From Cornus controversa (Eukaryota > Streptophyta > Magnoliopsida > Cornales > Cornaceae), in the NCBI GenBank assembly GCA_026545225.1, contig CM048850.1, positions 25,098,297-25,162,296 of the forward strand: a stretch of DNA of 64,000 bases, given 5' to 3'. Shown in pieces: positions 1 to 64,000 of the stretch. Within the stretch, counting starts at the first letter, position 1. Every line of letters begins with the position of its first letter. Below the pieces are notes generated by a model that saw only the letters and a list, made by a program, of their open reading frames with translations, was not told where the DNA came from and ran no database searches. Both the position numbers and the translations under genes were made by a program.

Positions 1-653
1 ATGATTGTTGCAGGAAGATTGATGGGATCCTCTCGAACAATATGATATAGTAGCTCGGCTCGACTCTTGATCAAATTACCTTTATGATCATGAGGATCAA
101 GGTTGTAGGAGACCACCAAATTTAATGCCGACACATTGTGTGTGATATAAAGTGAAGGCAACCTATCAACAAGTCTAGGGGCATTGGGTATGCATAACTC
201 CCTAATCATGTCATCCATGGTTGGTCGATTTGGATCCTCAATTTGATATGGCAAAACTAAGCCATTTTCAATCTCTGGGACTCCCAATATATTGGCAATT
301 ATATCCTTGGTAACCTCAACCCGAACACCATAACATTTGGTCACAAAAGTGAGGTCATCCAGGCTCGATGTAATGATATTACCATAGAAATATCGAACCA
401 TGTCCGGCTTGACAATCTCCCGAAGATCACATAGAGACTCCCAACCATTATCCTCAAAATATTGCACAAAATCCAATTCCCATTCTTGTTTAATCGCCAC
501 AAGATTCACTTTCCTTTCTATCCTCATAGCTCGACATCCAATGATGTTTATGAAAGTGTTGTAGTTAAAATCATCTTCAAACATGTTTCTAGTAAACACA
601 ATTCGATTATCTGCACTTGTGGACGCATCATTTCGTCCCCGTTTGCGTGCCAT
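1..653 (-). CDS. Extra ORF of Cop-A, 'putative plant transposon protein'-like, partial
   Basis: Reading the minus strand from the ATG at 653, the frame stays open for 217 codons to the window edge, so the C-terminus is missing. The N-terminus is basic (MARKRGRND). The body contains a W-x-x-F-type segment followed by PDMVRYFYGNI and, about 40 residues later, DIIANILGVPEIENG. The same pattern is present in the extra ORFs of Ath-3 (23448-24670) and Ath-5 (40170-41293). It resembles the Pfam-style 'putative plant transposon protein' domain of unknown function; I judge this by eye. The pyrimidine-rich tract and palindrome array at 855-1100 lie just upstream in sense direction. The absence of stops suggests a young copy. 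Function is unknown; a DNA-binding role is only a hypothesis. Confidence 0.7.
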   Translation of the reverse strand, partial: MARKRGRNDASTSADNRIVFTRNMFEDDFNYNTFINIIGCRAMRIERKVNLVAIKQEWELDFVQYFEDNGWESLCDLREIVKPDMVRYFYGNIITSSLDDLTFVTKCYGVRVEVTKDIIANILGVPEIENGLVLPYQIEDPNRPTMDDMIRELCIPNAPRLVDRLPSLYITHNVSALNLVVSYNLDPHDHKGNLIKSRAELLYHIVREDPINLPATI

Positions 654-854
654 TAACACCACAATGAATGGGATCAAAAATATAGACAAGAGTTCCATTG
701 AGACTTTTTGTCGAACACTTTGTGTGCAAGTCTTTAAACCTCAATTTTCAAAACAATTTATTTGCACAATTTCTCCCAAATCAATACTCAATCAACCCAA
801 ACTCCAAAAGTTCAATCCCAACCTCCAATATCAATCAATCACAAAGAAATTTAG

Positions 855-945
855 ATGAAGAGAAATGTGTGTGAGTTGGAGTGTTTTTAAGAGAGTTTGA
901 GAGAGAGTGAGATATGAGTGTGTGTGCTTGTGAGAGTGAATGAGG
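855..945 (-). promoter_or_regulatory. Pyrimidine-rich leader before the extra ORF of Cop-A
   Basis: On the minus strand this is a run of CT/CA repeats (plus strand reads GAGAGAGTGAGATATGAGTG-like). It lies between the palindrome array (1001-1100) and the ATG at 653. Ath-1 (15190-15290) and Ath-5 (39755-39835) have a CT tract in the same relative place. Plant core promoters often carry such Y-patches near the start site, so an internal promoter is possible. No experimental support. Confidence 0.35.
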
Positions 946-1000
946 GATTTTAAGCCAAAACGCGCGCGCGCAGAATCAACATTCTGGGCATTCGCTAAGT

Positions 1001-1100
1001 GCGACCGGTCCTCATATTTGGGGACCGGTCCAACTTCTTTCTGTTCCTCAGAACCTGCAGAAGTGCGACCAGTGCTCAATAATGGGGACCGGTCCAACTT
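1001..1100. repeat. Palindrome array GGACCGGTCC (Cop-A internal copy)
   Basis: Perfect or near-perfect GGACCGGTCC dyads occur at 1003-1011, 1022-1031 and 1086-1095, with a degenerate copy near 1066-1076. Pairs are separated by an AT-rich spacer ending TGGG. The segment AACCTGCAGAA sits between pairs. The same dyad, spacer style and AACCTGCAGA occur in the LTR of this element (5229-5320). Confidence 0.85.
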
Positions 1101-1110
1101 TGTGAATTAT

Positions 1111-2238
1111 GAAAAATTACACTTTGGACCTTTAATTCACCAAAAACACATATTTTTAATCTGATTTAGCAATTTAGCACATAAGGAGTGAAAAATAAAC
1201 ACAAAATCAAAATAAACATATTTTTGAATTTTTTGAAATTTTTCAAGAGAAAAAAAATAACACTAAAACATGAATAATCTCATGAGAATAATCAAAACAC
1301 ATTTTTCAGAGAATAACATGAGTTCTAAAATTTCTGAACAATTTCAATTAGTTATAAATGCAGAATTTTAAAACCCATAGATTGTCTTTAAAATTCATTC
1401 TCAAGTTCATGATCATGACACAACTTCCAACACACAAATATTTATAAAAATTTAGAAATTCATCTAATAAATCCATGTGTGTGTGCGCAATCCAACTTCA
1501 TCAAAAATTAATCAAATTCCTTTGATTCATCATCTAAAACATATTGGATAATAAGCAAATATAACTCCACAAGATCCATCATTTATTTTTTTTTCTTTTT
1601 CTAAGACGGTGGCTTTCACTCTTACGGGCAGCCAGCTATTTTCCTCAAAACAACTCTTTAAATTTTTAAAGATATCTCATTGGAGATTTATATTGTAGTG
1701 GAAGCTACGAACACATCCCGAAGGTAGCCTTTTTCCTTTTGTCTTAGATATTCAGCAAATTTCCTATTTTCTTTTTCTTTTCATGCTGAATAAAAACATA
1801 TAATTTTTTTTTTATTTTTTATTTTTTTTTCATTGATCATTTAAGCTTTCAATGCTACTCATACAATATATTCTAGTCAACTTCACATTAGTTTTCAATC
1901 AATTCTCTCAGAGTTGGACTAGTGCACAAATTGTATGGACTCAGAAGATTTACCTCTAAAAAGAAATAAATAAAGCATATTGGTCATCAATGTTTAGATC
2001 ATAAAATCAAGTACTTCATTCATTGACAAGCTGAGTGTCCCAATTATGCATTCACAAATTAAAGTGAAATTAAAAAGAAATATAAGGAAATCACATCATT
2101 TCTCAGAAAAATATAATTATCATAATCTCATATGATTATTACTAAAAATAAACAAAACCTAACCAAAAAAAACATGGTCCAATGGAAAACAAATAATGAA
2201 CAGAAGCTCAATCCATGACCATCAAAGTCCTAAAAGAC
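1111..2238. other. Noncoding spacer of Cop-A between gag and the internal palindrome array
   Basis: This is AT-rich with no open frame of note. It lies where pol would be expected downstream of gag on the minus strand, and I see no integrase, RT or RNase H motifs. It contains several T- or A-runs (1585-1605, 1805-1830) and a more complex patch at 1600-1750 that I do not recognise. Confidence 0.6.
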
Positions 2239-4317
2239 TTAGTTAGGGGGTTTTGCACCCAAAGACCTATTAGGAATAAATCCCATAGTATCAACAGGCA
2301 CAAACTTCTCCAAATCTTCATTTTTCATCCAGATGGTTTTAACATGCAATTTATCAGGAGAGAATTGTGGAGAAACAAAAACATTCTTCTTTTTATTTGA
2401 ATTCTTTTTACCTTGAGACTTTTTGGGTTTGTTCCAATAATGTGGCTTTTTAGCATGAACCCTATTCTTAGCAAAAGAATTATGCACATGAAAATCAGAA
2501 TTAGAATGTCTTCTCTTTTTATAGCAATAGTGTTGACTATGTCCAGTCTTATCACAAAAAGAACAATAAAGCACATTGGACACAACATTAGCATGCACAG
2601 ACTCAACTTGAGACTTAGGTTTGGGTTCTGACACAATCAAATTCTTGGGTTTAACAAAAATAGTTTTTCCCTTAGACGATGACCCAACAAAACCTAATCC
2701 AGTTTTATCTCCTACAGGCTTACCAACACTAATCATGCTATCAAGCTTAATCTGTCCAGAAGTAAAAGTAATTAATTTCTCTTGTGATTTTTTCAATTCA
2801 GGCTCGAGAAAATTAATTCTAGCAATAAGAACATCTTTAGCAGAAATAGCTTGACTTACCTCATTTTCAAGAAACTTGGCTTTGCCTTGAAGATTCAGAA
2901 TTTTAGCTTTACTTTCTTCAATCAACTTCACTTGATCTTCATTCTTCTTCTTCAAAGTCTCTTTCTCAGATCTTTCTTGCTTCAGCTTCTCAGATTTTTT
3001 ATTATAAGCTTCCAGCAATTTCTCAAAAAGTTCTGGCAGCTTGCTTTCACATGGTTCTTCATCAGACTGCTCAACTTCTGAATCGTCAGACCATACTTGA
3101 CTGAGAGTAGTGTACATCTCTGTTTCACCTACATCAGAAGAAGAATCATTAGCAGTATCATCATTCAATAAAGCAACAAAAACCAAAGAATCATTCTCAA
3201 CAGACGAATCACTATCAGAGTTAGAAGATTCAGACTCAGAAATAATAGCTTTCATAACTTTCTTGTTTGAAATTTTCTTTGCACTAAAGCTATTTTTCTT
3301 AGGACTTGGACATTGATTAGATGTGTGTCCTTTACCACCACATGTCCAACACGTAACCTCAATTTCCTTAGAGTCCTCTTCTTTCTCTTTCCTTTCCTTA
3401 CCTTTGGATGATGAGCTTTGATTCCGGAATTTAGAAGGATTTCCTTTTCTCAAATTTTTACCTTTTTCATATTCAAGAATCTTTCTAAATTTTCTAGCAA
3501 GGAGTGCAACATCATTATCTGAATCATATTCAAACCTTTCAATTTTTTCAACTTCAGATTTTGAAGAATTTGAACAATTTGACAAACTTGAAGACTTTGA
3601 AGTCTTTGATGTTTTTAAAGCCAAACTTTTTGATTTCTGAAGCTTTGGATATTTCATCTCAAAAGTTTGAATTGATCCAACTAACTCAGCCACCTCCATA
3701 GAATCTACATCTCTGCTTTCATCTAAGGCTTCCAACTTAGCTTGGAACCTATCAGGCAATGATCTCATGATTTTTCTAATAATCTGAAAAGAAGGAATTT
3801 TCTCTCCAAGGTTAGCACTACTTTGAACAATATCATTAAGCCTAGAATAAAAATCAGAAAACATCTCATCTTCATCCATTCTAATTGTTTCAAATTTAGT
3901 GGCAAGCATTTGTAGCTTAGATCTCCTTACCTTGGTGGTACCCTCATGAGTTACCTGTAAAATATTCCATGCTTCTTTCGAAGTGGAACACGCAGAAATT
4001 CTAGCAAATTCAGAAGGAACAACAGAATTAAATATAGCATATAAACCCTTGTTGTTATTATTTGCATCTTCATGTTCAGCATTAGACCATGTTGCTTTAT
4101 CCTTTTCTACAGTCACAACAGCATCACCATCTCCAGTTGTAATGGTAGGAATTTTATAGCCATTCTCTACAGCCATCCAAACTCTCTCTCCTTGAGATTT
4201 TAAAAAGGCTTTCATGCGAGACTTCCAGAAAGTATAATTTGAACCATCAAACAAAGGAGTTCGCTGAATCGATCCACCCTCTTTCATACTAGATTCCATG
4301 ATAATTTTTGAAAACAA
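2239..4317 (-). CDS. Gag polyprotein of a Sirevirus-like Ty1/copia element (Cop-A), intact
   Basis: A 692-codon uninterrupted frame encoding the capsid/nucleocapsid polyprotein that packages element RNA in cytoplasmic particles. The N-terminal part (about 18-52) has the copia gag start LFDGSNYTFWKSRMKAFL. A UBN2-type gag core follows (about 80-240, with AWNILQVTHEGTTKVRRSKL and FSDFYSRLNDIV). Two CCHC zinc knuckles are present: CWTCGGKGHTSNQC near residue 322 and CSFCDKTGHSQHYC at about 585. Between them is a charged, coiled-coil-like Glu/Lys region; the tail is very basic. Two knuckles and a long gag fit Sirevirus-type copia. The start ATG lies about 60 bp after the primer-binding site, and an in-frame ATG lies 6 codons later. 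No pol follows, so the element is gag-only and would need a helper. Confidence 0.9.
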   Translation of the reverse strand: MFSKIIMESSMKEGGSIQRTPLFDGSNYTFWKSRMKAFLKSQGERVWMAVENGYKIPTITTGDGDAVVTVEKDKATWSNAEHEDANNNNKGLYAIFNSVVPSEFARISACSTSKEAWNILQVTHEGTTKVRRSKLQMLATKFETIRMDEDEMFSDFYSRLNDIVQSSANLGEKIPSFQIIRKIMRSLPDRFQAKLEALDESRDVDSMEVAELVGSIQTFEMKYPKLQKSKSLALKTSKTSKSSSLSNCSNSSKSEVEKIERFEYDSDNDVALLARKFRKILEYEKGKNLRKGNPSKFRNQSSSSKGKERKEKEEDSKEIEVTCWTCGGKGHTSNQCPSPKKNSFSAKKISNKKVMKAIISESESSNSDSDSSVENDSLVFVALLNDDTANDSSSDVGETEMYTTLSQVWSDDSEVEQSDEEPCESKLPELFEKLLEAYNKKSEKLKQERSEKETLKKKNEDQVKLIEESKAKILNLQGKAKFLENEVSQAISAKDVLIARINFLEPELKKSQEKLITFTSGQIKLDSMISVGKPVGDKTGLGFVGSSSKGKTIFVKPKNLIVSEPKPKSQVESVHANVVSNVLYCSFCDKTGHSQHYCYKKRRHSNSDFHVHNSFAKNRVHAKKPHYWNKPKKSQGKKNSNKKKNVFVSPQFSPDKLHVKTIWMKNEDLEKFVPVDTMGFIPNRSLGAKPPN

Positions 4318-4376
4318 AAATAAATTTTGATTTTAAAAATACTTCGCAAGGAACTACTCACAAATTAGAGAACACT

Positions 4377-4388
4377 GCTCTGATACCA
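4377..4388 (-). other. Primer-binding site of Cop-A (tRNA-iMet type)
   Basis: The reverse complement reads TGGTATCAGAGC, the usual plant initiator-Met tRNA primer site. It is separated from the LTR edge by 2 bp. This fixes the element orientation as minus and the LTR edge at 4391. Confidence 0.9.
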
Positions 4389-5090
4389 ATTGTGAGTTGC
4401 GCGGTGCGGAAGCGGTTGTGAAAAGTATTTTAGAACCTAGAGGGGGGGTGAATAGGATCACTTGCTCGTTTGCTTAATTTTTAATTAATTCAATTTTAAG
4501 TCCAATTAATTAAACAATTAAAGCAAGCAAATAAGTAAAGTGCAAGAAAAGAAAAGAATGCACCAGATATACGTGGAAACCCAAGGCGGGAAAAACCACG
4601 GAGGGAGGCGGCACGCCTCAGGGAACCAATTCACTATGATGAAGCAAAGTACAACAGACTCTGTCTCAGTCTCACACCCCTCTTCACTCTGTCAAGGATC
4701 TGATGCGGAACACCTCAGGCTTATGATTGCGACAACACGTCCAACTGCTGTAGACTTCCGGCTAACGTCACCACCCTTACAGAAAGGTTGCTGGAAGAAC
4801 CAAAATACTCAGCAAGTATTTTGTTCCCTTCGTAGTGCAATCTGATCACATTTCTTCCTCAGCAAGCAAGCAAGCGAAGAACCTTCAATCCAATGTTCTG
4901 ATCAGCAAATAGATTTGATGCAGTCTCTGAGCAGCTAATCAGAAGTAGAACACTATCCTAAAATCACTCGTGTAGTATGGATGTGTGTTCTTAAAAATAT
5001 ATAAACCCTAATTATTATGTATATACTTTCTCTCTTTAAAACTAATATTTCAGGGCTTCTTTTTCACACCATTGTAGAGAAAATATGGAT

Positions 5091-5103
5091 ACATATATAT
5101 AGG
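5091..5103 (-). promoter_or_regulatory. TATA-like box of the Cop-A LTR
   Basis: Minus strand reads CCTATATATATGT. It lies about 125 bp downstream (sense) of the LTR palindrome array. Confidence 0.5.
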
Positions 5104-5228
5104 CAAGGAAGTCCTAATTCTACTTGGAAAAGAAGTTAAATACCAAAATAGAACTTTCCTAGAAGTTTCAAACCCAATAGGAATCAGAATTTTCGTCAAA
5201 ATTTATTTCCTATTTGGAATAGGCTAAG

Positions 5229-5320
5229 TTGGACCGGTGGGACTTTTTGAAAACCTGCAGAACCTATCTTCCCGAGAAAAGTTGGACCGGTCCTAAATAT
5301 TGGGGACCGGTCCTACTTTG
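5229..5320. repeat. Palindrome array GGACCGGTCC (Cop-A LTR copy)
   Basis: GGACCGGT at 5231-5238 and perfect GGACCGGTCC at 5284-5293 and 5304-5313. The pair is joined by TAAATATTGG, close to the internal-copy spacer at 1012-1021. AACCTGCAGAA is again present between units (5251-5261). Confidence 0.85.
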
Positions 5321-5398
5321 AAAAACCCTAAACTTTTCATTTAACCCCTGGTTTTTCAAAATAGGCTCGGAACTAAAAAGTGCAGAGTGTCCTCACCA

Positions 5399-6662
5399 TA
5401 CTTACCTGTACTATATGGTGTTCTAACTGATTTGTCGGCTTCTATGCACTTGAGTGTCAGCTCGAAGATGTCGATGATTGGTTACATAAAATATCATGAA
5501 ACTTACAACTCGATCATTCAGGTTTTGATCACCGAAATATGCCAATTACAAATTTATATGTCACAAATATGTATAAACTAAATGCACAAGGTGAGTTTCA
5601 CTTTTTGTTCTCTTCTCTCTCAGCAAAATACAGCCCCAAACACATATATATAGAGTCTTTGAAAAATATAGCTGTTGGAGGGTAGTTGTGAGCATTAAAT
5701 GCACTGAACTAGCCGTTAGATTCAGATCCAGCAACTTTCAGTCGGTTGAAAATAAGGTTTCAGTCAGCTGAAAAATGCTCCAGATATATCAAAACCTACT
5801 GCCCTTTTCAGTCGCCTGAAAGTGCAGTTTCAGTCGCTTGAAAATGCATTTTCAGTCGGCTGAAAGTGCATTTTCAGCAAGCTGAAACCCAACTTTCAGC
5901 AACTGAAAGTTGACTTTCAACAAGCTCAAAGTTGAGTTTCAGCAAGCTCAAATTTAGGTTTCAGCAAGCTCAAACTTTCAACAAGCTCAAACTTAACTTG
6001 AAGTTCATTGAGTAAATGTGAATATTGAGTATTTAAGATATTTCCAATTGGAGATCATCTCAATATTACATAAGGCTTTTTATGATTTAAATATATAAGT
6101 TCAAAGATTTATTACTCTAATTCCTAGAGACCATTTCAAATGATATGATTGAAATACATAGTCCTAGTTATGACTTAATAATTGAGTTATTCCAAAGCTT
6201 ATGAAAGCTTGAACTAACTCAACCTTTAGAAAAGACCTCATGATGCTATAAATGAAGTTCATGGCCTATTGTTTATACTCTAAGAACTTATGAATGATAT
6301 GAATTATATGCATTGGTCCTAGAGCTTTCATGTGAGTACATCAAAGTAACTTTACAATAAAGATAAGCACTCACCCAAAACTATCCTACCCAAGTCTTTT
6401 GATCTTCAAATCTTTAAGCTCTTGGGTTCCTTCACTTCAACTTCGCCATTGATATTTGATTATTGATCTTTGAGCTCTATGATCATGTGGCTTCATATAT
6501 CTTCTTGTAAGTTCCTTTGAAGTCCAAAGCCTTTAAGATACTTGAGATAATTTGATACCTTGTAAATTGCACACTCAAGTAAACTTATTAGATCTACACT
6601 ACAATAGATTGTTATCATCAAAATCACTCAAATAACCTTTGGTTGAAACCTTGAAGTCAACA
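5399..6662 (-). mobile_element. 3' LTR of Cop-B (inner edge sure, outer part uncertain)
   Basis: The sense LTR start is at 6662, next to a polypurine tract (6663-6676), giving TGTTGACTTC. In sense the palindrome array (5995-5736) precedes a TATA-like CTCTATATATATG (about 5655-5643). The stretch 5399-5640 shows no clear match to the Cop-B 5' LTR at 11275-11747, so where this LTR ends towards Cop-A is unclear. Confidence 0.5.
5736..5995. repeat. Palindrome array TTTCAG-N-CTGAAA (Cop-B LTR)
   Basis: About ten copies of a dyad with arms TTTCAG and CTGAAA around a variable centre, often TCGNC or CAAG. The left half contains TTTCAGTCGCCTGAAA-like perfect units. The right half (after about 5900) decays to TTTCAGCAAGCTCAAA. 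No matching array was seen in the decayed interior of Cop-B. Confidence 0.8.
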
Positions 6663-6676
6663 ATCTCCCCCTTTTT
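6663..6676 (-). other. Polypurine tract of Cop-B
   Basis: Minus strand reads AAAAAGGGGGAGAT directly before the LTR. This is the plus-strand primer of reverse transcription. Confidence 0.75.
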
Positions 6677-6771
6677 GATGATGATAAACTATTGATGTGT
6701 TTTATAACATAAATGACATAAATCATATAACTAATGCAAGTCAAGTCATTTATGATACAACATCACATTTT

Positions 6772-7825
6772 TCTCCCCCTTTGACATTATCAAAAAGATC
6801 AATACAATAAAGCTTTAACAGGTGGTGATCATCTATTATATGTAGATAAGACATCGACATGTACAAACATAGGTGGGATATAAAGAATTTAATTCACAAC
6901 ACTCCCCCTCAATTAAGTAATTTGAGGTCGCTCCCCCCATCAATATGCATATTCTAACAAGTTAGGATTTCTCCCCCTATGAAAATCACAATATGCATAT
7001 ATTTCAAGTCTCAACTTTCAAAGCTCAATTTAGGGATTACTCCCCTATCAATATGCATCAAAAAAATTTAACAATAAAATCATATAGCATGTGATATATG
7101 TTCTAAAGCAAGTGTAAATACTCATGTCAAAAGATTTTTGCGTGAAACTAAATAATGAGTTAACATCATGCTTTGTGTCAAATATGATTATGCTCTTAAA
7201 TTAAGAATGAAAAACAACACATAATCATTTAAGGTAAATGCTTTCTGTATTAATATGCTTTAAAGAAATGAGTAAAGCATTAAGCATATGCATATAAATG
7301 ATAAATCTCCCCTTTCAATATGCTTTCTATGAAAATAGGAATATATAAGTACAAGTATATGATCATGATATACATCATATAACTTCTCCCTTTTTCACAT
7401 AATCAAAAGGCATAGGGAGTCAAGTAGGCAATCTCAACATCCTAGTAATCTAGGAAGCATTTCAACTAACTCTTGAAAGTTAGAAGAATTTAAAAAATAT
7501 AAGTATATGCCCAATAAAATGTAATATATCATAAAATAGATATCAATGGTGCCCACAAAGGTATAATGATACATTAAGTGCAATATGGGTCAAACCATGA
7601 ATGATGAAGACCATAAAAGATACCAAATAGTAAAGTCTATTGTGTCTTAGGTCTTTTCTTCCTCTTTTCATGAGGAGAAAGAGGTCTTGATACCAAAATA
7701 TGATATTGACTCATCCAAAGATTATAATGCATTTAATTGAAGATCATAGGACCTTAAAAGGTCAAATCAAGCATTAAAAACTCAAGATGTCAACCTTATC
7801 ATCTAATATTTTTCTCCCTTTTGAT
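6772..7825 (-). repeat. Multiple extra polypurine tracts of Cop-B
   Basis: Runs of the type CTCCCCCTTTTGACATTATC occur near 6772, 6904, 6930, 6971, 7029, 7307, 7385 and 7811, each an A/G-rich tract on the element strand and often followed by CAATATGCAT or a 'gacatcatcaa'-like word. Sireviruses are known for multiple polypurine tracts before the 3' LTR, so this supports the family call. Confidence 0.65.
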
Positions 7826-8289
7826 ATCCTCAAAAATGAATATAATAAAGTTCATAGAGAGGTTTATCATATCTCACCATTTTTGACATCATAAGAAATA
7901 AACTCAAAATAGGATAACACATGTGAAGATATGAATGTTTGATCATCATTCAAGGGAAGCTCAACATATCTCATATGTCTAAGAAGTCTATCATAACCAA
8001 AATGAAACAACATAAAAGCAAGGTTATGTTAAGAAATCAAAAATACACATAAGTATCAAAATACACATGAATACATAAAAATGCAAGTAAGCATGTTCAA
8101 TCAATATCATAAATCTTACTTATGCCTATTTCTCTTCTAAAAGCTCAAAATCTATCTCATCTAAGCACATGAGTTCTTAAGAAATGACTAGGGGAATCTA
8201 AAAATTCCTAAGATACCATAATCCTAAAACTAAAGAGTCTAATAAAAAATCTAGAACATCTTTCTATGACACCTAGAAGGAATTCAATC

Positions 8290-8760
8290 CTAAGAAGAAA
8301 TGAAATTTACCCATGATACTCAAATCACATTTATCTAGCATGCTTTTGGAAAACTCTTTGCACAATTTCTCATTTGTTGATTTAAGAGTGATATCATCCA
8401 AATAAATGAGCATAATCAACAAATCATCATCATAGGTTTTGAGAAATAAAGATCATCAAATCTGTTTCCATCAAAACCATTTTCTATGAGATAACCACTA
8501 AGCCTTTCATGCGAAGTTCTTTGAATCTCATTTCAAATCAAATAGGCTTTTGAAGATTTTAAACACATGGTTTAAAACTTTATGCACTTCAAATCGGGAT
8601 AGTTGATCTACATAGACTTTCTCCAATATGAAGACAATCAAGAATGCATTTGATAAAAACATTTCATGCAAAAACATGTAGCATTCTTATTGCTTCTATT
8701 CTAGATACATGTGCAAAGTTTCTTTCATGGTTATCCTTTCTTCTCGGTTGAAACCTTGGG
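8290..8760 (-). pseudogene. Reverse transcriptase remnant of Cop-B
   Basis: On the minus strand the order of fragments is KSSKAYLI (for LKKALYGLK), SHERLSGYLIENGFDGNRFDD, then LIMLIYLDDITLKSTNEKLCKEFSKS, ending in a MGKFHFFL-like segment. This is the copia RT core; the catalytic motif reads Y-L-D-D instead of Y-V-D-D. Several stops and frameshifts interrupt it. Three weaker look-alikes of the segment around the catalytic motif occur at 9180-9300, 9820-9900 and 10230-10300. Confidence 0.75.
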
Positions 8761-9547
8761 TCGCAAATCTAGCTTAGTTTCTAAAGATTACACCCAACTC
8801 ATCTTCTAAAGTTGTATGTGCCTATCAAGATGTGATCATATATTCTAGGAACCAAGTTCAAGGCAAAAATTCATTCAAAATGAATTTGTTCCTTTTGAAT
8901 TGCCAAGATCCAAGAACTTAAAATTTTTGGCCTCATTGATTTTTATCAAGAGATGTGAGAGTCAAATAATTTTAACTAATTTGAAGTAAGGATCTTGTGC
9001 AACTATCTCTAGAAAGTTCACCTAGGAAAGATCAATTTGGAAGAGGTGAACCATGCTTCAACATAAAGAAAGATCTTTAAGAAAATCATTTTGGATGCAA
9101 TCTTTCTTGGATTCTTTTGATTTTCTTTGAGATTCTTCTAATGTGGACTCATTTGAAATATCTCTAATCTTAAGTCCATCTATACATTTTGGATAAAAGA
9201 TTCTCAAATCTTTGCACAAGATGTTGATTAAAAAATGATAAACATATATTTGTATAATCAACATATTTTCATGTATGATTTTGATGAAAGATTCATAACC
9301 AAGGTTATTCCAATCAAAACCAATGATCATGACATAATCACATAAATTTTCACAAATCAAAGGATAGAATTTTAGCTCAAGGTTTAGAATTTCATATCCT
9401 TTAAATTTAGGTGATTATATAACACGATGCTCATAGATATAAGAATATAATCTCTATACCCTCTTGGCACTTTGTCAAATCAAATCAAACATTCTTAATA
9501 TTTATATTCAACGTGCAAAAATTTCTTTTAAGAACACTTTGATAATA

Positions 9548-10875
9548 ATAAGCTTGCCACTAGCTTACTAAATATGCACATGTTTAATGAGTTATAAACT
9601 TGCCACTAGCTTATATAGGTTTTCTCATAAGCCATTTTTAAAGTATTTCATATAATCCTATAGATACTTTGAGAATAACAAGTTTGTCACTAGCTCATTA
9701 AGTATGAACATGTTTTATGAAACATAAGCTTGCCACTAGCTTATATGGTTTTCATAAATCACTTTCAAAGCATCTTTATATCTTAAGGATTTTGGCCTAG
9801 AAAACATTCTTGCAAGTTAATTGCACAATTCTTTAATTGTTGATTTGAGAATTTGACATATATAGCATAATCAATAATTTCATCATAAATGAATTTGAAA
9901 TAAAATATTATATCCCACTTAATCTCTTAATCAAAATCATTGTTTATAAGACAATCATAAGATTTAATGTAAAAGATTATTTCCCACTTAATCTTTTAAT
10001 CAAAATATAGCACAAGAGGTCAAGGACTTTTGAGCTCAAATGGTTGCATCAAATAAACATTACTCAAGTATAAGAATGCTATGTTTACATCAAAGATGTA
10101 CATACACCAATTAAGCACAAGCAATTTTCTTATCACTTAAGTATTATATGAAATGTGCAAAAGTGAGTTGAAAAGATTTTTAAGGATATTCAATCTTAAA
10201 GGATAACTTTTCAAGAAATCTTAAGAAATTTATAAAAACTTTGCACAAGTTGTTGATTCAAATATAAGGTCATTAACATTTATATGAAGAATCAAAACTT
10301 CTTTTCTATGGTCTTGATGATCAAGATGCTAAGTCTTGACTAAGACCAATTGTTCATGATATAGTCAGATAGACAAACCAATTGGCTCGGATTCCAACCT
10401 ATATAAATGCTCGAGTGATCATATATCATGATTTCTAATTTAAACCACGTGTGCAAAGACTTAAAAATTTTATCTTTGAGATTCAACTTTGAGCATTTTG
10501 GACTTTCTTACAATTTATATATTGAATCTTTGGAGCAATCTATTGAGGAAACATTTTCACTTAATCATATGCAATTTGCATAGATTCATGCTTTGCTATT
10601 CAAAAGAATAGTCTTGATAAACACCTATGCCACTTAGGATGTTTTAATCATTTAGATCATAGCATGTACACCCAAGATAAGCAACATTTAACAAAGGGTC
10701 TTTCAAATTATTTGCTCTTTAAAAAGCTCTTTCTTGTAAAAGCTTAAGTCTTTTAATCCTAAGAGATTGAGGGTTCTATAAATTCTTTCCAAGAAGGAAT
10801 ACTTCAATATGAGAATTCAAATATGAATCATTTCTATAATCTAATGAGATATAAGCTTGCCACTTAGCTCAAAGG
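9548..10875. repeat. Dispersed AAGCTTGCCACTAGCTT repeats in Cop-B
   Basis: Five copies or variants: near 9550, 9598, 9690, 9727 and 10853. The unit has arms AAGCT and AGCTT around TGCCACT, so it is itself a dyad. The neighbouring bases (TTATATAGGTTTTCATAA) partly repeat too. Confidence 0.6.
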
Positions 10876-11260
10876 TTCTCATAGATTATTACAAGATGTC
10901 CCATATCTCCTAAGTTCATTTGGAATGGAGATAAAAATCATATAAATTAAATGAATAATAAAAGATGCTCATTGCCAAAACATTGAGCTAAAACTATTTC
11001 GAATCGTATGCATTTCATTTATAATATTCTTTTGGGACTTGTACTCCTTCAACAAATTTTGAGGTTCATTCCCAATGATTTGCCACATTATAAAATTTTG
11101 GAATGAATGAAAATATTCAGTCTTTGCTTCCAATGAATGTAAATATGCTCACAAAACATTGGAGGTCTATTTGGGGATTGTCCTATTTTGAATATGGGTT
11201 CTTCATCATTGTTTGCCATTGCTCGACTCTAAGACGGTTAAATCCTATTCTAGAGCCCTA

Positions 11261-11272
11261 GCTCTGATACCA
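11261..11272 (-). other. Primer-binding site of Cop-B (tRNA-iMet type)
   Basis: Reverse complement TGGTATCAGAGC, 2 bp from the LTR edge at 11275. Confidence 0.85.
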
Positions 11273-11274
11273 AT

Positions 11275-11747
11275 TGCTACCCAAGATTTGTCCCTAGAGG
11301 GGGGGGGGGTGAATAGGGACAATAGGCAAATGATGAAACTTCTTCGATTGAGCTCATTTTGACAAAAGTAGGCTTGTTTGGACTTTTGTCAATCACTTGA
11401 GAAACTTATGTATTCAACAAGTGGGAATGAGAATGTTATACTTATCATGCACTTAAATGATCAAGTGGATGTGACAAATGAAGTGTTCATGAAAGTGCAA
11501 CGTATCATGCTTGTAGTGTGTGGAAATGTTGATTGTGTGTTTAATCAAAACCATGATATGCAAATTGATTGACAAAAAGGTGATCAAATAAATACTCAAT
11601 CAATTTACAATACAATCAATTTCACAACTCAACCAATATACTCCAAGCATACATCCCATTCTTCTCATATGAATCATTTAAATAACATTCATTAAAAAAA
11701 CAGTGATAAAACAAATGTTAACAAAATAAAGGAGTAAACCTATCAAA
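11275..11747 (-). mobile_element. 5' LTR fragment of Cop-B
   Basis: Starts TGCTACCC and carries the long G-run with GGTGAATAGGG typical of Sirevirus-like LTR ends. It breaks at about 11747, where the LTR fragment of Ath-1 begins. Only the R/U5-side half seems present. Confidence 0.65.
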
Positions 11748-11957
11748 AGTAAATTACTTTCATGCTTTCAAAGTAGAGTAAGTAGATAACCAACATAATT
11801 ATGATTTAAAAAAGAACCAAACATCAACCTTTAGTGAGTTATACCTACGTAGTCTCTATGGGATCAACACCCTCAACTTAGAGCCCTATCCTTCAAGGAC
11901 TCGTTCTATTGCAAGTGGTAAAGTTATAAATTGTGAGTAGCGCAACTATACACAACA
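11748..11957 (+). mobile_element. 5' LTR fragment of Ath-1
   Basis: Matches 33306-33517 closely by eye (for example TTACTTTCATGCTTTCAAAG, TTTAGTGAGTTATACCTACG, GAGCCCTATCCTTCAAGGA). It ends ...CACACAACA-like just before the primer site. Only the last ~210 bp of an LTR of about 1.45 kb remain; the rest was lost at the junction with Cop-B. Confidence 0.8.
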
Positions 11958-11962
11958 ATTTT

Positions 11963-11980
11963 TGGTGTCGTTACTGGGGA
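11963..11980 (+). other. Primer-binding site of Ath-1 (tRNA-Asp type)
   Basis: TGGTGTCGTTACTGGGGA, which differs from the expected tRNA-Asp complement TGGCGCCGTTGCCGGGGA only by C-to-T and G-to-A changes. Athila-lineage elements commonly use this primer. Confidence 0.8.
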
Positions 11981-12233
11981 CTACGGTTAAATCGCTAAAT
12001 TAGAGGATTGAGTCTAGTTTAAGTTTTAATTTAACTCATTCTTTATATTCTTCATATTCTTTATTTGTAAATATCTATATCTTCATTTCTTAAGTATTTT
12101 ATTGTAGGTACTTATCTAATCAAGGCATCAAGACATAAGCTTGGATCCTTGTGAGTAGAGTACTCAACTTTCTTTCACTTAGAAATTGAAAACTTTGTTT
12201 GTGCATATAGTTTAAAGTTTTTGGTTTATTCAT

Positions 12234-13810
12234 ATGCAAGGTAGGAGATCCTTGTCATTACCTTTGTTGTCGTGTGACCTTGAACTTGAACGAACTCTTA
12301 GACAATATAGTAGCGTTCTTAGGGATCCTATATTATTTAGAGAACATAGGAGAGAAACCATGACAAATAATGACAACCAAAATGTTCAGCAGAATCCAAT
12401 CTTACCACCCTCGCCAGGCGGTGAGATTCTTCGAGATTTTTATATTCCATCTACATATGCATCTCCTTCATGTATTCATTTTTCGAATACGGGGAGGAAC
12501 AATTTTAAAAGCAAATCCTCAACAATTAATCTTCTTAGTTATTTTCATGGGCTTCCAAACCAAGATCCTTATAAGCATATTGACGAATTCTTAGAAGTGT
12601 GTTCGACTTTACAGTTGAATGCACAAGCGGAGGACGACTTAAGACTTCATCTTTTTTTCTTCTCGCTTAAGGATAAAGCCAAACATTGGTTCAATTTCTT
12701 AGAGCCAAATTTTATTAACTCTTGGGCAGAAATGTAATGGGAGTTTCTAAAGAAATACTTCCCAATGGGAAAGACTAATGATGCGCGAAGAGCCATCATT
12801 GGTTTCTCTCAAAAAGAGGGAGAAACTTTTCATGAAACTTGGGAAAGGATGAAGGATATTTTGAGGTCTTGCCCACACCATGCTATTCTCAAATGGCAAC
12901 TGGTGCAAGGATTTTATGATGATTTAAAAGAGCCCCATAAACAAATTGTTGATGCTTGTTGTGGAGGTACATTCTTTCTAAAAAGTTCCAATGAAGTATG
13001 GACACTCTTTGAGAACTTGAGCGAAAATTCATCTCATTATTCTTCTAATAATAGGAATAATAAGGTAGTCGCTTCTCTTAATGCCCAAACTGAAAGTATT
13101 TTTAAAATGCGTAAGGAGCAAACAATAGATAGGAAGATAGGAGCCTTAGAAAAGATATTGGATCAAGTTATGTTGGCTGGTTCTTCTTCTTCTTCTTTTT
13201 CCAATCCTACTATTCCTAATCTTACCCTTCATCCCACATATGATATGTGTTCATTCTGCTCTACTCCTTCACATTATATAAAGGATTGCCCTCATGCGGG
13301 GCAATACCCAGAATTTTCAGAAGAGCAAGCAAATGCATTTTACTCTAGGTCGGGCCAAGTGTCATACCAAAACTCTTATACTCCCGGATGGAGAGATCAA
13401 AATCAATTCCAATATGGGAACCAAGGCCAATATCAAGGACCTCGGGGACCACCTGGATAACAAGGTCCATCTCAATTCTAACCTAAACCTTATCAAACCA
13501 ATTCGAATTCAAGCTTCTACTACACTTCCACTCAACCACCTTCTCAGAACCCAAGTTTTGAGGAAAAGGTTTTGGCTGCTTTAGGCAATATTAAAAGTAA
13601 TACTCAAAAGATTAATGCCCACTCCCAATAGATTGCAAAAATAGAATTCCAATTTAGATAGCTAGCTAATGCAATGAATCGTAGAGAGGGTGAAAAGTTG
13701 CCTAACCAAACGGTGGTAAATCTGAATGGAGTTCAAGTAATTGATGATGCTTCCCATTTTTTTGAGTTAAAAAAAAACAAGCTCAATCAATTACTACTCT
13801 AAGGAGTGGT
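12234..13810 (+). pseudogene. Gag of Ath-1 (Athila-lineage gypsy), broken
   Basis: Encodes the capsid polyprotein. One frame runs from 12234 with a single in-frame stop at 12735-12737, then stays open to 13460. Retrotrans_gag signatures are clear: INSWAEM before the stop, then FLKKYFP, ETFHETWERMKDILRSCPHH and QGFYDDLKEPHKQIVDACCG. A CCHC-like knuckle follows (CSFCSTPSHYIKDC). After 13460 the same frame shows the conserved KVLAALGNIKSNTQKINAHSQ segment with further stops. Nearly every stop falls where related copies have Gln (CAA to TAA, CAG to TAG), which suggests methyl-cytosine deamination. The first ATG is preceded by the ~270-bp leader after the primer site. Confidence 0.85.
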
Positions 13811-13813
13811 AGA

Positions 13814-14710
13814 ATGCTAGAAAATTTGATTGACAATATAAGAGAGAAAGAATGTGAGCGTCCGATAAATCTAAATGATCCATTTTTAATCCAAAAGACC
13901 TTCCAATTAATCCAAACGAGTTATCTAATAATCCAAAAGCAAAAAGGAAAGGATAAAATCATTGAAGCTAAATTCTCATCAACTCCAAATCAAGAGGCTT
14001 CATATGAACCTCTTGTTCCCTTTCCTCAAAGATTAAGAGAACCAACTCAATTCAGGAAACAATGAGAGAAATTGCAAGATATGATAGAAATCTTCAGGCA
14101 AGTAAAAATCAGTCTTCCTCTTCTTGATGCTATAAAATAAATTCCCTTCTATGCTAAATTTTTAAAGGGCTTATGCACTCAAAAGCGTAAATCTAGGAAC
14201 CAAGTTCCTACGAAAGTCCAATTAACTGAGCAAGTAAGTTCAATTCTCCAAAATAACACCCCTCCAAAGTTCAAAGATCCTGGTGCTCCCAGAATCTCAT
14301 GTGTCATTGGTGACCATGAATTCGAACGAGCCCTCCTTGACTTAGGAGTCAGTGTTAACTTACTTCCCTACTTGATTTATAAAAAATTAGAGCTAGGAGA
14401 ACTAAAGCCGACCACAGTTATGTTGTCACTTACCGATCGATCAGTGAGGCATCCACGTAGAATAATTGAGGATGTTCTCATCAAAATGGAAAATTTTTAC
14501 TTTCTGATGGACATCATAGTCCTTGATACAGAACCTATCCAAGATCTGACAAAGCATATTCCAATCATTCTAGGTTGCCCATTTTTGGCTACAGCTAACA
14601 CTTGTGTTAATTGTTGTACTAGAGTTATGGACATCTCCTTCGGGAATATGACTTTTAGGATGGATACCTTTGATGCATCTCATCATACTACCAATCATGA
14701 GAGTGAATGA
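13814..14710 (+). pseudogene. Gag-Pol linker and protease of Ath-1
   Basis: Continues in another frame from the gag part. 13814-14065 holds a low-complexity linker. From about 14100, LPLLDAIK and FLKGLCTQKRKSRNQ match the Ath-3 sequence at 29520-29595 (minus). The retropepsin-like aspartic protease follows: ALLDLGVSVNLLP (active site D-L-G), GELKPTTVMLSLTDRSVRHP and HIPIILGCPFLATANTCVNC. Two stops interrupt the linker. The protease itself is open from 14372. RT should follow but does not. Confidence 0.85.
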
Positions 14711-14935
14711 TTTGGGGTAGATATTGTGCATGAATTAGTGTACACGTCTCGCCGTAGACGTTAAAATTGGCAACAACTTCTGCGGTCCTATCATGCTCCA
14801 TTTGACCCTTCAAATTCAAAAAGGAATGTATCTAAATCTTTTTGAAGTATCTGAGTGTGAGAGGTGTGAATTGAGGGAGTAACTTAATTTTTTTTCATAC
14901 TCGGGATAATTTTGCAAACTTACAGTCAAGGGAAG
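14711..14935 (+). other. Pol-deletion junction and post-pol segment of Ath-1
   Basis: Downstream of the protease only ~30 codons remain. At about 14785 the sequence becomes CCTATCATGCTCCATTTGA...GAATGTATCTAA, which matches the post-integrase segment of Ath-5 (39450-39535). RT, RNase H and integrase (about 3.3 kb in Ath-3) are therefore missing as one block. Confidence 0.7.
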
Positions 14936-15154
14936 TTTCGATGCATCAAAGTCCATACTTCGATGCATTGCAGCTTCGATGCATCGACATTAGCGTCGAT
15001 GCATCGATCTTTAAATGTCCCATTTTTCTGCCAATTTCAGCAGCCTCCACACCTTGTGTCAATAGATAGTCGTGCATCGTTAGTTTCGATGCATCGAAAC
15101 ATTTAGTTCGATGCATCAACAGTGACTATGCATCAAAGTAGCCACTTTGATGAT
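14936..15154. repeat. Palindrome array CTTCGATGCATCGAAG (Ath-1 internal copy)
   Basis: At least seven units around GATGCATC: 14936-14950, 14957-14970, 14974-14988, 14995-15010, 15083-15099, 15107-15119 and a decayed one near 15127-15138. Several are perfect TTCGATGCATCGA dyads. The same 16-mer palindrome is perfect in the LTR of this element at 32380-32395. Confidence 0.85.
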
Positions 15155-15189
15155 CGCACCAAGGCACGTGACTGAGTATGCAGTCACTT

Positions 15190-15291
15190 AATATTTGAAC
15201 TCTCTCTCTTCTCTCCCTCCCATTTCTCCCCCTCTCTCTCGCGACTCTCTCTTTTCTCTCTCTCGACTCTCTCTTTTCTCTCTCTCATCCG
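15190..15291 (+). promoter_or_regulatory. CT-rich tract after the Ath-1 internal array
   Basis: About 100 bp of CTCTCTCTTTTCTC-type sequence, preceded by GCAGTCACTTAATATTTG (15181-15198). Ath-5 has GCAGTCACTTATATTT and a CT tract in the same place. Possible TATA-like plus initiator of an internal promoter; inferred only. Confidence 0.4.
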
Positions 15292-15373
15292 AAGCTCCCA
15301 AGAACATAACACCTACCACCACCAAGGTTCAAAAGCTCCCAAGAACATAATACCTACCACCACCAAGGTTCAA
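15292..15373. repeat. 41-bp tandem duplication
   Basis: Two adjacent copies of a unit beginning AAGCTCCCAAGAACATAA and ending AAGGTTCAA (15292-15332 and 15333-15373), differing at about one base. Confidence 0.8.
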
Positions 15374-15379
15374 ACCCCA

Positions 15380-15600
15380 CCATTTAGGTCTTCATTTGAG
15401 CGTCCATGAAGGGATTCCACGCGTAGACTGCCTTGCCTAACCCAGTTGTCTTCTACGAGGGGTGGTTGCCACCATTTTGATTTCGTTCGGGATTGTGAGT
15501 CCATTGGAGGCTTTTTGTGAAGTTTTGGAAGGGCAGGACTACATTGGATGCTTCTACTTTTGCACCGTCGCCGCCTCCTTAGCCCTAGTTATTTTGTATT
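15380..15600 (+). pseudogene. Possible remnant of the extra ORF in Ath-1
   Basis: This occupies the place of the extra ORF found in Ath-3 and Ath-5. Only a short proline-rich end (ACCGTCGCCGCCTCC) recalls the Pro-rich C-terminus of the Ath-3 ORF. The central domain is missing. Weak support. Confidence 0.25.
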
Positions 15601-17219
15601 TTGTATTTTTATTTCATTTCTAGTATTTTATTTTTATGTATTCACAATCATCGAACTATCTAGTGTCGTGTGGGCACTCTGTTTTGTTGCTTAGTAAGCA
15701 ATTATTTTGTATCCATAAATTCTCGTATTTGTATCACACATGTTTGAATTAATGAAATATTATCAACTTTTCATTATGTTTATATTATTGCCGTCTTTTC
15801 TTTTACTTTTTCAAATTATTTACTTTTCTAGCTCGTGTATGTTATGCTGGTATGTACTTGTACTTGTGCAGGTTTTGATGCCTCACTTGTCCCATGTACC
15901 CACTACCATATCATGATTGATGTTTTGACTTTTTGATACCCATGAAACCACCGGTAACATTGTTCTAACTCTTTTAGTTCAAACATTGAGGACAATATTT
16001 ATTTTAAGTTTGGGGGTACAGTATACTTGCATATAATACACTAAACTATACACTGGGTTGTTTTGATATTTTTGTATATATTGCATTTTTATTTCATGTT
16101 TGCCATGATGTCCTTCTATTTAAAGAAATGATAACCATAATGTCATCGATAAATGCATCTTGTAATTAGGAGCTTTGACATCCAAAAAATACTTGCACTT
16201 TTGAAAATTATGTGTTAGGGTAGATCGGTTTACATTTTTGTTCAGTCTTTGAATATTGTACATTTCTTCCCTTAAATTTGTCCTTAAAGGCACAAATACG
16301 CACACATACAATTGAATTGTGGGGTATACGTCGTTTGGAGAATATTGAAAAAGTTTGTTTTTATTTGAACTTCTTGAAAAACGGTTTGCTTTAAAAAAAA
16401 AAAAAAGAAAGAAAAAAAAACAAATAAAACAAAACAAAAAGCAATAAGCCTTCTCACTCATTAAACCGGGCCTCTGTGCCTCAAGAAGCATGGAGTGTTC
16501 GCACCTAAAAGGTGTGTAAGGTTGATCAGTAAAGAAACAATTGGCTAGTTTGAGCTCATAGCCTAGTGAGCTCGGTTATTAAGTCTGAGGGGTGTTTCTT
16601 CACCCAATGCCCTAAAACAGTCTAATTTGGGAGTCATTGACCCAACACTGTTACATGGGCTTACTAGAAAACTTAAAAGACTTAGGCATTGCACAACTAA
16701 TTGTGCTTAATATTTATAATTAACATTATGTTTTGGTGATCCGTTTCAAAATTTTGTTTCTTCTAAGAACAGATTTTCCTTTTTAGTCTCCATTAACAAC
16801 AATAAATTGTGCATTTGAAGGTATTTTCACTTTTCAAAGAGGATTTTAGGCTCTACACTTGTATGTATATAAGACTGACCATCATGTGGGGACTATCGCC
16901 TAATTCTAATTTTTGACGGTTTATATCTATTGATGTCCATATAGCTCCATAATACTTGTTGCATTTGTCATTTTGAAAATCAATTCGCGTGTCTCTCTTT
17001 GTTCTAGTTGATGACTGAGCATTCTATCATTTTTGCATACTTTTATGAGTTTAATAAGTGTGTTAAACCCAATGAGACTTCATTCGTCTACTAGACGTGT
17101 CTAGGGGTTTAAAAAGCTTGTTGCATTCGCTAAATGCAGCTATATTTCCCACGAAAACGGAAGTAGAGTAGTTGTTTTATTTTATTTCTCTTTGTATTGC
17201 TAAGGGACTAGCAATATCT
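15600..17219 (+). other. Conserved 3' noncoding region of Ath-1
   Basis: About 1.6 kb without coding potential that resembles the matching regions of Ath-3 (21671-23447, minus) and Ath-5 (41294-43029). Shared landmarks are the ACATTGAGGACAAT dyad with G-tract (15983-16018), GGGTATACGTCGTTTGGAGA, the CCCAATGCCCTAAAAC block (16598-16613), TTTTCAAAGAGGATTTTAGG and AACCCAATGAGACTTCA. An A-run with GAAAGAAA lies at 16391-16420. Confidence 0.75.
15983..16018 (+). promoter_or_regulatory. Conserved dyad ACATTG-AGGA-CAATGT plus internal G-tract
   Basis: The dyad (here ending CAATAT) is followed ~8 bp later by AAGTTTGGGGGTA, which looks like a second polypurine tract far from the LTR. The same pair occurs in Ath-3 (22746-22781), Ath-5 (41794-41829) and Ath-4 (36417-36453). 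Confidence 0.7.
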
Positions 17220-17232
17220 AAGTTTGGGTGTG
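17220..17232 (+). other. Polypurine tract of Ath-1
   Basis: AAGTTTGGGTGTG immediately before the LTR start TGATAAGC. Confidence 0.75.
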
Positions 17233-17353
17233 TGATAAGCTTAGAATGTTATACATTCTTGCGCTTTTACTTAGGTAACTTGATCCCATAGCTGCACATA
17301 TTGTATAGTATTTACGTGTTTTATATTTTTGATGATTTCAGGTTCAAACTTAG
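17233..17353 (+). mobile_element. 3' LTR of Ath-1, first part (interrupted)
   Basis: Starts TGATAAGC and resembles the start of the Ath-5 LTR (43043 on), including GATCCCATA, CACATATTGTATA and GATTTCAGGTTC. It is cut at 17353 by the insertion of Ath-2 and resumes at 32189. CTTAG at 17349-17353 is the target duplication. Confidence 0.85.
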
Positions 17354-18853
17354 TGATAAGCAATGAATATTGCATATTCAATGCCCCTAAAATTATATAA
17401 ATTAGTGTCTTAGTAATATTTCTTTTATGTTTTTATTAATAATTTTAATCTTTTTATGATTTCAGGTGATTAAGGGTAATTTCGATTAATAATGGTGCAA
17501 TCGGGCTAGAGATTGCGCTCATTTAGTAAGAAGCTGAAGCTTCACCCATGAGTGATATGTTTATATTGAAGATTCAAACTAAATGGACTGAAGAAATGGG
17601 CTGGAAATGAATTTAAATGAAAAAAGGAGCATGGGCCTATTTACATTGAAGATTGGGTCAATTTAGGCTTAAAAAGTTCTGCACCCGTCCGTACACGATT
17701 GTCAAAACGACCCAAACTCCGTAAAAATTAAAAAAATTTAAATTATGTACAATTTCATATTTGTCAAAAGTTTCCTAAAACGGACGTTTATAGCAACTTT
17801 CTACCCTATTTGCGCAGCTACCACTTTTTGGGCGCAAATGACACTTTTTGAGGCGCATGTGCCTTTTTCTTATGCGCACTTGCCACTTTGGGAAGCCAGG
17901 TGTCTCATGTGTGTTTTCTTCGCAAAGTGAAAGGGGAGAAAAGAGGGAAAATTAGGTATTCTAGAGAGAAAAAACACGAAGATATAGACAGAGGCGATAT
18001 CGTGACGATACGGGCAAGAAGATGGCAATTTCATCATTGTTCAAGCCTGGAACTCCGATCATGAGCGGCTAATACATCATTCTGGGGAAGTGACGTAACC
18101 CTAACCTGTATTTCAATATTGTAAATTATATATTAATTTGGGGATGATTTAATTTGTGCATTGATTGTATAACCAAGACATAAACAATAGTTGTGCTGTT
18201 GATTTTAATTTGAATAGATTATTTCATTGCATATTTACTCTTGTTCTTGTAGAATGAATGCAAATTTGTAGTGATTAGGGTTTGGTTCTTTTCAACTTTT
18301 GTGATTTTGTTAATATAGGTTGTACAATAGTTTTCACTGATCTTTCAATTTATAGTTTTGATAATTCGTACTAAGCAAAGATGGGTTATCATATCATTAG
18401 TTAGTCAGATGTACAGGCCATGCTAAGTGAAAATGAGCTATGCTTAATTATATAATGAACGAATCCTCTTGATAGAATTGAATTGGGCTTGTAGCCATTC
18501 TTTTCTGAATGCATAAATTAAACTTACCAAATTAGTACAATTTGTCATTGTCAGAGGTTAGTGGTGAAGTCAATCCTAAGACTCTCTCTCTCCAGTATCT
18601 ATCATTTATTTATGTCATTTAATTTTAGCACCTTAGAATTAAAAACAAACAAATTCTCTTCGAATTAAATTAGACAAGGTCTTGATAGCTTAACAATAAA
18701 ACAAACGCAGTCTTTGTGGGTTTGACCCCTACTCACCGCTTTACTAATTTTAGTAGAGTATTTGTAGGTTTTTATAAATTCTTTTTTTTGTCGAAGTGTA
18801 AAACAACGATGACATTATTACATATTATTTTATTGCATTTTGCACGTCGAACA
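17354..18853 (+). mobile_element. 5' LTR of Ath-2 (1500 bp)
   Basis: Starts TGATAAGCAATG and ends CGTCGAACA. It is near-identical to the LTR at 30733-32188 and related to 33667-35186 (minus). The upstream part holds direct repeats of TGCGCA/GCGCAAATGCCACTTTTTG (17812-17895) where other elements carry palindrome arrays. AAATGGTGCC follows. Confidence 0.9.
17812..17895. repeat. TGCGCA / TGCCACTTTTTG direct repeats in the Ath-2 LTR
   Basis: Three to four imperfect units of about 21-25 bp combining the small palindrome TGCGCA or GCGCA with TGCCACTTTTTG. Also at 31147-31222 (other LTR) and 34624-34710 (Ath-4, minus). Confidence 0.65.
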
Positions 18854-18856
18854 AAA

Positions 18857-18874
18857 TGGTGCCATTGCAGAGGA
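18857..18874 (+). other. Primer-binding site of Ath-2 (tRNA-Asp type, degenerate)
   Basis: TGGTGCCATTGCAGAGGA, 3 bp after the LTR, resembles the tRNA-Asp site TGGCGCCGTTGCCGGGGA with a few changes. Confidence 0.7.
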
Positions 18875-19206
18875 CTGCGGTCATAACTGCGTTGTTAAGT
18901 TTAAGGATTAAGTCTAGTTTAATTATAAGTTAGGACTTGTATATATTCTATTTTTAATTTTTTTTGTGTTTTGTGTGTTTGAATATAGGTACAAGAGCTA
19001 CTACACAAGTGGAAAGAAGTTGAAATTTCGGGACCTCTTGTGAGTTTTTGTGTTTTAATTCATGCACTTATGTCTAGGATTGTTAGTTTATTTTAATTTT
19101 GAATTTTTTTTTATTTTAATTTTTTTGAAACATGTTGGTTGAGTTGGAAGACACTTTGGAAGCATGTTTGGATTAATTTGGTTGTGATATTAATAATTTT
19201 GCATAT

Positions 19207-19860
19207 ATGAAAATTTTGAGTGAAAATTCAATGGATGTGTCCAATAAATTGGATGCATTATCATGGAGATTGGACCAATTTATAGCCTCTAGTTATGTTA
19301 CTACTCCTCCTCACTTGTCCATACCATATGAGTCATGTGCATGTTGCTTTAGTCATTTTCATCATGTGATAGATTGTTCTACTTTGGGACAATATTATTA
19401 TTTTTATCAAGAGCAAGCACATGCAAATTTTTCTATACCGGGAGATGATCCATTTTCCCATACTTATTCTCCGGGATTTGAGGATAAAGTTTTGGCTGCA
19501 CTTGGCAGGCTTGATGAACAAACTAAATTGTTAAATTCACATTCACAATCAATAGTTAGGCTAGAAGTTCAAATGGAGCAAATAGCCAATGTTTTGAATT
19601 GTGAAGATCAAAAGGAACTTCCAAGTCAGCCTGTGACTAATATTGAACTCATACAACCAATTGATTTAGACCATGCCCCCTTTGTGGAACCATTACTAAT
19701 ACCGGACTCTGAAACTTTACATGAAGAACTTAAGTGTGATCACTTAAGTCCTAATGAGAGTCCACCTTTTACCTTGGTTTTTGACTTGGGTAGTGACAAA
19801 TTAGATATGAATGAGAAAATTAGTCAAGAACAAGTTAAAGGGTCATGTTTTCCTGAATAG
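19207..19860 (+). CDS. Gag C-terminal half of Ath-2, intact frame
   Basis: A 217-codon open frame that covers only the nucleocapsid side of an Athila-type gag. It has a CCHC-like knuckle CACCFSHFHHVIDC (about 48-61). A conserved segment follows (FEDKVLAALGRLDEQTKLLN at about 90-110, then a heptad-like SIVRLEVQMEQIANVLN) that matches Ath-1 gag at 13565-13680. The capsid core (FLKKYFP, CPHH) is absent: the ~350 bp between primer site and ATG hold only a leader. The frame is unbroken although the element has no pol. Either selection on a short protein or chance could explain this. A short non-autonomous element is the simplest reading. Confidence 0.75.
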   Translation: MKILSENSMDVSNKLDALSWRLDQFIASSYVTTPPHLSIPYESCACCFSHFHHVIDCSTLGQYYYFYQEQAHANFSIPGDDPFSHTYSPGFEDKVLAALGRLDEQTKLLNSHSQSIVRLEVQMEQIANVLNCEDQKELPSQPVTNIELIQPIDLDHAPFVEPLLIPDSETLHEELKCDHLSPNESPPFTLVFDLGSDKLDMNEKISQEQVKGSCFPE

Positions 19861-20248
19861 GTCGAATTTTATTCGATTGATTTATTTTTCTTAAAACCTC
19901 ACATTGGTATAGATAATACGTGCCTAAAAATTGTTTGGATTTTGACACAAGAAAGTGAGGACAAAATAGGGGGGGCACTCTTAGATCTCCTCAAAATATG
20001 TGGTATAGGGTGAACCTTCCATCAAAAGTAGTAGTTAGGGAGTGTGTGTTTTTCTTTTCATTTATTTTTACTTATTTTTTCTTTTGTTTGAGTTAATTTT
20101 TCTTCGTTTTAATTTTTATTTGTGTTTGTTTTTCATTTTGTTGCATTCTATTTTATTTATTTATTTATTTTTTCCTTTTAATATGCATGATATGTAATTG
20201 TGTTTTTTATGACAGGTTCTTGCATCCAAGTTTGGGGGGATGGCCAAC
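19861..20248 (+). other. 3' internal region of Ath-2, first part
   Basis: Noncoding. It contains GTGAGGACAAAATAGGGGGG and TTCTTGCATCCAAGTTTGGG, both found inverted in Ath-4 at 36835 and 36560. It stops at 20248, where Ath-3 is inserted; the rest is at ~29605-30732. Confidence 0.75.
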
Positions 20249-21120
20249 TGATGTGGTTGAAACTTGAATTATATTGTAAGCTTATTTTTGCCCCTTTTAT
20301 CAAAATATAATTTAACCACTCACAAGAGCACGAATCTTTGTAGACACGGTTCTATATAGAAGGTATCGATCCCACGAGGACTAGTCGTAATTATCTTAAA
20401 GAAAGATTACTTTTACTTTAATCCTACAAACAAGATTTTGAGTTTTGTTTAAAAAACTATTGCATGAATGTAATAACAATAAATTTAAAGAGTAAAAGTT
20501 GGGAGAGAGAGAACTAGGGGTGGTTTCCACCACTAGCCATTCACATGTTTATAAGTGTAGCAAGTTTGGGATTCATAAGTTAAATGCCTAACAATGTCAT
20601 TAGGCTTGTGACCTCAATGACATATCAAAAGATTAATGTGAGCACCAACCTATCATAATCCATCTTCAACAAGCATAGTTCTTTAACCTAACTAATTACC
20701 CTACTTTCTAAGTGAACCTACATGCATCCAAACTACCTTATCTTGGCATAGTTTATACAAGCAAGCACACCACATACATTTAAAGTACCATTACTTAGCC
20801 ATCATTTGCCCTTCTTGTGAAAGAAACAAATGTTGTACATTCACAAGATAGATTCTACTCTAAGACAAGAATAAAATCAAAATCAAATGAATATATAAAA
20901 GAGATGTATTAGTGTACATGGTCACTAGGCTAAATAATCAACATTTAAGAATAAATCCCAAAATGCTACAACAATGAACAAGTTTACATGGTTAGGGCTT
21001 CAACAACACCCTAGTATAGAAGTTAGTTGCTCATGGTTGCCTTGCACTCTTCCATTGATGAAGAAAATGGAGCTTCAAGGTCTGGTTCAGCTCCTTCTTC
21101 TCCTCTCCCGAATGTCTCTC

Positions 21121-21130
21121 TTTATATAAT
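21121..21130 (-). promoter_or_regulatory. TATA box of the Ath-3 LTR
   Basis: Minus strand ATTATATAAA followed by GAGAGAC. It lies about 230 bp downstream of the palindrome array in sense direction. Confidence 0.6.
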
Positions 21131-21360
21131 CTGATGTGTGTGAGAGATTTGTGAGAAATGGCTTCTTTTTGTGCTTTATGGCCACCTTTTCAACCTTGGG
21201 GCCCACCATATATATATATGTATCAATATATATACCAACTTTATCAAGAAGGTCCCCAAAGGTCTTGTTCAAGTCAGACAATCCCTCTAAATCGTGCAAA
21301 AAGGGGGATTTTGTTGCAAGTGGGAGAGCAGGTGAGCAAGTGGGCAAGTGGCTCTGCAGA

Positions 21361-21478
21361 ATCTCGATCAATCGAGATTGAATCTCGATTGATCGAGATT
21401 TCGATCAATCGAAGCAAGATCTCGATCAATCGAGATCTTGATTGATCGAGATCATCATCTCGATTGATCGAGATGCCT
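21361..21478. repeat. Palindrome array ATCTCGATYRATCGAGAT (Ath-3 LTR copy)
   Basis: Six to seven units in 118 bp, with core TCGATCAATCGA or its complement and outer arms often extended to ATCTCGAT...ATCGAGAT. One unit (21416-21441) has 12-bp arms around a CA centre. The same dyad recurs at 25387-25690 in the interior of this element. Confidence 0.9.
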
Positions 21479-21657
21479 TAGCTGCAATTCTGACTTTCTC
21501 TTCAGCTGTAAATAGCCTCAACCTTTGCTCCTTTTACTACAAGACCTGCAATACATTAAAAACACAAAAATACCGTAAACATATCTCGATAAACGTAGAA
21601 ATGGGACTAACATATGCAATAAAGAGGGTTTAAATGCATAGAATTGAACACTTATCA

Positions 21658-21670
21658 CACCCCCAAACTT
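21658..21670 (-). other. Polypurine tract of Ath-3
   Basis: Minus strand AAGTTTGGGGGTG next to the LTR start. Confidence 0.8.
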
Positions 21671-23447
21671 ACATATTGCTAGTCCCTTAGCAATGCAATA
21701 TTACAAAAATAAAATTAACTATCTTATACAAAAATTTAATCATGCTCAGTCATCATTAGATAAAGGACGATCATCTGTTCATTTCACATTTGGCAAATGC
21801 AACAAGTATTACAGAACTATGCAGTCATTAGTAAAAATGGACTTTCACAAGCTATAAATAACTGACGGTCCCCACATAATGGCCAGTCCGAACAAACATA
21901 CCGACCCCGATCCTAAAATCCTCTTTGAAAAGTGAACATGCATTCTAACGCGCGACTTTGTCATATTTGGAGAAGAATAAGAACAAATCTATTTTTAAAA
22001 GAAAAACTCCTTGCAATGGCTCAACACTGTTGTTCATTATCACAAAACATTCATGATTGCTCATGTGCGGATGACCGTGCAATGCTTAACTCTTTTTGCT
22101 TTCTTGCAAGCCCATGTAGCGGCATTGGGCTAATGACTCCCAAACCAATTAGTTTTAGGGCATTAGGTGAAGAAACACCCCTCGGACTTAATAACCGAGC
22201 TTATAAGGCGATGAGCTTAAGCAAGCCACCCATTTATTATTGCTCAACCTTGCACACTTATACGCGAATACTCCCTACTTTGTGGCATAGAGATCCAGTT
22301 TATTGAGTGAGAAGGCTTATTGCATATACTTTATAATAATTTTTTTTTACAACAACCGGAAGAATTTGTTCTTTAAGTTGTTCGAATAAAAATAGAGATT
22401 TATAAAATTCTCCATCAGATTTATACCCCACAATTTAAAATGCATGTGTGCAAATTTGTGCGGTTAAGGACAAATTTAGGGCAAGAACTGTACGTGCTCA
22501 TATTTGGACAAAAATGTAGACTGTTCTAGCCTATTACGTAGCTTGCAAAAGTGCGGGCATTTACAATGTTAAATTTCTTAACTACCTGTTGCATTTATCT
22601 CGGACATTTATTCGAATGATCTTCCTTTAAAAAGCAAGACATCATAGCAAGCATGCAAAAATATCAAGGAAAGAAACTTGCTCTATAATGACAATCAATA
22701 CAAAGACTGAACATTGCATGCATATGCAAGTGGTATAGCATACCGCACCCCCAAACTTAGACGCAACATTGTCCTCAATGTTTGGACAAGAAGAGCAAGG
22801 AAAAAATTTACCGGGATGGCAGAACGCGATAAAAATGGCAGTCCAATACCGGCGGTCATGCTGGGAATGAGAAAAACCTGCACGGAACACCAACTAGATA
22901 CCACGAGCATTAAATGAAACAAAAAGTAGATAAAAAGAATATAATCAAAGAATTATGGACAAGCGGATATTGCCAAGATCACTACATATCCAAGGCTCTG
23001 AACTGGTGTTTCCCAATTGACTAAGAGGTCTATGCAATAAGATATTGACTATCCAGGCACGCTAACGTATAGCATGCAAAGGGGCAACCTTTCTTTATTA
23101 ATGTCATACTACATTGAAACAATCTCAACAGTATCGAGAATTGAAACCAAGCGGTAATAAATGGAAATCATCAACTGAATCGCATATAACAATTACGCAA
23201 GTGGTACTACATATATAGTCAAAGTAGAGAGAGAGCATTGATATTGGCAGAAAGTAAAAATAAAGATAAAAAATAGAACACATGGTATAAAAGAAAGGAG
23301 AACTGTATTCCATATATGTGAACATAAGTTTCAGTACAAAGGGTACATGGATGTGGAATACACAAAAACTAATATGGCCAACATGGCCTATCAAAAATAA
23401 AGAAAGAAAAATATAGATAGTAAAACAGAAAGTGCAAATAGATAGAT
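21671..23447 (-). other. Conserved 3' noncoding region of Ath-3
   Basis: Carries the same landmarks as in Ath-1 and Ath-5, inverted: CCTCTTTGAAAAGTGAACAT (21921), the AATGACTCCC...GGGCATTAGG block (22133-22165) and the dyad with G-tract at 22746-22781. Confidence 0.7.
22746..22781 (-). promoter_or_regulatory. Conserved dyad plus internal G-tract, Ath-3
   Basis: Plus strand ACATTGTCCTCAATGT (22766-22781) is a perfect 6-bp-arm dyad, with CACCCCCAAACTT at 22746-22758. Confidence 0.75.
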
Positions 23448-24670
23448 CTACTGGAGGGCGGGTGGTGGTGGTGGTGGCTCGGTGGGAGTAGAGGTGGAGG
23501 TGGAAGCTCGTCCTGCAAACAGGAACTGCAGGTCCTGTCGGAAGGCCCGGAACTCGTCTAAAATCACCCTCTGACCCTGTGCCAGAGATGAAATGTCCGA
23601 TCTAATGCCCTCCAGCTGACTCTGCGTCACCTGGACGTGCTCCTCAAAACTGTGCTGGAACCGCTCAATGTCAGCTGCCAGACAGGAATATCCAGTCGCT
23701 AGGATGTCATGCTACTCGGCAGCAATATCCATCTCATCCGCCTCCATCTCCTCCTCAGATGACTCACCCTCTGCAGGCTCACCCTCATCCATCTCCACTG
23801 GGGCATCCATGTCTACATCCTCTGGTGGATCGCCCTGTTGGTCCTATCGCTCCAAGTGTTGCCTCACCCTCTTCGACTGAGCAGGTGCGAAGCGGGTGGG
23901 CGGTGCCAACTGAACGTCAGTATCACTGACCGGTATACTGGCATGACTTAGGAAAGCGGCGACGAGTAAAGGAAAGGGAAGCCGCCAACTCGCTGCTCGC
24001 CTCATCCTCTTATTGACAAGGCCATCCCAGATCTTGAACATCTGCCCCCATATCAGCGCCGGGACAGAAAACCATGTGCCCGTGTGGAAAGCGTAAAGGC
24101 AACGGAGGAGGTCGCCTCTGCGCTCTACCACATGCTGTAGAGGACACGCGTTTTTGATCAGAACGTTGTCCAGGAACCATAATCTACTCGGGCACATCGA
24201 TTTGGACGTGCAGTTGTGACTGGGCGTGGTAAACGCCCCGCCACACATGTCCATCATGATGGAAAATAAGGTCGTGTCTGCCGGGAACTCGGGCCTGTAA
24301 AGCGGTCGACCATCCTGGTCAACCATATCTGGAGGCTGCTGTGAGGAATCCCGAGCATCTGTGCGATCCGGCTCAGAGTGATAGTAATCGTCACGCTACC
24401 TACAACCGTCTCCAATGTGTCCGGCTCGGTGCAGGAATAGGTCATGCGCTCCTAAAAGACCTACACCAAGCACTTGTGTGCCACATCAGTGGGCGGCACA
24501 CATAACCGGTCAAGGCGACGCCTTTTAAGCTCTGCTACAACCCATGAGTAGTCAGGGCACATCTCAAACTCTTTCAGCTCAAATATCTGCTCCGGGTGAA
24601 ACTTTCGTGTCCGGAAGGCTCGCCCGGGCACGTCTCTAACAGCACCGGGGGCGTTCTTCACACGCGCCAT
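23448..24670 (-). pseudogene. Extra ORF (post-pol) of Ath-3, broken
   Basis: Starts MARVKNAPGAVRDVPGRAFR (24670). It continues to KCLV, two TAG stops, then MTYSCTEPDTLETVV and ITLSRIAQMLGIP. After a frameshift near 24300 it shows SKSMCPSRLWFLDNVLI, HVVERRGDLLRCLYAFHTGT and a VPALIWGQMFKIW segment. The C-terminal part is acidic (DVDMDAPVEMDEGEP), then coiled-coil-like (LEGIRSDISSLAQGQRVILD), and ends with a Pro run. The family matches Ath-5 40170-41293 and, in its first half, Cop-A 1-653. It sits where Athila-type elements keep an env-like ORF, but I see no signal peptide or membrane segment. The four in-frame stops are all TAG. Function unknown. Confidence 0.75.
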
Positions 24671-25386
24671 GGACCCAAAATAGTCTGCACTTATTCCAAA
24701 AATTAAGTAAATAAAAAGAAAATAGAGAGAATTCTAAACTAAGAATAAAAATTAAAAAGGAGGTTCTAGTCCATGGTGTTGACACATGCATTCCAACATA
24801 CGTTCGAATTGACTTGATGAGGTGAACTAGGAAGCAAAAATAACCCATATGAATATGAATATGTCTCTCATCTCACTCTCAACGAAGCAGTGCAAGCGGC
24901 TGCACCCGAACAATGGGCCGCAGTTGCAAACCGCTTGTAAAGCATTCAATACAAAAACAAAAAAAAATGTGCAAAATCTCTCACCCATATATTCGATCCT
25001 ACCCCCGAAACTCGCAAAATCCCATTATGAACATAGCGAATGCACCATTCCACCCAACATCACCGGTCTATGCTTATTACACCGAGAAACTAACAAAAAT
25101 AGCGAGAAAGGAAGCAAAATATAGCCATGTATCACTTACCTCAAGGTGAAGATGATGATCGGCACAAAAAGATGAAGACCCAACTCGCAGCCGCGAAGAG
25201 ATGAGCGTGCGCTTGCTCGTGGAGACCTCATACTATGGTGAACAGCGCGAGATGGTCGGGAATGGTAGATCAAGTGTGGGACGGTGCTCTGGGATGCTTT
25301 GGATTGCTCAGAGAAGAGAAGGAAGTCGGATTGTCTTTTAAAATGAGAGGGAACTCTAACGGTTTAAATAAGTATTCGGCTCACGT
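24671..25386 (-). promoter_or_regulatory. Leader between internal array and extra ORF, Ath-3
   Basis: About 700 bp without a real gene. On the minus strand it has TTATTTAAAC (25370-25361, TATA-like), then a C/T-rich stretch (CCTCTCATT..., CTTCCTTCTCTTCTCTG at 25348-25310). An internal promoter for the extra ORF is an inference. Confidence 0.35.
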
Positions 25387-25690
25387 GCAGGCATCGAGTC
25401 AATCTTGATTGATAGAGATGCACATCTCGATCAATCGAAATCCTACCTCGATCAATCAAGATCAACTTTGATCAATCGAGATTTCACTTCGATCAATCGA
25501 GAATTCACTTCGATCAATCGAGATTTCGATTGATCGAGGACTTATCGAAGTGCTATTGAAGAATACTACCTCTCAGAAATTTGGACTTAGCAAACTCTCT
25601 GCATTATTTTGATCAATCGAGACCACAATCTCAATCAATCAAAATCGGGATCTCTGCTTCGATCAATCGAGATGCTCAAAAATAGCCAGC
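25387..25690. repeat. Palindrome array TCGATCAATCGA (Ath-3 internal copy)
   Basis: About ten units over 300 bp, most reading TTCGATCAATCGAGA or close variants. The array is tight at 25430-25540 and looser after 25600. Same dyad as in this element's LTR (21361-21478). Confidence 0.9.
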
Positions 25691-25839
25691 TTAAGTTATA
25701 CTTCATGGACTTGGACTTATGGGCCTTAGATACTAAATTGCTTAGATAAAAAATTTACCTTGGATTAAAGGGACATCATGAAAGCATGATTGCTACCATG
25801 GCCTTGCCACCTTACACGTCTATGGCATGACGTCCGAAT

Positions 25840-26470
25840 CAGCTCACGAGTCAAAATACACGGGATCCATCAAGGTGACGACATCCATGTATTCCGTGGT
25901 AACTTAGTCATCCACGCACAATTTTAAACGCTGCCCGTTTACTTTGAACAACGATCCATCTTTCAAGTCCTTCAATTCCACCGCTCCGTGGGGAGCAACG
26001 GAATTAACCAAAAATGGACCATCCCAACGGGAGCAAAGTTTTTCGGGAAACAAAGGGAGACGCGAATTGTACAATCATACTTTTTGGCCCGAGGAAAACA
26101 TTTTGACTCGAATGTTGCCATCATAAAAGGCTTTTGCCTTTGCCTTATAGATTTTAGCGTTTTCATATGCATCATATCGCAATTCTTCCAATTCATTTAA
26201 TTGAAGCTTCCGATTAGATCCGGCCATTTGCATGTTAAAATTGAAAGTTTTGGTGGCCCACATAGCTTTGTGCTCCAATTCAACCGGAAGATGACACGCT
26301 TTACCATAAACCAACCGGTAAGGTGACATTCCAATGGGAGTCTTATAAGCAGTTCGGTAAGCCCATAATGCATCATTTAGTTGCAATGACCAATCTTTCC
26401 AGTCATGCCGAACTATTTTCTCAAGAATGTTCTTAACCTCCCTATTGGATACCTCCACTTGGCCACTAGT
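25840..26470 (-). pseudogene. Integrase C-terminal part of Ath-3
   Basis: Follows the integrase core in sense. It reads [15 protein letters not shown] and [20 protein letters not shown] (26458-26360), then a KVLLFDSRLRLF segment and [20 protein letters not shown] near 25980. This is the usual gypsy integrase tail that contacts DNA and chromatin. It ends with a YMDVVTLMDP-like segment near 25860. A TAA at 26471-26473 separates it from the core, in the same frame. Confidence 0.8.
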
Positions 26471-27787
26471 TTAAGGATGGTATAGGGTGGCTACCTTGTG
26501 TGTGACAGAGTATTTGGTAAGCAAGGTTCGAAGGAACCGGTTATAGAAATGTTTACCTCCGTCACTGATGAGAGCCCGAGGTGTACCAAACTGGCTAAAG
26601 ATATTCGCTTGAATGAACTTAACCACGACTGCATGATCATTGGTTTTGGTAGCAATGACCTCTATCCATTTAGATACGTAGTCCACAGTCACAAGTATGT
26701 ACTCATGACCAATAGAGGGTGGAAAAGGTCCCATGAAGTCAATGCCCCACACATCAAATATCTCAATAATAAGAATAGGGTTAAGAGGCATCATGTCCTT
26801 TCGAGACATCGCGCCAAGGCGCTGACATCGCTCACAAGAGCGGCAGAATGAATATGCATCCCGATGAAGAGTTGGCCAGAAAAACCTGTATTGAAGAATT
26901 TTGGCTGCGGTTTTCTTAGCACTAAAGTGTCCCCCACAAGCGAGTGTATGACAAAATTTGAGAATACTTTGGAATTCACTGTTGGGTACACATTTTCGGA
27001 TTATTTGATCGGGGCAATATTTGAATAATTGAGGATCATCCCAATAATATGATCGTGATTGGGAGAAAAAACGATCCTTCTCTTGCTTGGTCCAAGAAGA
27101 CGGTATTTTACCGGTTGCCAAATAGTTGACAATGTCCGCATACCAAGGGATACTCTCTTGAGAAATGACAAAGAGTTGTTCATCCGGGAAAGATTCACAA
27201 ACTGGAATGGAGTCATGGAGGGATTCAACAAGAATTCTAGATAGGTGGTCAGCTACCACATTTTCGGTGCCCTTTTTGTCTTTAATATCAAAATTAAACT
27301 CTTGCAACAAGAGTATCCATCGGATCAACCTAGGTTTGGTGTCCTTTTTGGCCAAAAGATGCCGGAGGGCAGCATGGTCCGAATAGACAATGATCTTAGA
27401 CCCTAGTAGATAAGCTCGAAATTTATCCAAGGCAAATACTACCGCAAGCAACTTCTTTTTCGTTGTGGTATAATTGATTTGAGCCTCAAAAAGGGTTTTA
27501 CTTGCATAATAGATGACATGCGGCAATTTGTCTACTCGTTGCCCTAAAACTGCACCCTTGGCGTAATCGGATGCATCACACATGATCTTAAATGGGAGAG
27601 CCCAATTTGGAGGGGTGAGAATTGGAGCAGTTGTAAGCATGGTGCGGAATTTTTCAAAAGCGTTAAGACACGCTTCATCAAAGGTAAAGCAAGACTCTTT
27701 TTCAAGAAGGCGACACAAAGGCCGGGAGATCTTGCTAAAGTATTTGATGAAACACGATAAAAACCCGCATGCCCAATGAATGAACAA
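26471..27787 (-). pseudogene. RNase H and integrase of Ath-3 Pol
   Basis: A 438-codon open stretch. The first part is the RT connection ([20 protein letters not shown]). RNase H follows: [40 protein letters not shown] (the usual Glu position reads Lys) and [13 protein letters not shown]. The integrase has the HHCC-type zinc finger ([19 protein letters not shown], then [11 protein letters not shown]). The core shows [11 protein letters not shown] with its Asp and a second Asp in [10 protein letters not shown]. The catalytic Glu lies past the stop. RNA degradation during reverse transcription and DNA integration are the known roles. It is broken from RT by a frameshift near 27790. Confidence 0.88.
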
Positions 27788-27794
27788 ATCTCTC

Positions 27795-28868
27795 TCACCG
27801 TTGATGGTGGAGGAAGTTTGGCAATGAGTTCAACCTTGGCTTTGTCAACCTCGATTCCTCTCTTAGACACAATGTGCCCAGGACAATACCCTCTTGAACC
27901 ATAAAATGACTCTTTTCCCAACTGAGAATTAGGTTGGTCTCTTGGTATCGTGTGAGAACACAAGATAGATTTTTGAGACATGCTTCAAATGAAGGTCCAA
28001 ACACGAAAAAATCATCCATGAACACTTCCAAGAATTTTTCCACCATGTCCAAAAAGATAGACATTATACACCGTTGAAAAGTCATCGGTGCATTGCACAA
28101 CCCAAAGGGCATGTGTCTATAAGCAAATGTGCTGAAAGGATATGTAAAGGTGGTTTTCTCTTGCTCCCTCGGGTCTATAGCAACCTGATTATAGCCGGAA
28201 TATCCATCTAAGAAGCAATAAAAACTTTGCCCGGCTAATTTTTCCAAGATTTGATCAATAAATGGGAGGGGGAAATGATCTTTCCGAGTTGCCAAATTTA
28301 ATTTTCGATAATCTATGCACACTCTCCATCCCGTGGTGGTGCGTTAGGGAACTAATTCACCCTTATCATTTGGTTACACCGTAATACCGGACTTCTTTGG
28401 AAGCACTTGAGTGGGACTAATCCACTTACTATCTGAGATGGGCTAAATGATTCCCGCATCAAGTAACTTCACCACCTCCTTCATTACAACGTCCTTCATA
28501 TTTGGATTTAATCGACGTTGCGCCTCTCTTGAGGTTTTTGCATCTTCTTCCAAGTGTATGCGGTGCATACAAATAGAAGGATCTATTCCCTTAAGATCTG
28601 CCACACTCCATCCTATTGCTTCTTTGTGCTCTTTTAGCACTTTTAAGAGTTCCATCTCTTGATCATTGGTGAGATTGGAAGCAATAATGACTGGAAGGGT
28701 CTCATTAGCGCCCAAGAAAACATACTTGAGTGTAGCCGGTAGAGGCTTGAACTCAAGTTGTGGTGGGGAAATTAGAGAAGGAGTTTGGGAAGTTTTGGAC
28801 AAATGAGGCAAGGGTTCTCGCGAAATTCTCCATTTAGGCAAATCCATAACAGTAGTGACATCAAGCAT
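27795..28868 (-). pseudogene. Reverse transcriptase of Ath-3
   Basis: Gypsy-type RT in pieces. 28868-28443 covers the lead-in (LPHLSKTSQTPSLISPPQLE, ATLKYVFLGANETLPVIIAS and LKGIDPSICMHRIHLEEDAK). 28322-27795 covers the fingers and palm: MCIDYRKLNLATRKDHFPLP, FIDQILEKLAGQSFYCFLDG, HMPFGLCNAPMTFQRCIMSI and the catalytic FMDD in EVFMDDFFVFGPS. Athila-lineage RTs commonly read F-M-D-D here. About 120 bp between the parts has stops. Confidence 0.88.
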
Positions 28869-28973
28869 TGAATTAACTTCACAAATGGATTGCTCAATGT
28901 CAAAATCATCATAATTGAAATGACTTAGGCATGCCTCTAGAGGATCCTTAGAAAGAATAGAAGGAAGTGCTTC

Positions 28974-29600
28974 TTAAACAAGGTCTTCCACTACATCAAC
29001 ACAAAAGCACTCACTTTCGTCATCAGATGTGTGGTGAGAAGCATTAAAGATGTTCAAACGGACTTTCATATTCCAGAAAGAGATGTCCATCACTCTGGTA
29101 TGGCAATTAACGCAAGCGTTTGCCGTATCCAAGAATGGACGACCTAGAATGATAGGAATATGTCGATTTGGATTTTGAACTGGTTCCGTGTCAAGGACTA
29201 TGAAGTCCACCGGAAAGTAAAATTTATCCACTTGAATGATTACATCCTCGATGATGCCACGTGGTTGCTTCACCGAGCGATCGGTAAGTTGCAACACAAC
29301 TGTAGTAGGCTTAAGTTCCCCTAAACCTAATTGTGGGTAAACTGAGAATGGAAGCAAATTGACACTAGCCCCTAAATCAAGAAGTGCCTTTTCAAAAGAT
29401 TAATTTTTGATGGTGCAAGAAATGGTAGAAGCACCCGGATCTTTGAATTTAGGAGGGGCTTGGTGTTGGAAAATGAAGCTTATGTGCTCAGTTAGGAGGA
29501 CTTTCTTAGGAGCATTATTCCTAGATTTGCACTTTTGAGTGCACAAGTCCTTCAAGAATTTAGCATAGGAGGGAATTTGCCGGATAGCATCAAGAATTTA
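28974..29600 (-). pseudogene. Protease and 5' end of the surviving Ath-3 interior
   Basis: The retropepsin-like domain reads (minus) LLDLGASVNLLPFSVYPQLG with the D-L-G active site, then GELKPTTVVLQLTDRSVKQP and HIPIILGRPFLDTANACVNC. One stop lies at 29400-29402, just before it. The sequence breaks at about 29595-29605; gag and the 5' LTR of Ath-3 are absent and the 3' part of Ath-2 resumes. Confidence 0.85.
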
Positions 29601-29604
29601 GTAT

Positions 29605-30719
29605 AGGAGTTTAGATTTTTTAACACCAATCAAGAGTTTAATACTTTATGTAGGTTGTTGACTTGCAATTGTAGAGTATGTGTAAAATTTCTAGAAACTA
29701 TGGTCTCAATGTAGTGGTTTAAGTCGTTATTTGCGTTGACATAACTTGGAGTGGTTGACTCTAGTTCTTTTCACAATTCACATGCACACTAGCAGAGTTG
29801 GTGAGGTATGTACTTGGCCTTGAGTTACCAATTATGTGTGCTGAATATAAGTTGGTATCCCTTGAGAATAAACATTTTAAGCATGCTACACTTGTAAATA
29901 AAAAAAACATTAACCTGTGGTTTGTGGCCGTTTTGGTTCAAGTCACTAGGTCCGTCAGGGTATCTTGAAACCTAGTACCCTAAAGTCATTTGGTTTGGGA
30001 GTCACTGACTAAAACCTTGCTACATGGATCAATTCGAAAACCTAATAAACCTAGGCAATGTTCATTGGTTAGTCTGTGGTTTGTGGCCGTTTTGGTTCGA
30101 GTTATTAGGTCCATCGGGGTATCTTGAAACCTAGTGCCCTAAAGTCATTTGGTTTGGGAGTCATAGGCTAAAAGCTCGTTACATTGATCAATTCGAAAGC
30201 CTAATAAACCTGGGCATTGCATAACCATAAAAAAAATAAAAATAAAAACTGCATGTGTTCATGTTTTGAGTGATAAATTTAATAAGGGGGTCCAATAAAT
30301 TGAAGGGATTTGTAATTGCTCACTCAGGGTCGAGTTAAACCACATTGATGAATGCTAGTTAACTTTTCACGAGGGGGCTAGAGTTAGTTTCTTTGAGTTG
30401 TGTTGATGTAAATTGTGAGTGAGAACCATTGTTTTAAATTATGGGATTTAGGGATTTGAAAGTATTTTTGAAAATGAGTCTTTTAACTGCATTTTGTAGT
30501 CTTCATCTTAATCAATGTTTGAAACATGAAGTTTGGCATGTTTATGGGTAACATCTCTGGAAACCCTCACGAGACTTCACTTGTCCACTAGGGCTAATCC
30601 AGGGGTTTAAAAGGCTTGTTGCATATGCTAAATGCAATCGGATCTCCCACGAAAGAGGAAGTAGTTTAGTTGTTTTATTTCATTTTTAGTTTTGTATTGT
30701 TAAGAGACTAGCAATATGT
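29605..30719 (+). other. 3' internal region of Ath-2, second part
   Basis: Noncoding, inverted homologue of 35200-36350 in Ath-4. It contains a tandem duplication (29915-30230) and the AACCCTCACGAGACTTCAC...GGGGTTTAAAAGGCTTGTTG block conserved in all Athila copies here. Confidence 0.75.
29915..30230. repeat. ~158-bp tandem duplication in Ath-2
   Basis: Two copies starting CTGTGGTTTGTGGCCGTTTT (29915 and 30073) and ending in the AACCTAATAAACC block. Ath-4 has the same duplication (about 35697-36035, spacing ~195 bp), so it arose before the two copies split. Confidence 0.8.
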
Positions 30720-30732
30720 AAGTTTGGGGGTG
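30720..30732 (+). other. Polypurine tract of Ath-2
   Basis: AAGTTTGGGGGTG immediately before the 3' LTR start TGATAAGT. Confidence 0.85.
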
Positions 30733-32188
30733 TGATAAGTAATGAATATTGCATATTCAATGCCCCTAAAATTATATGAATTAGTGTCTTAGTAATATTT
30801 CTTTCATATTTTGATTAATAATTTTAATCTTTTTATGATTTCAGGTGATTAAAGGTAATTCTGATTACTAATGGTGAAATCGGGCTACAAATGGTGCTCA
30901 TTTAGTAAGAAGCTGAAGCTTGACCCATGAGAGATATATTTATATTGAAGATCCAAACTAAATGGATTGAAAAAATGGGTTGGAAATGAATTTAAATGAA
31001 GAAAAGGAGCACGGGCCTATTCACATTGAAGATTGGGCCAATTTAGGCTTAAAAAATTTTGGACCCATTTACAGCAATTCTGTATAATTTTATATTTCAC
31101 AAAAATTTTCTAAAACGGACGTTTATAGCAACTTTCTGCCCTATTTGCGCAGCTGCCACTTTTTGGACACAAATGCCACTTTTTGAGGCGCATGTGCCTT
31201 TTTCTTATGCACACTTGCCACTTTGGGAGGCCAGGTGTCCCGTGTGTGTTTTCTCTGCAAAGTAAAAGGGAGAAAAGAGGGAAAACTAGGTATTCTAGAG
31301 AGAAGAAATAAGAAGATATAGACAGAGGCAATTCGTGACAATACGGGCAGGAAGATGACGATTTCATCATCGTTCAAGCGAGGACCTCCGATCATGAGTT
31401 TCTAATACATCATTCTGGGAAAGTGACGTAACCCTAACCTGTATTTCAATGTTGTAAATTGTATATTAATTTGGGGATGATTTAATTTATGCATTGATTG
31501 TATAACCAAGACATAAACAATAGTTGTGCTGTTGATTTTAATTTGAATAGATTATTTCATTGCATATTTACTCTTGTTCTTGTAGAATGAATGCAAATTT
31601 GTAGTGATTAAGGTTTTGTTCCTTTCAACTTTTGTGATTTTGTTAATACAGGTTATACAATAGTTTTCTCTGATCGTTCAATTTATAGTTTTGATAAATC
31701 GTACTAAGCAAAGATGGGTTATCATATCATTAGTTAGTCAGATGTACAGGCTATGCTAAGTGAAGACCAGTTACACTTAATTGTATGTTAAACGAATCCT
31801 CTTGATAGAATTGAATTAGGCTTGTAGCTATTTTTTTCTGAATGCATAAATTAGACATCCCAAATTAGTACAGTTTGTCATTGTCAGAGGTTAGTGGTGA
31901 AGTCAATTCCGTGGACTCTCTGTATCCAGTATCTATCATTTATTTATGTCATTTAATTTTAGCGCCTTAGAGTTAAAAACAAACAAATTCTCTTCGAATT
32001 AAATTAGACAAGGTCTTGATAGCTTAACAACAAAACAAACGCAGTCTTTATGGGTTCGACCCCTACTCACCACTTAACTAATTTTAGTAGAGTATTTGTA
32101 CGTTTTTATAAATTTTTTTTTTTTGTTGAAGTGTAAAACAACAGTGAGATTATTACATATTATTTTATTAGATTTTGCACGTCAAACA
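30733..32188 (+). mobile_element. 3' LTR of Ath-2 (1456 bp)
   Basis: Near-identical over its length to 17354-18853. Ends GCACGTCAAACA. It is followed by CTTAG (32189-32193), the same 5 bp that precede the 5' LTR, so the pair delimits one insertion. Confidence 0.93.
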
Positions 32189-33517
32189 CTTAGAATGTGG
32201 CGTAATTCGACTCCTTTATTAGGTCAACAATGCATTTCGAATTCCAATCATCCTTCATGGAGAATCTACACAAAGGAATAGCGAATGGCGTGTCAAGACC
32301 GGAGTTAAAAAAGTTAGAAAGATGAAGATCTGCAGAAGGAGGATCGGCGCATCGAAGTAGACATTTCGATGTATCGTAGCTTCGATGCATCGAAGTCCCT
32401 ACTTCGAAGCATCGCCCGAACCTGTTGAAGATATTTTTTAACAAATATTTTCTCCACTTGCCACTTGTCTAATTTTGCTTGGATAAAACCTTGCATGAAA
32501 TTTCTATGTTATTTTGAGCCTCTGATCAGTTATATAGCTAGAGAGTATGTAATAAAAAGATATGCACAATTCTTATAATAGAGAGCATATTTTAGAATTC
32601 TAGAGAGAAAAAGCAAAGTTTTAGAGAGGGAAAGCTTCAAAGAGGGCTTTCCAAAGCCTTGAAGACCATTTTGAGCATGGGACCATCTCTATCTATGGAG
32701 TGCTTCCAGCACACTATGATTAACTAATCCTTCTCTAGGGTTTTGACAAACCCTAGCCTTATAAATATGTTCTAACTTCAATGAATTGGGAATTTTTATG
32801 TATTTTGTGTATATGTCTTTTGCCTTGAGCCTTATATAAATATAAGTTTACAAATTCTTTATGTTCATGTGTTGTGATTTATCTTCTTGTTTTGGAATGT
32901 TTAAATCCCTCACATGATCTTCAAACACTTGTAAGTTTCACAAGAACTACAAGTGATGGCTTGAGACTAGTTTTCACTATAACATGCATAGCTAGATTTG
33001 CATAGTCCATGCTTAGAGAAGGTGATTTTGCTTTAATTAGGTAAGTAAGTAGGTAGGGAAATCATGTGACAATGATTTTACTACAAGTAGGTAATTAGGT
33101 AAAAAAGAAAAACTACGCTTTTCGAAGATGGATTATAGTATATTAAGGTATGTGTATTCTCTTAACGATGTTGTTGTAGGTGGGACTTTTCAACGCTTCA
33201 TTAGTACACATTTGCATGAATTCCCCCAATTCATTATAAGTGTGACACACTACGAGGTTAGCGGGGAAGTCTAACCCTAATCCTTATTTATTCTCTCAAC
33301 CCTTGTATTTAAATTACTTTCATGCTTTCAAAGTAAAGTAAGTAGACAACCAACATGGTTGTGATTTAAACAAGAACCAACCCTCAACCTTTAGTGAGTT
33401 ATACCTACGTAGTCTCTGTGGGATCAACACCCTCAACTTAGAGCCCTATCCTTCAAGGATTCGTTCTATTGCGAGTGGTAAATTTATAAATTGCGAGTAG
33501 CGCAACCACACACAACA
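32189..33517 (+). mobile_element. 3' LTR of Ath-1, second part
   Basis: Continues 17353 after the Ath-2 insertion. It aligns by eye along its length with the Ath-5 LTR (43165-44428): GAGAGGGAAAGCTTCAAA, AAGCCTTGAAGACCAT, ATGGAGTGCTTC, CTAACTCCTTCTCTAGGGTT-type blocks, and GAGCCCTATCCT near the end. Its palindrome array (32344-32416) differs in sequence from that of Ath-5. TATA-like TTATATAGC at 32530-32538. Confidence 0.85.
32344..32416. repeat. Palindrome array CTTCGATGCATCGAAG (Ath-1 LTR copy)
   Basis: One perfect 16-bp palindrome at 32380-32395, with variants at 32348-32356, 32364-32377 and 32401-32414. Same dyad as the Ath-1 internal array at 14936-15154. Confidence 0.85.
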
Positions 33518-33666
33518 AAAACAAGGTCACTACATAGCAAATTATCCAACTACTCCACAGAAGCAAAAATATAAGAAGTTCGGTGCTCCACAGTATAAAG
33601 GAAAAGGCAAGAGAAAGGCCTTTTACACTGGTTGTTATTCAAGCTCAGAAGAAGAATAACAAGAAT
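33518..33666 (+). other. Short unassigned segment, zinc-knuckle-like tail
   Basis: Between the Ath-1 and Ath-4 LTRs. One frame reads GHYIANYPTTPQKQKYKKFG, continues with a Lys-rich stretch and ends ...SSSEEE before a stop at about 33658. GHY-x-AN-x-x-P recalls the end of a CCHC knuckle (GHYANxCP) of a viral or retroelement nucleocapsid. Too short to classify. Confidence 0.3.
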
Positions 33667-35186
33667 TGTTCGACGTGCAAAACACAATAAAATATTATGT
33701 AATAGTGTCGTCGTTGTTTTACACTTCGACAAAAAAGAATTTATAAAACCCTACAAATACTCTACTAAAATTAGTAAAGTGGTGAGTAGGGGTCGAACCC
33801 ACAGAGACTGCGTTGGTTTCGTTGTTAAGCTATCAAGATCTTGTCTAATTTAATTGAAAGAGAATTTGTTTTGTTTTTAAATTAAGTTGCTGAAATTAAA
33901 TAACATAAATAAATGATTGATACTGGAGATAGAGGGTCCTGGGAATTGACTTCACCACTAACCTTCTTACAATGAAAGTTGTACTAATTTGGGACGTTTA
34001 ATCTATGCATTCAGAAAAGAATGGCTACAAGCCAAATTCAGTTCTATCAAGAGGATTCATTCAACATACAATTAAGCATAACTCGTCTTCGCTAAGCATG
34101 GCCTATACATCTGACTAACTAATGATATGATAACCCATCTTCGCTTAGTACGAATTATAAAAACTCTAAATTGAATGATCTATGAAAACTATTGTATAAC
34201 CTGTCTTAACAAAATCACAGAAGTTGAAAAGAACTAAACCCTAATCACTGCAAACATGCATTCATTCTACAAGAACAAAAGTAAATATGCAATGAAATAA
34301 TCCATTAAAATTAAAACTAACAGCACAGCTGTTGTTTATGTCTTGGTTATACAATCAATGCACAAAATAAATAATTCCCAAATTAATATACAAACTAATA
34401 CATTGAAAGATAGGTTAGGGTTACATCACTTCCCCGGAATGGTGTTTAGCCGCTCATGATCGGAGGTCCAGGCTTGAACGATGATGAAATTGTCGTCGTC
34501 TTGCCCGTATCGTCGCGAATCGCCTCTGTATATCTCTCTCTGCTTCCCCCCTCCAGAATACCCTAGTTTTTCTTCGTTTCCTCCTTTTTACTTTGCGAAA
34601 ACAAACCAACGGGACACCTCGCCTACCCAAAGTGGCAAGTGCGCATAATAAAATGGCACTTGCTCCTCACAAAGTGGCATTTGCGCCCAAAAAGTGGCAG
34701 CTGCGCAAATAGGGCAGAAAGTTGATGAAAACGTCCGTTTTAGGAAATTTTTGTGAAATATGAAATTGTGCAGAATTGAATTTCATTCAACCTACGCGGA
34801 GTTTGGGTCGTTTTGACAGTCGTGTACTGAGTTATGGTCTGAATACCAACACGGGTCCAGGACTTTTTAGGCCTGAATTGGCCCAATCTTCTATGCGAAT
34901 GGGCCCGTGCTCCTTTTCTTCATTTAAATTCATTTCCAGCCCATTTTTTTAGTCCATTTAGTTTGGATCTTCAATATAAACATATCTCTAATGGGCCAAG
35001 CTTCAGTGATAACTAAATGAGCACCATTTGTAGCCCGATTTCACCATTCCTAATCAGAATTACCCTTAATCACCTACAATCATAAAAATATTAAAATTAT
35101 TAATAAAAAATATGAAATAAATATTACTAAGACACTAATTCATATAATTTTAAGGGCATTGAATATGCAATATTCATTACTTATCA
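33667..35186 (-). mobile_element. 3' LTR of Ath-4 (1520 bp)
   Basis: Inverted relative of the Ath-2 LTRs. Plus-strand edges TGTTCGACGTGC (33667) and ACTTATCA (35186). TGCGCA/TGCCACTTT repeats at 34624-34710. Confidence 0.88.
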
Positions 35187-36860
35187 CACCCCCAAACTTA
35201 TATATTGCTAGTCTCTTAGCAATACACAACTAAAAATGAAATAAAACAACTAAACTACTTCCTCTTTCGTGGGAGATCCGATTGCATTTAGCATATGCAA
35301 CAAGCCTTTTAAACCCCTAGGTTACCCCTAGTGGACGAGTGAAGTCTCGTGAGGGTTTCCAGAGATGTGACCCACAAACATGCCAAAATTCCTATTTCAA
35401 ACATTAATCAAGACAAAGATTACAAAATGCAGTTAAAAGACTTGCATTGAAGAATACTTTCAAATCCCTAAACCCCATAATTCAAAATAATGGTTCTCAC
35501 ACAAATTTACAACAACATAACTCAAAGAAACCAACTTTAGCCCCCTCGTGAAAAGTGAACTAGCATTCATCAATGTGGTTTAACCTGGCCTTGAGTGAGC
35601 AATTACAAGTACCTTCAATTTATTGGATCCCCTTATTGAATTTATCACTCAAAACGTGGACACATGCGATTTTTTTTTTTTTTTGTGTGCAATGCCTAGG
35701 TTTATTAGGCTTTCGAATTGATCCATGTAGCGAGCTTTCAGCCTGTGACTCCCAAACCAAATGGCTTTAGGGCACCAGGTTTCAAGATACCTCGAGGGAC
35801 CTAATAACTCGAACCAAAACGGCCACAAACCATAGGATTATTATTAAAAAAATATTTGTTTTGTTTTTTTTTGTTTTTTTTGTTTTTTTTTTAGGTTTAT
35901 TAGGCTTTCGAATTGGTCCATGTAGCGAGCTTTCAGCCTGTGACTCCCAAACCAAATGGCTTTAGGGCACTAGGTTTCAAGATACCTCGAGGGACCTAAT
36001 AACTCGAACCAAAACGGCCACAAACCATAGGATTATTATTTAATTTTTTTTTTTTTTGTTTTCCTTTTTTTTTACAAGTGTAGCATGTTTAGAATGTTTA
36101 TTCTCAAGGGATACCGACTTACATTCAGTACACATAATTGATACTCAAAGCCAAGTACAAACCCCACTAACTCTACTAGTGTGCATGTGAATTGTGAAAA
36201 GAACTAGAGTCAACCACTCCAAGTCATATCAATGCAAATAACGACTTAAACCATTGCATTCAAACCATACTTTCTAGAAATTTTACACATACTCTACAAT
36301 TGCAAGTCAAGAACCTACATAAAGTATTAAACTCTTGATTGGTGTTAAAACATCTAAATTGAAAACAAAATAACCTAAAATAAATAAATAAATAAATAAA
36401 CAAAAGTGTTCTTCCTTGCCCCCAAACTTGAATCACACATTGTCCTCAATGTGTAACAAAAATATAAAGCTTATGGTAAGTGATAGAACAATATTACCGT
36501 AGTGGTAGAATTGTAAAAATTTGGCAAAGCATTCACATGAATAAGGGTTGGCCATCCCCCCAAACTTGGATGCAAGAACCTGTCATAAAAAACACAACTA
36601 CACACCACGCATATTAAAAGGGAAAAAATAATAATAATAAATAAAAAGAATGCAACAAAATGACAAACAAACACAAATAAAAATTAAAATGAAGAAAAAT
36701 CAACTCTAACAAAAGCAAAAATAAATAAATAAAAATGAAAAGAAAAACACACACTTCCTAACTACTACTTTTGATGGAAGGTTCACCCTATACCACATCT
36801 CTTGAGGAGCTCTAAGAGTGTCCCCCCTATTTTGTCCTCACTTTCAGTGCTCGGAAGACT
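35187..36860 (-). mobile_element. PPT and 3' interior of Ath-4, truncated
   Basis: PPT on the minus strand at 35199-35187 (AAGTTTGGGGGTG). The noncoding interior matches Ath-2 and includes a ~195-bp-spaced tandem duplication (35697-36035), a conserved dyad CACATTGTCCTCAATGTG (36436-36453), a second G-tract at 36553-36568, and TAAATAAATAAATAAA at 36380-36401. It is truncated near 36860, where the Ath-5 integrase begins. No coding sequence and no 5' LTR. Confidence 0.75.
36417..36453 (-). promoter_or_regulatory. Conserved dyad plus G-tract, Ath-4
   Basis: The dyad ACACATTGTCCTCAATGTGT is perfect with 8-bp arms, and GCCCCCAAACTT precedes it on the plus strand. It is the best-preserved of the four copies. 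Confidence 0.7.
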
Positions 36861-36861
36861 G

Positions 36862-37120
36862 TCTCTAAAATTCTTTAATGTGGTTTCTTCTGGTTATCTA
36901 TGCATCGGGATGCATACTCATTCTGCCGCTCATGTGAGTGATGTCAATGCCTTGACACTATGTCCCAAAAGGATATGATGGCTTTGAACCCAATCCTTAT
37001 CGTCGAGATCTTCGATATTTGGGACATCGACTTCATGGGCCCGTTACTACAATCCTCCAATTTTGAGTTCATACTCATGGCGGAGGATTATGTATCTAAA
37101 TGGGTTGAGACTTTGGCTAC
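36862..37120 (+). pseudogene. Integrase of Ath-5, first part
   Basis: Starts inside the zinc-finger region (CIGMHTHSAA and a degenerate C-x-x-C), then MMALNPILIVEIFDIWDIDF, MGP and EDYVSKWVETLAT. This parallels Ath-3 27000-26700 with stops and shifts. It is cut at 37120 by a solo LTR and continues at 38598. Upstream gag, protease and RT are absent. Confidence 0.8.
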
Positions 37121-38592
37121 TGATTGTGTGTGATGGGTGTATCAATTAAAATTATCACACTTCGTAATCTAATGAATTCCTAGCAGAATAGGACTATCGA
37201 AAAGGGTGTCGAACCTCAGGGACTGTGGTCTAACTGTGTTGAATTGTTAGGATTAATTCTAATTAAATTTAAAAGAAATAAGTTGTTGATTTTTATATCT
37301 AAATTAACTAATGAAGCAACTGAACAAAAGCAATAAAAACTATTGAGTATGGAGAATATAAGATAAATTTAGGGTTATTGATTTCACCACTAGCTTCAAA
37401 ATCAATGGCCTATTGAACTAACTATGGGGAATCATATCATACATAAGTGGTGTCAATGGCTACAAGCTCAGCTTCATTCATCAAGAAGATAATATATGAT
37501 TAAGGTTAAGTCATGGACTATCTTCGATTGGCATGAGTCATTTGCCTAACTACTCTACTCTAGGGTGCAGTATGGTCCATCTTCTCTAGGCATAATCTAT
37601 CAAAGCTTTTAATGATATATTCAATGAAAACTATTATGTAATAATCACTCTCATGATCACAAAAAACAAGAGGGACGAGTTCAATAACAACAATCAAGTA
37701 TCTAAGTCAAGATAAGAAATCATTGAAACTAAATTTATAAGACTTTTATTGCTCAATTCTATAAGAAAAATCCTCTAAATCACACAATCTATGAATGAAT
37801 ACAAAAATCCCCAATAATTGGAACAATTAAACTAGTGATGTTTAGTTAGGGCTACATCAAACCCTAGTGAATGAATTAGCCGCTTATGGAAGAAGAAGAA
37901 GCTTCAACGGTTGTGGAAGAAGACATCATCTCCATAGAAGTATTGCTACGCTTTGTTCTCCAGTAATTCTCCACTCCAAAAGCTCTTCAAAGATGCTGCC
38001 AAGCCTCCTCAATACATCTCCAATTCATCACTTTTAATAGCCATGAGAATATGAAGAGTCCCCACGTAATTAGGAGACAATTAAGGTTTCCCGCAGGTCC
38101 TAATCAGGTGGGTTTTTCTGCTAACTTTTGGCCTACAGTTTGACCTAGTAGAAGTCCAATTCACGAAATTTAATTGAAATACAAAAGTGTCTAGAATCAA
38201 ATTTTGTTCAACCAACTAAGGAATTGAATCAATTTGAAGCTCGTAAATAAGAGTTACGGGCCATTTTTCAAAACGAGATTAAAATTGTATTACGTGCAGA
38301 ATTGGATTTCAGCCCGAAATACCCTTCAGCAGTTATAATTCTCTTGGGTCTCTTCCCTGGGCTGTTTTGAGTTGAAATATAGAGTTGAATGGATCCCTTT
38401 GATGTAGAATTCATCTAACACTCTTGCATGTTATCTTTAAAAGCCCAAAATCATAATTTTAACTGAAATAATCATTAAGGCCCTGAAAATACAGAAAACA
38501 CTAAAACAAAGTAAACCACAAAATAATCTATTACTGAGATAATAAAATACGCAAGTTAAGAAGCTAAAATGCATAACATTCAACGCCGATCA
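37121..38592 (-). mobile_element. Solo LTR (1472 bp) in the Ath-5 integrase
   Basis: Begins TGATTGTGTG and ends GCCGATCA, flanked on both sides by GCTAC (37116-37120 and 38593-38597). The integrase frame continues across. GGTGTCGAACCTCAGGGAC near 37209 resembles the R-region word of the Athila LTRs read on the minus strand, so the LTR points left. It contains no coding sequence and no obvious palindrome array. A solo LTR normally results from LTR-LTR recombination. Confidence 0.9.
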
Positions 38593-38597
38593 GCTAC

Positions 38598-39410
38598 CAG
38601 GACCAATGACCATGCAGTTATGGTTAAGTTTGTTCAAACAAACATTTTTAGTCATTTTGGGACATCACATGCCATAATCAGTTATGGGGGGAAATATTTT
38701 TGCAACCAATTTGTACAAACCTTGATACTCAAGTACTCCGTCACCCATAAGGTTGTTACACCTTACCACCCTTAAATGAGTGGCCAAGTAGAAGTATTTA
38801 ATAGGAAAATTAAGCACATCTTAGAGAAGATGATTCACTTTTATCGCAAGGATTGGTCACAATGTTTAAATAACGCATTGTGGGCGTAGCAGACCATTTA
38901 TAAACCCCGATAAGCATGTCTCTGTATTGTCTAGTATATGGCAAGGCACATCACTTACCAGTAAAGATTGAGCACAAAGCCCTTTGGGTTATTAAGAAAT
39001 TCAATTTCGAGTTGAAATTAGCTGGCTCTTATCGAAAGCTCCAATTGACTAAATTAGAGGAATTGTAGAATGACACGAATAAAAGCATAAAAATTTATAA
39101 GGCAAAAACCAAGGCCTTTCATGGCCATCATATCTGAGCCAAATCACTCTCTCCAGGCCAAAAAAAATTGGTTTTACAACTCTAGGATTAGTCTATTTCT
39201 CGGTGAACTTTGTTCCCGCTGGGACAGTCCATTTATCATAAATTCTGTCATTCCCCACGGGGTGGTGGAGTTGAAGGATCCCAATGATGGAATGCTTTTC
39301 AAGGTTAAGAGGTAAAGGTTAAAACCTTGTGTAGATAGTCAAATGCAAATGGAATACATGGATGTCATCGACTTGGTGGATCCTATATATTTAGACATAT
39401 AATCCATTCT
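38598..39410 (+). pseudogene. Integrase core and tail of Ath-5, second part
   Basis: TNDHAVMVKFVQTNIFSHFG, then ISYGGKYFCNQF (the Asp of SDGG reads Tyr), SVTHKVVTPYHP and [18 protein letters not shown] with the catalytic Glu position. The tail LGELCSRWDSPFIINSVIPH and GVVELKDPNDGMLFKVKR lies at 39199-39315, then YMDVIDLVDP. At least five stops. Ortholog of Ath-3 26900-25850. Confidence 0.85.
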
Positions 39411-39566
39411 CACATCTTGTCATAGATAGTAAACTTGGTAATTCCATGGACCTATCATGCTCCATGCAACCTGTCAAATCCAAAGGCAATGTATCTAATG
39501 TGTTAGAGGTGTGAATTGTATGTTTGTACATATATTTTAACACTTGGGCAATTTTATTTCACAAGG
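39411..39566 (+). other. Post-pol segment of Ath-5
   Basis: Noncoding. CCTATCATGCTCCATGCAAC and GTGTTAGAGGTGTGAATTG match Ath-1 14786-14870, which marks the right edge of the Ath-1 pol deletion. Confidence 0.6.
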
Positions 39567-39715
39567 AATTATGATGTATCGTAAGTTCAATGTCGATGTA
39601 TCGTAATGACTATGCATTATAATTTAAGCCCCTAATTTGAGTTCAAATCCAGAGCATTTCGCACCTTATTTTACAAGATGGTGACGCATCGTAACATGCA
39701 TTACGATACATCACC
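39567..39715. repeat. Palindrome array TTACGATGCATCGTAA (Ath-5 internal copy)
   Basis: Units at 39567-39584, 39592-39608, 39609-39622 and an overlapping pair at 39681-39712 (GACGCATCGTAACATGCATT, then ACGATACATC). Decayed but clearly the same dyad as the LTR array at 43312-43372. Confidence 0.8.
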
Positions 39716-39734
39716 AGACACACATGACTGCACA

Positions 39735-39835
39735 TGCAGTCACTTATATTTTTTAATTGCTCTCACTCCCTCTCATTTTTTTCTCTCTCTCTCATAACCA
39801 AACTCTCACTCTTTCTCTTAGTTGAAACTCCTTAT
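39735..39835 (+). promoter_or_regulatory. TATA-like word and CT tract after the Ath-5 internal array
   Basis: GCAGTCACTTATATTTTTT at 39734-39753 followed by CTCTCACTCCCTCTC and TCTCTCTCTCTCAT. Same arrangement as Ath-1. Inferred internal promoter. Confidence 0.4.
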
Positions 39836-40169
39836 GCCCTCCCCCTCACCATCCTCATCATCCTCATCATCATCTCTTCCATAACTCTCAAATTTTTGAA
39901 GGATTGAGGATTGCTATGGACATACACATTGGCTAGGGTGGACTGTTAGAGGTAAGGGTTTAATTTGGATTATATTTATATTTTGGTTGGTTGAGTTTAG
40001 AGTTTTGAGTTTTGATTGGTGATTGTAGTTGGAGATTGGGTGTAGTTGTTGGAGTAGTTGACAAAGGATAGGCAAAAGTTTAGTTGGTTTTGAGGTTCTA
40101 AGAGGGCTGCCCTAGACAATGCCCACCACCCATTTGACAAAATTCCCGAACCAAAATTTTGAACTAAAA

Positions 40170-41293
40170 TGGTCCAGGCAAAGGCTCCATCTGCTCCCAT
40201 TCGTGATGTCCCGAGAGGCAAGTAGGGGAATGGGATATCCACCCCAAGCATGTCGTGGATAGGGACACTTTTATTGAGGATCCAAATGCCACGTGCTCCC
40301 TTTGAGCTTTGGAAGAGCGTCGTTTACTCGGGCTCCTTACAACCGCTTTTGACATTGCCTACCCCCAACTCATTTGCGTGTTCTATATGAACATAACCTA
40401 TGATTGCAACGAGTCGAGCACCTTACGGACCATTATCTATGACACTCCTCTTGCCTTTATAGTGGAGGATATAGCCACACTTACTAGGTTTCCACATAGG
40501 GAATCCGAAGATCTTTATGATGTAGAGGACCACTACCATTTCTGTGAGCTCTATCTGAGACTTATAATTTTCAAAATGATTCATGACATGTGCCATAACA
40601 GATTAAGCAACCCGAAGAATAACTGCACAAGAAAATCCATTTGCCCCCAACGCTTGTGGTTCTTTAACACGATGTTCCAAAAAAATGCCCACCCTTTGAG
40701 GCATAGTACTGAGCATCCAAGAGAGTTTTTGACAGTGCCGTATGCCCCCAATTTTGGCAGTTGGTTCTCCATCCTGGAAGTTATTTGGGGCCATATACAC
40801 AAAGTATGGGAGCAACTGGATGCCAAAAATAACTCGAAAGTTTCTAACTTGAAGTTGTCATTTCCTTATTTGGTGACTACTATGCTTAGGAAGATGAGCT
40901 CTAGTTTTAGACTTCTGAGATTTCCAGTGGCACTCCTCCCCACTTTACACTCTAGAGTTGGAGCAAGATGGTCTCTCATATGAGTACACTTCCCCGTGTA
41001 GCTCGAGAGAGAAAGGAGAGTGAGAGTGACCATGAGGCGTCTAAGGATGATGCCATGGACATGGACATCCCTACTATTGACTATATTCCATCCGAGGATA
41101 TATCGGATGAGGCTGAGGATGAGCATGAGATGTCCAGGATGGGCAGAGCTGATTATGAGTATCTCGTAGTTGGTTATGAGTGCCTAACTTCCGACCTTTC
41201 ATAGTTACAGCTGGACTTTGCGGATCATTGTAGAGAGACCATTGAGAGCCTGGACACTATGAGTGCCAGCATTAGAGCTATTTTAGATTAACA
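40170..41293 (+). pseudogene. Extra ORF (post-pol) of Ath-5, broken
   Basis: ATG at 40170 gives MVQAKAPSAPIRDVPRGK then a stop, close to the Ath-3 start (MARVKNAPGAVRDVPGR). After a frameshift, 40309-40983 is open for 224 codons: LICVFYMNITYDCNESSTLR, AFIVEDIATLTRFPHRESED, NCTRKSICPQRLWFFNTMFQ and WFSILEVIWGHIHKVWEQL. Another shift leads to an acidic segment (KDDAMDMDIPTIDYIPSEDI) and a helical end. Domain order matches Ath-3: basic start, central domain, acidic linker, coiled-coil-like tail. No membrane segments, so not an obvious Env. Function unknown. Confidence 0.8.
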
Positions 41294-43029
41294 ATAGTGC
41301 ATTGAATGCCTCCTTATGGCATCCCATAGTTCTCACGCCGCCTCTTCCTTTACTCCACCACCACTGCTGCCACCATTTCTGCATTAGTTTAAGATTTCCA
41401 TTTTTATTTTCTGTTTTATGTATTTCCATTTCTTCTTATTTTAGTACTTGTCTTGTGCCATATTGCACCATTTTGATATTTTTTCATCATCCCTTTTGTA
41501 TTTCGTAAATTCCATTGTTTGTACAAACAAATTTATAAATTAATGGAATATTTGCATTTTCTTTTATTTGTACATGTGTAATTACTTTATGCTTTTTCAG
41601 TTACTTCAATTATTTTAGTTTTCAGTTCTTTTATAAGATGTTTGGTATATAGTTTGTCCTTGTGCAGGTTTTATCACTCCACTTGTCAAACACATACTCA
41701 GTGTACTTCTTTCTGTTCCGCAGTTGATGTTTTGACTTTTTAATATCCTATCAACCACATCGGTAACATTGTTCTAACTTTTATTATTTTTAAATGTTGA
41801 GGACAATGTTTTATTTAAGTTTGGGGGTATGGGCGAACCTGTTTTAATTTTTATTTTTGCACATATTTCAATTCCATTTTCATGATAGTTATGATGTCTT
41901 GCCATTAAAAGTTCAAATGTCCAAAAGTCAAAGATGAATACATCTTGTAATTTAGAAGTTTGACATCTTAAACATCCTGAAATTTAAAGCAATCACATGT
42001 TAGAATTGAACGATCCAATTTTTTGCAAAATTTTTGAACACTTTACAGTTCTACCCTAAATTTGTCCTTAACTACACAAATACACATGCACATTTTAATT
42101 GTGGGCTATACGTTATACGGAGAATTATAAAAATATCTACTTCTTTTTTAACAACTTTGCGAACTATTTCATCTGGCAGTGCCAAATTCCATAATAATAA
42201 TAATAATAATAATAATAATCATAATATAGCAATCAGATTGCAATAGGCCTTCTCACTTATTAACCGGGCCTCTTACCTTAGTAAGTATTGAGAGTTCGTG
42301 TTCAAAAGTGTACAGGGTTGAGCAAAAATAAGGCAAATGGCCCGTTTAAGTTCGTAGCCTAGTAAGCTCGAGTCATTAAGTCCTTTGGGGGTGTTTTTTC
42401 ACCCAATGCCCTAAAACTGCCCGATTTGGGAGTCATTAACCTAAAGCTCAGTACATGAATTTGCTAGAAAGGTTAAGGGACTTAGACATTTCACGACCAC
42501 CTTTAAATAAGCTTTTGTAAAGTATTTATATTTTAATGGCATGCCTTTGTGATCTTTTTCAAAAAGAAGTTCTTTTAAAGACGGGCATTGTATTTATTCT
42601 CCAAATGCGACAATAAACCGCTCATTATGGTGTATGTTAACTTTCCAAAGAGGATTTTAGGGTTAGCACTTGTATTTGTGTTGAGTTAAGCATTATGTGA
42701 GGACTGTTGTCTAATTCGTGGTTTCAAAATTTTTTTGATTTTAATGTCCATTTAGTTCCTTAATACTTGTTTTATTCGTCGCCTTGAGGAGAATTTGAGC
42801 AATCATCCTTTTCTAGTTGATGACTGAGCTAATCAACCATTTTTGTATATTTTTGTGAGTTTAACAAGCATGTTAAACCCAATGAGACTTCAATCATCCA
42901 CTAGATGTGCTTAGGGGTTTAAAAGGCTTGTTGAATTGGCTAAATAGAACCGCATTTTCCACAAAAGCGAAAGTAGTATAGTTGTTTTAAATTAAATCCT
43001 TTTGTATTGTTAAGGGCTTAGCAATATCT
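41294..43029 (+). other. Conserved 3' noncoding region of Ath-5
   Basis: Matches Ath-1 15600-17219 in order. It contains the dyad plus G-tract (41794-41829), an AAT/ATA microsatellite (42191-42228), the TTCACCCAATGCCCTAAAAC block (42398-42417) and AACCCAATGAGACTTCAATC (42868). Confidence 0.75.
41794..41829 (+). promoter_or_regulatory. Conserved dyad plus internal G-tract, Ath-5
   Basis: ATGTTGAGGACAATGT then AAGTTTGGGGGTA eight bases later, about 1.2 kb before the true PPT. Confidence 0.65.
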
Positions 43030-43042
43030 AAGTTTGGGGGTG
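43030..43042 (+). other. Polypurine tract of Ath-5
   Basis: AAGTTTGGGGGTG immediately before the LTR start TGATAGGC. Confidence 0.85.
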
Positions 43043-44428
43043 TGATAGGCATTGAATATTATACATTCTCATGCCTATACTTACGTATTTGGATCCCATA
43101 ATTGGACATATTGTATAATTTTTACATGTTTTCGTGTTTTTGTTGATTTCAGGTTCTATTCCAAAAACTGGCCTAATCTGACTCTCCTGTCATTTCCAGA
43201 ATGCATTCTAAGTTCAAGACTATGTGATAGAAGGCTTGCAATGAGGATTAGCAGAATACGTGCAAAGCCGAAACTATAATGCAAGATGAAATAAAGTTTC
43301 AGACCCAAGGAATTACGATGCATCGTAATGGTACTTAAGAAACATCATAATGCTAATTACGATGCATTGCTAATCTACAGAAAATAGACAAGTGGCAAAA
43401 GATATTTTAGCCACTTGCCACCTGTCACCAATCATCTCCAAGAAGCCTTTCCACATAATTTTTGGGATATTTTGAGTTAGAAATTAGATGTATATACAAT
43501 TTCCAGTCTCATAGATAGATATAGGACATAGTTTGTAATAGAGAGCAATTTTAGAGATTCTAGAGAGACAAGTGAAGTTCTAGAGAGGGAAAGCTTCAAA
43601 AGAGGTCTTGATAAAGCCTTGAAGACCATATAGAGCTGGAATCATCTCTGTCTATGGAGTGCTTCATCATTATCATGATCAACTAACTCCTTCTCTAGGG
43701 TTTGGACAAAACCCTAGCCATGTAACTATGTTTATTTTGTAATGAATTAGGGGTTTTTGTGTAATTATATGTATATGTACTTAGCCTGGTGCCTTGTCTT
43801 CAATACAAATTTACAAAATTCATATGTTCATGTGTGTTAATTCATCATTTTTGTCTTAGAATTATTGGTTGCTTCACATAATCCTCAAGCACATATAGTT
43901 CCACAAGAACTATAAGTGATGGCTTTATGTTTATTTTCACTTGAACATGTCAATTCTTAGCTTTTATAATCCATGCTTAGAGAATGTAATTTCACTACAT
44001 TTAGGTAATTAGGTTAATGTAGTTAGGTAGGTAAATTATGCTTATCGAAGATGGATTATCATTAGTTAGGGTTCATGTATTCTTTTGATGACGTCGCTCT
44101 AGGTAGCACTTGCCAATCACATCCTTTGTACATATTTGTATGCAATCCCCAATTTAATACAATGGCATGGTTATGAGATTATCGGTGACATCTAAGCCCT
44201 AGTTCTTTAATCTTTTTCTCAAACTCCTTTTAATTATTACATTTTCTATAATTCAAGTAGCTTAAGCAAACCAATAATCACCATTTGCTAATTGAACCAG
44301 AATTATCTTTAATTTTAACTATTAAACCAACGTAGTCTCTATGGAATCGACACCTTCTACATAGAGCCCTATCCTACCAAGAATTTATTCTATCGTGAGT
44401 GGTAAAATATATTTTGATTGTCAAAACA
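43043..44428 (+). mobile_element. 3' LTR of Ath-5
   Basis: Starts TGATAGGC. It aligns with the interrupted Ath-1 3' LTR over most of its length but has its own palindrome array. TATA-like GTATATACAA at 43490-43499. The end is near 44428 (TCAAAACA), uncertain by a few bases. The element's 5' LTR is missing. Confidence 0.8.
43312..43372. repeat. Palindrome array ATTACGATGCATCGTAAT (Ath-5 LTR copy)
   Basis: Perfect 18-bp palindrome at 43312-43329, a decayed middle unit (43340-43352) and a third unit at 43355-43369. Confidence 0.88.
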
Positions 44429-44620
44429 CAAAAGAGTTTTGAAAAAATAATTACACCAAGGGGGTAACTTTCTCTCTTAGAGCAAACTCCAAATCTCACT
44501 TTAAGGTACTCAGAATGAAAAAAGATGATGGGAAAAAATGAAAGCTTGAAGAGAGCAACAATAGCTAATATCTCTATCTCCTTAATCTGTCCTAGCAATA
44601 TGCACATAAGTATATTGACA
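44429..44620. other. Unassigned segment between Ath-5 and the TRIM
   Basis: AT-rich, no open frame. It is probably the left flank of block E1, because the TRIM inserted between 44625 and 45513. Confidence 0.4.
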
Positions 44621-44625
44621 CCTCA
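44621..44625. repeat. Target duplication CCTCA, left of the TRIM
   Basis: Repeated exactly at 45513-45517, after the third LTR. Confidence 0.85.
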
Positions 44626-45512
44626 TGTAGTAACCCTTCTGGACGGGTGTGAGTGGGCAGGTGCGAAGACAGACACTGGGCTGAGCTACTACACTGACAG
44701 GGTACGAGGTGCTCAATCCCACATCGCCTGGGTGTGGAAAAGGGGATGTGCTTATATGTAGTATGTTCTCTTCAAATGGTATGAGGCCTTTTGGGCTAAA
44801 ACCCAAGAGCAAAACCGTGCGGGCTAAGCCCAAAGTGGACAATATCATACCATGTGTTGGAGCGGGGTATTACAGTTGGTATCAGAGCCTGAACCCAGCC
44901 GAAAGTGTGCTGACGAGGACGTCAAGCCTCGTAGGGGTTGGATTGTAGTAACCCTTGTGGATGAGTGTGAGTGGGCGGGTGTGAAGATAGACACTGGGCT
45001 GAGTTTCCACACTGACAGTGCACAAGGTGCTCAATCGCACATCGCCTGGGTGTGGAAAAGGAGATGTGCTTATATGTATTATGTTCTCTTCAAATGGTAT
45101 GAGGCCTTTTGGGGTAAACCCAAGAGCAAAATCGTGCAGGCTCAAGACCAAAGCGGATAATATTATACCATGTGTTGGAGCGGGGTATTACAGTTGGTAT
45201 CAGAGCCTGAACCCAGCCGGAAGTGTGCCGACGAGGACGTCGGGCCTCGTAGGGGGGTGGATTGTAGTAACCCTTGTGGACGGGTGTGAGTGGGCGGGTG
45301 TGAAGACAGACACTGGGCTGAGTTACCACACTGATAGGGTACGAGGTGCTCAATCCCACATTGCCTGGGTGTGAAAAAGGGGATGTGCTTATATGTAATA
45401 TGTTCTCTTCAATTGGTATGAGGCCTTTTGGGGTAAAACCCAAGAGCAAAATCGTGGGGGCTCAGGTCCAAAGCGGACAATATTATACCATGTGTTGAAG
45501 TGGGGTATTACA
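44626..45512 (+). mobile_element. Tandem TRIM: LTR-internal-LTR-internal-LTR
   Basis: Three ~249-bp direct repeats starting TGTAGTAACCC and ending GGGGTATTACA lie at 44626-44874, 44944-45192 and 45263-45512. They are separated by 69- and 70-bp interiors. Each interior starts GTTGGTATCAGAGC (iMet-type primer site at 44877-44888 and 45195-45206) and ends with a purine-rich GTAGGGG(GG)TTGGAT-like tract next to the following LTR. It encodes nothing. This is a terminal-repeat retrotransposon in miniature in a tandem form, inserted once, as the single CCTCA duplication shows. I see no 5S rRNA sequence in the LTR, so it is not Cassandra. Confidence 0.92.
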
Positions 45513-45904
45513 CCTCATGAAGTGGAAATGACTATTTTGCCCCCCAAGTCACTTAACGTACCTCCCGAGCTCTGTTTTTGATTTCAAAAATGGCTCCAGC
45601 CCCGAAGTCACTTTCTTAATTCATTAAACATTTCATTTCACCCAAAATTAAAAATAAATATTTTTTAAAAAATTTCTAGATTCTAGGCCCACCTGACCCG
45701 CTTCCCAGGCCCCGCCGACCCAAGATTCTAAAATTTATCCAAATACTCCCAAAACTTCTTAGAACCTCTAAACAAGTTTTCAAACATGTTTTCCACATTC
45801 AAAATATGTTAAACATCATTTAAAATGCATTTATGGCAAATATGATTAATAAAAAGAAAATCGTTCAAAATTGGACCAGATCTTTGCAGTTCTACTATAA
45901 AAAG

Positions 45905-46011
45905 GGCAATCGATTGCCTTTAAAAATGGAGCAGTCTCCTTTTAGGCTGATGCCAAAATTTTACTTTCTCAATAGGGTGATCGATCACCTTTAAAAGGCG
46001 ATCAGTCGCCT
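45905..46011. repeat. Palindrome array GGYRATCGATYRCC (block E1)
   Basis: Perfect 14-bp palindromes GGCAATCGATTGCC (45905-45918) and GGTGATCGATCACC (45976-45989), plus AGGCGATCAGTCGCCT (45996-46011). Units are followed by TTTAAAA. Confidence 0.85.
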
Positions 46012-46434
46012 AGACAGAAGTTAAAATATTTCTATCAAGTTCTCAATTCTCATTCTCCAGGCAATCAAACTCATTCATGACTCAATAAAATCAATACATA
46101 ACATACCCAATGAGGGAAAACATCATTGTTCAATAATCAAGCAGAATAAACATTCGAATTACATTCGTCTTAAAAGGGAATCAACGTGTTCAAAATATAC
46201 AGTAATCGCAAAAGATAATCATAATGTCACTACATTTATAGGGGAAAATTAAGGGGAACAAAGCATTTACAAAATACACTTGCCCACAATTCTAGAGATA
46301 CTTGTTCCTCAATAAATTTCCAACTTTTTCTCTAAATAACCAAACATGGCTTACAACCTAAAAATAACAAAAGTTCTAAAATGTGCTATGTGTCCAAAGC
46401 GCACATAAGTACCTCCAATATCATTCTCCTTCTC

Positions 46435-46437
<3 letters not shown>

Positions 46438-46480
<43 letters not shown>

Positions 46481-46489
46481 GGGGGGGGG
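46438..46489. repeat. TA microsatellite and G-run
   Basis: About 20 TA units followed by TTGGGGGGGGGG. Confidence 0.95.
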
Positions 46490-48194
46490 TTGGTTGTGAG
46501 CGATGAGGTGCCCATTAGGAATTCTCAAACTAACTTAAGAAATGATGAACTAAGTCATACAAGCATATAGAACATGGATACAATGGCAAGGTCAATGTTT
46601 CTATAACTATATGGCATGCTCTTCAATGTATTGGATTTCTTCATCAGAACTATACTAACATGCTTCGACATAATCTCAAGATAACCCACTTCATGATTTT
46701 AAGTAAACACAATATAGCATAGTTCCACATTTATAAACTCAAATTCTGAAACCACATTTCAATTCAAGACATGCACCGAGATTGGATATAAACTCAAGTA
46801 CATGCCTTAAAGGCTAAGTATCCATTTCCTTGATCTAAGGGATACTAACCCGATGGTCTAGAGTAACCACTTGGCTAAGTTTTGGGACTCACAATCGTAA
46901 GGCTCCAAGCCATTCCTACATCACCGCCAATCCAGAAAATCAACATCCAACACATAAGGGTTTCAAACTACAACAATTTAACCATTCACAAACAAATTCC
47001 AAATCTCATACAAGTGCAATCCAAGCCACATCATTTAACAGGAACAATCTCTAAATCACGCACATTCGTATACAACATCAATCTTTTCCTCAATTATCAA
47101 TGAAAATGCAATTTAAAGAGAAAACCTTCTTTCATGCACTTTATCGAATACATTGTGGTATATATGAACATACATGATTCCAACAACATATAGATGATTC
47201 TTATGAACTATATATGTTCTAAACCTAACATATACTTCATGTTTTATCAATTTTTAACTACATCACATGCTAGAATATAAAAATACACTCTCTATTGAAC
47301 CAAGCCAGCAAACTATCTTGTATCATCAACATACGTAAATCACAAGCATTATATCATGTTAATAACACACTCAACTTAATCAAATCATGTAAAATGGCAT
47401 AAATTTTAAACACAAAGTCATATCAATATAACTAGGTATGATAAGTGACAAATTCAACACACAAAACTTAGAAATCAAATACTAAGAAGGCCATTATACT
47501 CATATCTCAATTTCCAAGCTTTAATTCTAAAGCCCTAAAAGCACCAAGTCTCTAAAGACATCTAATTTTGGATTTCAAATCATAGGATTGTAGATCATGG
47601 CAAGGAAAATGACTTTCCATTCTTGGACAACACCTAATTCAAAATCTTAGCTTCACCCAACTTTTCAAAAGTCTTCAAATCAGAATTTTGAACTTATTAA
47701 GATGTAGAGGGAAGAGAGGAGAATAACTTTAAACCTTGGTCCAAGACCTCAATCACACTTCTTGATGCCCAAATCTTAGAAAGAAGTGAAGAATAGAAGT
47801 TAGTAAAGAGAAAGTGAGAGCTGGCCATGGGAGGGAGACAGAGATATAAAATCTAATTTTTGACCCACTTGTGCCTATACATATCTATATATCTATATCT
47901 TTTACAAGACTTTGTAACTTAGTTCCTCTTCTCTTCTAAAATAGCTCCTTACTCCAGGTAACTTTTCACTAATTACATACTAACATTTGCTCCTCTCCAC
48001 ATTTCACTTATGTCCCTAAACTAATAGTGCAATGGCCCAACCTCTACCTAAAGAGTCCGAACACATTCTTCCAGGTCACTTGACCCATCCCGGGTCCCAC
48101 ACCCATACTAAAACAGAAAAAAATTCATATAACCCACAAACCACATACTTAAACAAATTTCTCATGCTTAATCATAGTTAATATGTAATTAACA

Positions 48195-49212
48195 TAAAAC
48201 AATTATCCGGGGTCTATAGGTATGAAGTCCTATATGCTTGGTCCTCGAGTGAAATGCTGACTTTTTTGCCAGATATATAGCACTCTGACTATTACTATTC
48301 AAAACATTCTTCACTTGCCTGAAACCCAACTCTACCAACAAACCCTGTAACCAAATCATCTCCTTGTTGGGCTCAGTTATAGCCACATACTCTGCCTCTA
48401 TAGTGGATAATGTTACATTCTTCTATATCTACAAACCCTAACTACCTATAGTAGCATCTGCTGTAAAGACATAACTAGTAGCACTCCTCCTGTGATCTAC
48501 CTCACTAGCAAAGTCCACATGTACATAACCTTGTAGTCTCAACTCGCTCCATCTGAAACACAAACATCTATTAGTAGTACTCTGTAAATACCTCAATATC
48601 CACTTCACAGCCTCCCAGTGTTGCTTTCCAGGATTTTCATGAACTTGCTCATTACTCCCACTGCATAGGCAATATCTGGTCTTGTGCACACTATAACATA
48701 CATTAAACTTCCAATAGATGAGGCTTATGGAACCTTAGCCATGAAGTTTCTCTCCTCTTATATCTCTTGATATTGATCCTTGGATAGCCTAAAATGACTA
48801 GCCAAGGGTGTGCTAACTGCCTTAGTACTATGCATATTAAAACTCTGTAGAATATATTCAGTGCACTCAGCCTGAGACAATTGAAAAGTACCCCTCTACT
48901 TGTCCCGTTGATCCTCATCCTAAGATCTACTTTGCTACACCAAGATCTTTCATATCAAACTCACTGGACAACTGTCATTTAAATTTTCTAATTTCATCCA
49001 TGTTTGAGCCTGCCACCAATATGTCATCAACATAAAGCAATAAAATAATGTAACTGGAATCAAACCTCTTTAAATATCGACAATGGTCAATGTTGTACTT
49101 GTAGTAACCATTTCTCTACATAAACCCATCAAATTTTCTTGTACCAATGCCTTAGGGCCTACTTCAAACGATATAAGATTTTTCTCAACTTGCACACTAG
49201 TTCTCCTTCTAT
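48195..49212 (-). pseudogene. Cop-C: C-terminal RT and RNase H
   Basis: Copia Pol on the minus strand, broken by many stops. In sense: EGELVCKLRKILYRLK (49195-49150), LLYVDDILVAGSNMDEI with the YVDD catalytic motif (about 49045-48990), EFDMKDLGVA, then RNase H: HWEAVKWILRYLQSTTNRCL, HVDFASEVDHRRSATSYVF (the WxDxDxA...R/KS motif) and SQSAIYLAKKSAFHSRTKHI. It is truncated near 48195. The RT frame continues upstream across block E2 at 53217. Confidence 0.85.
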
Positions 49213-49541
49213 CATGCCTCGAAATTCGAGTCACCAAAATCCCCATTTTTGTGCCCGGACTCCAAGTGTGAACCTGTCCGTTAACCCAATGAATAACATA
49301 TAAATTTCATATTCACGAAAGCGTCCTCACATGCATATAGGTGTACATACAAAAATTAAAGACAACACATTCTAATGGGCCTTACATTTGGTTACACATG
49401 ATGGGTTGGGAGGGGAATTTTTAAAACAAATGTGGAAGTGTGTCGAGATGAATCAACAAATTTAAAAAAACCCCTTGATGTATAAAAGATTATATAAATA
49501 ATAAAAAAATTCTATTGAAACAAAAGAGATTGCATGTAGAT

Positions 49542-51080
49542 TGTGGGATTTAGAGACATATACCTGAAGGGGATAATTTTCCAACCCCATAGTCCTCAAC
49601 AATTGGTGAAGCAATCGATATCCTTGGTGTACTACCCGTAAGAATCACCACTATGACCCTTTGCGTTGATTCTCTAAAAACTTAATTCTTGTGGGAGAAC
49701 CCCAGGTTTGTGAATTAATTTCTCTCTCTACAATCTCCTACAACCACTCTTATTGTAATTGCAAAATCCTAGTCTTATGATTAATTTTCACTCCTCTGAT
49801 ATGGGAGAGAATATGACATATTTATAGGAGAGTCTTTTCCAAGTCAACTTTTCCTTTATATATGCAAGATATGATAAATCATATCTTAATATAAAAGAAA
49901 AATATATACACACTCAATATCTTATATTCTCCCTACAGAAAATAAGATATTATGTATATATTTAAATTATATATATTAATATATATTCTAGGATATTAAA
50001 ATATCCAATATATATTTATATATAATTCCACTTGTGCCATTTACATGTAATTAAATTACAAATGCCCCTAGCACATTAAATCATTTCACAATTAACAACA
50101 CAGTTGGTTTTTAAATTGACCCAATAGGCTAAAAGTGAGGATCTTATGTAACGGCCCAAATTTTTGTTGGTTCCAATGGATTATAAATATGACCAGTTAT
50201 CCCATGACCCTAAATTCCAATAATCAATTAACCACAACTTAATTCCGCTATATAAGTGTGGTTGCACTCCAACTTAAGAATGGTTGAATCATGTGTTGTC
50301 TTTAAACCTTGTGTTACCTTAACAAACAACACTCGTGTTAATTTATGAAATTACCCTTCTATGTACAATTGGATATGGATGTTTAAGTGCCAATCAACCA
50401 AATCAACAATTAAATATTTATTAAGTCACTTGATTATTTCATGTTTAACCAATAAGCCTTTTAATAACATTTATACACTTTGCCAAAGTACATACCCATT
50501 TTATCAAAGCTAAACTGAGCGCTTGGATTTACCATTGATTAAATTAATCAAGCCATAATAAATTGGCTAGCATAAATATAACTTTTGAGAGCATGTTCCA
50601 AAGCATGTAATCAACCAACATCCAACATATTTAGATTTTAGATACTAGGGCCCACTACATGTATCAAAGTAGTAACCAACCATGTCTAGGGTTCATCACT
50701 CCCTCATAATTGAGGATAACATTCACCATAACACTGACAAGTAGTAATTGTAATAACGACCTTACAATTACTTTGATAATGACTTGTCAGTGATCCTGTT
50801 CTGTTCTTTATCAGTGGGGAGTCCACCCACTATTGGTGAACGAACAAAACACTTTATAATAATGCAATATAAGTGACTTGTGCTATCGATTTTGGTAACC
50901 ATATCATGCATGTACCAAGTGACTGCGTAGTTAATGAACACTATGATTCGGGTCTTGAATCAAATCAATACATAGCATTCATAATGTATAAATAGTATTT
51001 TTTGATAAAAAAAAATTATTATTGATAAGCCAATGCCATTACCTCCCAATTGGTGCTATAAAGGGAATACAATCCCAACA
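49542..51080 (-). mobile_element. Likely solo copia LTR within block E2
   Basis: Edges form inverted ends: TGTGGGATT at 49542 and AATCCCAACA at 51080. On the minus strand a TATA-like CCTATAAATATG (49829-49818) is followed by a CT-rich leader. A strong hairpin lies at 50732-50792. No matching target duplication was seen, so the edges or solo status are uncertain. Confidence 0.5.
50732..50792. other. Two-stem hairpin
   Basis: Outer arms CACTGACAAGT / ACTTGTCAGTG (50732-50742, 50782-50792). Inner arms AGTAATTGTAA / TTACAATTACT (50743-50753, 50762-50772). Both stems are 11 bp and perfect, with a 9-nt one-sided bulge. Confidence 0.85.
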
Positions 51081-51132
51081 ACACATGAATTTAACTTCAA
51101 CATTTCAAAGCATACAATAGCTGAGATTTACA

Positions 51133-51318
51133 ATTGATCATAACATGGGTTATGATCGATCGTAAAGATATGATACAACGTTGATGTATCGTAACATGCA
51201 TTGAAACTCTCTAGTTTAGAACTCAATTTTCTTCACTATTTACTATCCATTGTAATGGGGTCTAAAATCCATCGTAGAATTACGATCTATCATAAAGTGA
51301 ATTACGATTGATTGTAAG
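51133..51318. repeat. Palindrome array TTACGATCGATCGTAA-like (block E2)
   Basis: Units TTATGATCGATCGTAA (51150-51165), TTGATGTATCGTAA (51181-51194), TACGATCTATCATAA (51281-51295) and TTACGATTGATTGTAA (51302-51317), with weaker ones between. Confidence 0.75.
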
Positions 51319-51937
51319 TCCTTAACAACCATTCCTATTGAAATTTTTCAATGTCTAATTTCCCAATCCAATTCCCATACAATGACTCCATATAACTTTA
51401 TTTACATCTAATTTAAGTCATAAGATGCATAAATGATAAGGAAATCATAATTCCATCACATGAAAGGAAACAAACTCAAGTTTATACATTGACCCTGAGT
51501 CTCATTCTCAATCGTTTCAAGTGCCAAATATGGCTCATACATACATATACTATCCAAGTGCTAGTTTTACCATCCATAATTACAATGTTTTAAAAAGTGT
51601 CAACATGACACATACAAGCATGGATAAATGTAAAACATCCAAAAATAATTTCAAAACTCCAATTGGATAACTCTAGGCCTCATCTCTTGTCGACACTTTA
51701 TCTGTAAAAATGTTTTAGGAAAAGGGGTAAGAGATGTACGTGCTCAATAGAAAATGCCCCAACCCACCTAAGCATTCACCTGATACTAATATATATAAAA
51801 TGCAACATGGTATTCCTATAGCAACATGACATATTCAATGCCCATATTCACTATTCCCAATGCAATACATGAATGTAACAAACTATTATGCTTATTCAAT
51901 GAAAAACATATAAGCATCCACACTTTTATAATCGTTA

Positions 51938-52115
51938 GTCAAACTCTGATAACTCAAGTATGATTGGCCAACTCTGAATATCATACGAGTATGTGGATCA
52001 TTCTGTTTCTTACGTATTAACCTAGGTATGATTAGACAACTCTGAATGTCACACCAATGTGGATAGTTTTTCATCTCTGTGACATGGTTATGTAACTCTG
52101 AATGCCATACACAAC
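51938..52115. repeat. AACTCTGAATGTCACACC tandem-like repeats
   Basis: Four variants near 51942, 51970, 52039 and 52092, each following a GTATGATTGGCCA/GGTATGATTAGACA-like word. Confidence 0.6.
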
Positions 52116-53216
52116 TTCAGACAACTTCGATTCATCAAGAATTTTAGCAATTCTACAAATGTGCATTTGAGCCACATAACTTCACAACTAACATAATTTT
52201 CATACATTTGGCACATTATAAACAATATCACACCACCATGCTAACACATGTTTAACATAAATATTACAATGCATATAATTCCCCACATAAGGTATCAACA
52301 TAAAAAATTTCACAGAATTTCTTCCTTCGGTGCATTTTCTCAAACATTTAGCATTTAAAGTGCATACATGCTATCTCATTACTAAAAAAAAATATTATTG
52401 AGCCCCATGCATCCCCAATCAACCCATGTACATAATCTCATCATATAATACATATGATAACCAATGTTATCATGCTTAAACAAGAAGAAAAGCTAGTAAA
52501 TTAACACACTCAACCTTCCAACACTACTCTAGCATGTTAAATCACCAAAATAACCTCCAAAACATATGGAATCAATGAGTGGATTGAGAAGACACCCCTA
52601 CCTCAAGTTTGCAAGATTTTCTAGCAAAACCCTAGAATTCCTCAAGCTTCAACCTTGCCCAAATTGAACTTTGTTTCAGTCAAAATGTTGCCCTTTTCAC
52701 GTAGAAGAAGTTGCCCTTTATCGACCCATTCTAAATCCAAGCTCTAGGGCTCCAAAATGAAGAAAAAAAGAAGAAGAGATGAAAAATATCTAGCTTCCCA
52801 AATGGCTAGAATTCCAGCCATCTAGATGTTTAAAATATCTTGGGTTCACAAAATGACTAAAATGCCCTCACGCTACTTAACATACCCTCTCGACCTCTAT
52901 TTTTTATTCCACAAAAGGCTATGGCTTCTAAATCACTTCCTTATCTCTCTTAACATTTCATTTGGTATAAGACCAAAAATAAAAAGTTTTAAAAAAATAT
53001 CCTATCTAACGGGCCCACCTGACCTATGTCTTGGGCCTAGTCGACCCAAAAATCTCACGAAGAGCCAATTGGCTTAGAAGCATCCCCAGACCACAAACAC
53101 AAGTCCCCAAAATTTTATTTTATATATATAATGCATGTACCATCATTTATATTCAATTTAAGGCAATAAATGACAATTAGAAGAAAATCAGTAAAAATTG
53201 GACATAGTCTCTACAC

Positions 53217-53645
53217 TTTCCCTCTCACTGAGAAACCTTCCGGTTGCTATATCTTTTCTTCTAGGTCACTATATAGGAAAGAATTTTTCACATCTAACTA
53301 CTCAAGGTGAAAATTCTCGACTACAAAAATGCTCAGAATTGACATAATGGTATTTAATTTTATAACTGGTGAAAAAATCTCTGTGTAGTATACTCCCTCT
53401 TTCTATTGAAAGTCTTTGACTACTAATCTCGCCTTGTGGAGTAATCATGTTCCTCTTTAACTTTGTACATCCATTTGTTTTGAAGTGCTTTCCTTCCCCT
53501 AGATAATTTAACTAACTCCCATGTTTTGTTAGAAATAAGGGAGTTCATCTTATCTCTCATTGCAAACTCCCACTTGCTAGCATCTTCTTCATATAATTTA
53601 GGTTTACCACCATTGATAAGTAACAAATAATTCACATTCCTCCCA
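53217..53645 (-). pseudogene. Cop-C: N-terminal RT
   Basis: NYLLLINGGKPKLYEEDASK, WEFAMRDKMNSLISNKTWEL and KALQNKWMYKVKEEHD (53635-53423), then shifted LHLEQLDVKxSFL-like and QPEGFSVRGKV. This is the copia RT start (NGGEPxxYxEA...W..AM..EM). Interrupted by E2 at 53217. Confidence 0.85.
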
Positions 53646-53799
53646 TTTGGTATATGAGGAAGGGAAGACCTCCTAGGTGCAAGAATAGGAGCTGGACTAT
53701 GTGGTGCACTCTGCTTTGTAGGATCATTGAGAACTCTTAACTATCTGTTATGTTACACTGCTTTCTAGATACCGTTAAATTCAACATACTCTGGATCAA

Positions 53800-54790
53800 C
53801 TAAACCAGTAGACTATGTTGTATCTCTATCACTGTACATCACCCTTTCATTGAATACTACATCTCTACTTCTAACAATCTTCTTGTTTTGGTCATCGCAG
53901 AGATGATAACCAAACACATCTCCACCATATCCAATGAAGGTGCATTTTAGTGACTTGGGGACAAGATTACCCCTAGCATGGTCACTAATATGTGCATATA
54001 TAGTGCAAGCAAAAACCTTCAAATACTAAAGGTTTACCTTTTTCCCATTCTATACCTTTTCTAGGATCCTATGCTCCAATGATATTGATGGTTCCCAGTT
54101 AATGAAATGGGCTATTGTATTGACTATCTCTGATAAGAATTTCTTTGGTAGATCTGCATGTGTAAGCATACTTCTGGCTCTTTTTGTCAAGGTTTTGTTC
54201 ATTAGTTCTGCCAACCCGTTCTATTGTGGGGTTCCTTACAAAGTTCTCTCTAATATGATCCCAATAATATAACAAAACTTCTTGAACTTCTTGTCTTTCA
54301 TACTGTCCACCATTATCTGATCTCAACCTCTTAATTCTCAACCATGTCTTATTCTTCATTATGGCCTTCCACTTCTTGAATACCTCATACACCTCAGATT
54401 TCTATCTCAAGAAGTAAACCAATACCTTCCTCATATGACCATCAATGAAAGCCACAAATTAAGACTTTCTGCCAATAGATGAGACTAGAGCTGCCCCCAG
54501 ACATCAGTGTGAACTAACTCAAGTTTTTTCTATCTCGGACTTCTGCTACTCACCTTAAAAGTAGTCATCTGTTACTTTCTAAGGATATAACTCTCCTAGA
54601 AGTTAATATCAATTAACTTTAGGCCTAGTAGTTTCCCCTTTGAGTGCATAATCTTGAGCCCTTCTTCACTCATGTGATCTAGTCTCTGGTGCCAAATGTT
54701 GGGATCCTATTTACTTTCTTCAACTACTATTGACACACAAGCGTTGGTAGTCATGTAGAGAGTACATATCTTTTTACCACGTGTAGCAGT
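53800..54790 (-). pseudogene. Cop-C: integrase
   Basis: Copia integrase with many stops. In sense: DPNIWHQRLDHMSEEGLKIM (HHCC finger start), LVHTDVWG with the first Asp, RIKRLRSDNGGQYE with the second Asp (54341-54295), GTPQ-NGLAELMNKTLTKR with the Glu region, and the C-terminal KVFACTIYAHISDHARGNLV...FIGYGGDVFGYHL at 54022-53880. Confidence 0.85.
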
Positions 54791-54811
54791 CATAACTCTT
54801 TTGGAAACCTT

Positions 54812-55278
54812 TTATAAATCATCATTGAAGGTTATGATATAACCTTTGTTTGCCAACTTTTCCACTGAAATTAGATTCTTCTTTAAGTCAGGGATGTGCC
54901 TAACATCTTTCAACTTCCACACATATCCATTTAATCTAATCTGCACCTTACCCTTGCCAACCACATTGCAAAGCTGATCATCACCAAGATACACCTTTCC
55001 AGATTACTCGATACATAGTTGTCAAATAACTCTCTACTTGAGGTAAAATGAAATGATGCCCAGGAGTCCAAAACCAAAAACTCTGCCTTGCGCCCCAAAT
55101 AGCATATCAACGCATCATCTGATTCTTCTGAGAAAATGTTTGCTTTAGTTTTATTCTCTATATCCTTTAATGGAGCTCCCCACTGGTTTTTATAATGTCT
55201 AACCTTGCCATAATTCCAACATTCAATTTCTTTCTCATTCTGATTTTGATTATTGGAGTTCCTGGGTTTCGAAACCAT
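54812..55278 (-). pseudogene. Cop-C: zinc knuckle, protease and pre-integrase
   Basis: The knuckle has lost key residues (ECWNYGKVRHYKNQW for CWNCGKxGHxKxxC). The protease motif reads LDSWASFHFT where the family has LDSGASxHMT, so the active-site Gly is lost. The GAG-pre-integrase part (YLGDDQLCNVVGKGKVQIRL, LKDVRHIPDLKKNLISVEKL) is well preserved. Confidence 0.85.
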
Positions 55279-55449
55279 GATCTGCCATTCTTTGACTTGG
55301 ATTTGCTATGTCTATTACCATTACCATTTTCTTGTTTGAACTTTTGTCCCTACTTTTTACATTCAATGTTGATCCAGAAGTGGAAACACCAACTGATGTC
55401 TCCTTTCTGATTTCCTCAGTCAGAATCATATTGACAACATCATCGAACT

Positions 55450-55950
55450 TTAATTTAGACTCCCTGCAGAACTATTGACTGTAGTAACTATGCCACTCCA
55501 ATTCTCAGGCAACTGCCCGAGAATTAGGAATGCTCGAATCTCATCATTGAAAGAGATTTCAACAGAGTCTAATTGATCTACAATTTCATTGAATTCATTC
55601 AGATATTCTCTAAACTTTTCACTTTCGGCCATATTCATAGTGAATAATTTCTTAATTAAATATACCCTCTTCGCTACAGATAGTTGTTCAAAAGGCTTCC
55701 ATGAGAGATGTTGTCATTTTCTCATTTTTTGTGTTAAAAGTGACTGATTTTGACAACATCAATCTGATCGTTGCAAAAGCCTTCCGATCATGTCTGATCC
55801 ATTCATCTTCTTTCATCTATCTTGGCTTCTTTCCAAGCGATAGGTCTAGCTCTTTCTCGATCAAATAGTCCTCTATCTGCATCTTCCAAAAACTAAAGTT
55901 TGTGCCATTAAACTTATCAATCTTAGATGTTTTCTCATCTGATGCCATTA
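55450..55950 (-). pseudogene. Cop-C: gag
   Basis: The ATG at 55950 (minus) gives MASDEKTSKIDKFNGTNF, then SFWKMQIEDYLIEKELDLSL. The later part LNEFNEIVDQLDSVEISFND and FLILGQLPENWSGIVTTVNS (55638-55450) is a UBN2-type copia gag. Stops and a frameshift separate the parts. Confidence 0.85.
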
Positions 55951-56038
55951 CTCCCACTCGAACAAATAGGTCAAACATGAAGAATGCCTCTCTAGAATTT
56001 TGTCAAACACCTTCTGTGCCCTAGGTTCTCCAACCAAA

Positions 56039-56050
56039 GCTCTGAGACCA
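56039..56050 (-). other. Primer-binding site of Cop-C
   Basis: Reverse complement TGGTCTCAGAGC, one base off the iMet-type TGGTATCAGAGC, 2 bp from the LTR. Confidence 0.8.
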
Positions 56051-56052
56051 AT

Positions 56053-56662
56053 TGTTGGGAATTAGGGAGGTATCATTCACTCTCTCTAATACCACCAGTT
56101 ACTGCGAATAAAATAAGAATAATCAAGAAAGATAAGAACAATCACCTAAGAAAAGAACAAACATATAAGAACACATAAGATTTATATGGTTTGGCTCCAC
56201 TCGGCCTACGTCCACGAAGTTGCAGGGATTTTTCACTATAATGGAGGAATGACACATCTTTGCTTTACAATCACCAATCACGCCCTCTGTGTGTGTACCT
56301 ATGTGTATCCCATACCCACAATGTTTGTCTTATCATAGTATTTATGTGCCCCAAGCCTTGGGCAACAAACAAGTGGAGAAAATACCAAAATAGCCAAAAA
56401 GAGTTGGATAAAAAAAACTTCGATCAATAGCCTTCGCAACTTCGATCGATTGAGCTATCAATCGAAAAAATTGCCTCTTCGATCGAAACTCTCTATGAAT
56501 GAAAGGCTTCCAAATTATGATCGATCGATAATTTTGGAATTCCAAAAAACTTCCAAAACTTTTTGTGATCGAAAGGCTTCAATTCTTAATCGATCTAACC
56601 TTTTGATCAATGATTTGCAAATAGCCAAAAATAGCATTTTCATGTCTTCCCTAATCCCAATA
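56053..56662 (-). mobile_element. 5' LTR of Cop-C (~610 bp)
   Basis: Edges TGTTGGGAATTAGGGA (56053) and TCCCTAATCCCAATA (56662) are inverted copies, the last CA having become TA. In sense: palindrome array (56613-56418), TATA-like ATAAATA (56345-56338), leader, primer site. The 3' LTR was not found. Confidence 0.75.
56418..56613. repeat. Palindrome array TTCGATCGATCGAA-like (Cop-C LTR)
   Basis: Units ACTTCGATCAAT (56418), ACTTCGATCGATTGAG (56439-56454), CTTCGATCGAAA (56477-56488), ATGATCGATCGATAA (56517-56531), TGTGATCGAAAGG and TTAATCGATCTA (56587-56598). Decayed. Confidence 0.7.
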
Positions 56663-57418
56663 CTTCTGAGATCTTAACCATGGGTATCTGGAGGTTTGGG
56701 CCGCGGACGATTGTAAGATGGAGGAAGATTCCAATCAAGAAGGATGCTCACTCGAAAGAGTTTTCTATTAAGTTCTTTGGCAAAACACCTCCAGAATATA
56801 ACAAGAGTCTGAATTTATGCAATTAATAATACTGAAGAAATTTCATACTCTTTGTCAAATTGTTTATAATTGAGACTGGGAATAAATTATTAAGAGAGAT
56901 GTTAGCAATACTGAAGAAATTTCATGTTCTCAATGAAACTATTTAATAATAGAGATGAAACTGGAAGACTAAATACAGAATCTGGAACAAGCACCCCTAT
57001 TTACAAAGTGCCAAAGGGTGCGATTTAAATCTCAATAACTCACTAGGTGTCACTTTAGCTCTACAACTACTATTTGAATAGTTTATTTTGCCACTATTTG
57101 AATAGTTACAACTATTCAAATTTTAATTCAAATTTCAATAGTCATATTTTGGAAGGTTGATAGTTATTTCAGTTCAACAGTAATTTCTAAAAGTTTGACA
57201 GTTTTTAGTTGTATAACTAACTTAGTAAGCTCTAATTTTATCTATTTCACATATATTGGTGGGATACACCACAATGAGCTGTGATCCTATGTATAGCTTT
57301 TATTACTAAAATATATCTAACCTAAACAACCACGATCATACACACATCATGCACTAAATGGCAATTGTTCCCTATAATGCGCCACCATGACACCACATAA
57401 CCCACTACCTATGCCATC
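56663..57418. other. Unassigned AT-rich segment
   Basis: No coding sequence. AATTTCATACTCTTTGTCAA and AATTTCATGTTCTCAATGAA (56838 and 56920) are related words ~80 bp apart, and ACTATTTGAATAGTT is repeated at 57067-57081 and 57093-57107. Not recognised. Confidence 0.4.
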
Positions 57419-57712
57419 TATTGTAAGATTCAGAAGATAATTCAAGCTTGTGTTGAAAGGTGTAAATCAATTTGGTGTCAATTTGAATATTTTCATCTTG
57501 CTTTGTTTCTTCATTGTACTCTTCTTGTACTTAAGAAGATACATCTCCTTCAAACTCGTCTCCCCACCTAGAAAGAAGAGTTATTTCATTTGTCATGGTC
57601 CATGCAGGAGGATTGAACCTCACCCAATATGTTTTCATTCCATTACGAGATTCGATCCAGACAGCATCTTTGCGCTTTGGTCTCCAAACTTGTCCTTCTT
57701 TTAGTCTTTCAA
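57419..57712 (-). pseudogene. Unrecognised partial minus-strand frame
   Basis: About 95 codons with one stop. It starts near 57712 (ERLKEGQVWRPKRKDAVWIE) and continues SRNGMKTYWVRFNPPAWTMT and WGDEFEGDVSS. It looks like protein sequence, not random frame. It lies downstream (sense) of the Gyp-6 gag and could be part of that element. Family not recognised. Confidence 0.35.
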
Positions 57713-58255
57713 TGTTTAAAACTTTTTAATCTACTTAGAATTGGAGATAACTTTGTTCTTGTTCCTCGCTTTCTTGTTTGACACTTTCATTTTGCTAGAT
57801 ATTAGAGATAGTTTGAGAAAGTAACTCTTAAGATATCACTAGTGTGTTTCTGGGCAATGATTCTTGTGAGATCCTTACAAGACTATTCTCATCTTGACTT
57901 TCTTTTTTGGTCTCCATGTGAGCACAATTTTTTGATCATTTCTACTTGAAATTGTTTGAGGAGAACTTGAAGAATTACCTTTACAATACTTCTTTGAGGC
58001 AAATCCTTGCGATTTGTCACTTTGTTTATGCCTTTGTTTTTCTTTTGCCTTTCTTAAGACTTCTTTCTTATTTTAAGATATAAAAAAATGTGTAAGCCTT
58101 TTTAAAGGACATGTGTGAATCTTACCCCCTTGCTAAGGGTATTTCATATGAGAGAGTTGGGAATAAGCTTTGTATGGAGGGTTTGCCTCATATCTATTCA
58201 CTTTCCTTTTTTTGTTCTGACTACTCACTTTTTGTTAGAAGGTTGTTTCAAACAT
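57713..58255. other. Unassigned segment downstream of Gyp-6 gag
   Basis: No conserved motif seen. Lys-rich on the minus strand around 58010-58080, as expected for a gag tail. Confidence 0.35.
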
Positions 58256-59460
58256 TTACTCGTTTGAATTATGGTGAGCTATCTCAAATTTCTTGTACTT
58301 GAAAGTAGATGTTCTTAACAAGTGCAGTCTTCTACAAAGGTTTTCTTGACTCAATGTCTTATGTAACTGAGAACCTTCAGATGAAGTCACTGAAGCAACA
58401 TAATGTGTTTCTTGATATAAGTCTTTAGAGATGATACTTGTAACATAAAATGTATCTATTTCATCATCCAAGTTAGGAAGTATTTTGTCTTCCTCTTCGG
58501 ACTCAATCCCCTCGTCTTTAAGACACTTGTCAGACATACTAGGAAAGTCAAGAGCCTTTGCACCATGACTAATTATGCTAAGCTCCATATCATGGGCATG
58601 AGTAACTAGTTCTTCAAATGTACGAGGCCTAATTCCTTGTAGAATGTAGAGAAGCTCCCAGTTCATGCCTTGCATACACATTTCGACTGTTGAGATTTCA
58701 AAAAGACGATCTTTAGAATCAAGACTTAGAGTTCGCTAGTGGTTGATATAGTTGGCCACAAGCATGTCCTTCATTTCTTTAGTGTTAGTGAGTTCTAGCA
58801 TGCTTACTATTCTATGAGTACTATAGAAGCAGTTGAGAAACTCTTGCTCCATTTGCTCTCGACAGTCAATACTCCCAGAATTGAGGTTCGTGCACTAATC
58901 AAATATATTCCCTTTGAGGGAACGAACAAATTGCTTGACTAAGAGGTCCCTTCTGTGCCAGCGTAATTGTAGGTTTCCACAAAGTGTGCAACATATTGTT
59001 TGGGATTGCCTTTTTCAAAAAATTGTTAGAATTTTGGCAGTTGATATCTCACTGGCATTTTTAAGTTATCAATTCTTTCGGGGTAAGGTTTCGAGTATAG
59101 ACAAGTACTTTGAGGAACACCATCGTGCAGTTCTCGTATGTTATTCATTATCATGTCTTGAAGCTATTGGACAGGAAAAAAAAGTCGATAAAGATAGCTT
59201 GATTAGGCATTTGAGTAGTGATGGATCAGGACGGATCGTCAACTAGAGTGATCTCTAGTGTGTGGAATCAAGAGTAGGAACTTGGCATTTGCTTGACTTA
59301 GTAATGCCATGCGATTCTAACATTTTCGTAATGAGACAATTTTCAGATCTTTTTCCTTAATAGTCTTCTATAGTCTCCTAATCGCACGAGTCATAATCGC
59401 CAATTGATCTTCATACGAGATAATACTGGTCATCATGGCTGATATGATGGTAGTCCCAAA
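58256..59460 (-). pseudogene. Gyp-6: gypsy gag remnant
   Basis: Retrotrans_gag-type capsid in several frames. In sense: QLAIMTRAIRRL-like helix (59400), FVRSLKGNIFD, SIDCREQMEQEFLNCFYSTH and RIVSMLELTNTKEMKDMLVA (58860-58760), SLDSKDRLFEIS, then the open part MCMQGMNWELLYILQGIRPR and TFEELVTHAHDMELSIISHG (58681-58560). The tail is acidic. This gag type is common in plant Ty3/gypsy elements. Protease and RT were not found further downstream. Confidence 0.8.
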
Positions 59461-59951
59461 AAAGTTCTGTAGCCTTAAATGGACCAGGGACTTATTACTG
59501 AATGACCCTCTAAGAAGGCACTTGGAGAGCGATCAAAGATGCCTTTTGATAATTATTTTTCTAAGACAAGTTGGACATTTGAGGTTGTAGGAACAATATT
59601 ATTCCTTGCCCCCGAAGAGGAAAAGATGGTATAAGTTTGGGTTTTTTCTTTGATGGATTTGGTGGAGTTGACTGCCATTGCATCTTGATGGCATTTGATG
59701 AGAACGGATCATTTAGCTATGTTCTGAGTCATTGGACTTGCAAATGTCACTTAACAAAGTTGCAACCTTCTTACCACTTTTTGTGGTGGTGTTGACTTTG
59801 TCCATCAGAACTATGATGTTCTTGGTGGTATTCTTACCTTTTGTCTGAACCTTGCGAGAAGTCATAGATTCTTACGACAAGGTTCTTGAAGATTTGACAT
59901 AAAAGAAAAAGATAAGAAGCAGAGAAGGTCCCACCGAGCATGCCGAAAATT

Positions 59952-60720
59952 TGTACACACAAATTTTGAGTCTGAGAATAAGATCAAAACACGTAGACAA
60001 ATAAATCAAATTTATTAATTTCAACAAATATGAGTTACAAATCTCTGTAAATCTTTACAAAATAAAGACAAATTCTTCTGATTCGATCTCCTTGGTGATC
60101 TGGATTCAATGACTGCTTGAATTTAATATTGAATTGGATTGTAACTTTGGTGAAGAACGACACGTAGATGATGTGTTTGTTGTTCTTCTCCTTCAGGGTT
60201 TTAGATGCTTTTGAGTTTTAGATTTTGAGTGAAGAATCCTGTAAAACTTCAGTATTGTTTGTGAGTGTTCTTGTTCTCTCCCTTTTTCCTTTACCCTCTA
60301 CCTCTATTTATAGACTTCTTAAAATGACAAACTAGTAACTTCTTTTACTCTTGATAATTATTATCTTTTGTAATAATTATCCAATTAATATATATATATA
60401 TATATATATAATTATCTTTGATAATAAATATTTATACATATATATCAATTATAATTTGATCCATTTTTTAGTGTGCTTAGACTTCTTAAACAATTTGGAT
60501 CAGCTCATGACTCATTTATTTGTAGTAGGTCTAGATTTTGAATTATCTGACTCATTCAGCCACATTTCAAAGTGAATTAAAATTGAAGATAAACTCAAAT
60601 TATATTTTGAATCCATCATATAATTTTTTAATGTCTACACTTACTATTTCACAATATATTAAAGAGCCAAAGTTGCATGAAATTCACAAAAAGGCACCTA
60701 TGGGTCGTGATCATTGCATG
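59952..60720 (-). mobile_element. Gyp-6: 5' LTR (outer edge uncertain)
   Basis: Sense end TGTGTGTACA (plus 59952), then TCGGCATGCTCGGTGGGACC-like leader at 59945-59926. TATA-like CTATAAATAGAGG on the minus strand at 60313-60301, followed by a purine-rich leader. A TA microsatellite lies at 60389-60412. The U3 start near 60720 is a guess. Confidence 0.6.
60301..60313 (-). promoter_or_regulatory. TATA box of the Gyp-6 LTR
   Basis: Minus strand CTATAAATAGAGG, a near-canonical plant TATA box, about 350 bp before the LTR end. Confidence 0.6.
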
Positions 60721-60930
60721 AACCTTCAAATTTAAGTCTCCTGCGTTGTCATTCATCAAACTAACATTACTATCTTATTTTTAATGAAAACTCAAACATC
60801 ACCTGGCCATGTCATTTCTTTGCCCAATGTGATCTATGATGAATGAACAATGCGATATAGCCTGAAACATTTGATTAACTTAACAAAATCCAAAAAGAAA
60901 TTGTATTAATTTAAGAAAGAAAGGATAAAG

Positions 60931-61010
60931 CGATTCAATAAAACAATATTATTAATTTGCAATGTCAAGGAACGATTCAATAAAACAATATTGTTAATTT
61001 TCAATGTCAA
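60931..61010. repeat. 38-bp direct repeat
   Basis: Two copies starting CGATTCAATAAAACAATATT, separated by GGAA and differing at about two bases. Confidence 0.85.
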
Positions 61011-61135
61011 TTTTATTTTATTTTGTTAGATAATAATGATGTGGAAACCTTTTAGAGCAATCGACTATTCACCATTAAACATATGCAATCACCATTAAAG
61101 TATTTATGAACAAGTTTCTGGACAATAAGTCTAAG

Positions 61136-61278
61136 GTTATGTTTGGTTGGATATAATTATTGTTTTGGGATTGGAATTTGTGGAATTAGAGAAAAAATAG
61201 TTTAAACTTTAAACTAAATTTTCTCCAATTTCAAAAATTCAAATTTCAAGATACCAATTTCATGCGATCGAACATAAC
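61136..61278. mobile_element. Foldback MITE-like element (~143 bp)
   Basis: Left half GTTATGTTTGGTTGGAT... and the reverse complement of the right half GTTATGTTCGATCGCAT... align over most of ~65 bp each (also GGAATTT...AATTAGAGAAAA against TTGAATTT...AATTGGAGAAAA). No coding capacity. Target duplication unclear (AAG on both sides at best), so the superfamily is not assigned. Confidence 0.65.
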
Positions 61279-62572
61279 AAAGATTTTGTTATTGATGATA
61301 TTCCATATTAATTATAGTGATGGTATTAATGCTAGTGACAATATTGACTATATTAATCATGATCTTAATATGGAATGAGAACTGGAGCTTCTAATTGTGA
61401 TGAATGTGCTTGCTAACTAAAAATATTATGCCGAAAATAGACTGATTATCTATCAGCCTTCCATTGAAACTGGTAACAAATTTAAAAAAGAATAAAAAAT
61501 AGACATAGAAAAAGTTATTATCGAATTAAAAAAAATGAATCATTCTTAATTCTTAGATTATGAAAATAAGATTCACACTTTCACAATCCAATAGATGGAC
61601 ATCGTGCTCACTATACATTTGGTGATAACTTTTTATTGTACAAATTATAATCCTTTAAAAGAAGAGTAATAATAGGAATAGTAAAAAGTTATGACTAAAT
61701 ATGTAGTGAACACGGTGTAAATTGAGAGTAATTCACTTTTTTAATTATTATTCTTATCGTTAATTTTCAAAAAAATCTCAGCCTACCGACTCTAAATTTT
61801 TCCCTCAACAATAAAAAAAAAAGTCGACTGCCTTATCATTTTATATGATGAATTATATACTGGTACAATTAATAATTTCTTTTTTCTATATATGCACACA
61901 CAAGGGTTCATTTATTCTCTCTTATTTTCTTGTTCTCTAGAAACAAAACTAGAGATGGAGTGGGCAATGATCCATCTAATTATCAATCAAAACGCTCCAC
62001 TAATAGCGCCATCCATCCAGCAGCATTTCTCGCAGCCTACGGTATACCCCACGTGAAAATTCTTAGGTCTTTTGACTTTTATGGCAAGTCTAGTGTCAAC
62101 CGCTATATATACGTGTTCCGTTCTTATAGGGTAGCACATGGCTTGTCCAACACCTCTTCCTCTTTTGTTTTTTCTTCACAAATACTGAAGATATTTGCCA
62201 ATTAAGCTACAGTATTTATTTCCCCCCAAGAAAAAAATAATGGTTACACACTAGAAAATAATCGTACCTTACAATTATTCTATTTTCTTGTAATTTTTAG
62301 AACAATATAGTACCTGATGAATGGTTTTAATCTAATTATATAAAAAAATATAATGTGTATTATATATCCAATATATTTTTATTTTATAGATTTTATTTTA
62401 TTTTTTACATGCAAGTTACATAAAGAAGACCACCATTGTGTTATGTGAGTCCTTTTGAATCATAGGGTTGCGAGCTTAGATGAAACATAAGGTATAGAAA
62501 AGAATAAGAAGAAAAAATTAACCTCCTTAAACTCAAATTAGTGTCATGAACTAAATAAAATCAATATATTCT

Positions 62573-62577
<5 letters not shown>

Positions 62578-62603
<26 letters not shown>
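62578..62603. repeat. TA microsatellite upstream of the PMEI-like gene
   Basis: About 13 TA units. Confidence 0.95.
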
Positions 62604-62607
<4 letters not shown>

Positions 62608-62637
62608 CCTACAACAAGAGCCACCTGACACTTTCCC

Positions 62638-62648
62638 CTATAAATTGC
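62638..62648 (+). promoter_or_regulatory. TATA box of the PMEI-like gene
   Basis: CTATAAATTGC about 90 bp before the ATG. The leader ends in GAGAGAGATAGAGATC before ATG. Confidence 0.65.
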
Positions 62649-62728
62649 CATCTCAAATATTAACCACAAACTCATCAGTCCAAGTTGCAATTTAGACAGA
62701 GAAAGAGATCTAGAGAGAGATAGAGATC

Positions 62729-63343
62729 ATGAGAGCTTCCAATCTTACAAACCCATGTTCGTACAATGTTATCACATACCTTGTAACCTTCCTTCTATTC
62801 ATGATCTCTCACATGCAACCAACCTCAGCTTCCACAGAACCCAAAACCTACACAAATTTCATCAAAACCTCATGTAACTCAACCACCTACACTGCACTCT
62901 GCTACAAGTCCCTCTCTCCCTACGCCTCTTCCATCAAAACCAACCCGAAAAAGCTCTGCAACACCGCACTCACCGTCACCATAAAAGCTGCTCGCAACAC
63001 CTTGAGCATAGTGTCAAAGTTAACTAAACAGAAGGGTATCACAAGCAGCGAAGCCGCGGTCATTAAGGACTGCATTGAGAACATAGAAGACAGTATTGAT
63101 GAGCTCAAGCAATCTCTCAAGGCAATGGGAAGCCTCGGTGAAACTAATGCCAGTAAGGAGTTTCAAATGGAGAATGTGAAGACGTGGATGAGCGCAGCCA
63201 TAACCGATGAGGATACGTGCACAGACGGATTCTCTGGCCGGAAAATAAGTCCCACTGTGAAGAACAAGATCAGGAATAGCATATTAGGTGTTGCCAAACT
63301 TACTAGTAATGCTTTGTCTCTCATCAACCACCTCAGTTATTAA
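62729..63343 (+). CDS. Secreted pectin methylesterase inhibitor (PMEI)-like protein
   Basis: Intronless gene of 204 codons, the only ordinary host gene in the window. Residues 1-35 form a signal peptide with hydrophobic core VITYLVTFLLFMIS and a likely cut after PTSAS. The mature part has the plant invertase/PMEI four-helix fold pattern: FIKTSCNSTTYTALCYKSLS with the first Cys pair (C49, C58), KDCIENIEDSIDELKQSLKA (C115) and SAAITDEDTCTDGF (C164), the last two expected to pair. C77 is an extra Cys. The segment CIENIEDSIDEL and the TWMSAAITDEDTC motif are typical of PMEI and '21 kDa protein' types. Two N-glycosylation sequons (N50, N140). Such proteins act in the cell wall on pectin methylesterases; invertase inhibition is the alternative. 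Length is usual. The first ATG is used. Confidence 0.93.
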   Translation: MRASNLTNPCSYNVITYLVTFLLFMISHMQPTSASTEPKTYTNFIKTSCNSTTYTALCYKSLSPYASSIKTNPKKLCNTALTVTIKAARNTLSIVSKLTKQKGITSSEAAVIKDCIENIEDSIDELKQSLKAMGSLGETNASKEFQMENVKTWMSAAITDEDTCTDGFSGRKISPTVKNKIRNSILGVAKLTSNALSLINHLSY

Positions 63344-64000
63344 AAATAGATGTAAAAGTAGTTCATGGGTTCAATTCTTGGTATTTGATTTTGCAAATGG
63401 TTTGTCCAAAAATGGTTTAAATAAATTTTTACCTTTATTGAAGAAAGCATTTTTCTTTAAAACGTCTATGAATGGTTACAAATGAGATCATCTTGAATTT
63501 TATTTTTTTTTCAATTTAGATTACACACAAGTTGATTACATTAGGGTAGTGTTGATCAGGTTTACTTTATCAATTTAGACTCGGATTATTATTATTAGTT
63601 GAGTTCAACATACTTGCCCGACATTCAAATTCAATCTCAATTGAGGTTAGACTGATAGCTCAATTGCAGGAAGGAATGTAAGAACTCATACTTTGATTCT
63701 TGAATTATTGGCTTATACAAAATAACTTGACATCGTCGAGACTATTCATAGGACTCCAAGGATAATTTTTTAAATTTTTTTACATCAATTATGATTCTTA
63801 ACTACTTTCTACTATCTACTATCTACTAATTTGTTACATTAGCTATATTTTTCTAGACTTTAAATTTTTTTAAGAACAAAACTTGGACAATTAAGGGAGA
63901 AATAGTTTCTAAAATATAACAATGACTTATGAAACCAAATACATAATAAATATTTATAATTACATTTTCAATAATTTTAGTTTGAGGCCCAAAATCAACT
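63344..64000. other. 3' flank of the PMEI-like gene
   Basis: AT-rich, no open frame of note. No clear polyadenylation consensus beyond AATAAAT at 63419-63425. Confidence 0.5.

Follow-up and report, generated by a model that had tools for sequence, protein, structure and literature searches.

Palindrome arrays matched between LTR and interior in retrotransposons of Cornus controversa, candidate operator clusters of one dimeric DNA-binding protein

Short enhancer repeats in U3, some of them symmetric, drive transcription in Tnt1 and similar plant copia LTRs, and in Grande an accessory gene is said to be transcribed from a promoter of its own and to have a nuclear product. Grande is like the elements treated here in having an extra gene, and no palindrome arrays are known for it. 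To our knowledge, the expression and role of the extra ORF in plant gypsy elements are an open question. A close precedent is that of the Sireviruses, whose RM boxes are CpG-rich palindromes, numerous in each element, that lie 200-400 bp from the LTR start and upstream of the TATA box. According to that study (PMC2829016), nine Sirevirus elements have copies of the same RM box immediately ahead of the ENV-like gene, where an internal promoter was proposed. Among the copia elements it compared, only Sireviruses had the boxes, whose core is CGG-CCG except in Tnd-1, which has ACAATCGATTGT. The same text discusses the expression and role of the Sirevirus extra ORF and mentions box I of Tnt1; unlike for the arrays described here, the accessible literature describes no internal array matching the Tnt1 enhancer repeats. 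In VANDAL DNA transposons, the targets of VANC anti-silencing are dense, short, family-specific motifs in noncoding tandem repeats, which change with the trans-factor (PMC5735166).

We analysed a window of 64,000 bp of C. controversa together with further copies from the same assembly. As with the RM boxes, Ath-1, Ath-3, Ath-5 and Ath-6 carry multi-copy palindromes about 190-340 bp into the LTR (Ath-7 is unlike them), and the internal arrays stand after pol, upstream of an ORF in the ENV position, as seen for Ath-3 and Ath-5 in the window. In contrast to the RM boxes, the carriers are Athila Ty3/gypsy and chromovirus-like elements, and the core of their words is CGATNNATCG, not CGG-CCG; a 22/16-bp spacing rule, a parallel change of both arrays and a word shared between lineages go beyond the Sirevirus description. 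LTR/interior matching, of which an earlier note on this DNA knew no report across superfamilies, was already reported for Sireviruses (PMC2829016), while for Athila no report was found in the accessible text of the literature searched. As to the VANC targets, motif clusters are present here in noncoding DNA, but the word of Ath-1 is not confined to its own lineage, and the VANDAL system differs by its DNA transposons, its YAGTATTAY-type motifs in one orientation and its known binding protein (PMC5735166).

A de novo palindrome caller (12-mers, at most one mispair, at least four G/C, at least three copies within 300 bp) returned 9 clusters in the window, where 20 dinucleotide shuffles gave 0.25 on average; clusters with at least four copies numbered 5 in the window and 0 in the 20 shuffles. 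One of the nine, at 7282, is AT-rich and was left out, and the remaining eight together with four recognised by direct reading of the sequence (Cop-A LTR, Ath-5 interior, Ath-5 LTR and 45.9 kb) give twelve arrays (Table 1). This agrees with the twelve of the earlier note, whose list is not given, so that the identity of the twelve is not assured. The same palindrome in LTR and interior had been claimed for Cop-A, Ath-1, Ath-3 and Ath-5, and all four named pairs match.

Table 1. Positions of arrays and associated features in the 64,000-bp window
Positions	Strand	Feature	Remarks
3..740	-	Cop-A extra ORF, downstream of internal array	Runs off window; Pfam Transposase_32, PF20167, E 2.9e-16
998..1098	-	Array GGACCGGTCC in the Cop-A interior, upstream of extra ORF	
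5222..5320	-	Cop-A 5' LTR array GGACCGGTCC	PBS/LTR border by eye ~4391
5740..5994	-	Array TTTCAGNCGACTGAAA, LTR of Sirevirus-like element	Spacings 17, 22, 22, 43, 22, 22, 22, 48, 22
6660-7030	-	CTCCCCCT runs	Read as multiple PPTs of Sirevirus-like element
14938..15137	+	Ath-1 internal array CTTCGATGCATCGAAG	
15188..15196	+	TATA-like TTAATATTT after Ath-1 internal array, then CT-rich leader	By eye; weak match, no null
17354..32188	+	Ath-2, nested in Ath-1 3' LTR	Interrupted by Ath-3
21362..21473	-	Ath-3 3' LTR array CTCGATYRATCGAG	Six copies
23847..24733	-	Ath-3 extra ORF region, PF20167-like	Two frames; database homologue P0121
25363..25370	-	TATA-like TTATTTAAAC after Ath-3 internal array	
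25400..25681	-	Ath-3 internal array CTCGATYRATCGAG	Between pol and extra ORF
26078..29399	-	Ath-3 pol	Protease, RT/RNase H, integrase
32344..32415	+	Ath-1 3' LTR array CTTCGATGCATCGAAG	
39571..39721	+	Ath-5 internal array, TTACGATGCATCGTAA-like	Degenerate
39744..39751	+	TATA-like TTATATTT after Ath-5 internal array	By eye; no null
40306..40980	+	Ath-5 extra ORF, resembling the Ath-3 one	34% identity to Ath-3 row
43312..43378	+	Ath-5 3' LTR array TTACGATGCATCGTAA	
45905..46012	-	Array GGNGATCGATCNCC beside chromovirus-like LTR fragment	Either within that LTR or immediately next to it
51130..51312	-	Array TTACGATCGATCGTAA	Probably in chromovirus-like LTR
56418..56600	-	Array, CTTCGATCGATTGA-like	Presumed 5' LTR of copia element

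The Ath-1 3' LTR consists of 17233-17353 plus 32194-33518, and CTTAG, found by eye at 17349-17353 and 32189-32193, flanks the Ath-2 that splits it. Because Ath-2 inserted in this LTR, the array to its right is Ath-1's own, and we rejected the reading of Ath-1 as an element devoid of an LTR array. Ath-2 itself has GCGCANNTGCCAC as a direct repeat in its LTR, and neither this LTR nor the part of the Ath-2 interior present in the window has a called palindrome array. Spacers such as GTACCCACTTCG are common to Ath-1 LTR and interior arrays (L019 for the LTR, L022 for the interior), and in the Ath-5 interior the strict caller finds 1 copy only. Cop-A has a copia-type gag; the assignment of its internal array and LTR to one element rests on shared motif, strand and order, as the extra ORF leaves the window. 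Cop-A and the array at 5.8 kb have words closer to the CGG/CCG class, and for the Sirevirus-like element no internal array was called within the window.

Of the first 61 Athila junctions listed, 60 then supplied an LTR piece, and C1:4645998, being nested, was skipped. An array, here at least two copies of one word (just two in L038 and L118), was present in 34 of the 60 pieces and absent from 26. Internal pieces were in the sample for 28 of the 34 (all except L036, L061, L067, L116, L120 and L125): 21 had an array of the same type, among them L079, which may be a nested LTR, 7 had no array and 0 a different one, with 13 + 6 internal pieces chosen after the LTR was seen, at distances set by type. 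Among 20 copies sampled blind to type, 9 carried LTR arrays, 6 of which were matched and 3 had no internal array. L036, which carries the Ath-6 word, was rejected as a decayed Ath-3. None of 20,000 element shuffles reached the true pairing, the type labels having been assigned by the author and not blind; for six lineages, the true LTR/interior pairing was the best of 720 permutations, in a test restricted to pieces with arrays, with lineages sorted by the author and Ath-7 left out. Copies within a family are not independent and amount to about six lineages. In this one genome, then, pairing is better than shuffled, as the earlier note had expected.

Matching is not universal. In Ath-7, 12 of 17 copies (L085 included by its junction) bear an internal array, and none is seen at about 130-480 of the LTR or, in seven copies, at 475-900; five Ath-7 pairs that the strict caller scored as having both arrays do not match. 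The possibility that internal arrays are recent LTR fragments is at odds with the Athila arrays, which occupy one place after pol, in many copies and with longer layouts than the LTR arrays. For Cop-A, a double-palindrome unit of about 40 bp common to both arrays makes an old duplication between LTR and interior plausible. Beyond this genome, scans of viral_contigs gave nothing, and genome_contigs held three plant-like contaminant contigs (L001-L003) with neither called arrays nor the exact PPT word searched.

Alignment places the internal arrays of Ath-1, Ath-3 and Ath-5 in a single region whose flanks are shared and whose palindromes differ. In 14 of 16 scored genomic Ath-3 internal arrays, TATTTAAA starts 35 bp past the last palindrome core (31 and 12 bp in the other two), followed by sequence that is 70-78% pyrimidine. 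TATA-like matches after five scored Ath-1, Ath-5 and Ath-6 arrays are scattered (14-95 bp), no TATA-like count having a null. Two Ath-3 subfamilies, 3C and 3T, differ at the outer pair of the palindrome in LTR and interior alike. Fixed differences in the LTR fall in 7/12 outer-pair columns, 6/254 columns outside and 0/60 core columns, using 16 of 22 Ath-3C LTR pieces (L034, L035, L042, L045, L061 and L067 were dropped); in the interior they are 7/34 against 12/420 outside, using 9 of 11 Ath-3C and 3 of 6 Ath-3T internal arrays. Among 3C copies the outer pair of the interior arrays is not uniform, which leaves the co-switch sharper in the LTR than in the interior. 3T is probably a single event.

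Spacing and words extend beyond Athila. Pairs of CGATGCATCG 12-42 bp apart occur 1171 times in the genome against 0 for the reversed control, and of 50 listed pairs 28 are at 22 bp, 7 at 16-17, 9 at 38 and 6 elsewhere; TTCGATGCATCGAA has 1783 copies against 1 for its reversed control. Spacing is similar in chromovirus-like loci and in the Sirevirus-like LTR. When 20 loci with the Ath-1 word were sampled, 14 were not Athila and those tested were chromovirus-like; 4 loci show pol or gag domains, and 3 of 14 a primer site. These domains and primer sites point to chromoviruses, and we rejected a reading that assigned the arrays found apart from Athila PPTs to DNA transposons bearing long inverted repeats. 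The palindrome code is therefore not strictly element-specific, contrary to the wording of the earlier note. Chromoviruses are not known to have the extra ORF.

Considering the matching, position, spacing and parallel LTR/interior change observed, we lean, by a narrow preference, towards reading the arrays as putative operator clusters for a single dimeric DNA-binding protein that would act at two promoters; binding, promoter activity and the direction of control are what we infer. The LTR array would act upstream of the U3 promoter for the genomic RNA and the internal array upstream of a second promoter between pol and the extra ORF, and the identity of their palindromes would follow from the need of one protein to recognise the two arrays. 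Where a lineage shifts binding specificity, the palindromes at both places would be replaced, with layout and spacing largely kept. The binder would most likely belong to a plant transcription-factor family whose members have the core CGATNNATCG in common and differ in flanking bases, since the Ath-1 word recurs at the same spacing in unrelated chromovirus-like elements; none of the words was matched to a transcription factor. Considering the internal-only Ath-7 and the Athila LTR pieces devoid of an array, the array would be dispensable at some promoters. Matched arrays point to a second promoter controlled like the LTR, parallel switching offers a sequence-only handle on cis-trans coevolution of retrotransposons, and words, spacing and positions are defined precisely enough for DAP-seq, reporter and methylation tests.

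The main alternative for the binder is the product of the extra ORF (PF20167-like), an activator or anti-silencing protein that would read the arrays of its own element as VANC does. The element-encoded dimeric protein or VANC-like factor of the earlier note is possible and unproven, and we hold it to be rather unlikely. The internal arrays do stand ahead of this ORF, and the extra ORFs of Athila (gypsy) and Cop-A (copia) may be one family, judging from PF20167 matches and a pairwise E of 4e-4 over 77 residues; the Ath-5 ORF, however, has no PF20167 match. Homologues of the extra ORF are few, none for Ath-5 at 1e-5 and for Ath-3 only P0121 at E 0.001 (80% identical over 54% of the query; E 1e-4 to PF20167, below the family cut-off), against 7964 of 8000 scored homologues at 1e-20 for the Ty3/gypsy pol of Athila, but these low counts may stem from decayed query ORFs. 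A DNA-binding fold is not demonstrable, the P0121 model (mean pLDDT 42.7) being too poor for structure search. Family-specific words changing in concert are a trait of VANC targets (PMC5735166), yet VANC21 motifs are arrayed in one orientation, and the Ath-1 word and spacing are present in chromovirus-like loci. Equally tentative is the wider proposal that superfamilies in one genome share a small lexicon of palindromic operators on a 22/16-bp grammar, with one word at both promoters and concerted switches coevolving with a trans-factor, possibly an internally promoted Transposase_32-type protein resembling VANC.

Matching could also be obtained by repeat homogenisation. Tandem palindromes would then arise by slippage or template switching, and LTR and interior would be homogenised by recombination or gene conversion with no regulatory role, as the 37- and 41-bp tandem units inside Ath-3 arrays, the shared Ath-1 spacers and the Cop-A unit would suggest. 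We think this improbable, because it leaves unexplained the Ath-3 placement before TATTTAAA, the 22/16 spacing in unrelated lineages and the concentration of fixed differences at the symmetric outer pair, and Ath-7 retains its internal array though an LTR donor was not seen. A role at the RNA level, through hairpins or kissing between RNAs for dimer packaging or through small-RNA processing, appears very improbable. All nine arrays folded had negative z against shuffles (-2.1 to -8.8), as expected of any palindrome array, and sense-strand mispairs (59 G.U, 85 A.C, 44 other, in a count that omitted three internal pieces lacking arrays) show no excess of G.U over A.C, so that the kissing or dimer role raised in the earlier note is unsupported and the pairing conservation of retroviral dimer initiation sites is not seen. 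Dimer sites usually lie near the 5' end of the genomic RNA, to which the U3 array is not close. Sirevirus palindrome clusters attract small RNAs (PMC10760457), but such matching may reflect a host response.

As to base composition, the six Athila arrays have CpG observed/expected values of 1.26-2.13 and the three copia arrays at the left 0.40-0.67. The value is 0.81 for the array at 45.9 kb, 1.49 for that at 51.1 kb, 1.98 for that at 56.4 kb and 0.50 for the whole window. Near the TTACGATCGATCGTAA array, 52823-53215 is similar to L010.

The window is plant DNA with many nested LTR retrotransposons, and a de novo caller found 9 clusters of short palindromes in it against a mean of 0.25 over 20 dinucleotide shuffles; clusters with at least 4 copies numbered 5 in the window and 0 in the 20 shuffles. 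An earlier note on this DNA had counted twelve arrays, and the same number results here from the caller's clusters minus one that is AT-rich, plus four weaker ones found by reading. It had also claimed that LTR and interior share one palindromic word in the copia element Cop-A and in the Athila (Ty3/gypsy) elements Ath-1, Ath-3 and Ath-5, and we indeed found one shared word in each of the four pairs. The Ath-1 pair is harder to see because another Athila element, Ath-2, occupies the Ath-1 3' LTR. The Cop-A assignment is the weakest of the four since its extra ORF, an additional ORF after pol that matches PF20167 (Transposase_32), runs past the window edge. For the Ath-3 extra ORF, a homologue from the database matched PF20167 below the cut-off, and the predicted structure of this homologue was too poor for use.

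Palindrome words, loci carrying the Ath-1 word and other features (window positions)
Feature	Position	Sequence or domains	Detail
Cop-A pair		GGACCGGTCC	in LTR and interior
Ath-1 pair		CTTCGATGCATCGAAG	in LTR and interior
Ath-3 pair		CTCGATYRATCGAG	in LTR and interior
Ath-5 pair		TTACGATGCATCGTAA	in LTR and interior
Non-Athila locus L018		RVT_1, SH3_Tf2-1	
Non-Athila locus L009		RVT_1, Integrase_H2C2	
Non-Athila locus L027		SH3_Tf2-1	
Non-Athila locus L013		gag	
Sirevirus-like LTR	5.8 kb		spacings 17 and 22
Several runs	6660-7030	CTCCCCCT	AGGGGGAG on minus strand
Ath-2 inserted in Ath-1 3' LTR	17349-17353, 32189-32193	CTTAG	
Direct repeat in Ath-2/Ath-4 LTRs	17810-17890, 34620-34717	GCGCANNTGCCACTTT	spacing about 21-22 bp, not a true palindrome
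Tandem units	44626-45512	TGTAGTAACCC...GGGGTATTACA, then TTGGTATCAGAGC	units ~318 bp, terminal repeats ~250 bp
Region matched by 10 of 14 non-Athila loci	45.5-45.9 kb		
Word loosely similar to Ath-7 word	45.9 kb	GGNGATCGATCNCC	
Word similar to Ath-5 word	51.1 kb	TTACGATCGATCGTAA	more similar than the 45.9-kb case
ORF with PMEI domain	62714-63340		invertase/pectin methylesterase inhibitor

The genome-wide test was run on the 772-Mb assembly that contains the window, in which TTCGATGCATCGAA (the Ath-1 word) had 1783 copies against 1 for the reversed word and the Athila PPT/LTR junction TAAGTTTGGGGGTGTGATA had 3780 (1849 + 1931) against 0 for the control. Of 100 listed Athila junctions the first 61 were sampled, giving 60 LTR pieces. 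Of these pieces, 34 carried at least 2 palindrome copies: 28 were of the Ath-3 type, 3 had the word TTTCGATTGTGCGAAA of an additional type, Ath-6, 2 were of the Ath-5 type and 1 of the Ath-1 type. Internal pieces were fetched for 28 of these 34 LTRs; 21 had an array, always of the LTR's type, none was found in the other 7 (L050, L057, L058, L069, L091, L093, L146), and in none of the 28 did an internal word differ from that of the LTR. In the junction sample, 19 of 39 internal pieces were picked with the LTR already seen. Among 20 pairs fetched without such knowledge, 9 had an LTR array, with 6 matches and 3 pieces lacking an internal array. Three Athila loci selected for the Ath-1 word (L016, L019, L022) likewise match.

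With a strict caller, for which LTR and interior each needed 2 or more copies, 28 of 53 pairs had an array at both places; these are not the same 28 as above. The mean agreement of the top 12-mers was 9.86 within elements against 8.80 between them. The prospect, raised in the earlier note, that matching might be no better than random did not hold in this one genome: the level of the true pairing was reached in 0 of 20,000 shuffles. Since copies within one family are not independent, array-bearing pieces were also pooled into six lineages (Cop-A, Ath-1, Ath-5, Ath-6 and the Ath-3 subfamilies Ath-3C and Ath-3T), and LTR and interior 9-mer spectra were compared. Results showed that the true pairing ranks best among all 720 permutations. 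The weakest lineage is Ath-5, whose LTR scores 0.39 against its own interior and 0.33 against that of Ath-1; Ath-3T LTRs come near Ath-3C interiors (0.76 against 0.93).

Five of the 28 strict-caller pairs belong to the Athila family Ath-7, whose weak LTR words mismatch the internal word (mean 3.2 of 12). The latter, GGGCGATCGATCGCCC, was present in 12 of the 17 copies identified as Ath-7 by LTR or junction (7/10 in the C1 sample, 5/7 from a second junction search); L085, one of the C1 copies scored as lacking it, has GCGATCAATCGC twice. We found no array in Ath-7 LTR pieces at about 130-480, nor in seven at 475-900, and the near-palindrome TTTCGGGCCTGAA occurs once or twice in Ath-7 LTR pieces. 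The Ath-2 LTR has a direct repeat, GCGCANNTGCCAC, and no palindrome array. An element can thus bear an array at just one of its promoters, as Ath-7 does internally.

The two Ath-3 subfamilies differ at the outer pair of the palindrome (TCTCGAT..ATCGAGA against TTTCGAT..ATCGAAA). In the LTR alignment (16 + 6 copies), fixed differences fell in 7/12 outer-pair columns, against 6/254 outside palindromes, 0/60 in the core and 0/25 in other flank; in the interior alignment (9 + 3 copies) the values were 7/34, 12/420, 3/160 and 3/64. All 14 outer-pair differences are C/T at left or G/A at right. Ath-3T interiors occur in 6/6 Ath-3T copies, which may represent one event, and Ath-3C interiors are mixed at the outer pair. 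Internal arrays of 5 Ath-1, 2 Ath-5 and 5 Ath-3 copies align as a single region, with common flanks and differing palindromes.

The code had been called element-specific; words do match inside elements, but among 20 loci fetched for TTCGATGCATCGAA, DNA similarity to the window marks 6 as Athila and leaves 14 outside that group. Four tested non-Athila loci encode Ty3/gypsy domains and 3 of the 14 have an iMet-type primer site, which suggests that these loci are chromovirus-like, presumably Tekay. At L013 alone, the primer site together with the extent of the LTR places the array fairly safely within the LTR; for the other chromovirus-like loci we infer the same position from sequence similarity. 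Two contigs filed as bacterial, L001 (NZ_QPKJ02000021.1) and L002 (NZ_JABGCL010000066.1), hold plant-type Ty3/gypsy pol (70% identity) and are probably plant contamination.

Neighbouring copies in Athila arrays lie mostly 16-17 or 20-22 bp apart, and the commonest spacings at the 14 non-Athila loci are 22 or 16 bp; in the copia element Cop-A the spacing is 20 bp. Pairs of CGATGCATCG 12-42 bp apart number 1171 in the genome against 0 for the reversed pattern; spacings computed from the listed places gave, among 50 pairs listed, 28 at 22 bp, 7 at 16-17, 9 at 38 and 6 at 18, 20, 36, 39, 40 and 40 bp. Of 16 scored Ath-3 internal arrays, 14 have the TATA-like site TATTTAAA beginning 35 bp past the final core (31 and 12 bp in the other two), and in those 14 it is followed by 70-78% pyrimidine. 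Five scored Ath-1, Ath-5 and Ath-6 arrays have weaker matches, taken as raw hits, at 14-95 bp.

Considering the matching, the placement before two promoter-like sites, the spacing and the parallel change of the symmetric pair, the arrays are best explained, from sequence, as operators for one dimeric DNA-binding protein at both promoters. The putative operators would precede one promoter-like site in the LTR and one internally, a single dimeric protein would read both arrays and act at both promoters, and spacing near two helical turns would fit such sites. RNA-RNA kissing palindromes had also been proposed; the arrays fold well, but their mispairs (59 G.U against 85 A.C) lend RNA pairing no support.

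As to what would bind such operators, we lean towards a host factor family, because chromovirus-like elements, which are not known to have an extra ORF, use the Ath-1 word and spacing. The binder may still be an element-encoded, VANC-like factor.

In PMC2829016, palindromic boxes described as Sirevirus-specific lie upstream of TATA in the LTRs of 13 Sireviruses, and the same box recurs in the linker of nine ENV-bearing ones, with 77/79 copies upstream of ENV. These LTR and pre-ENV copies resemble the LTR and internal arrays of Athila. The open-access literature, judged mostly on titles and abstracts, yielded no report of this arrangement for Athila or Tekay; given the Sirevirus precedent, we regard it as a variation on a known kind. 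PMC10760457 describes one maize palindrome common to Copia and Helitron structured regions.

The runs at 6660-7030 resemble the multiple PPTs of Sireviruses (PMC2829016). The tandem units at 44626-45512 look like a tandem TRIM element, and the PMEI ORF is the sole host-type gene in 20 ORFs scanned.
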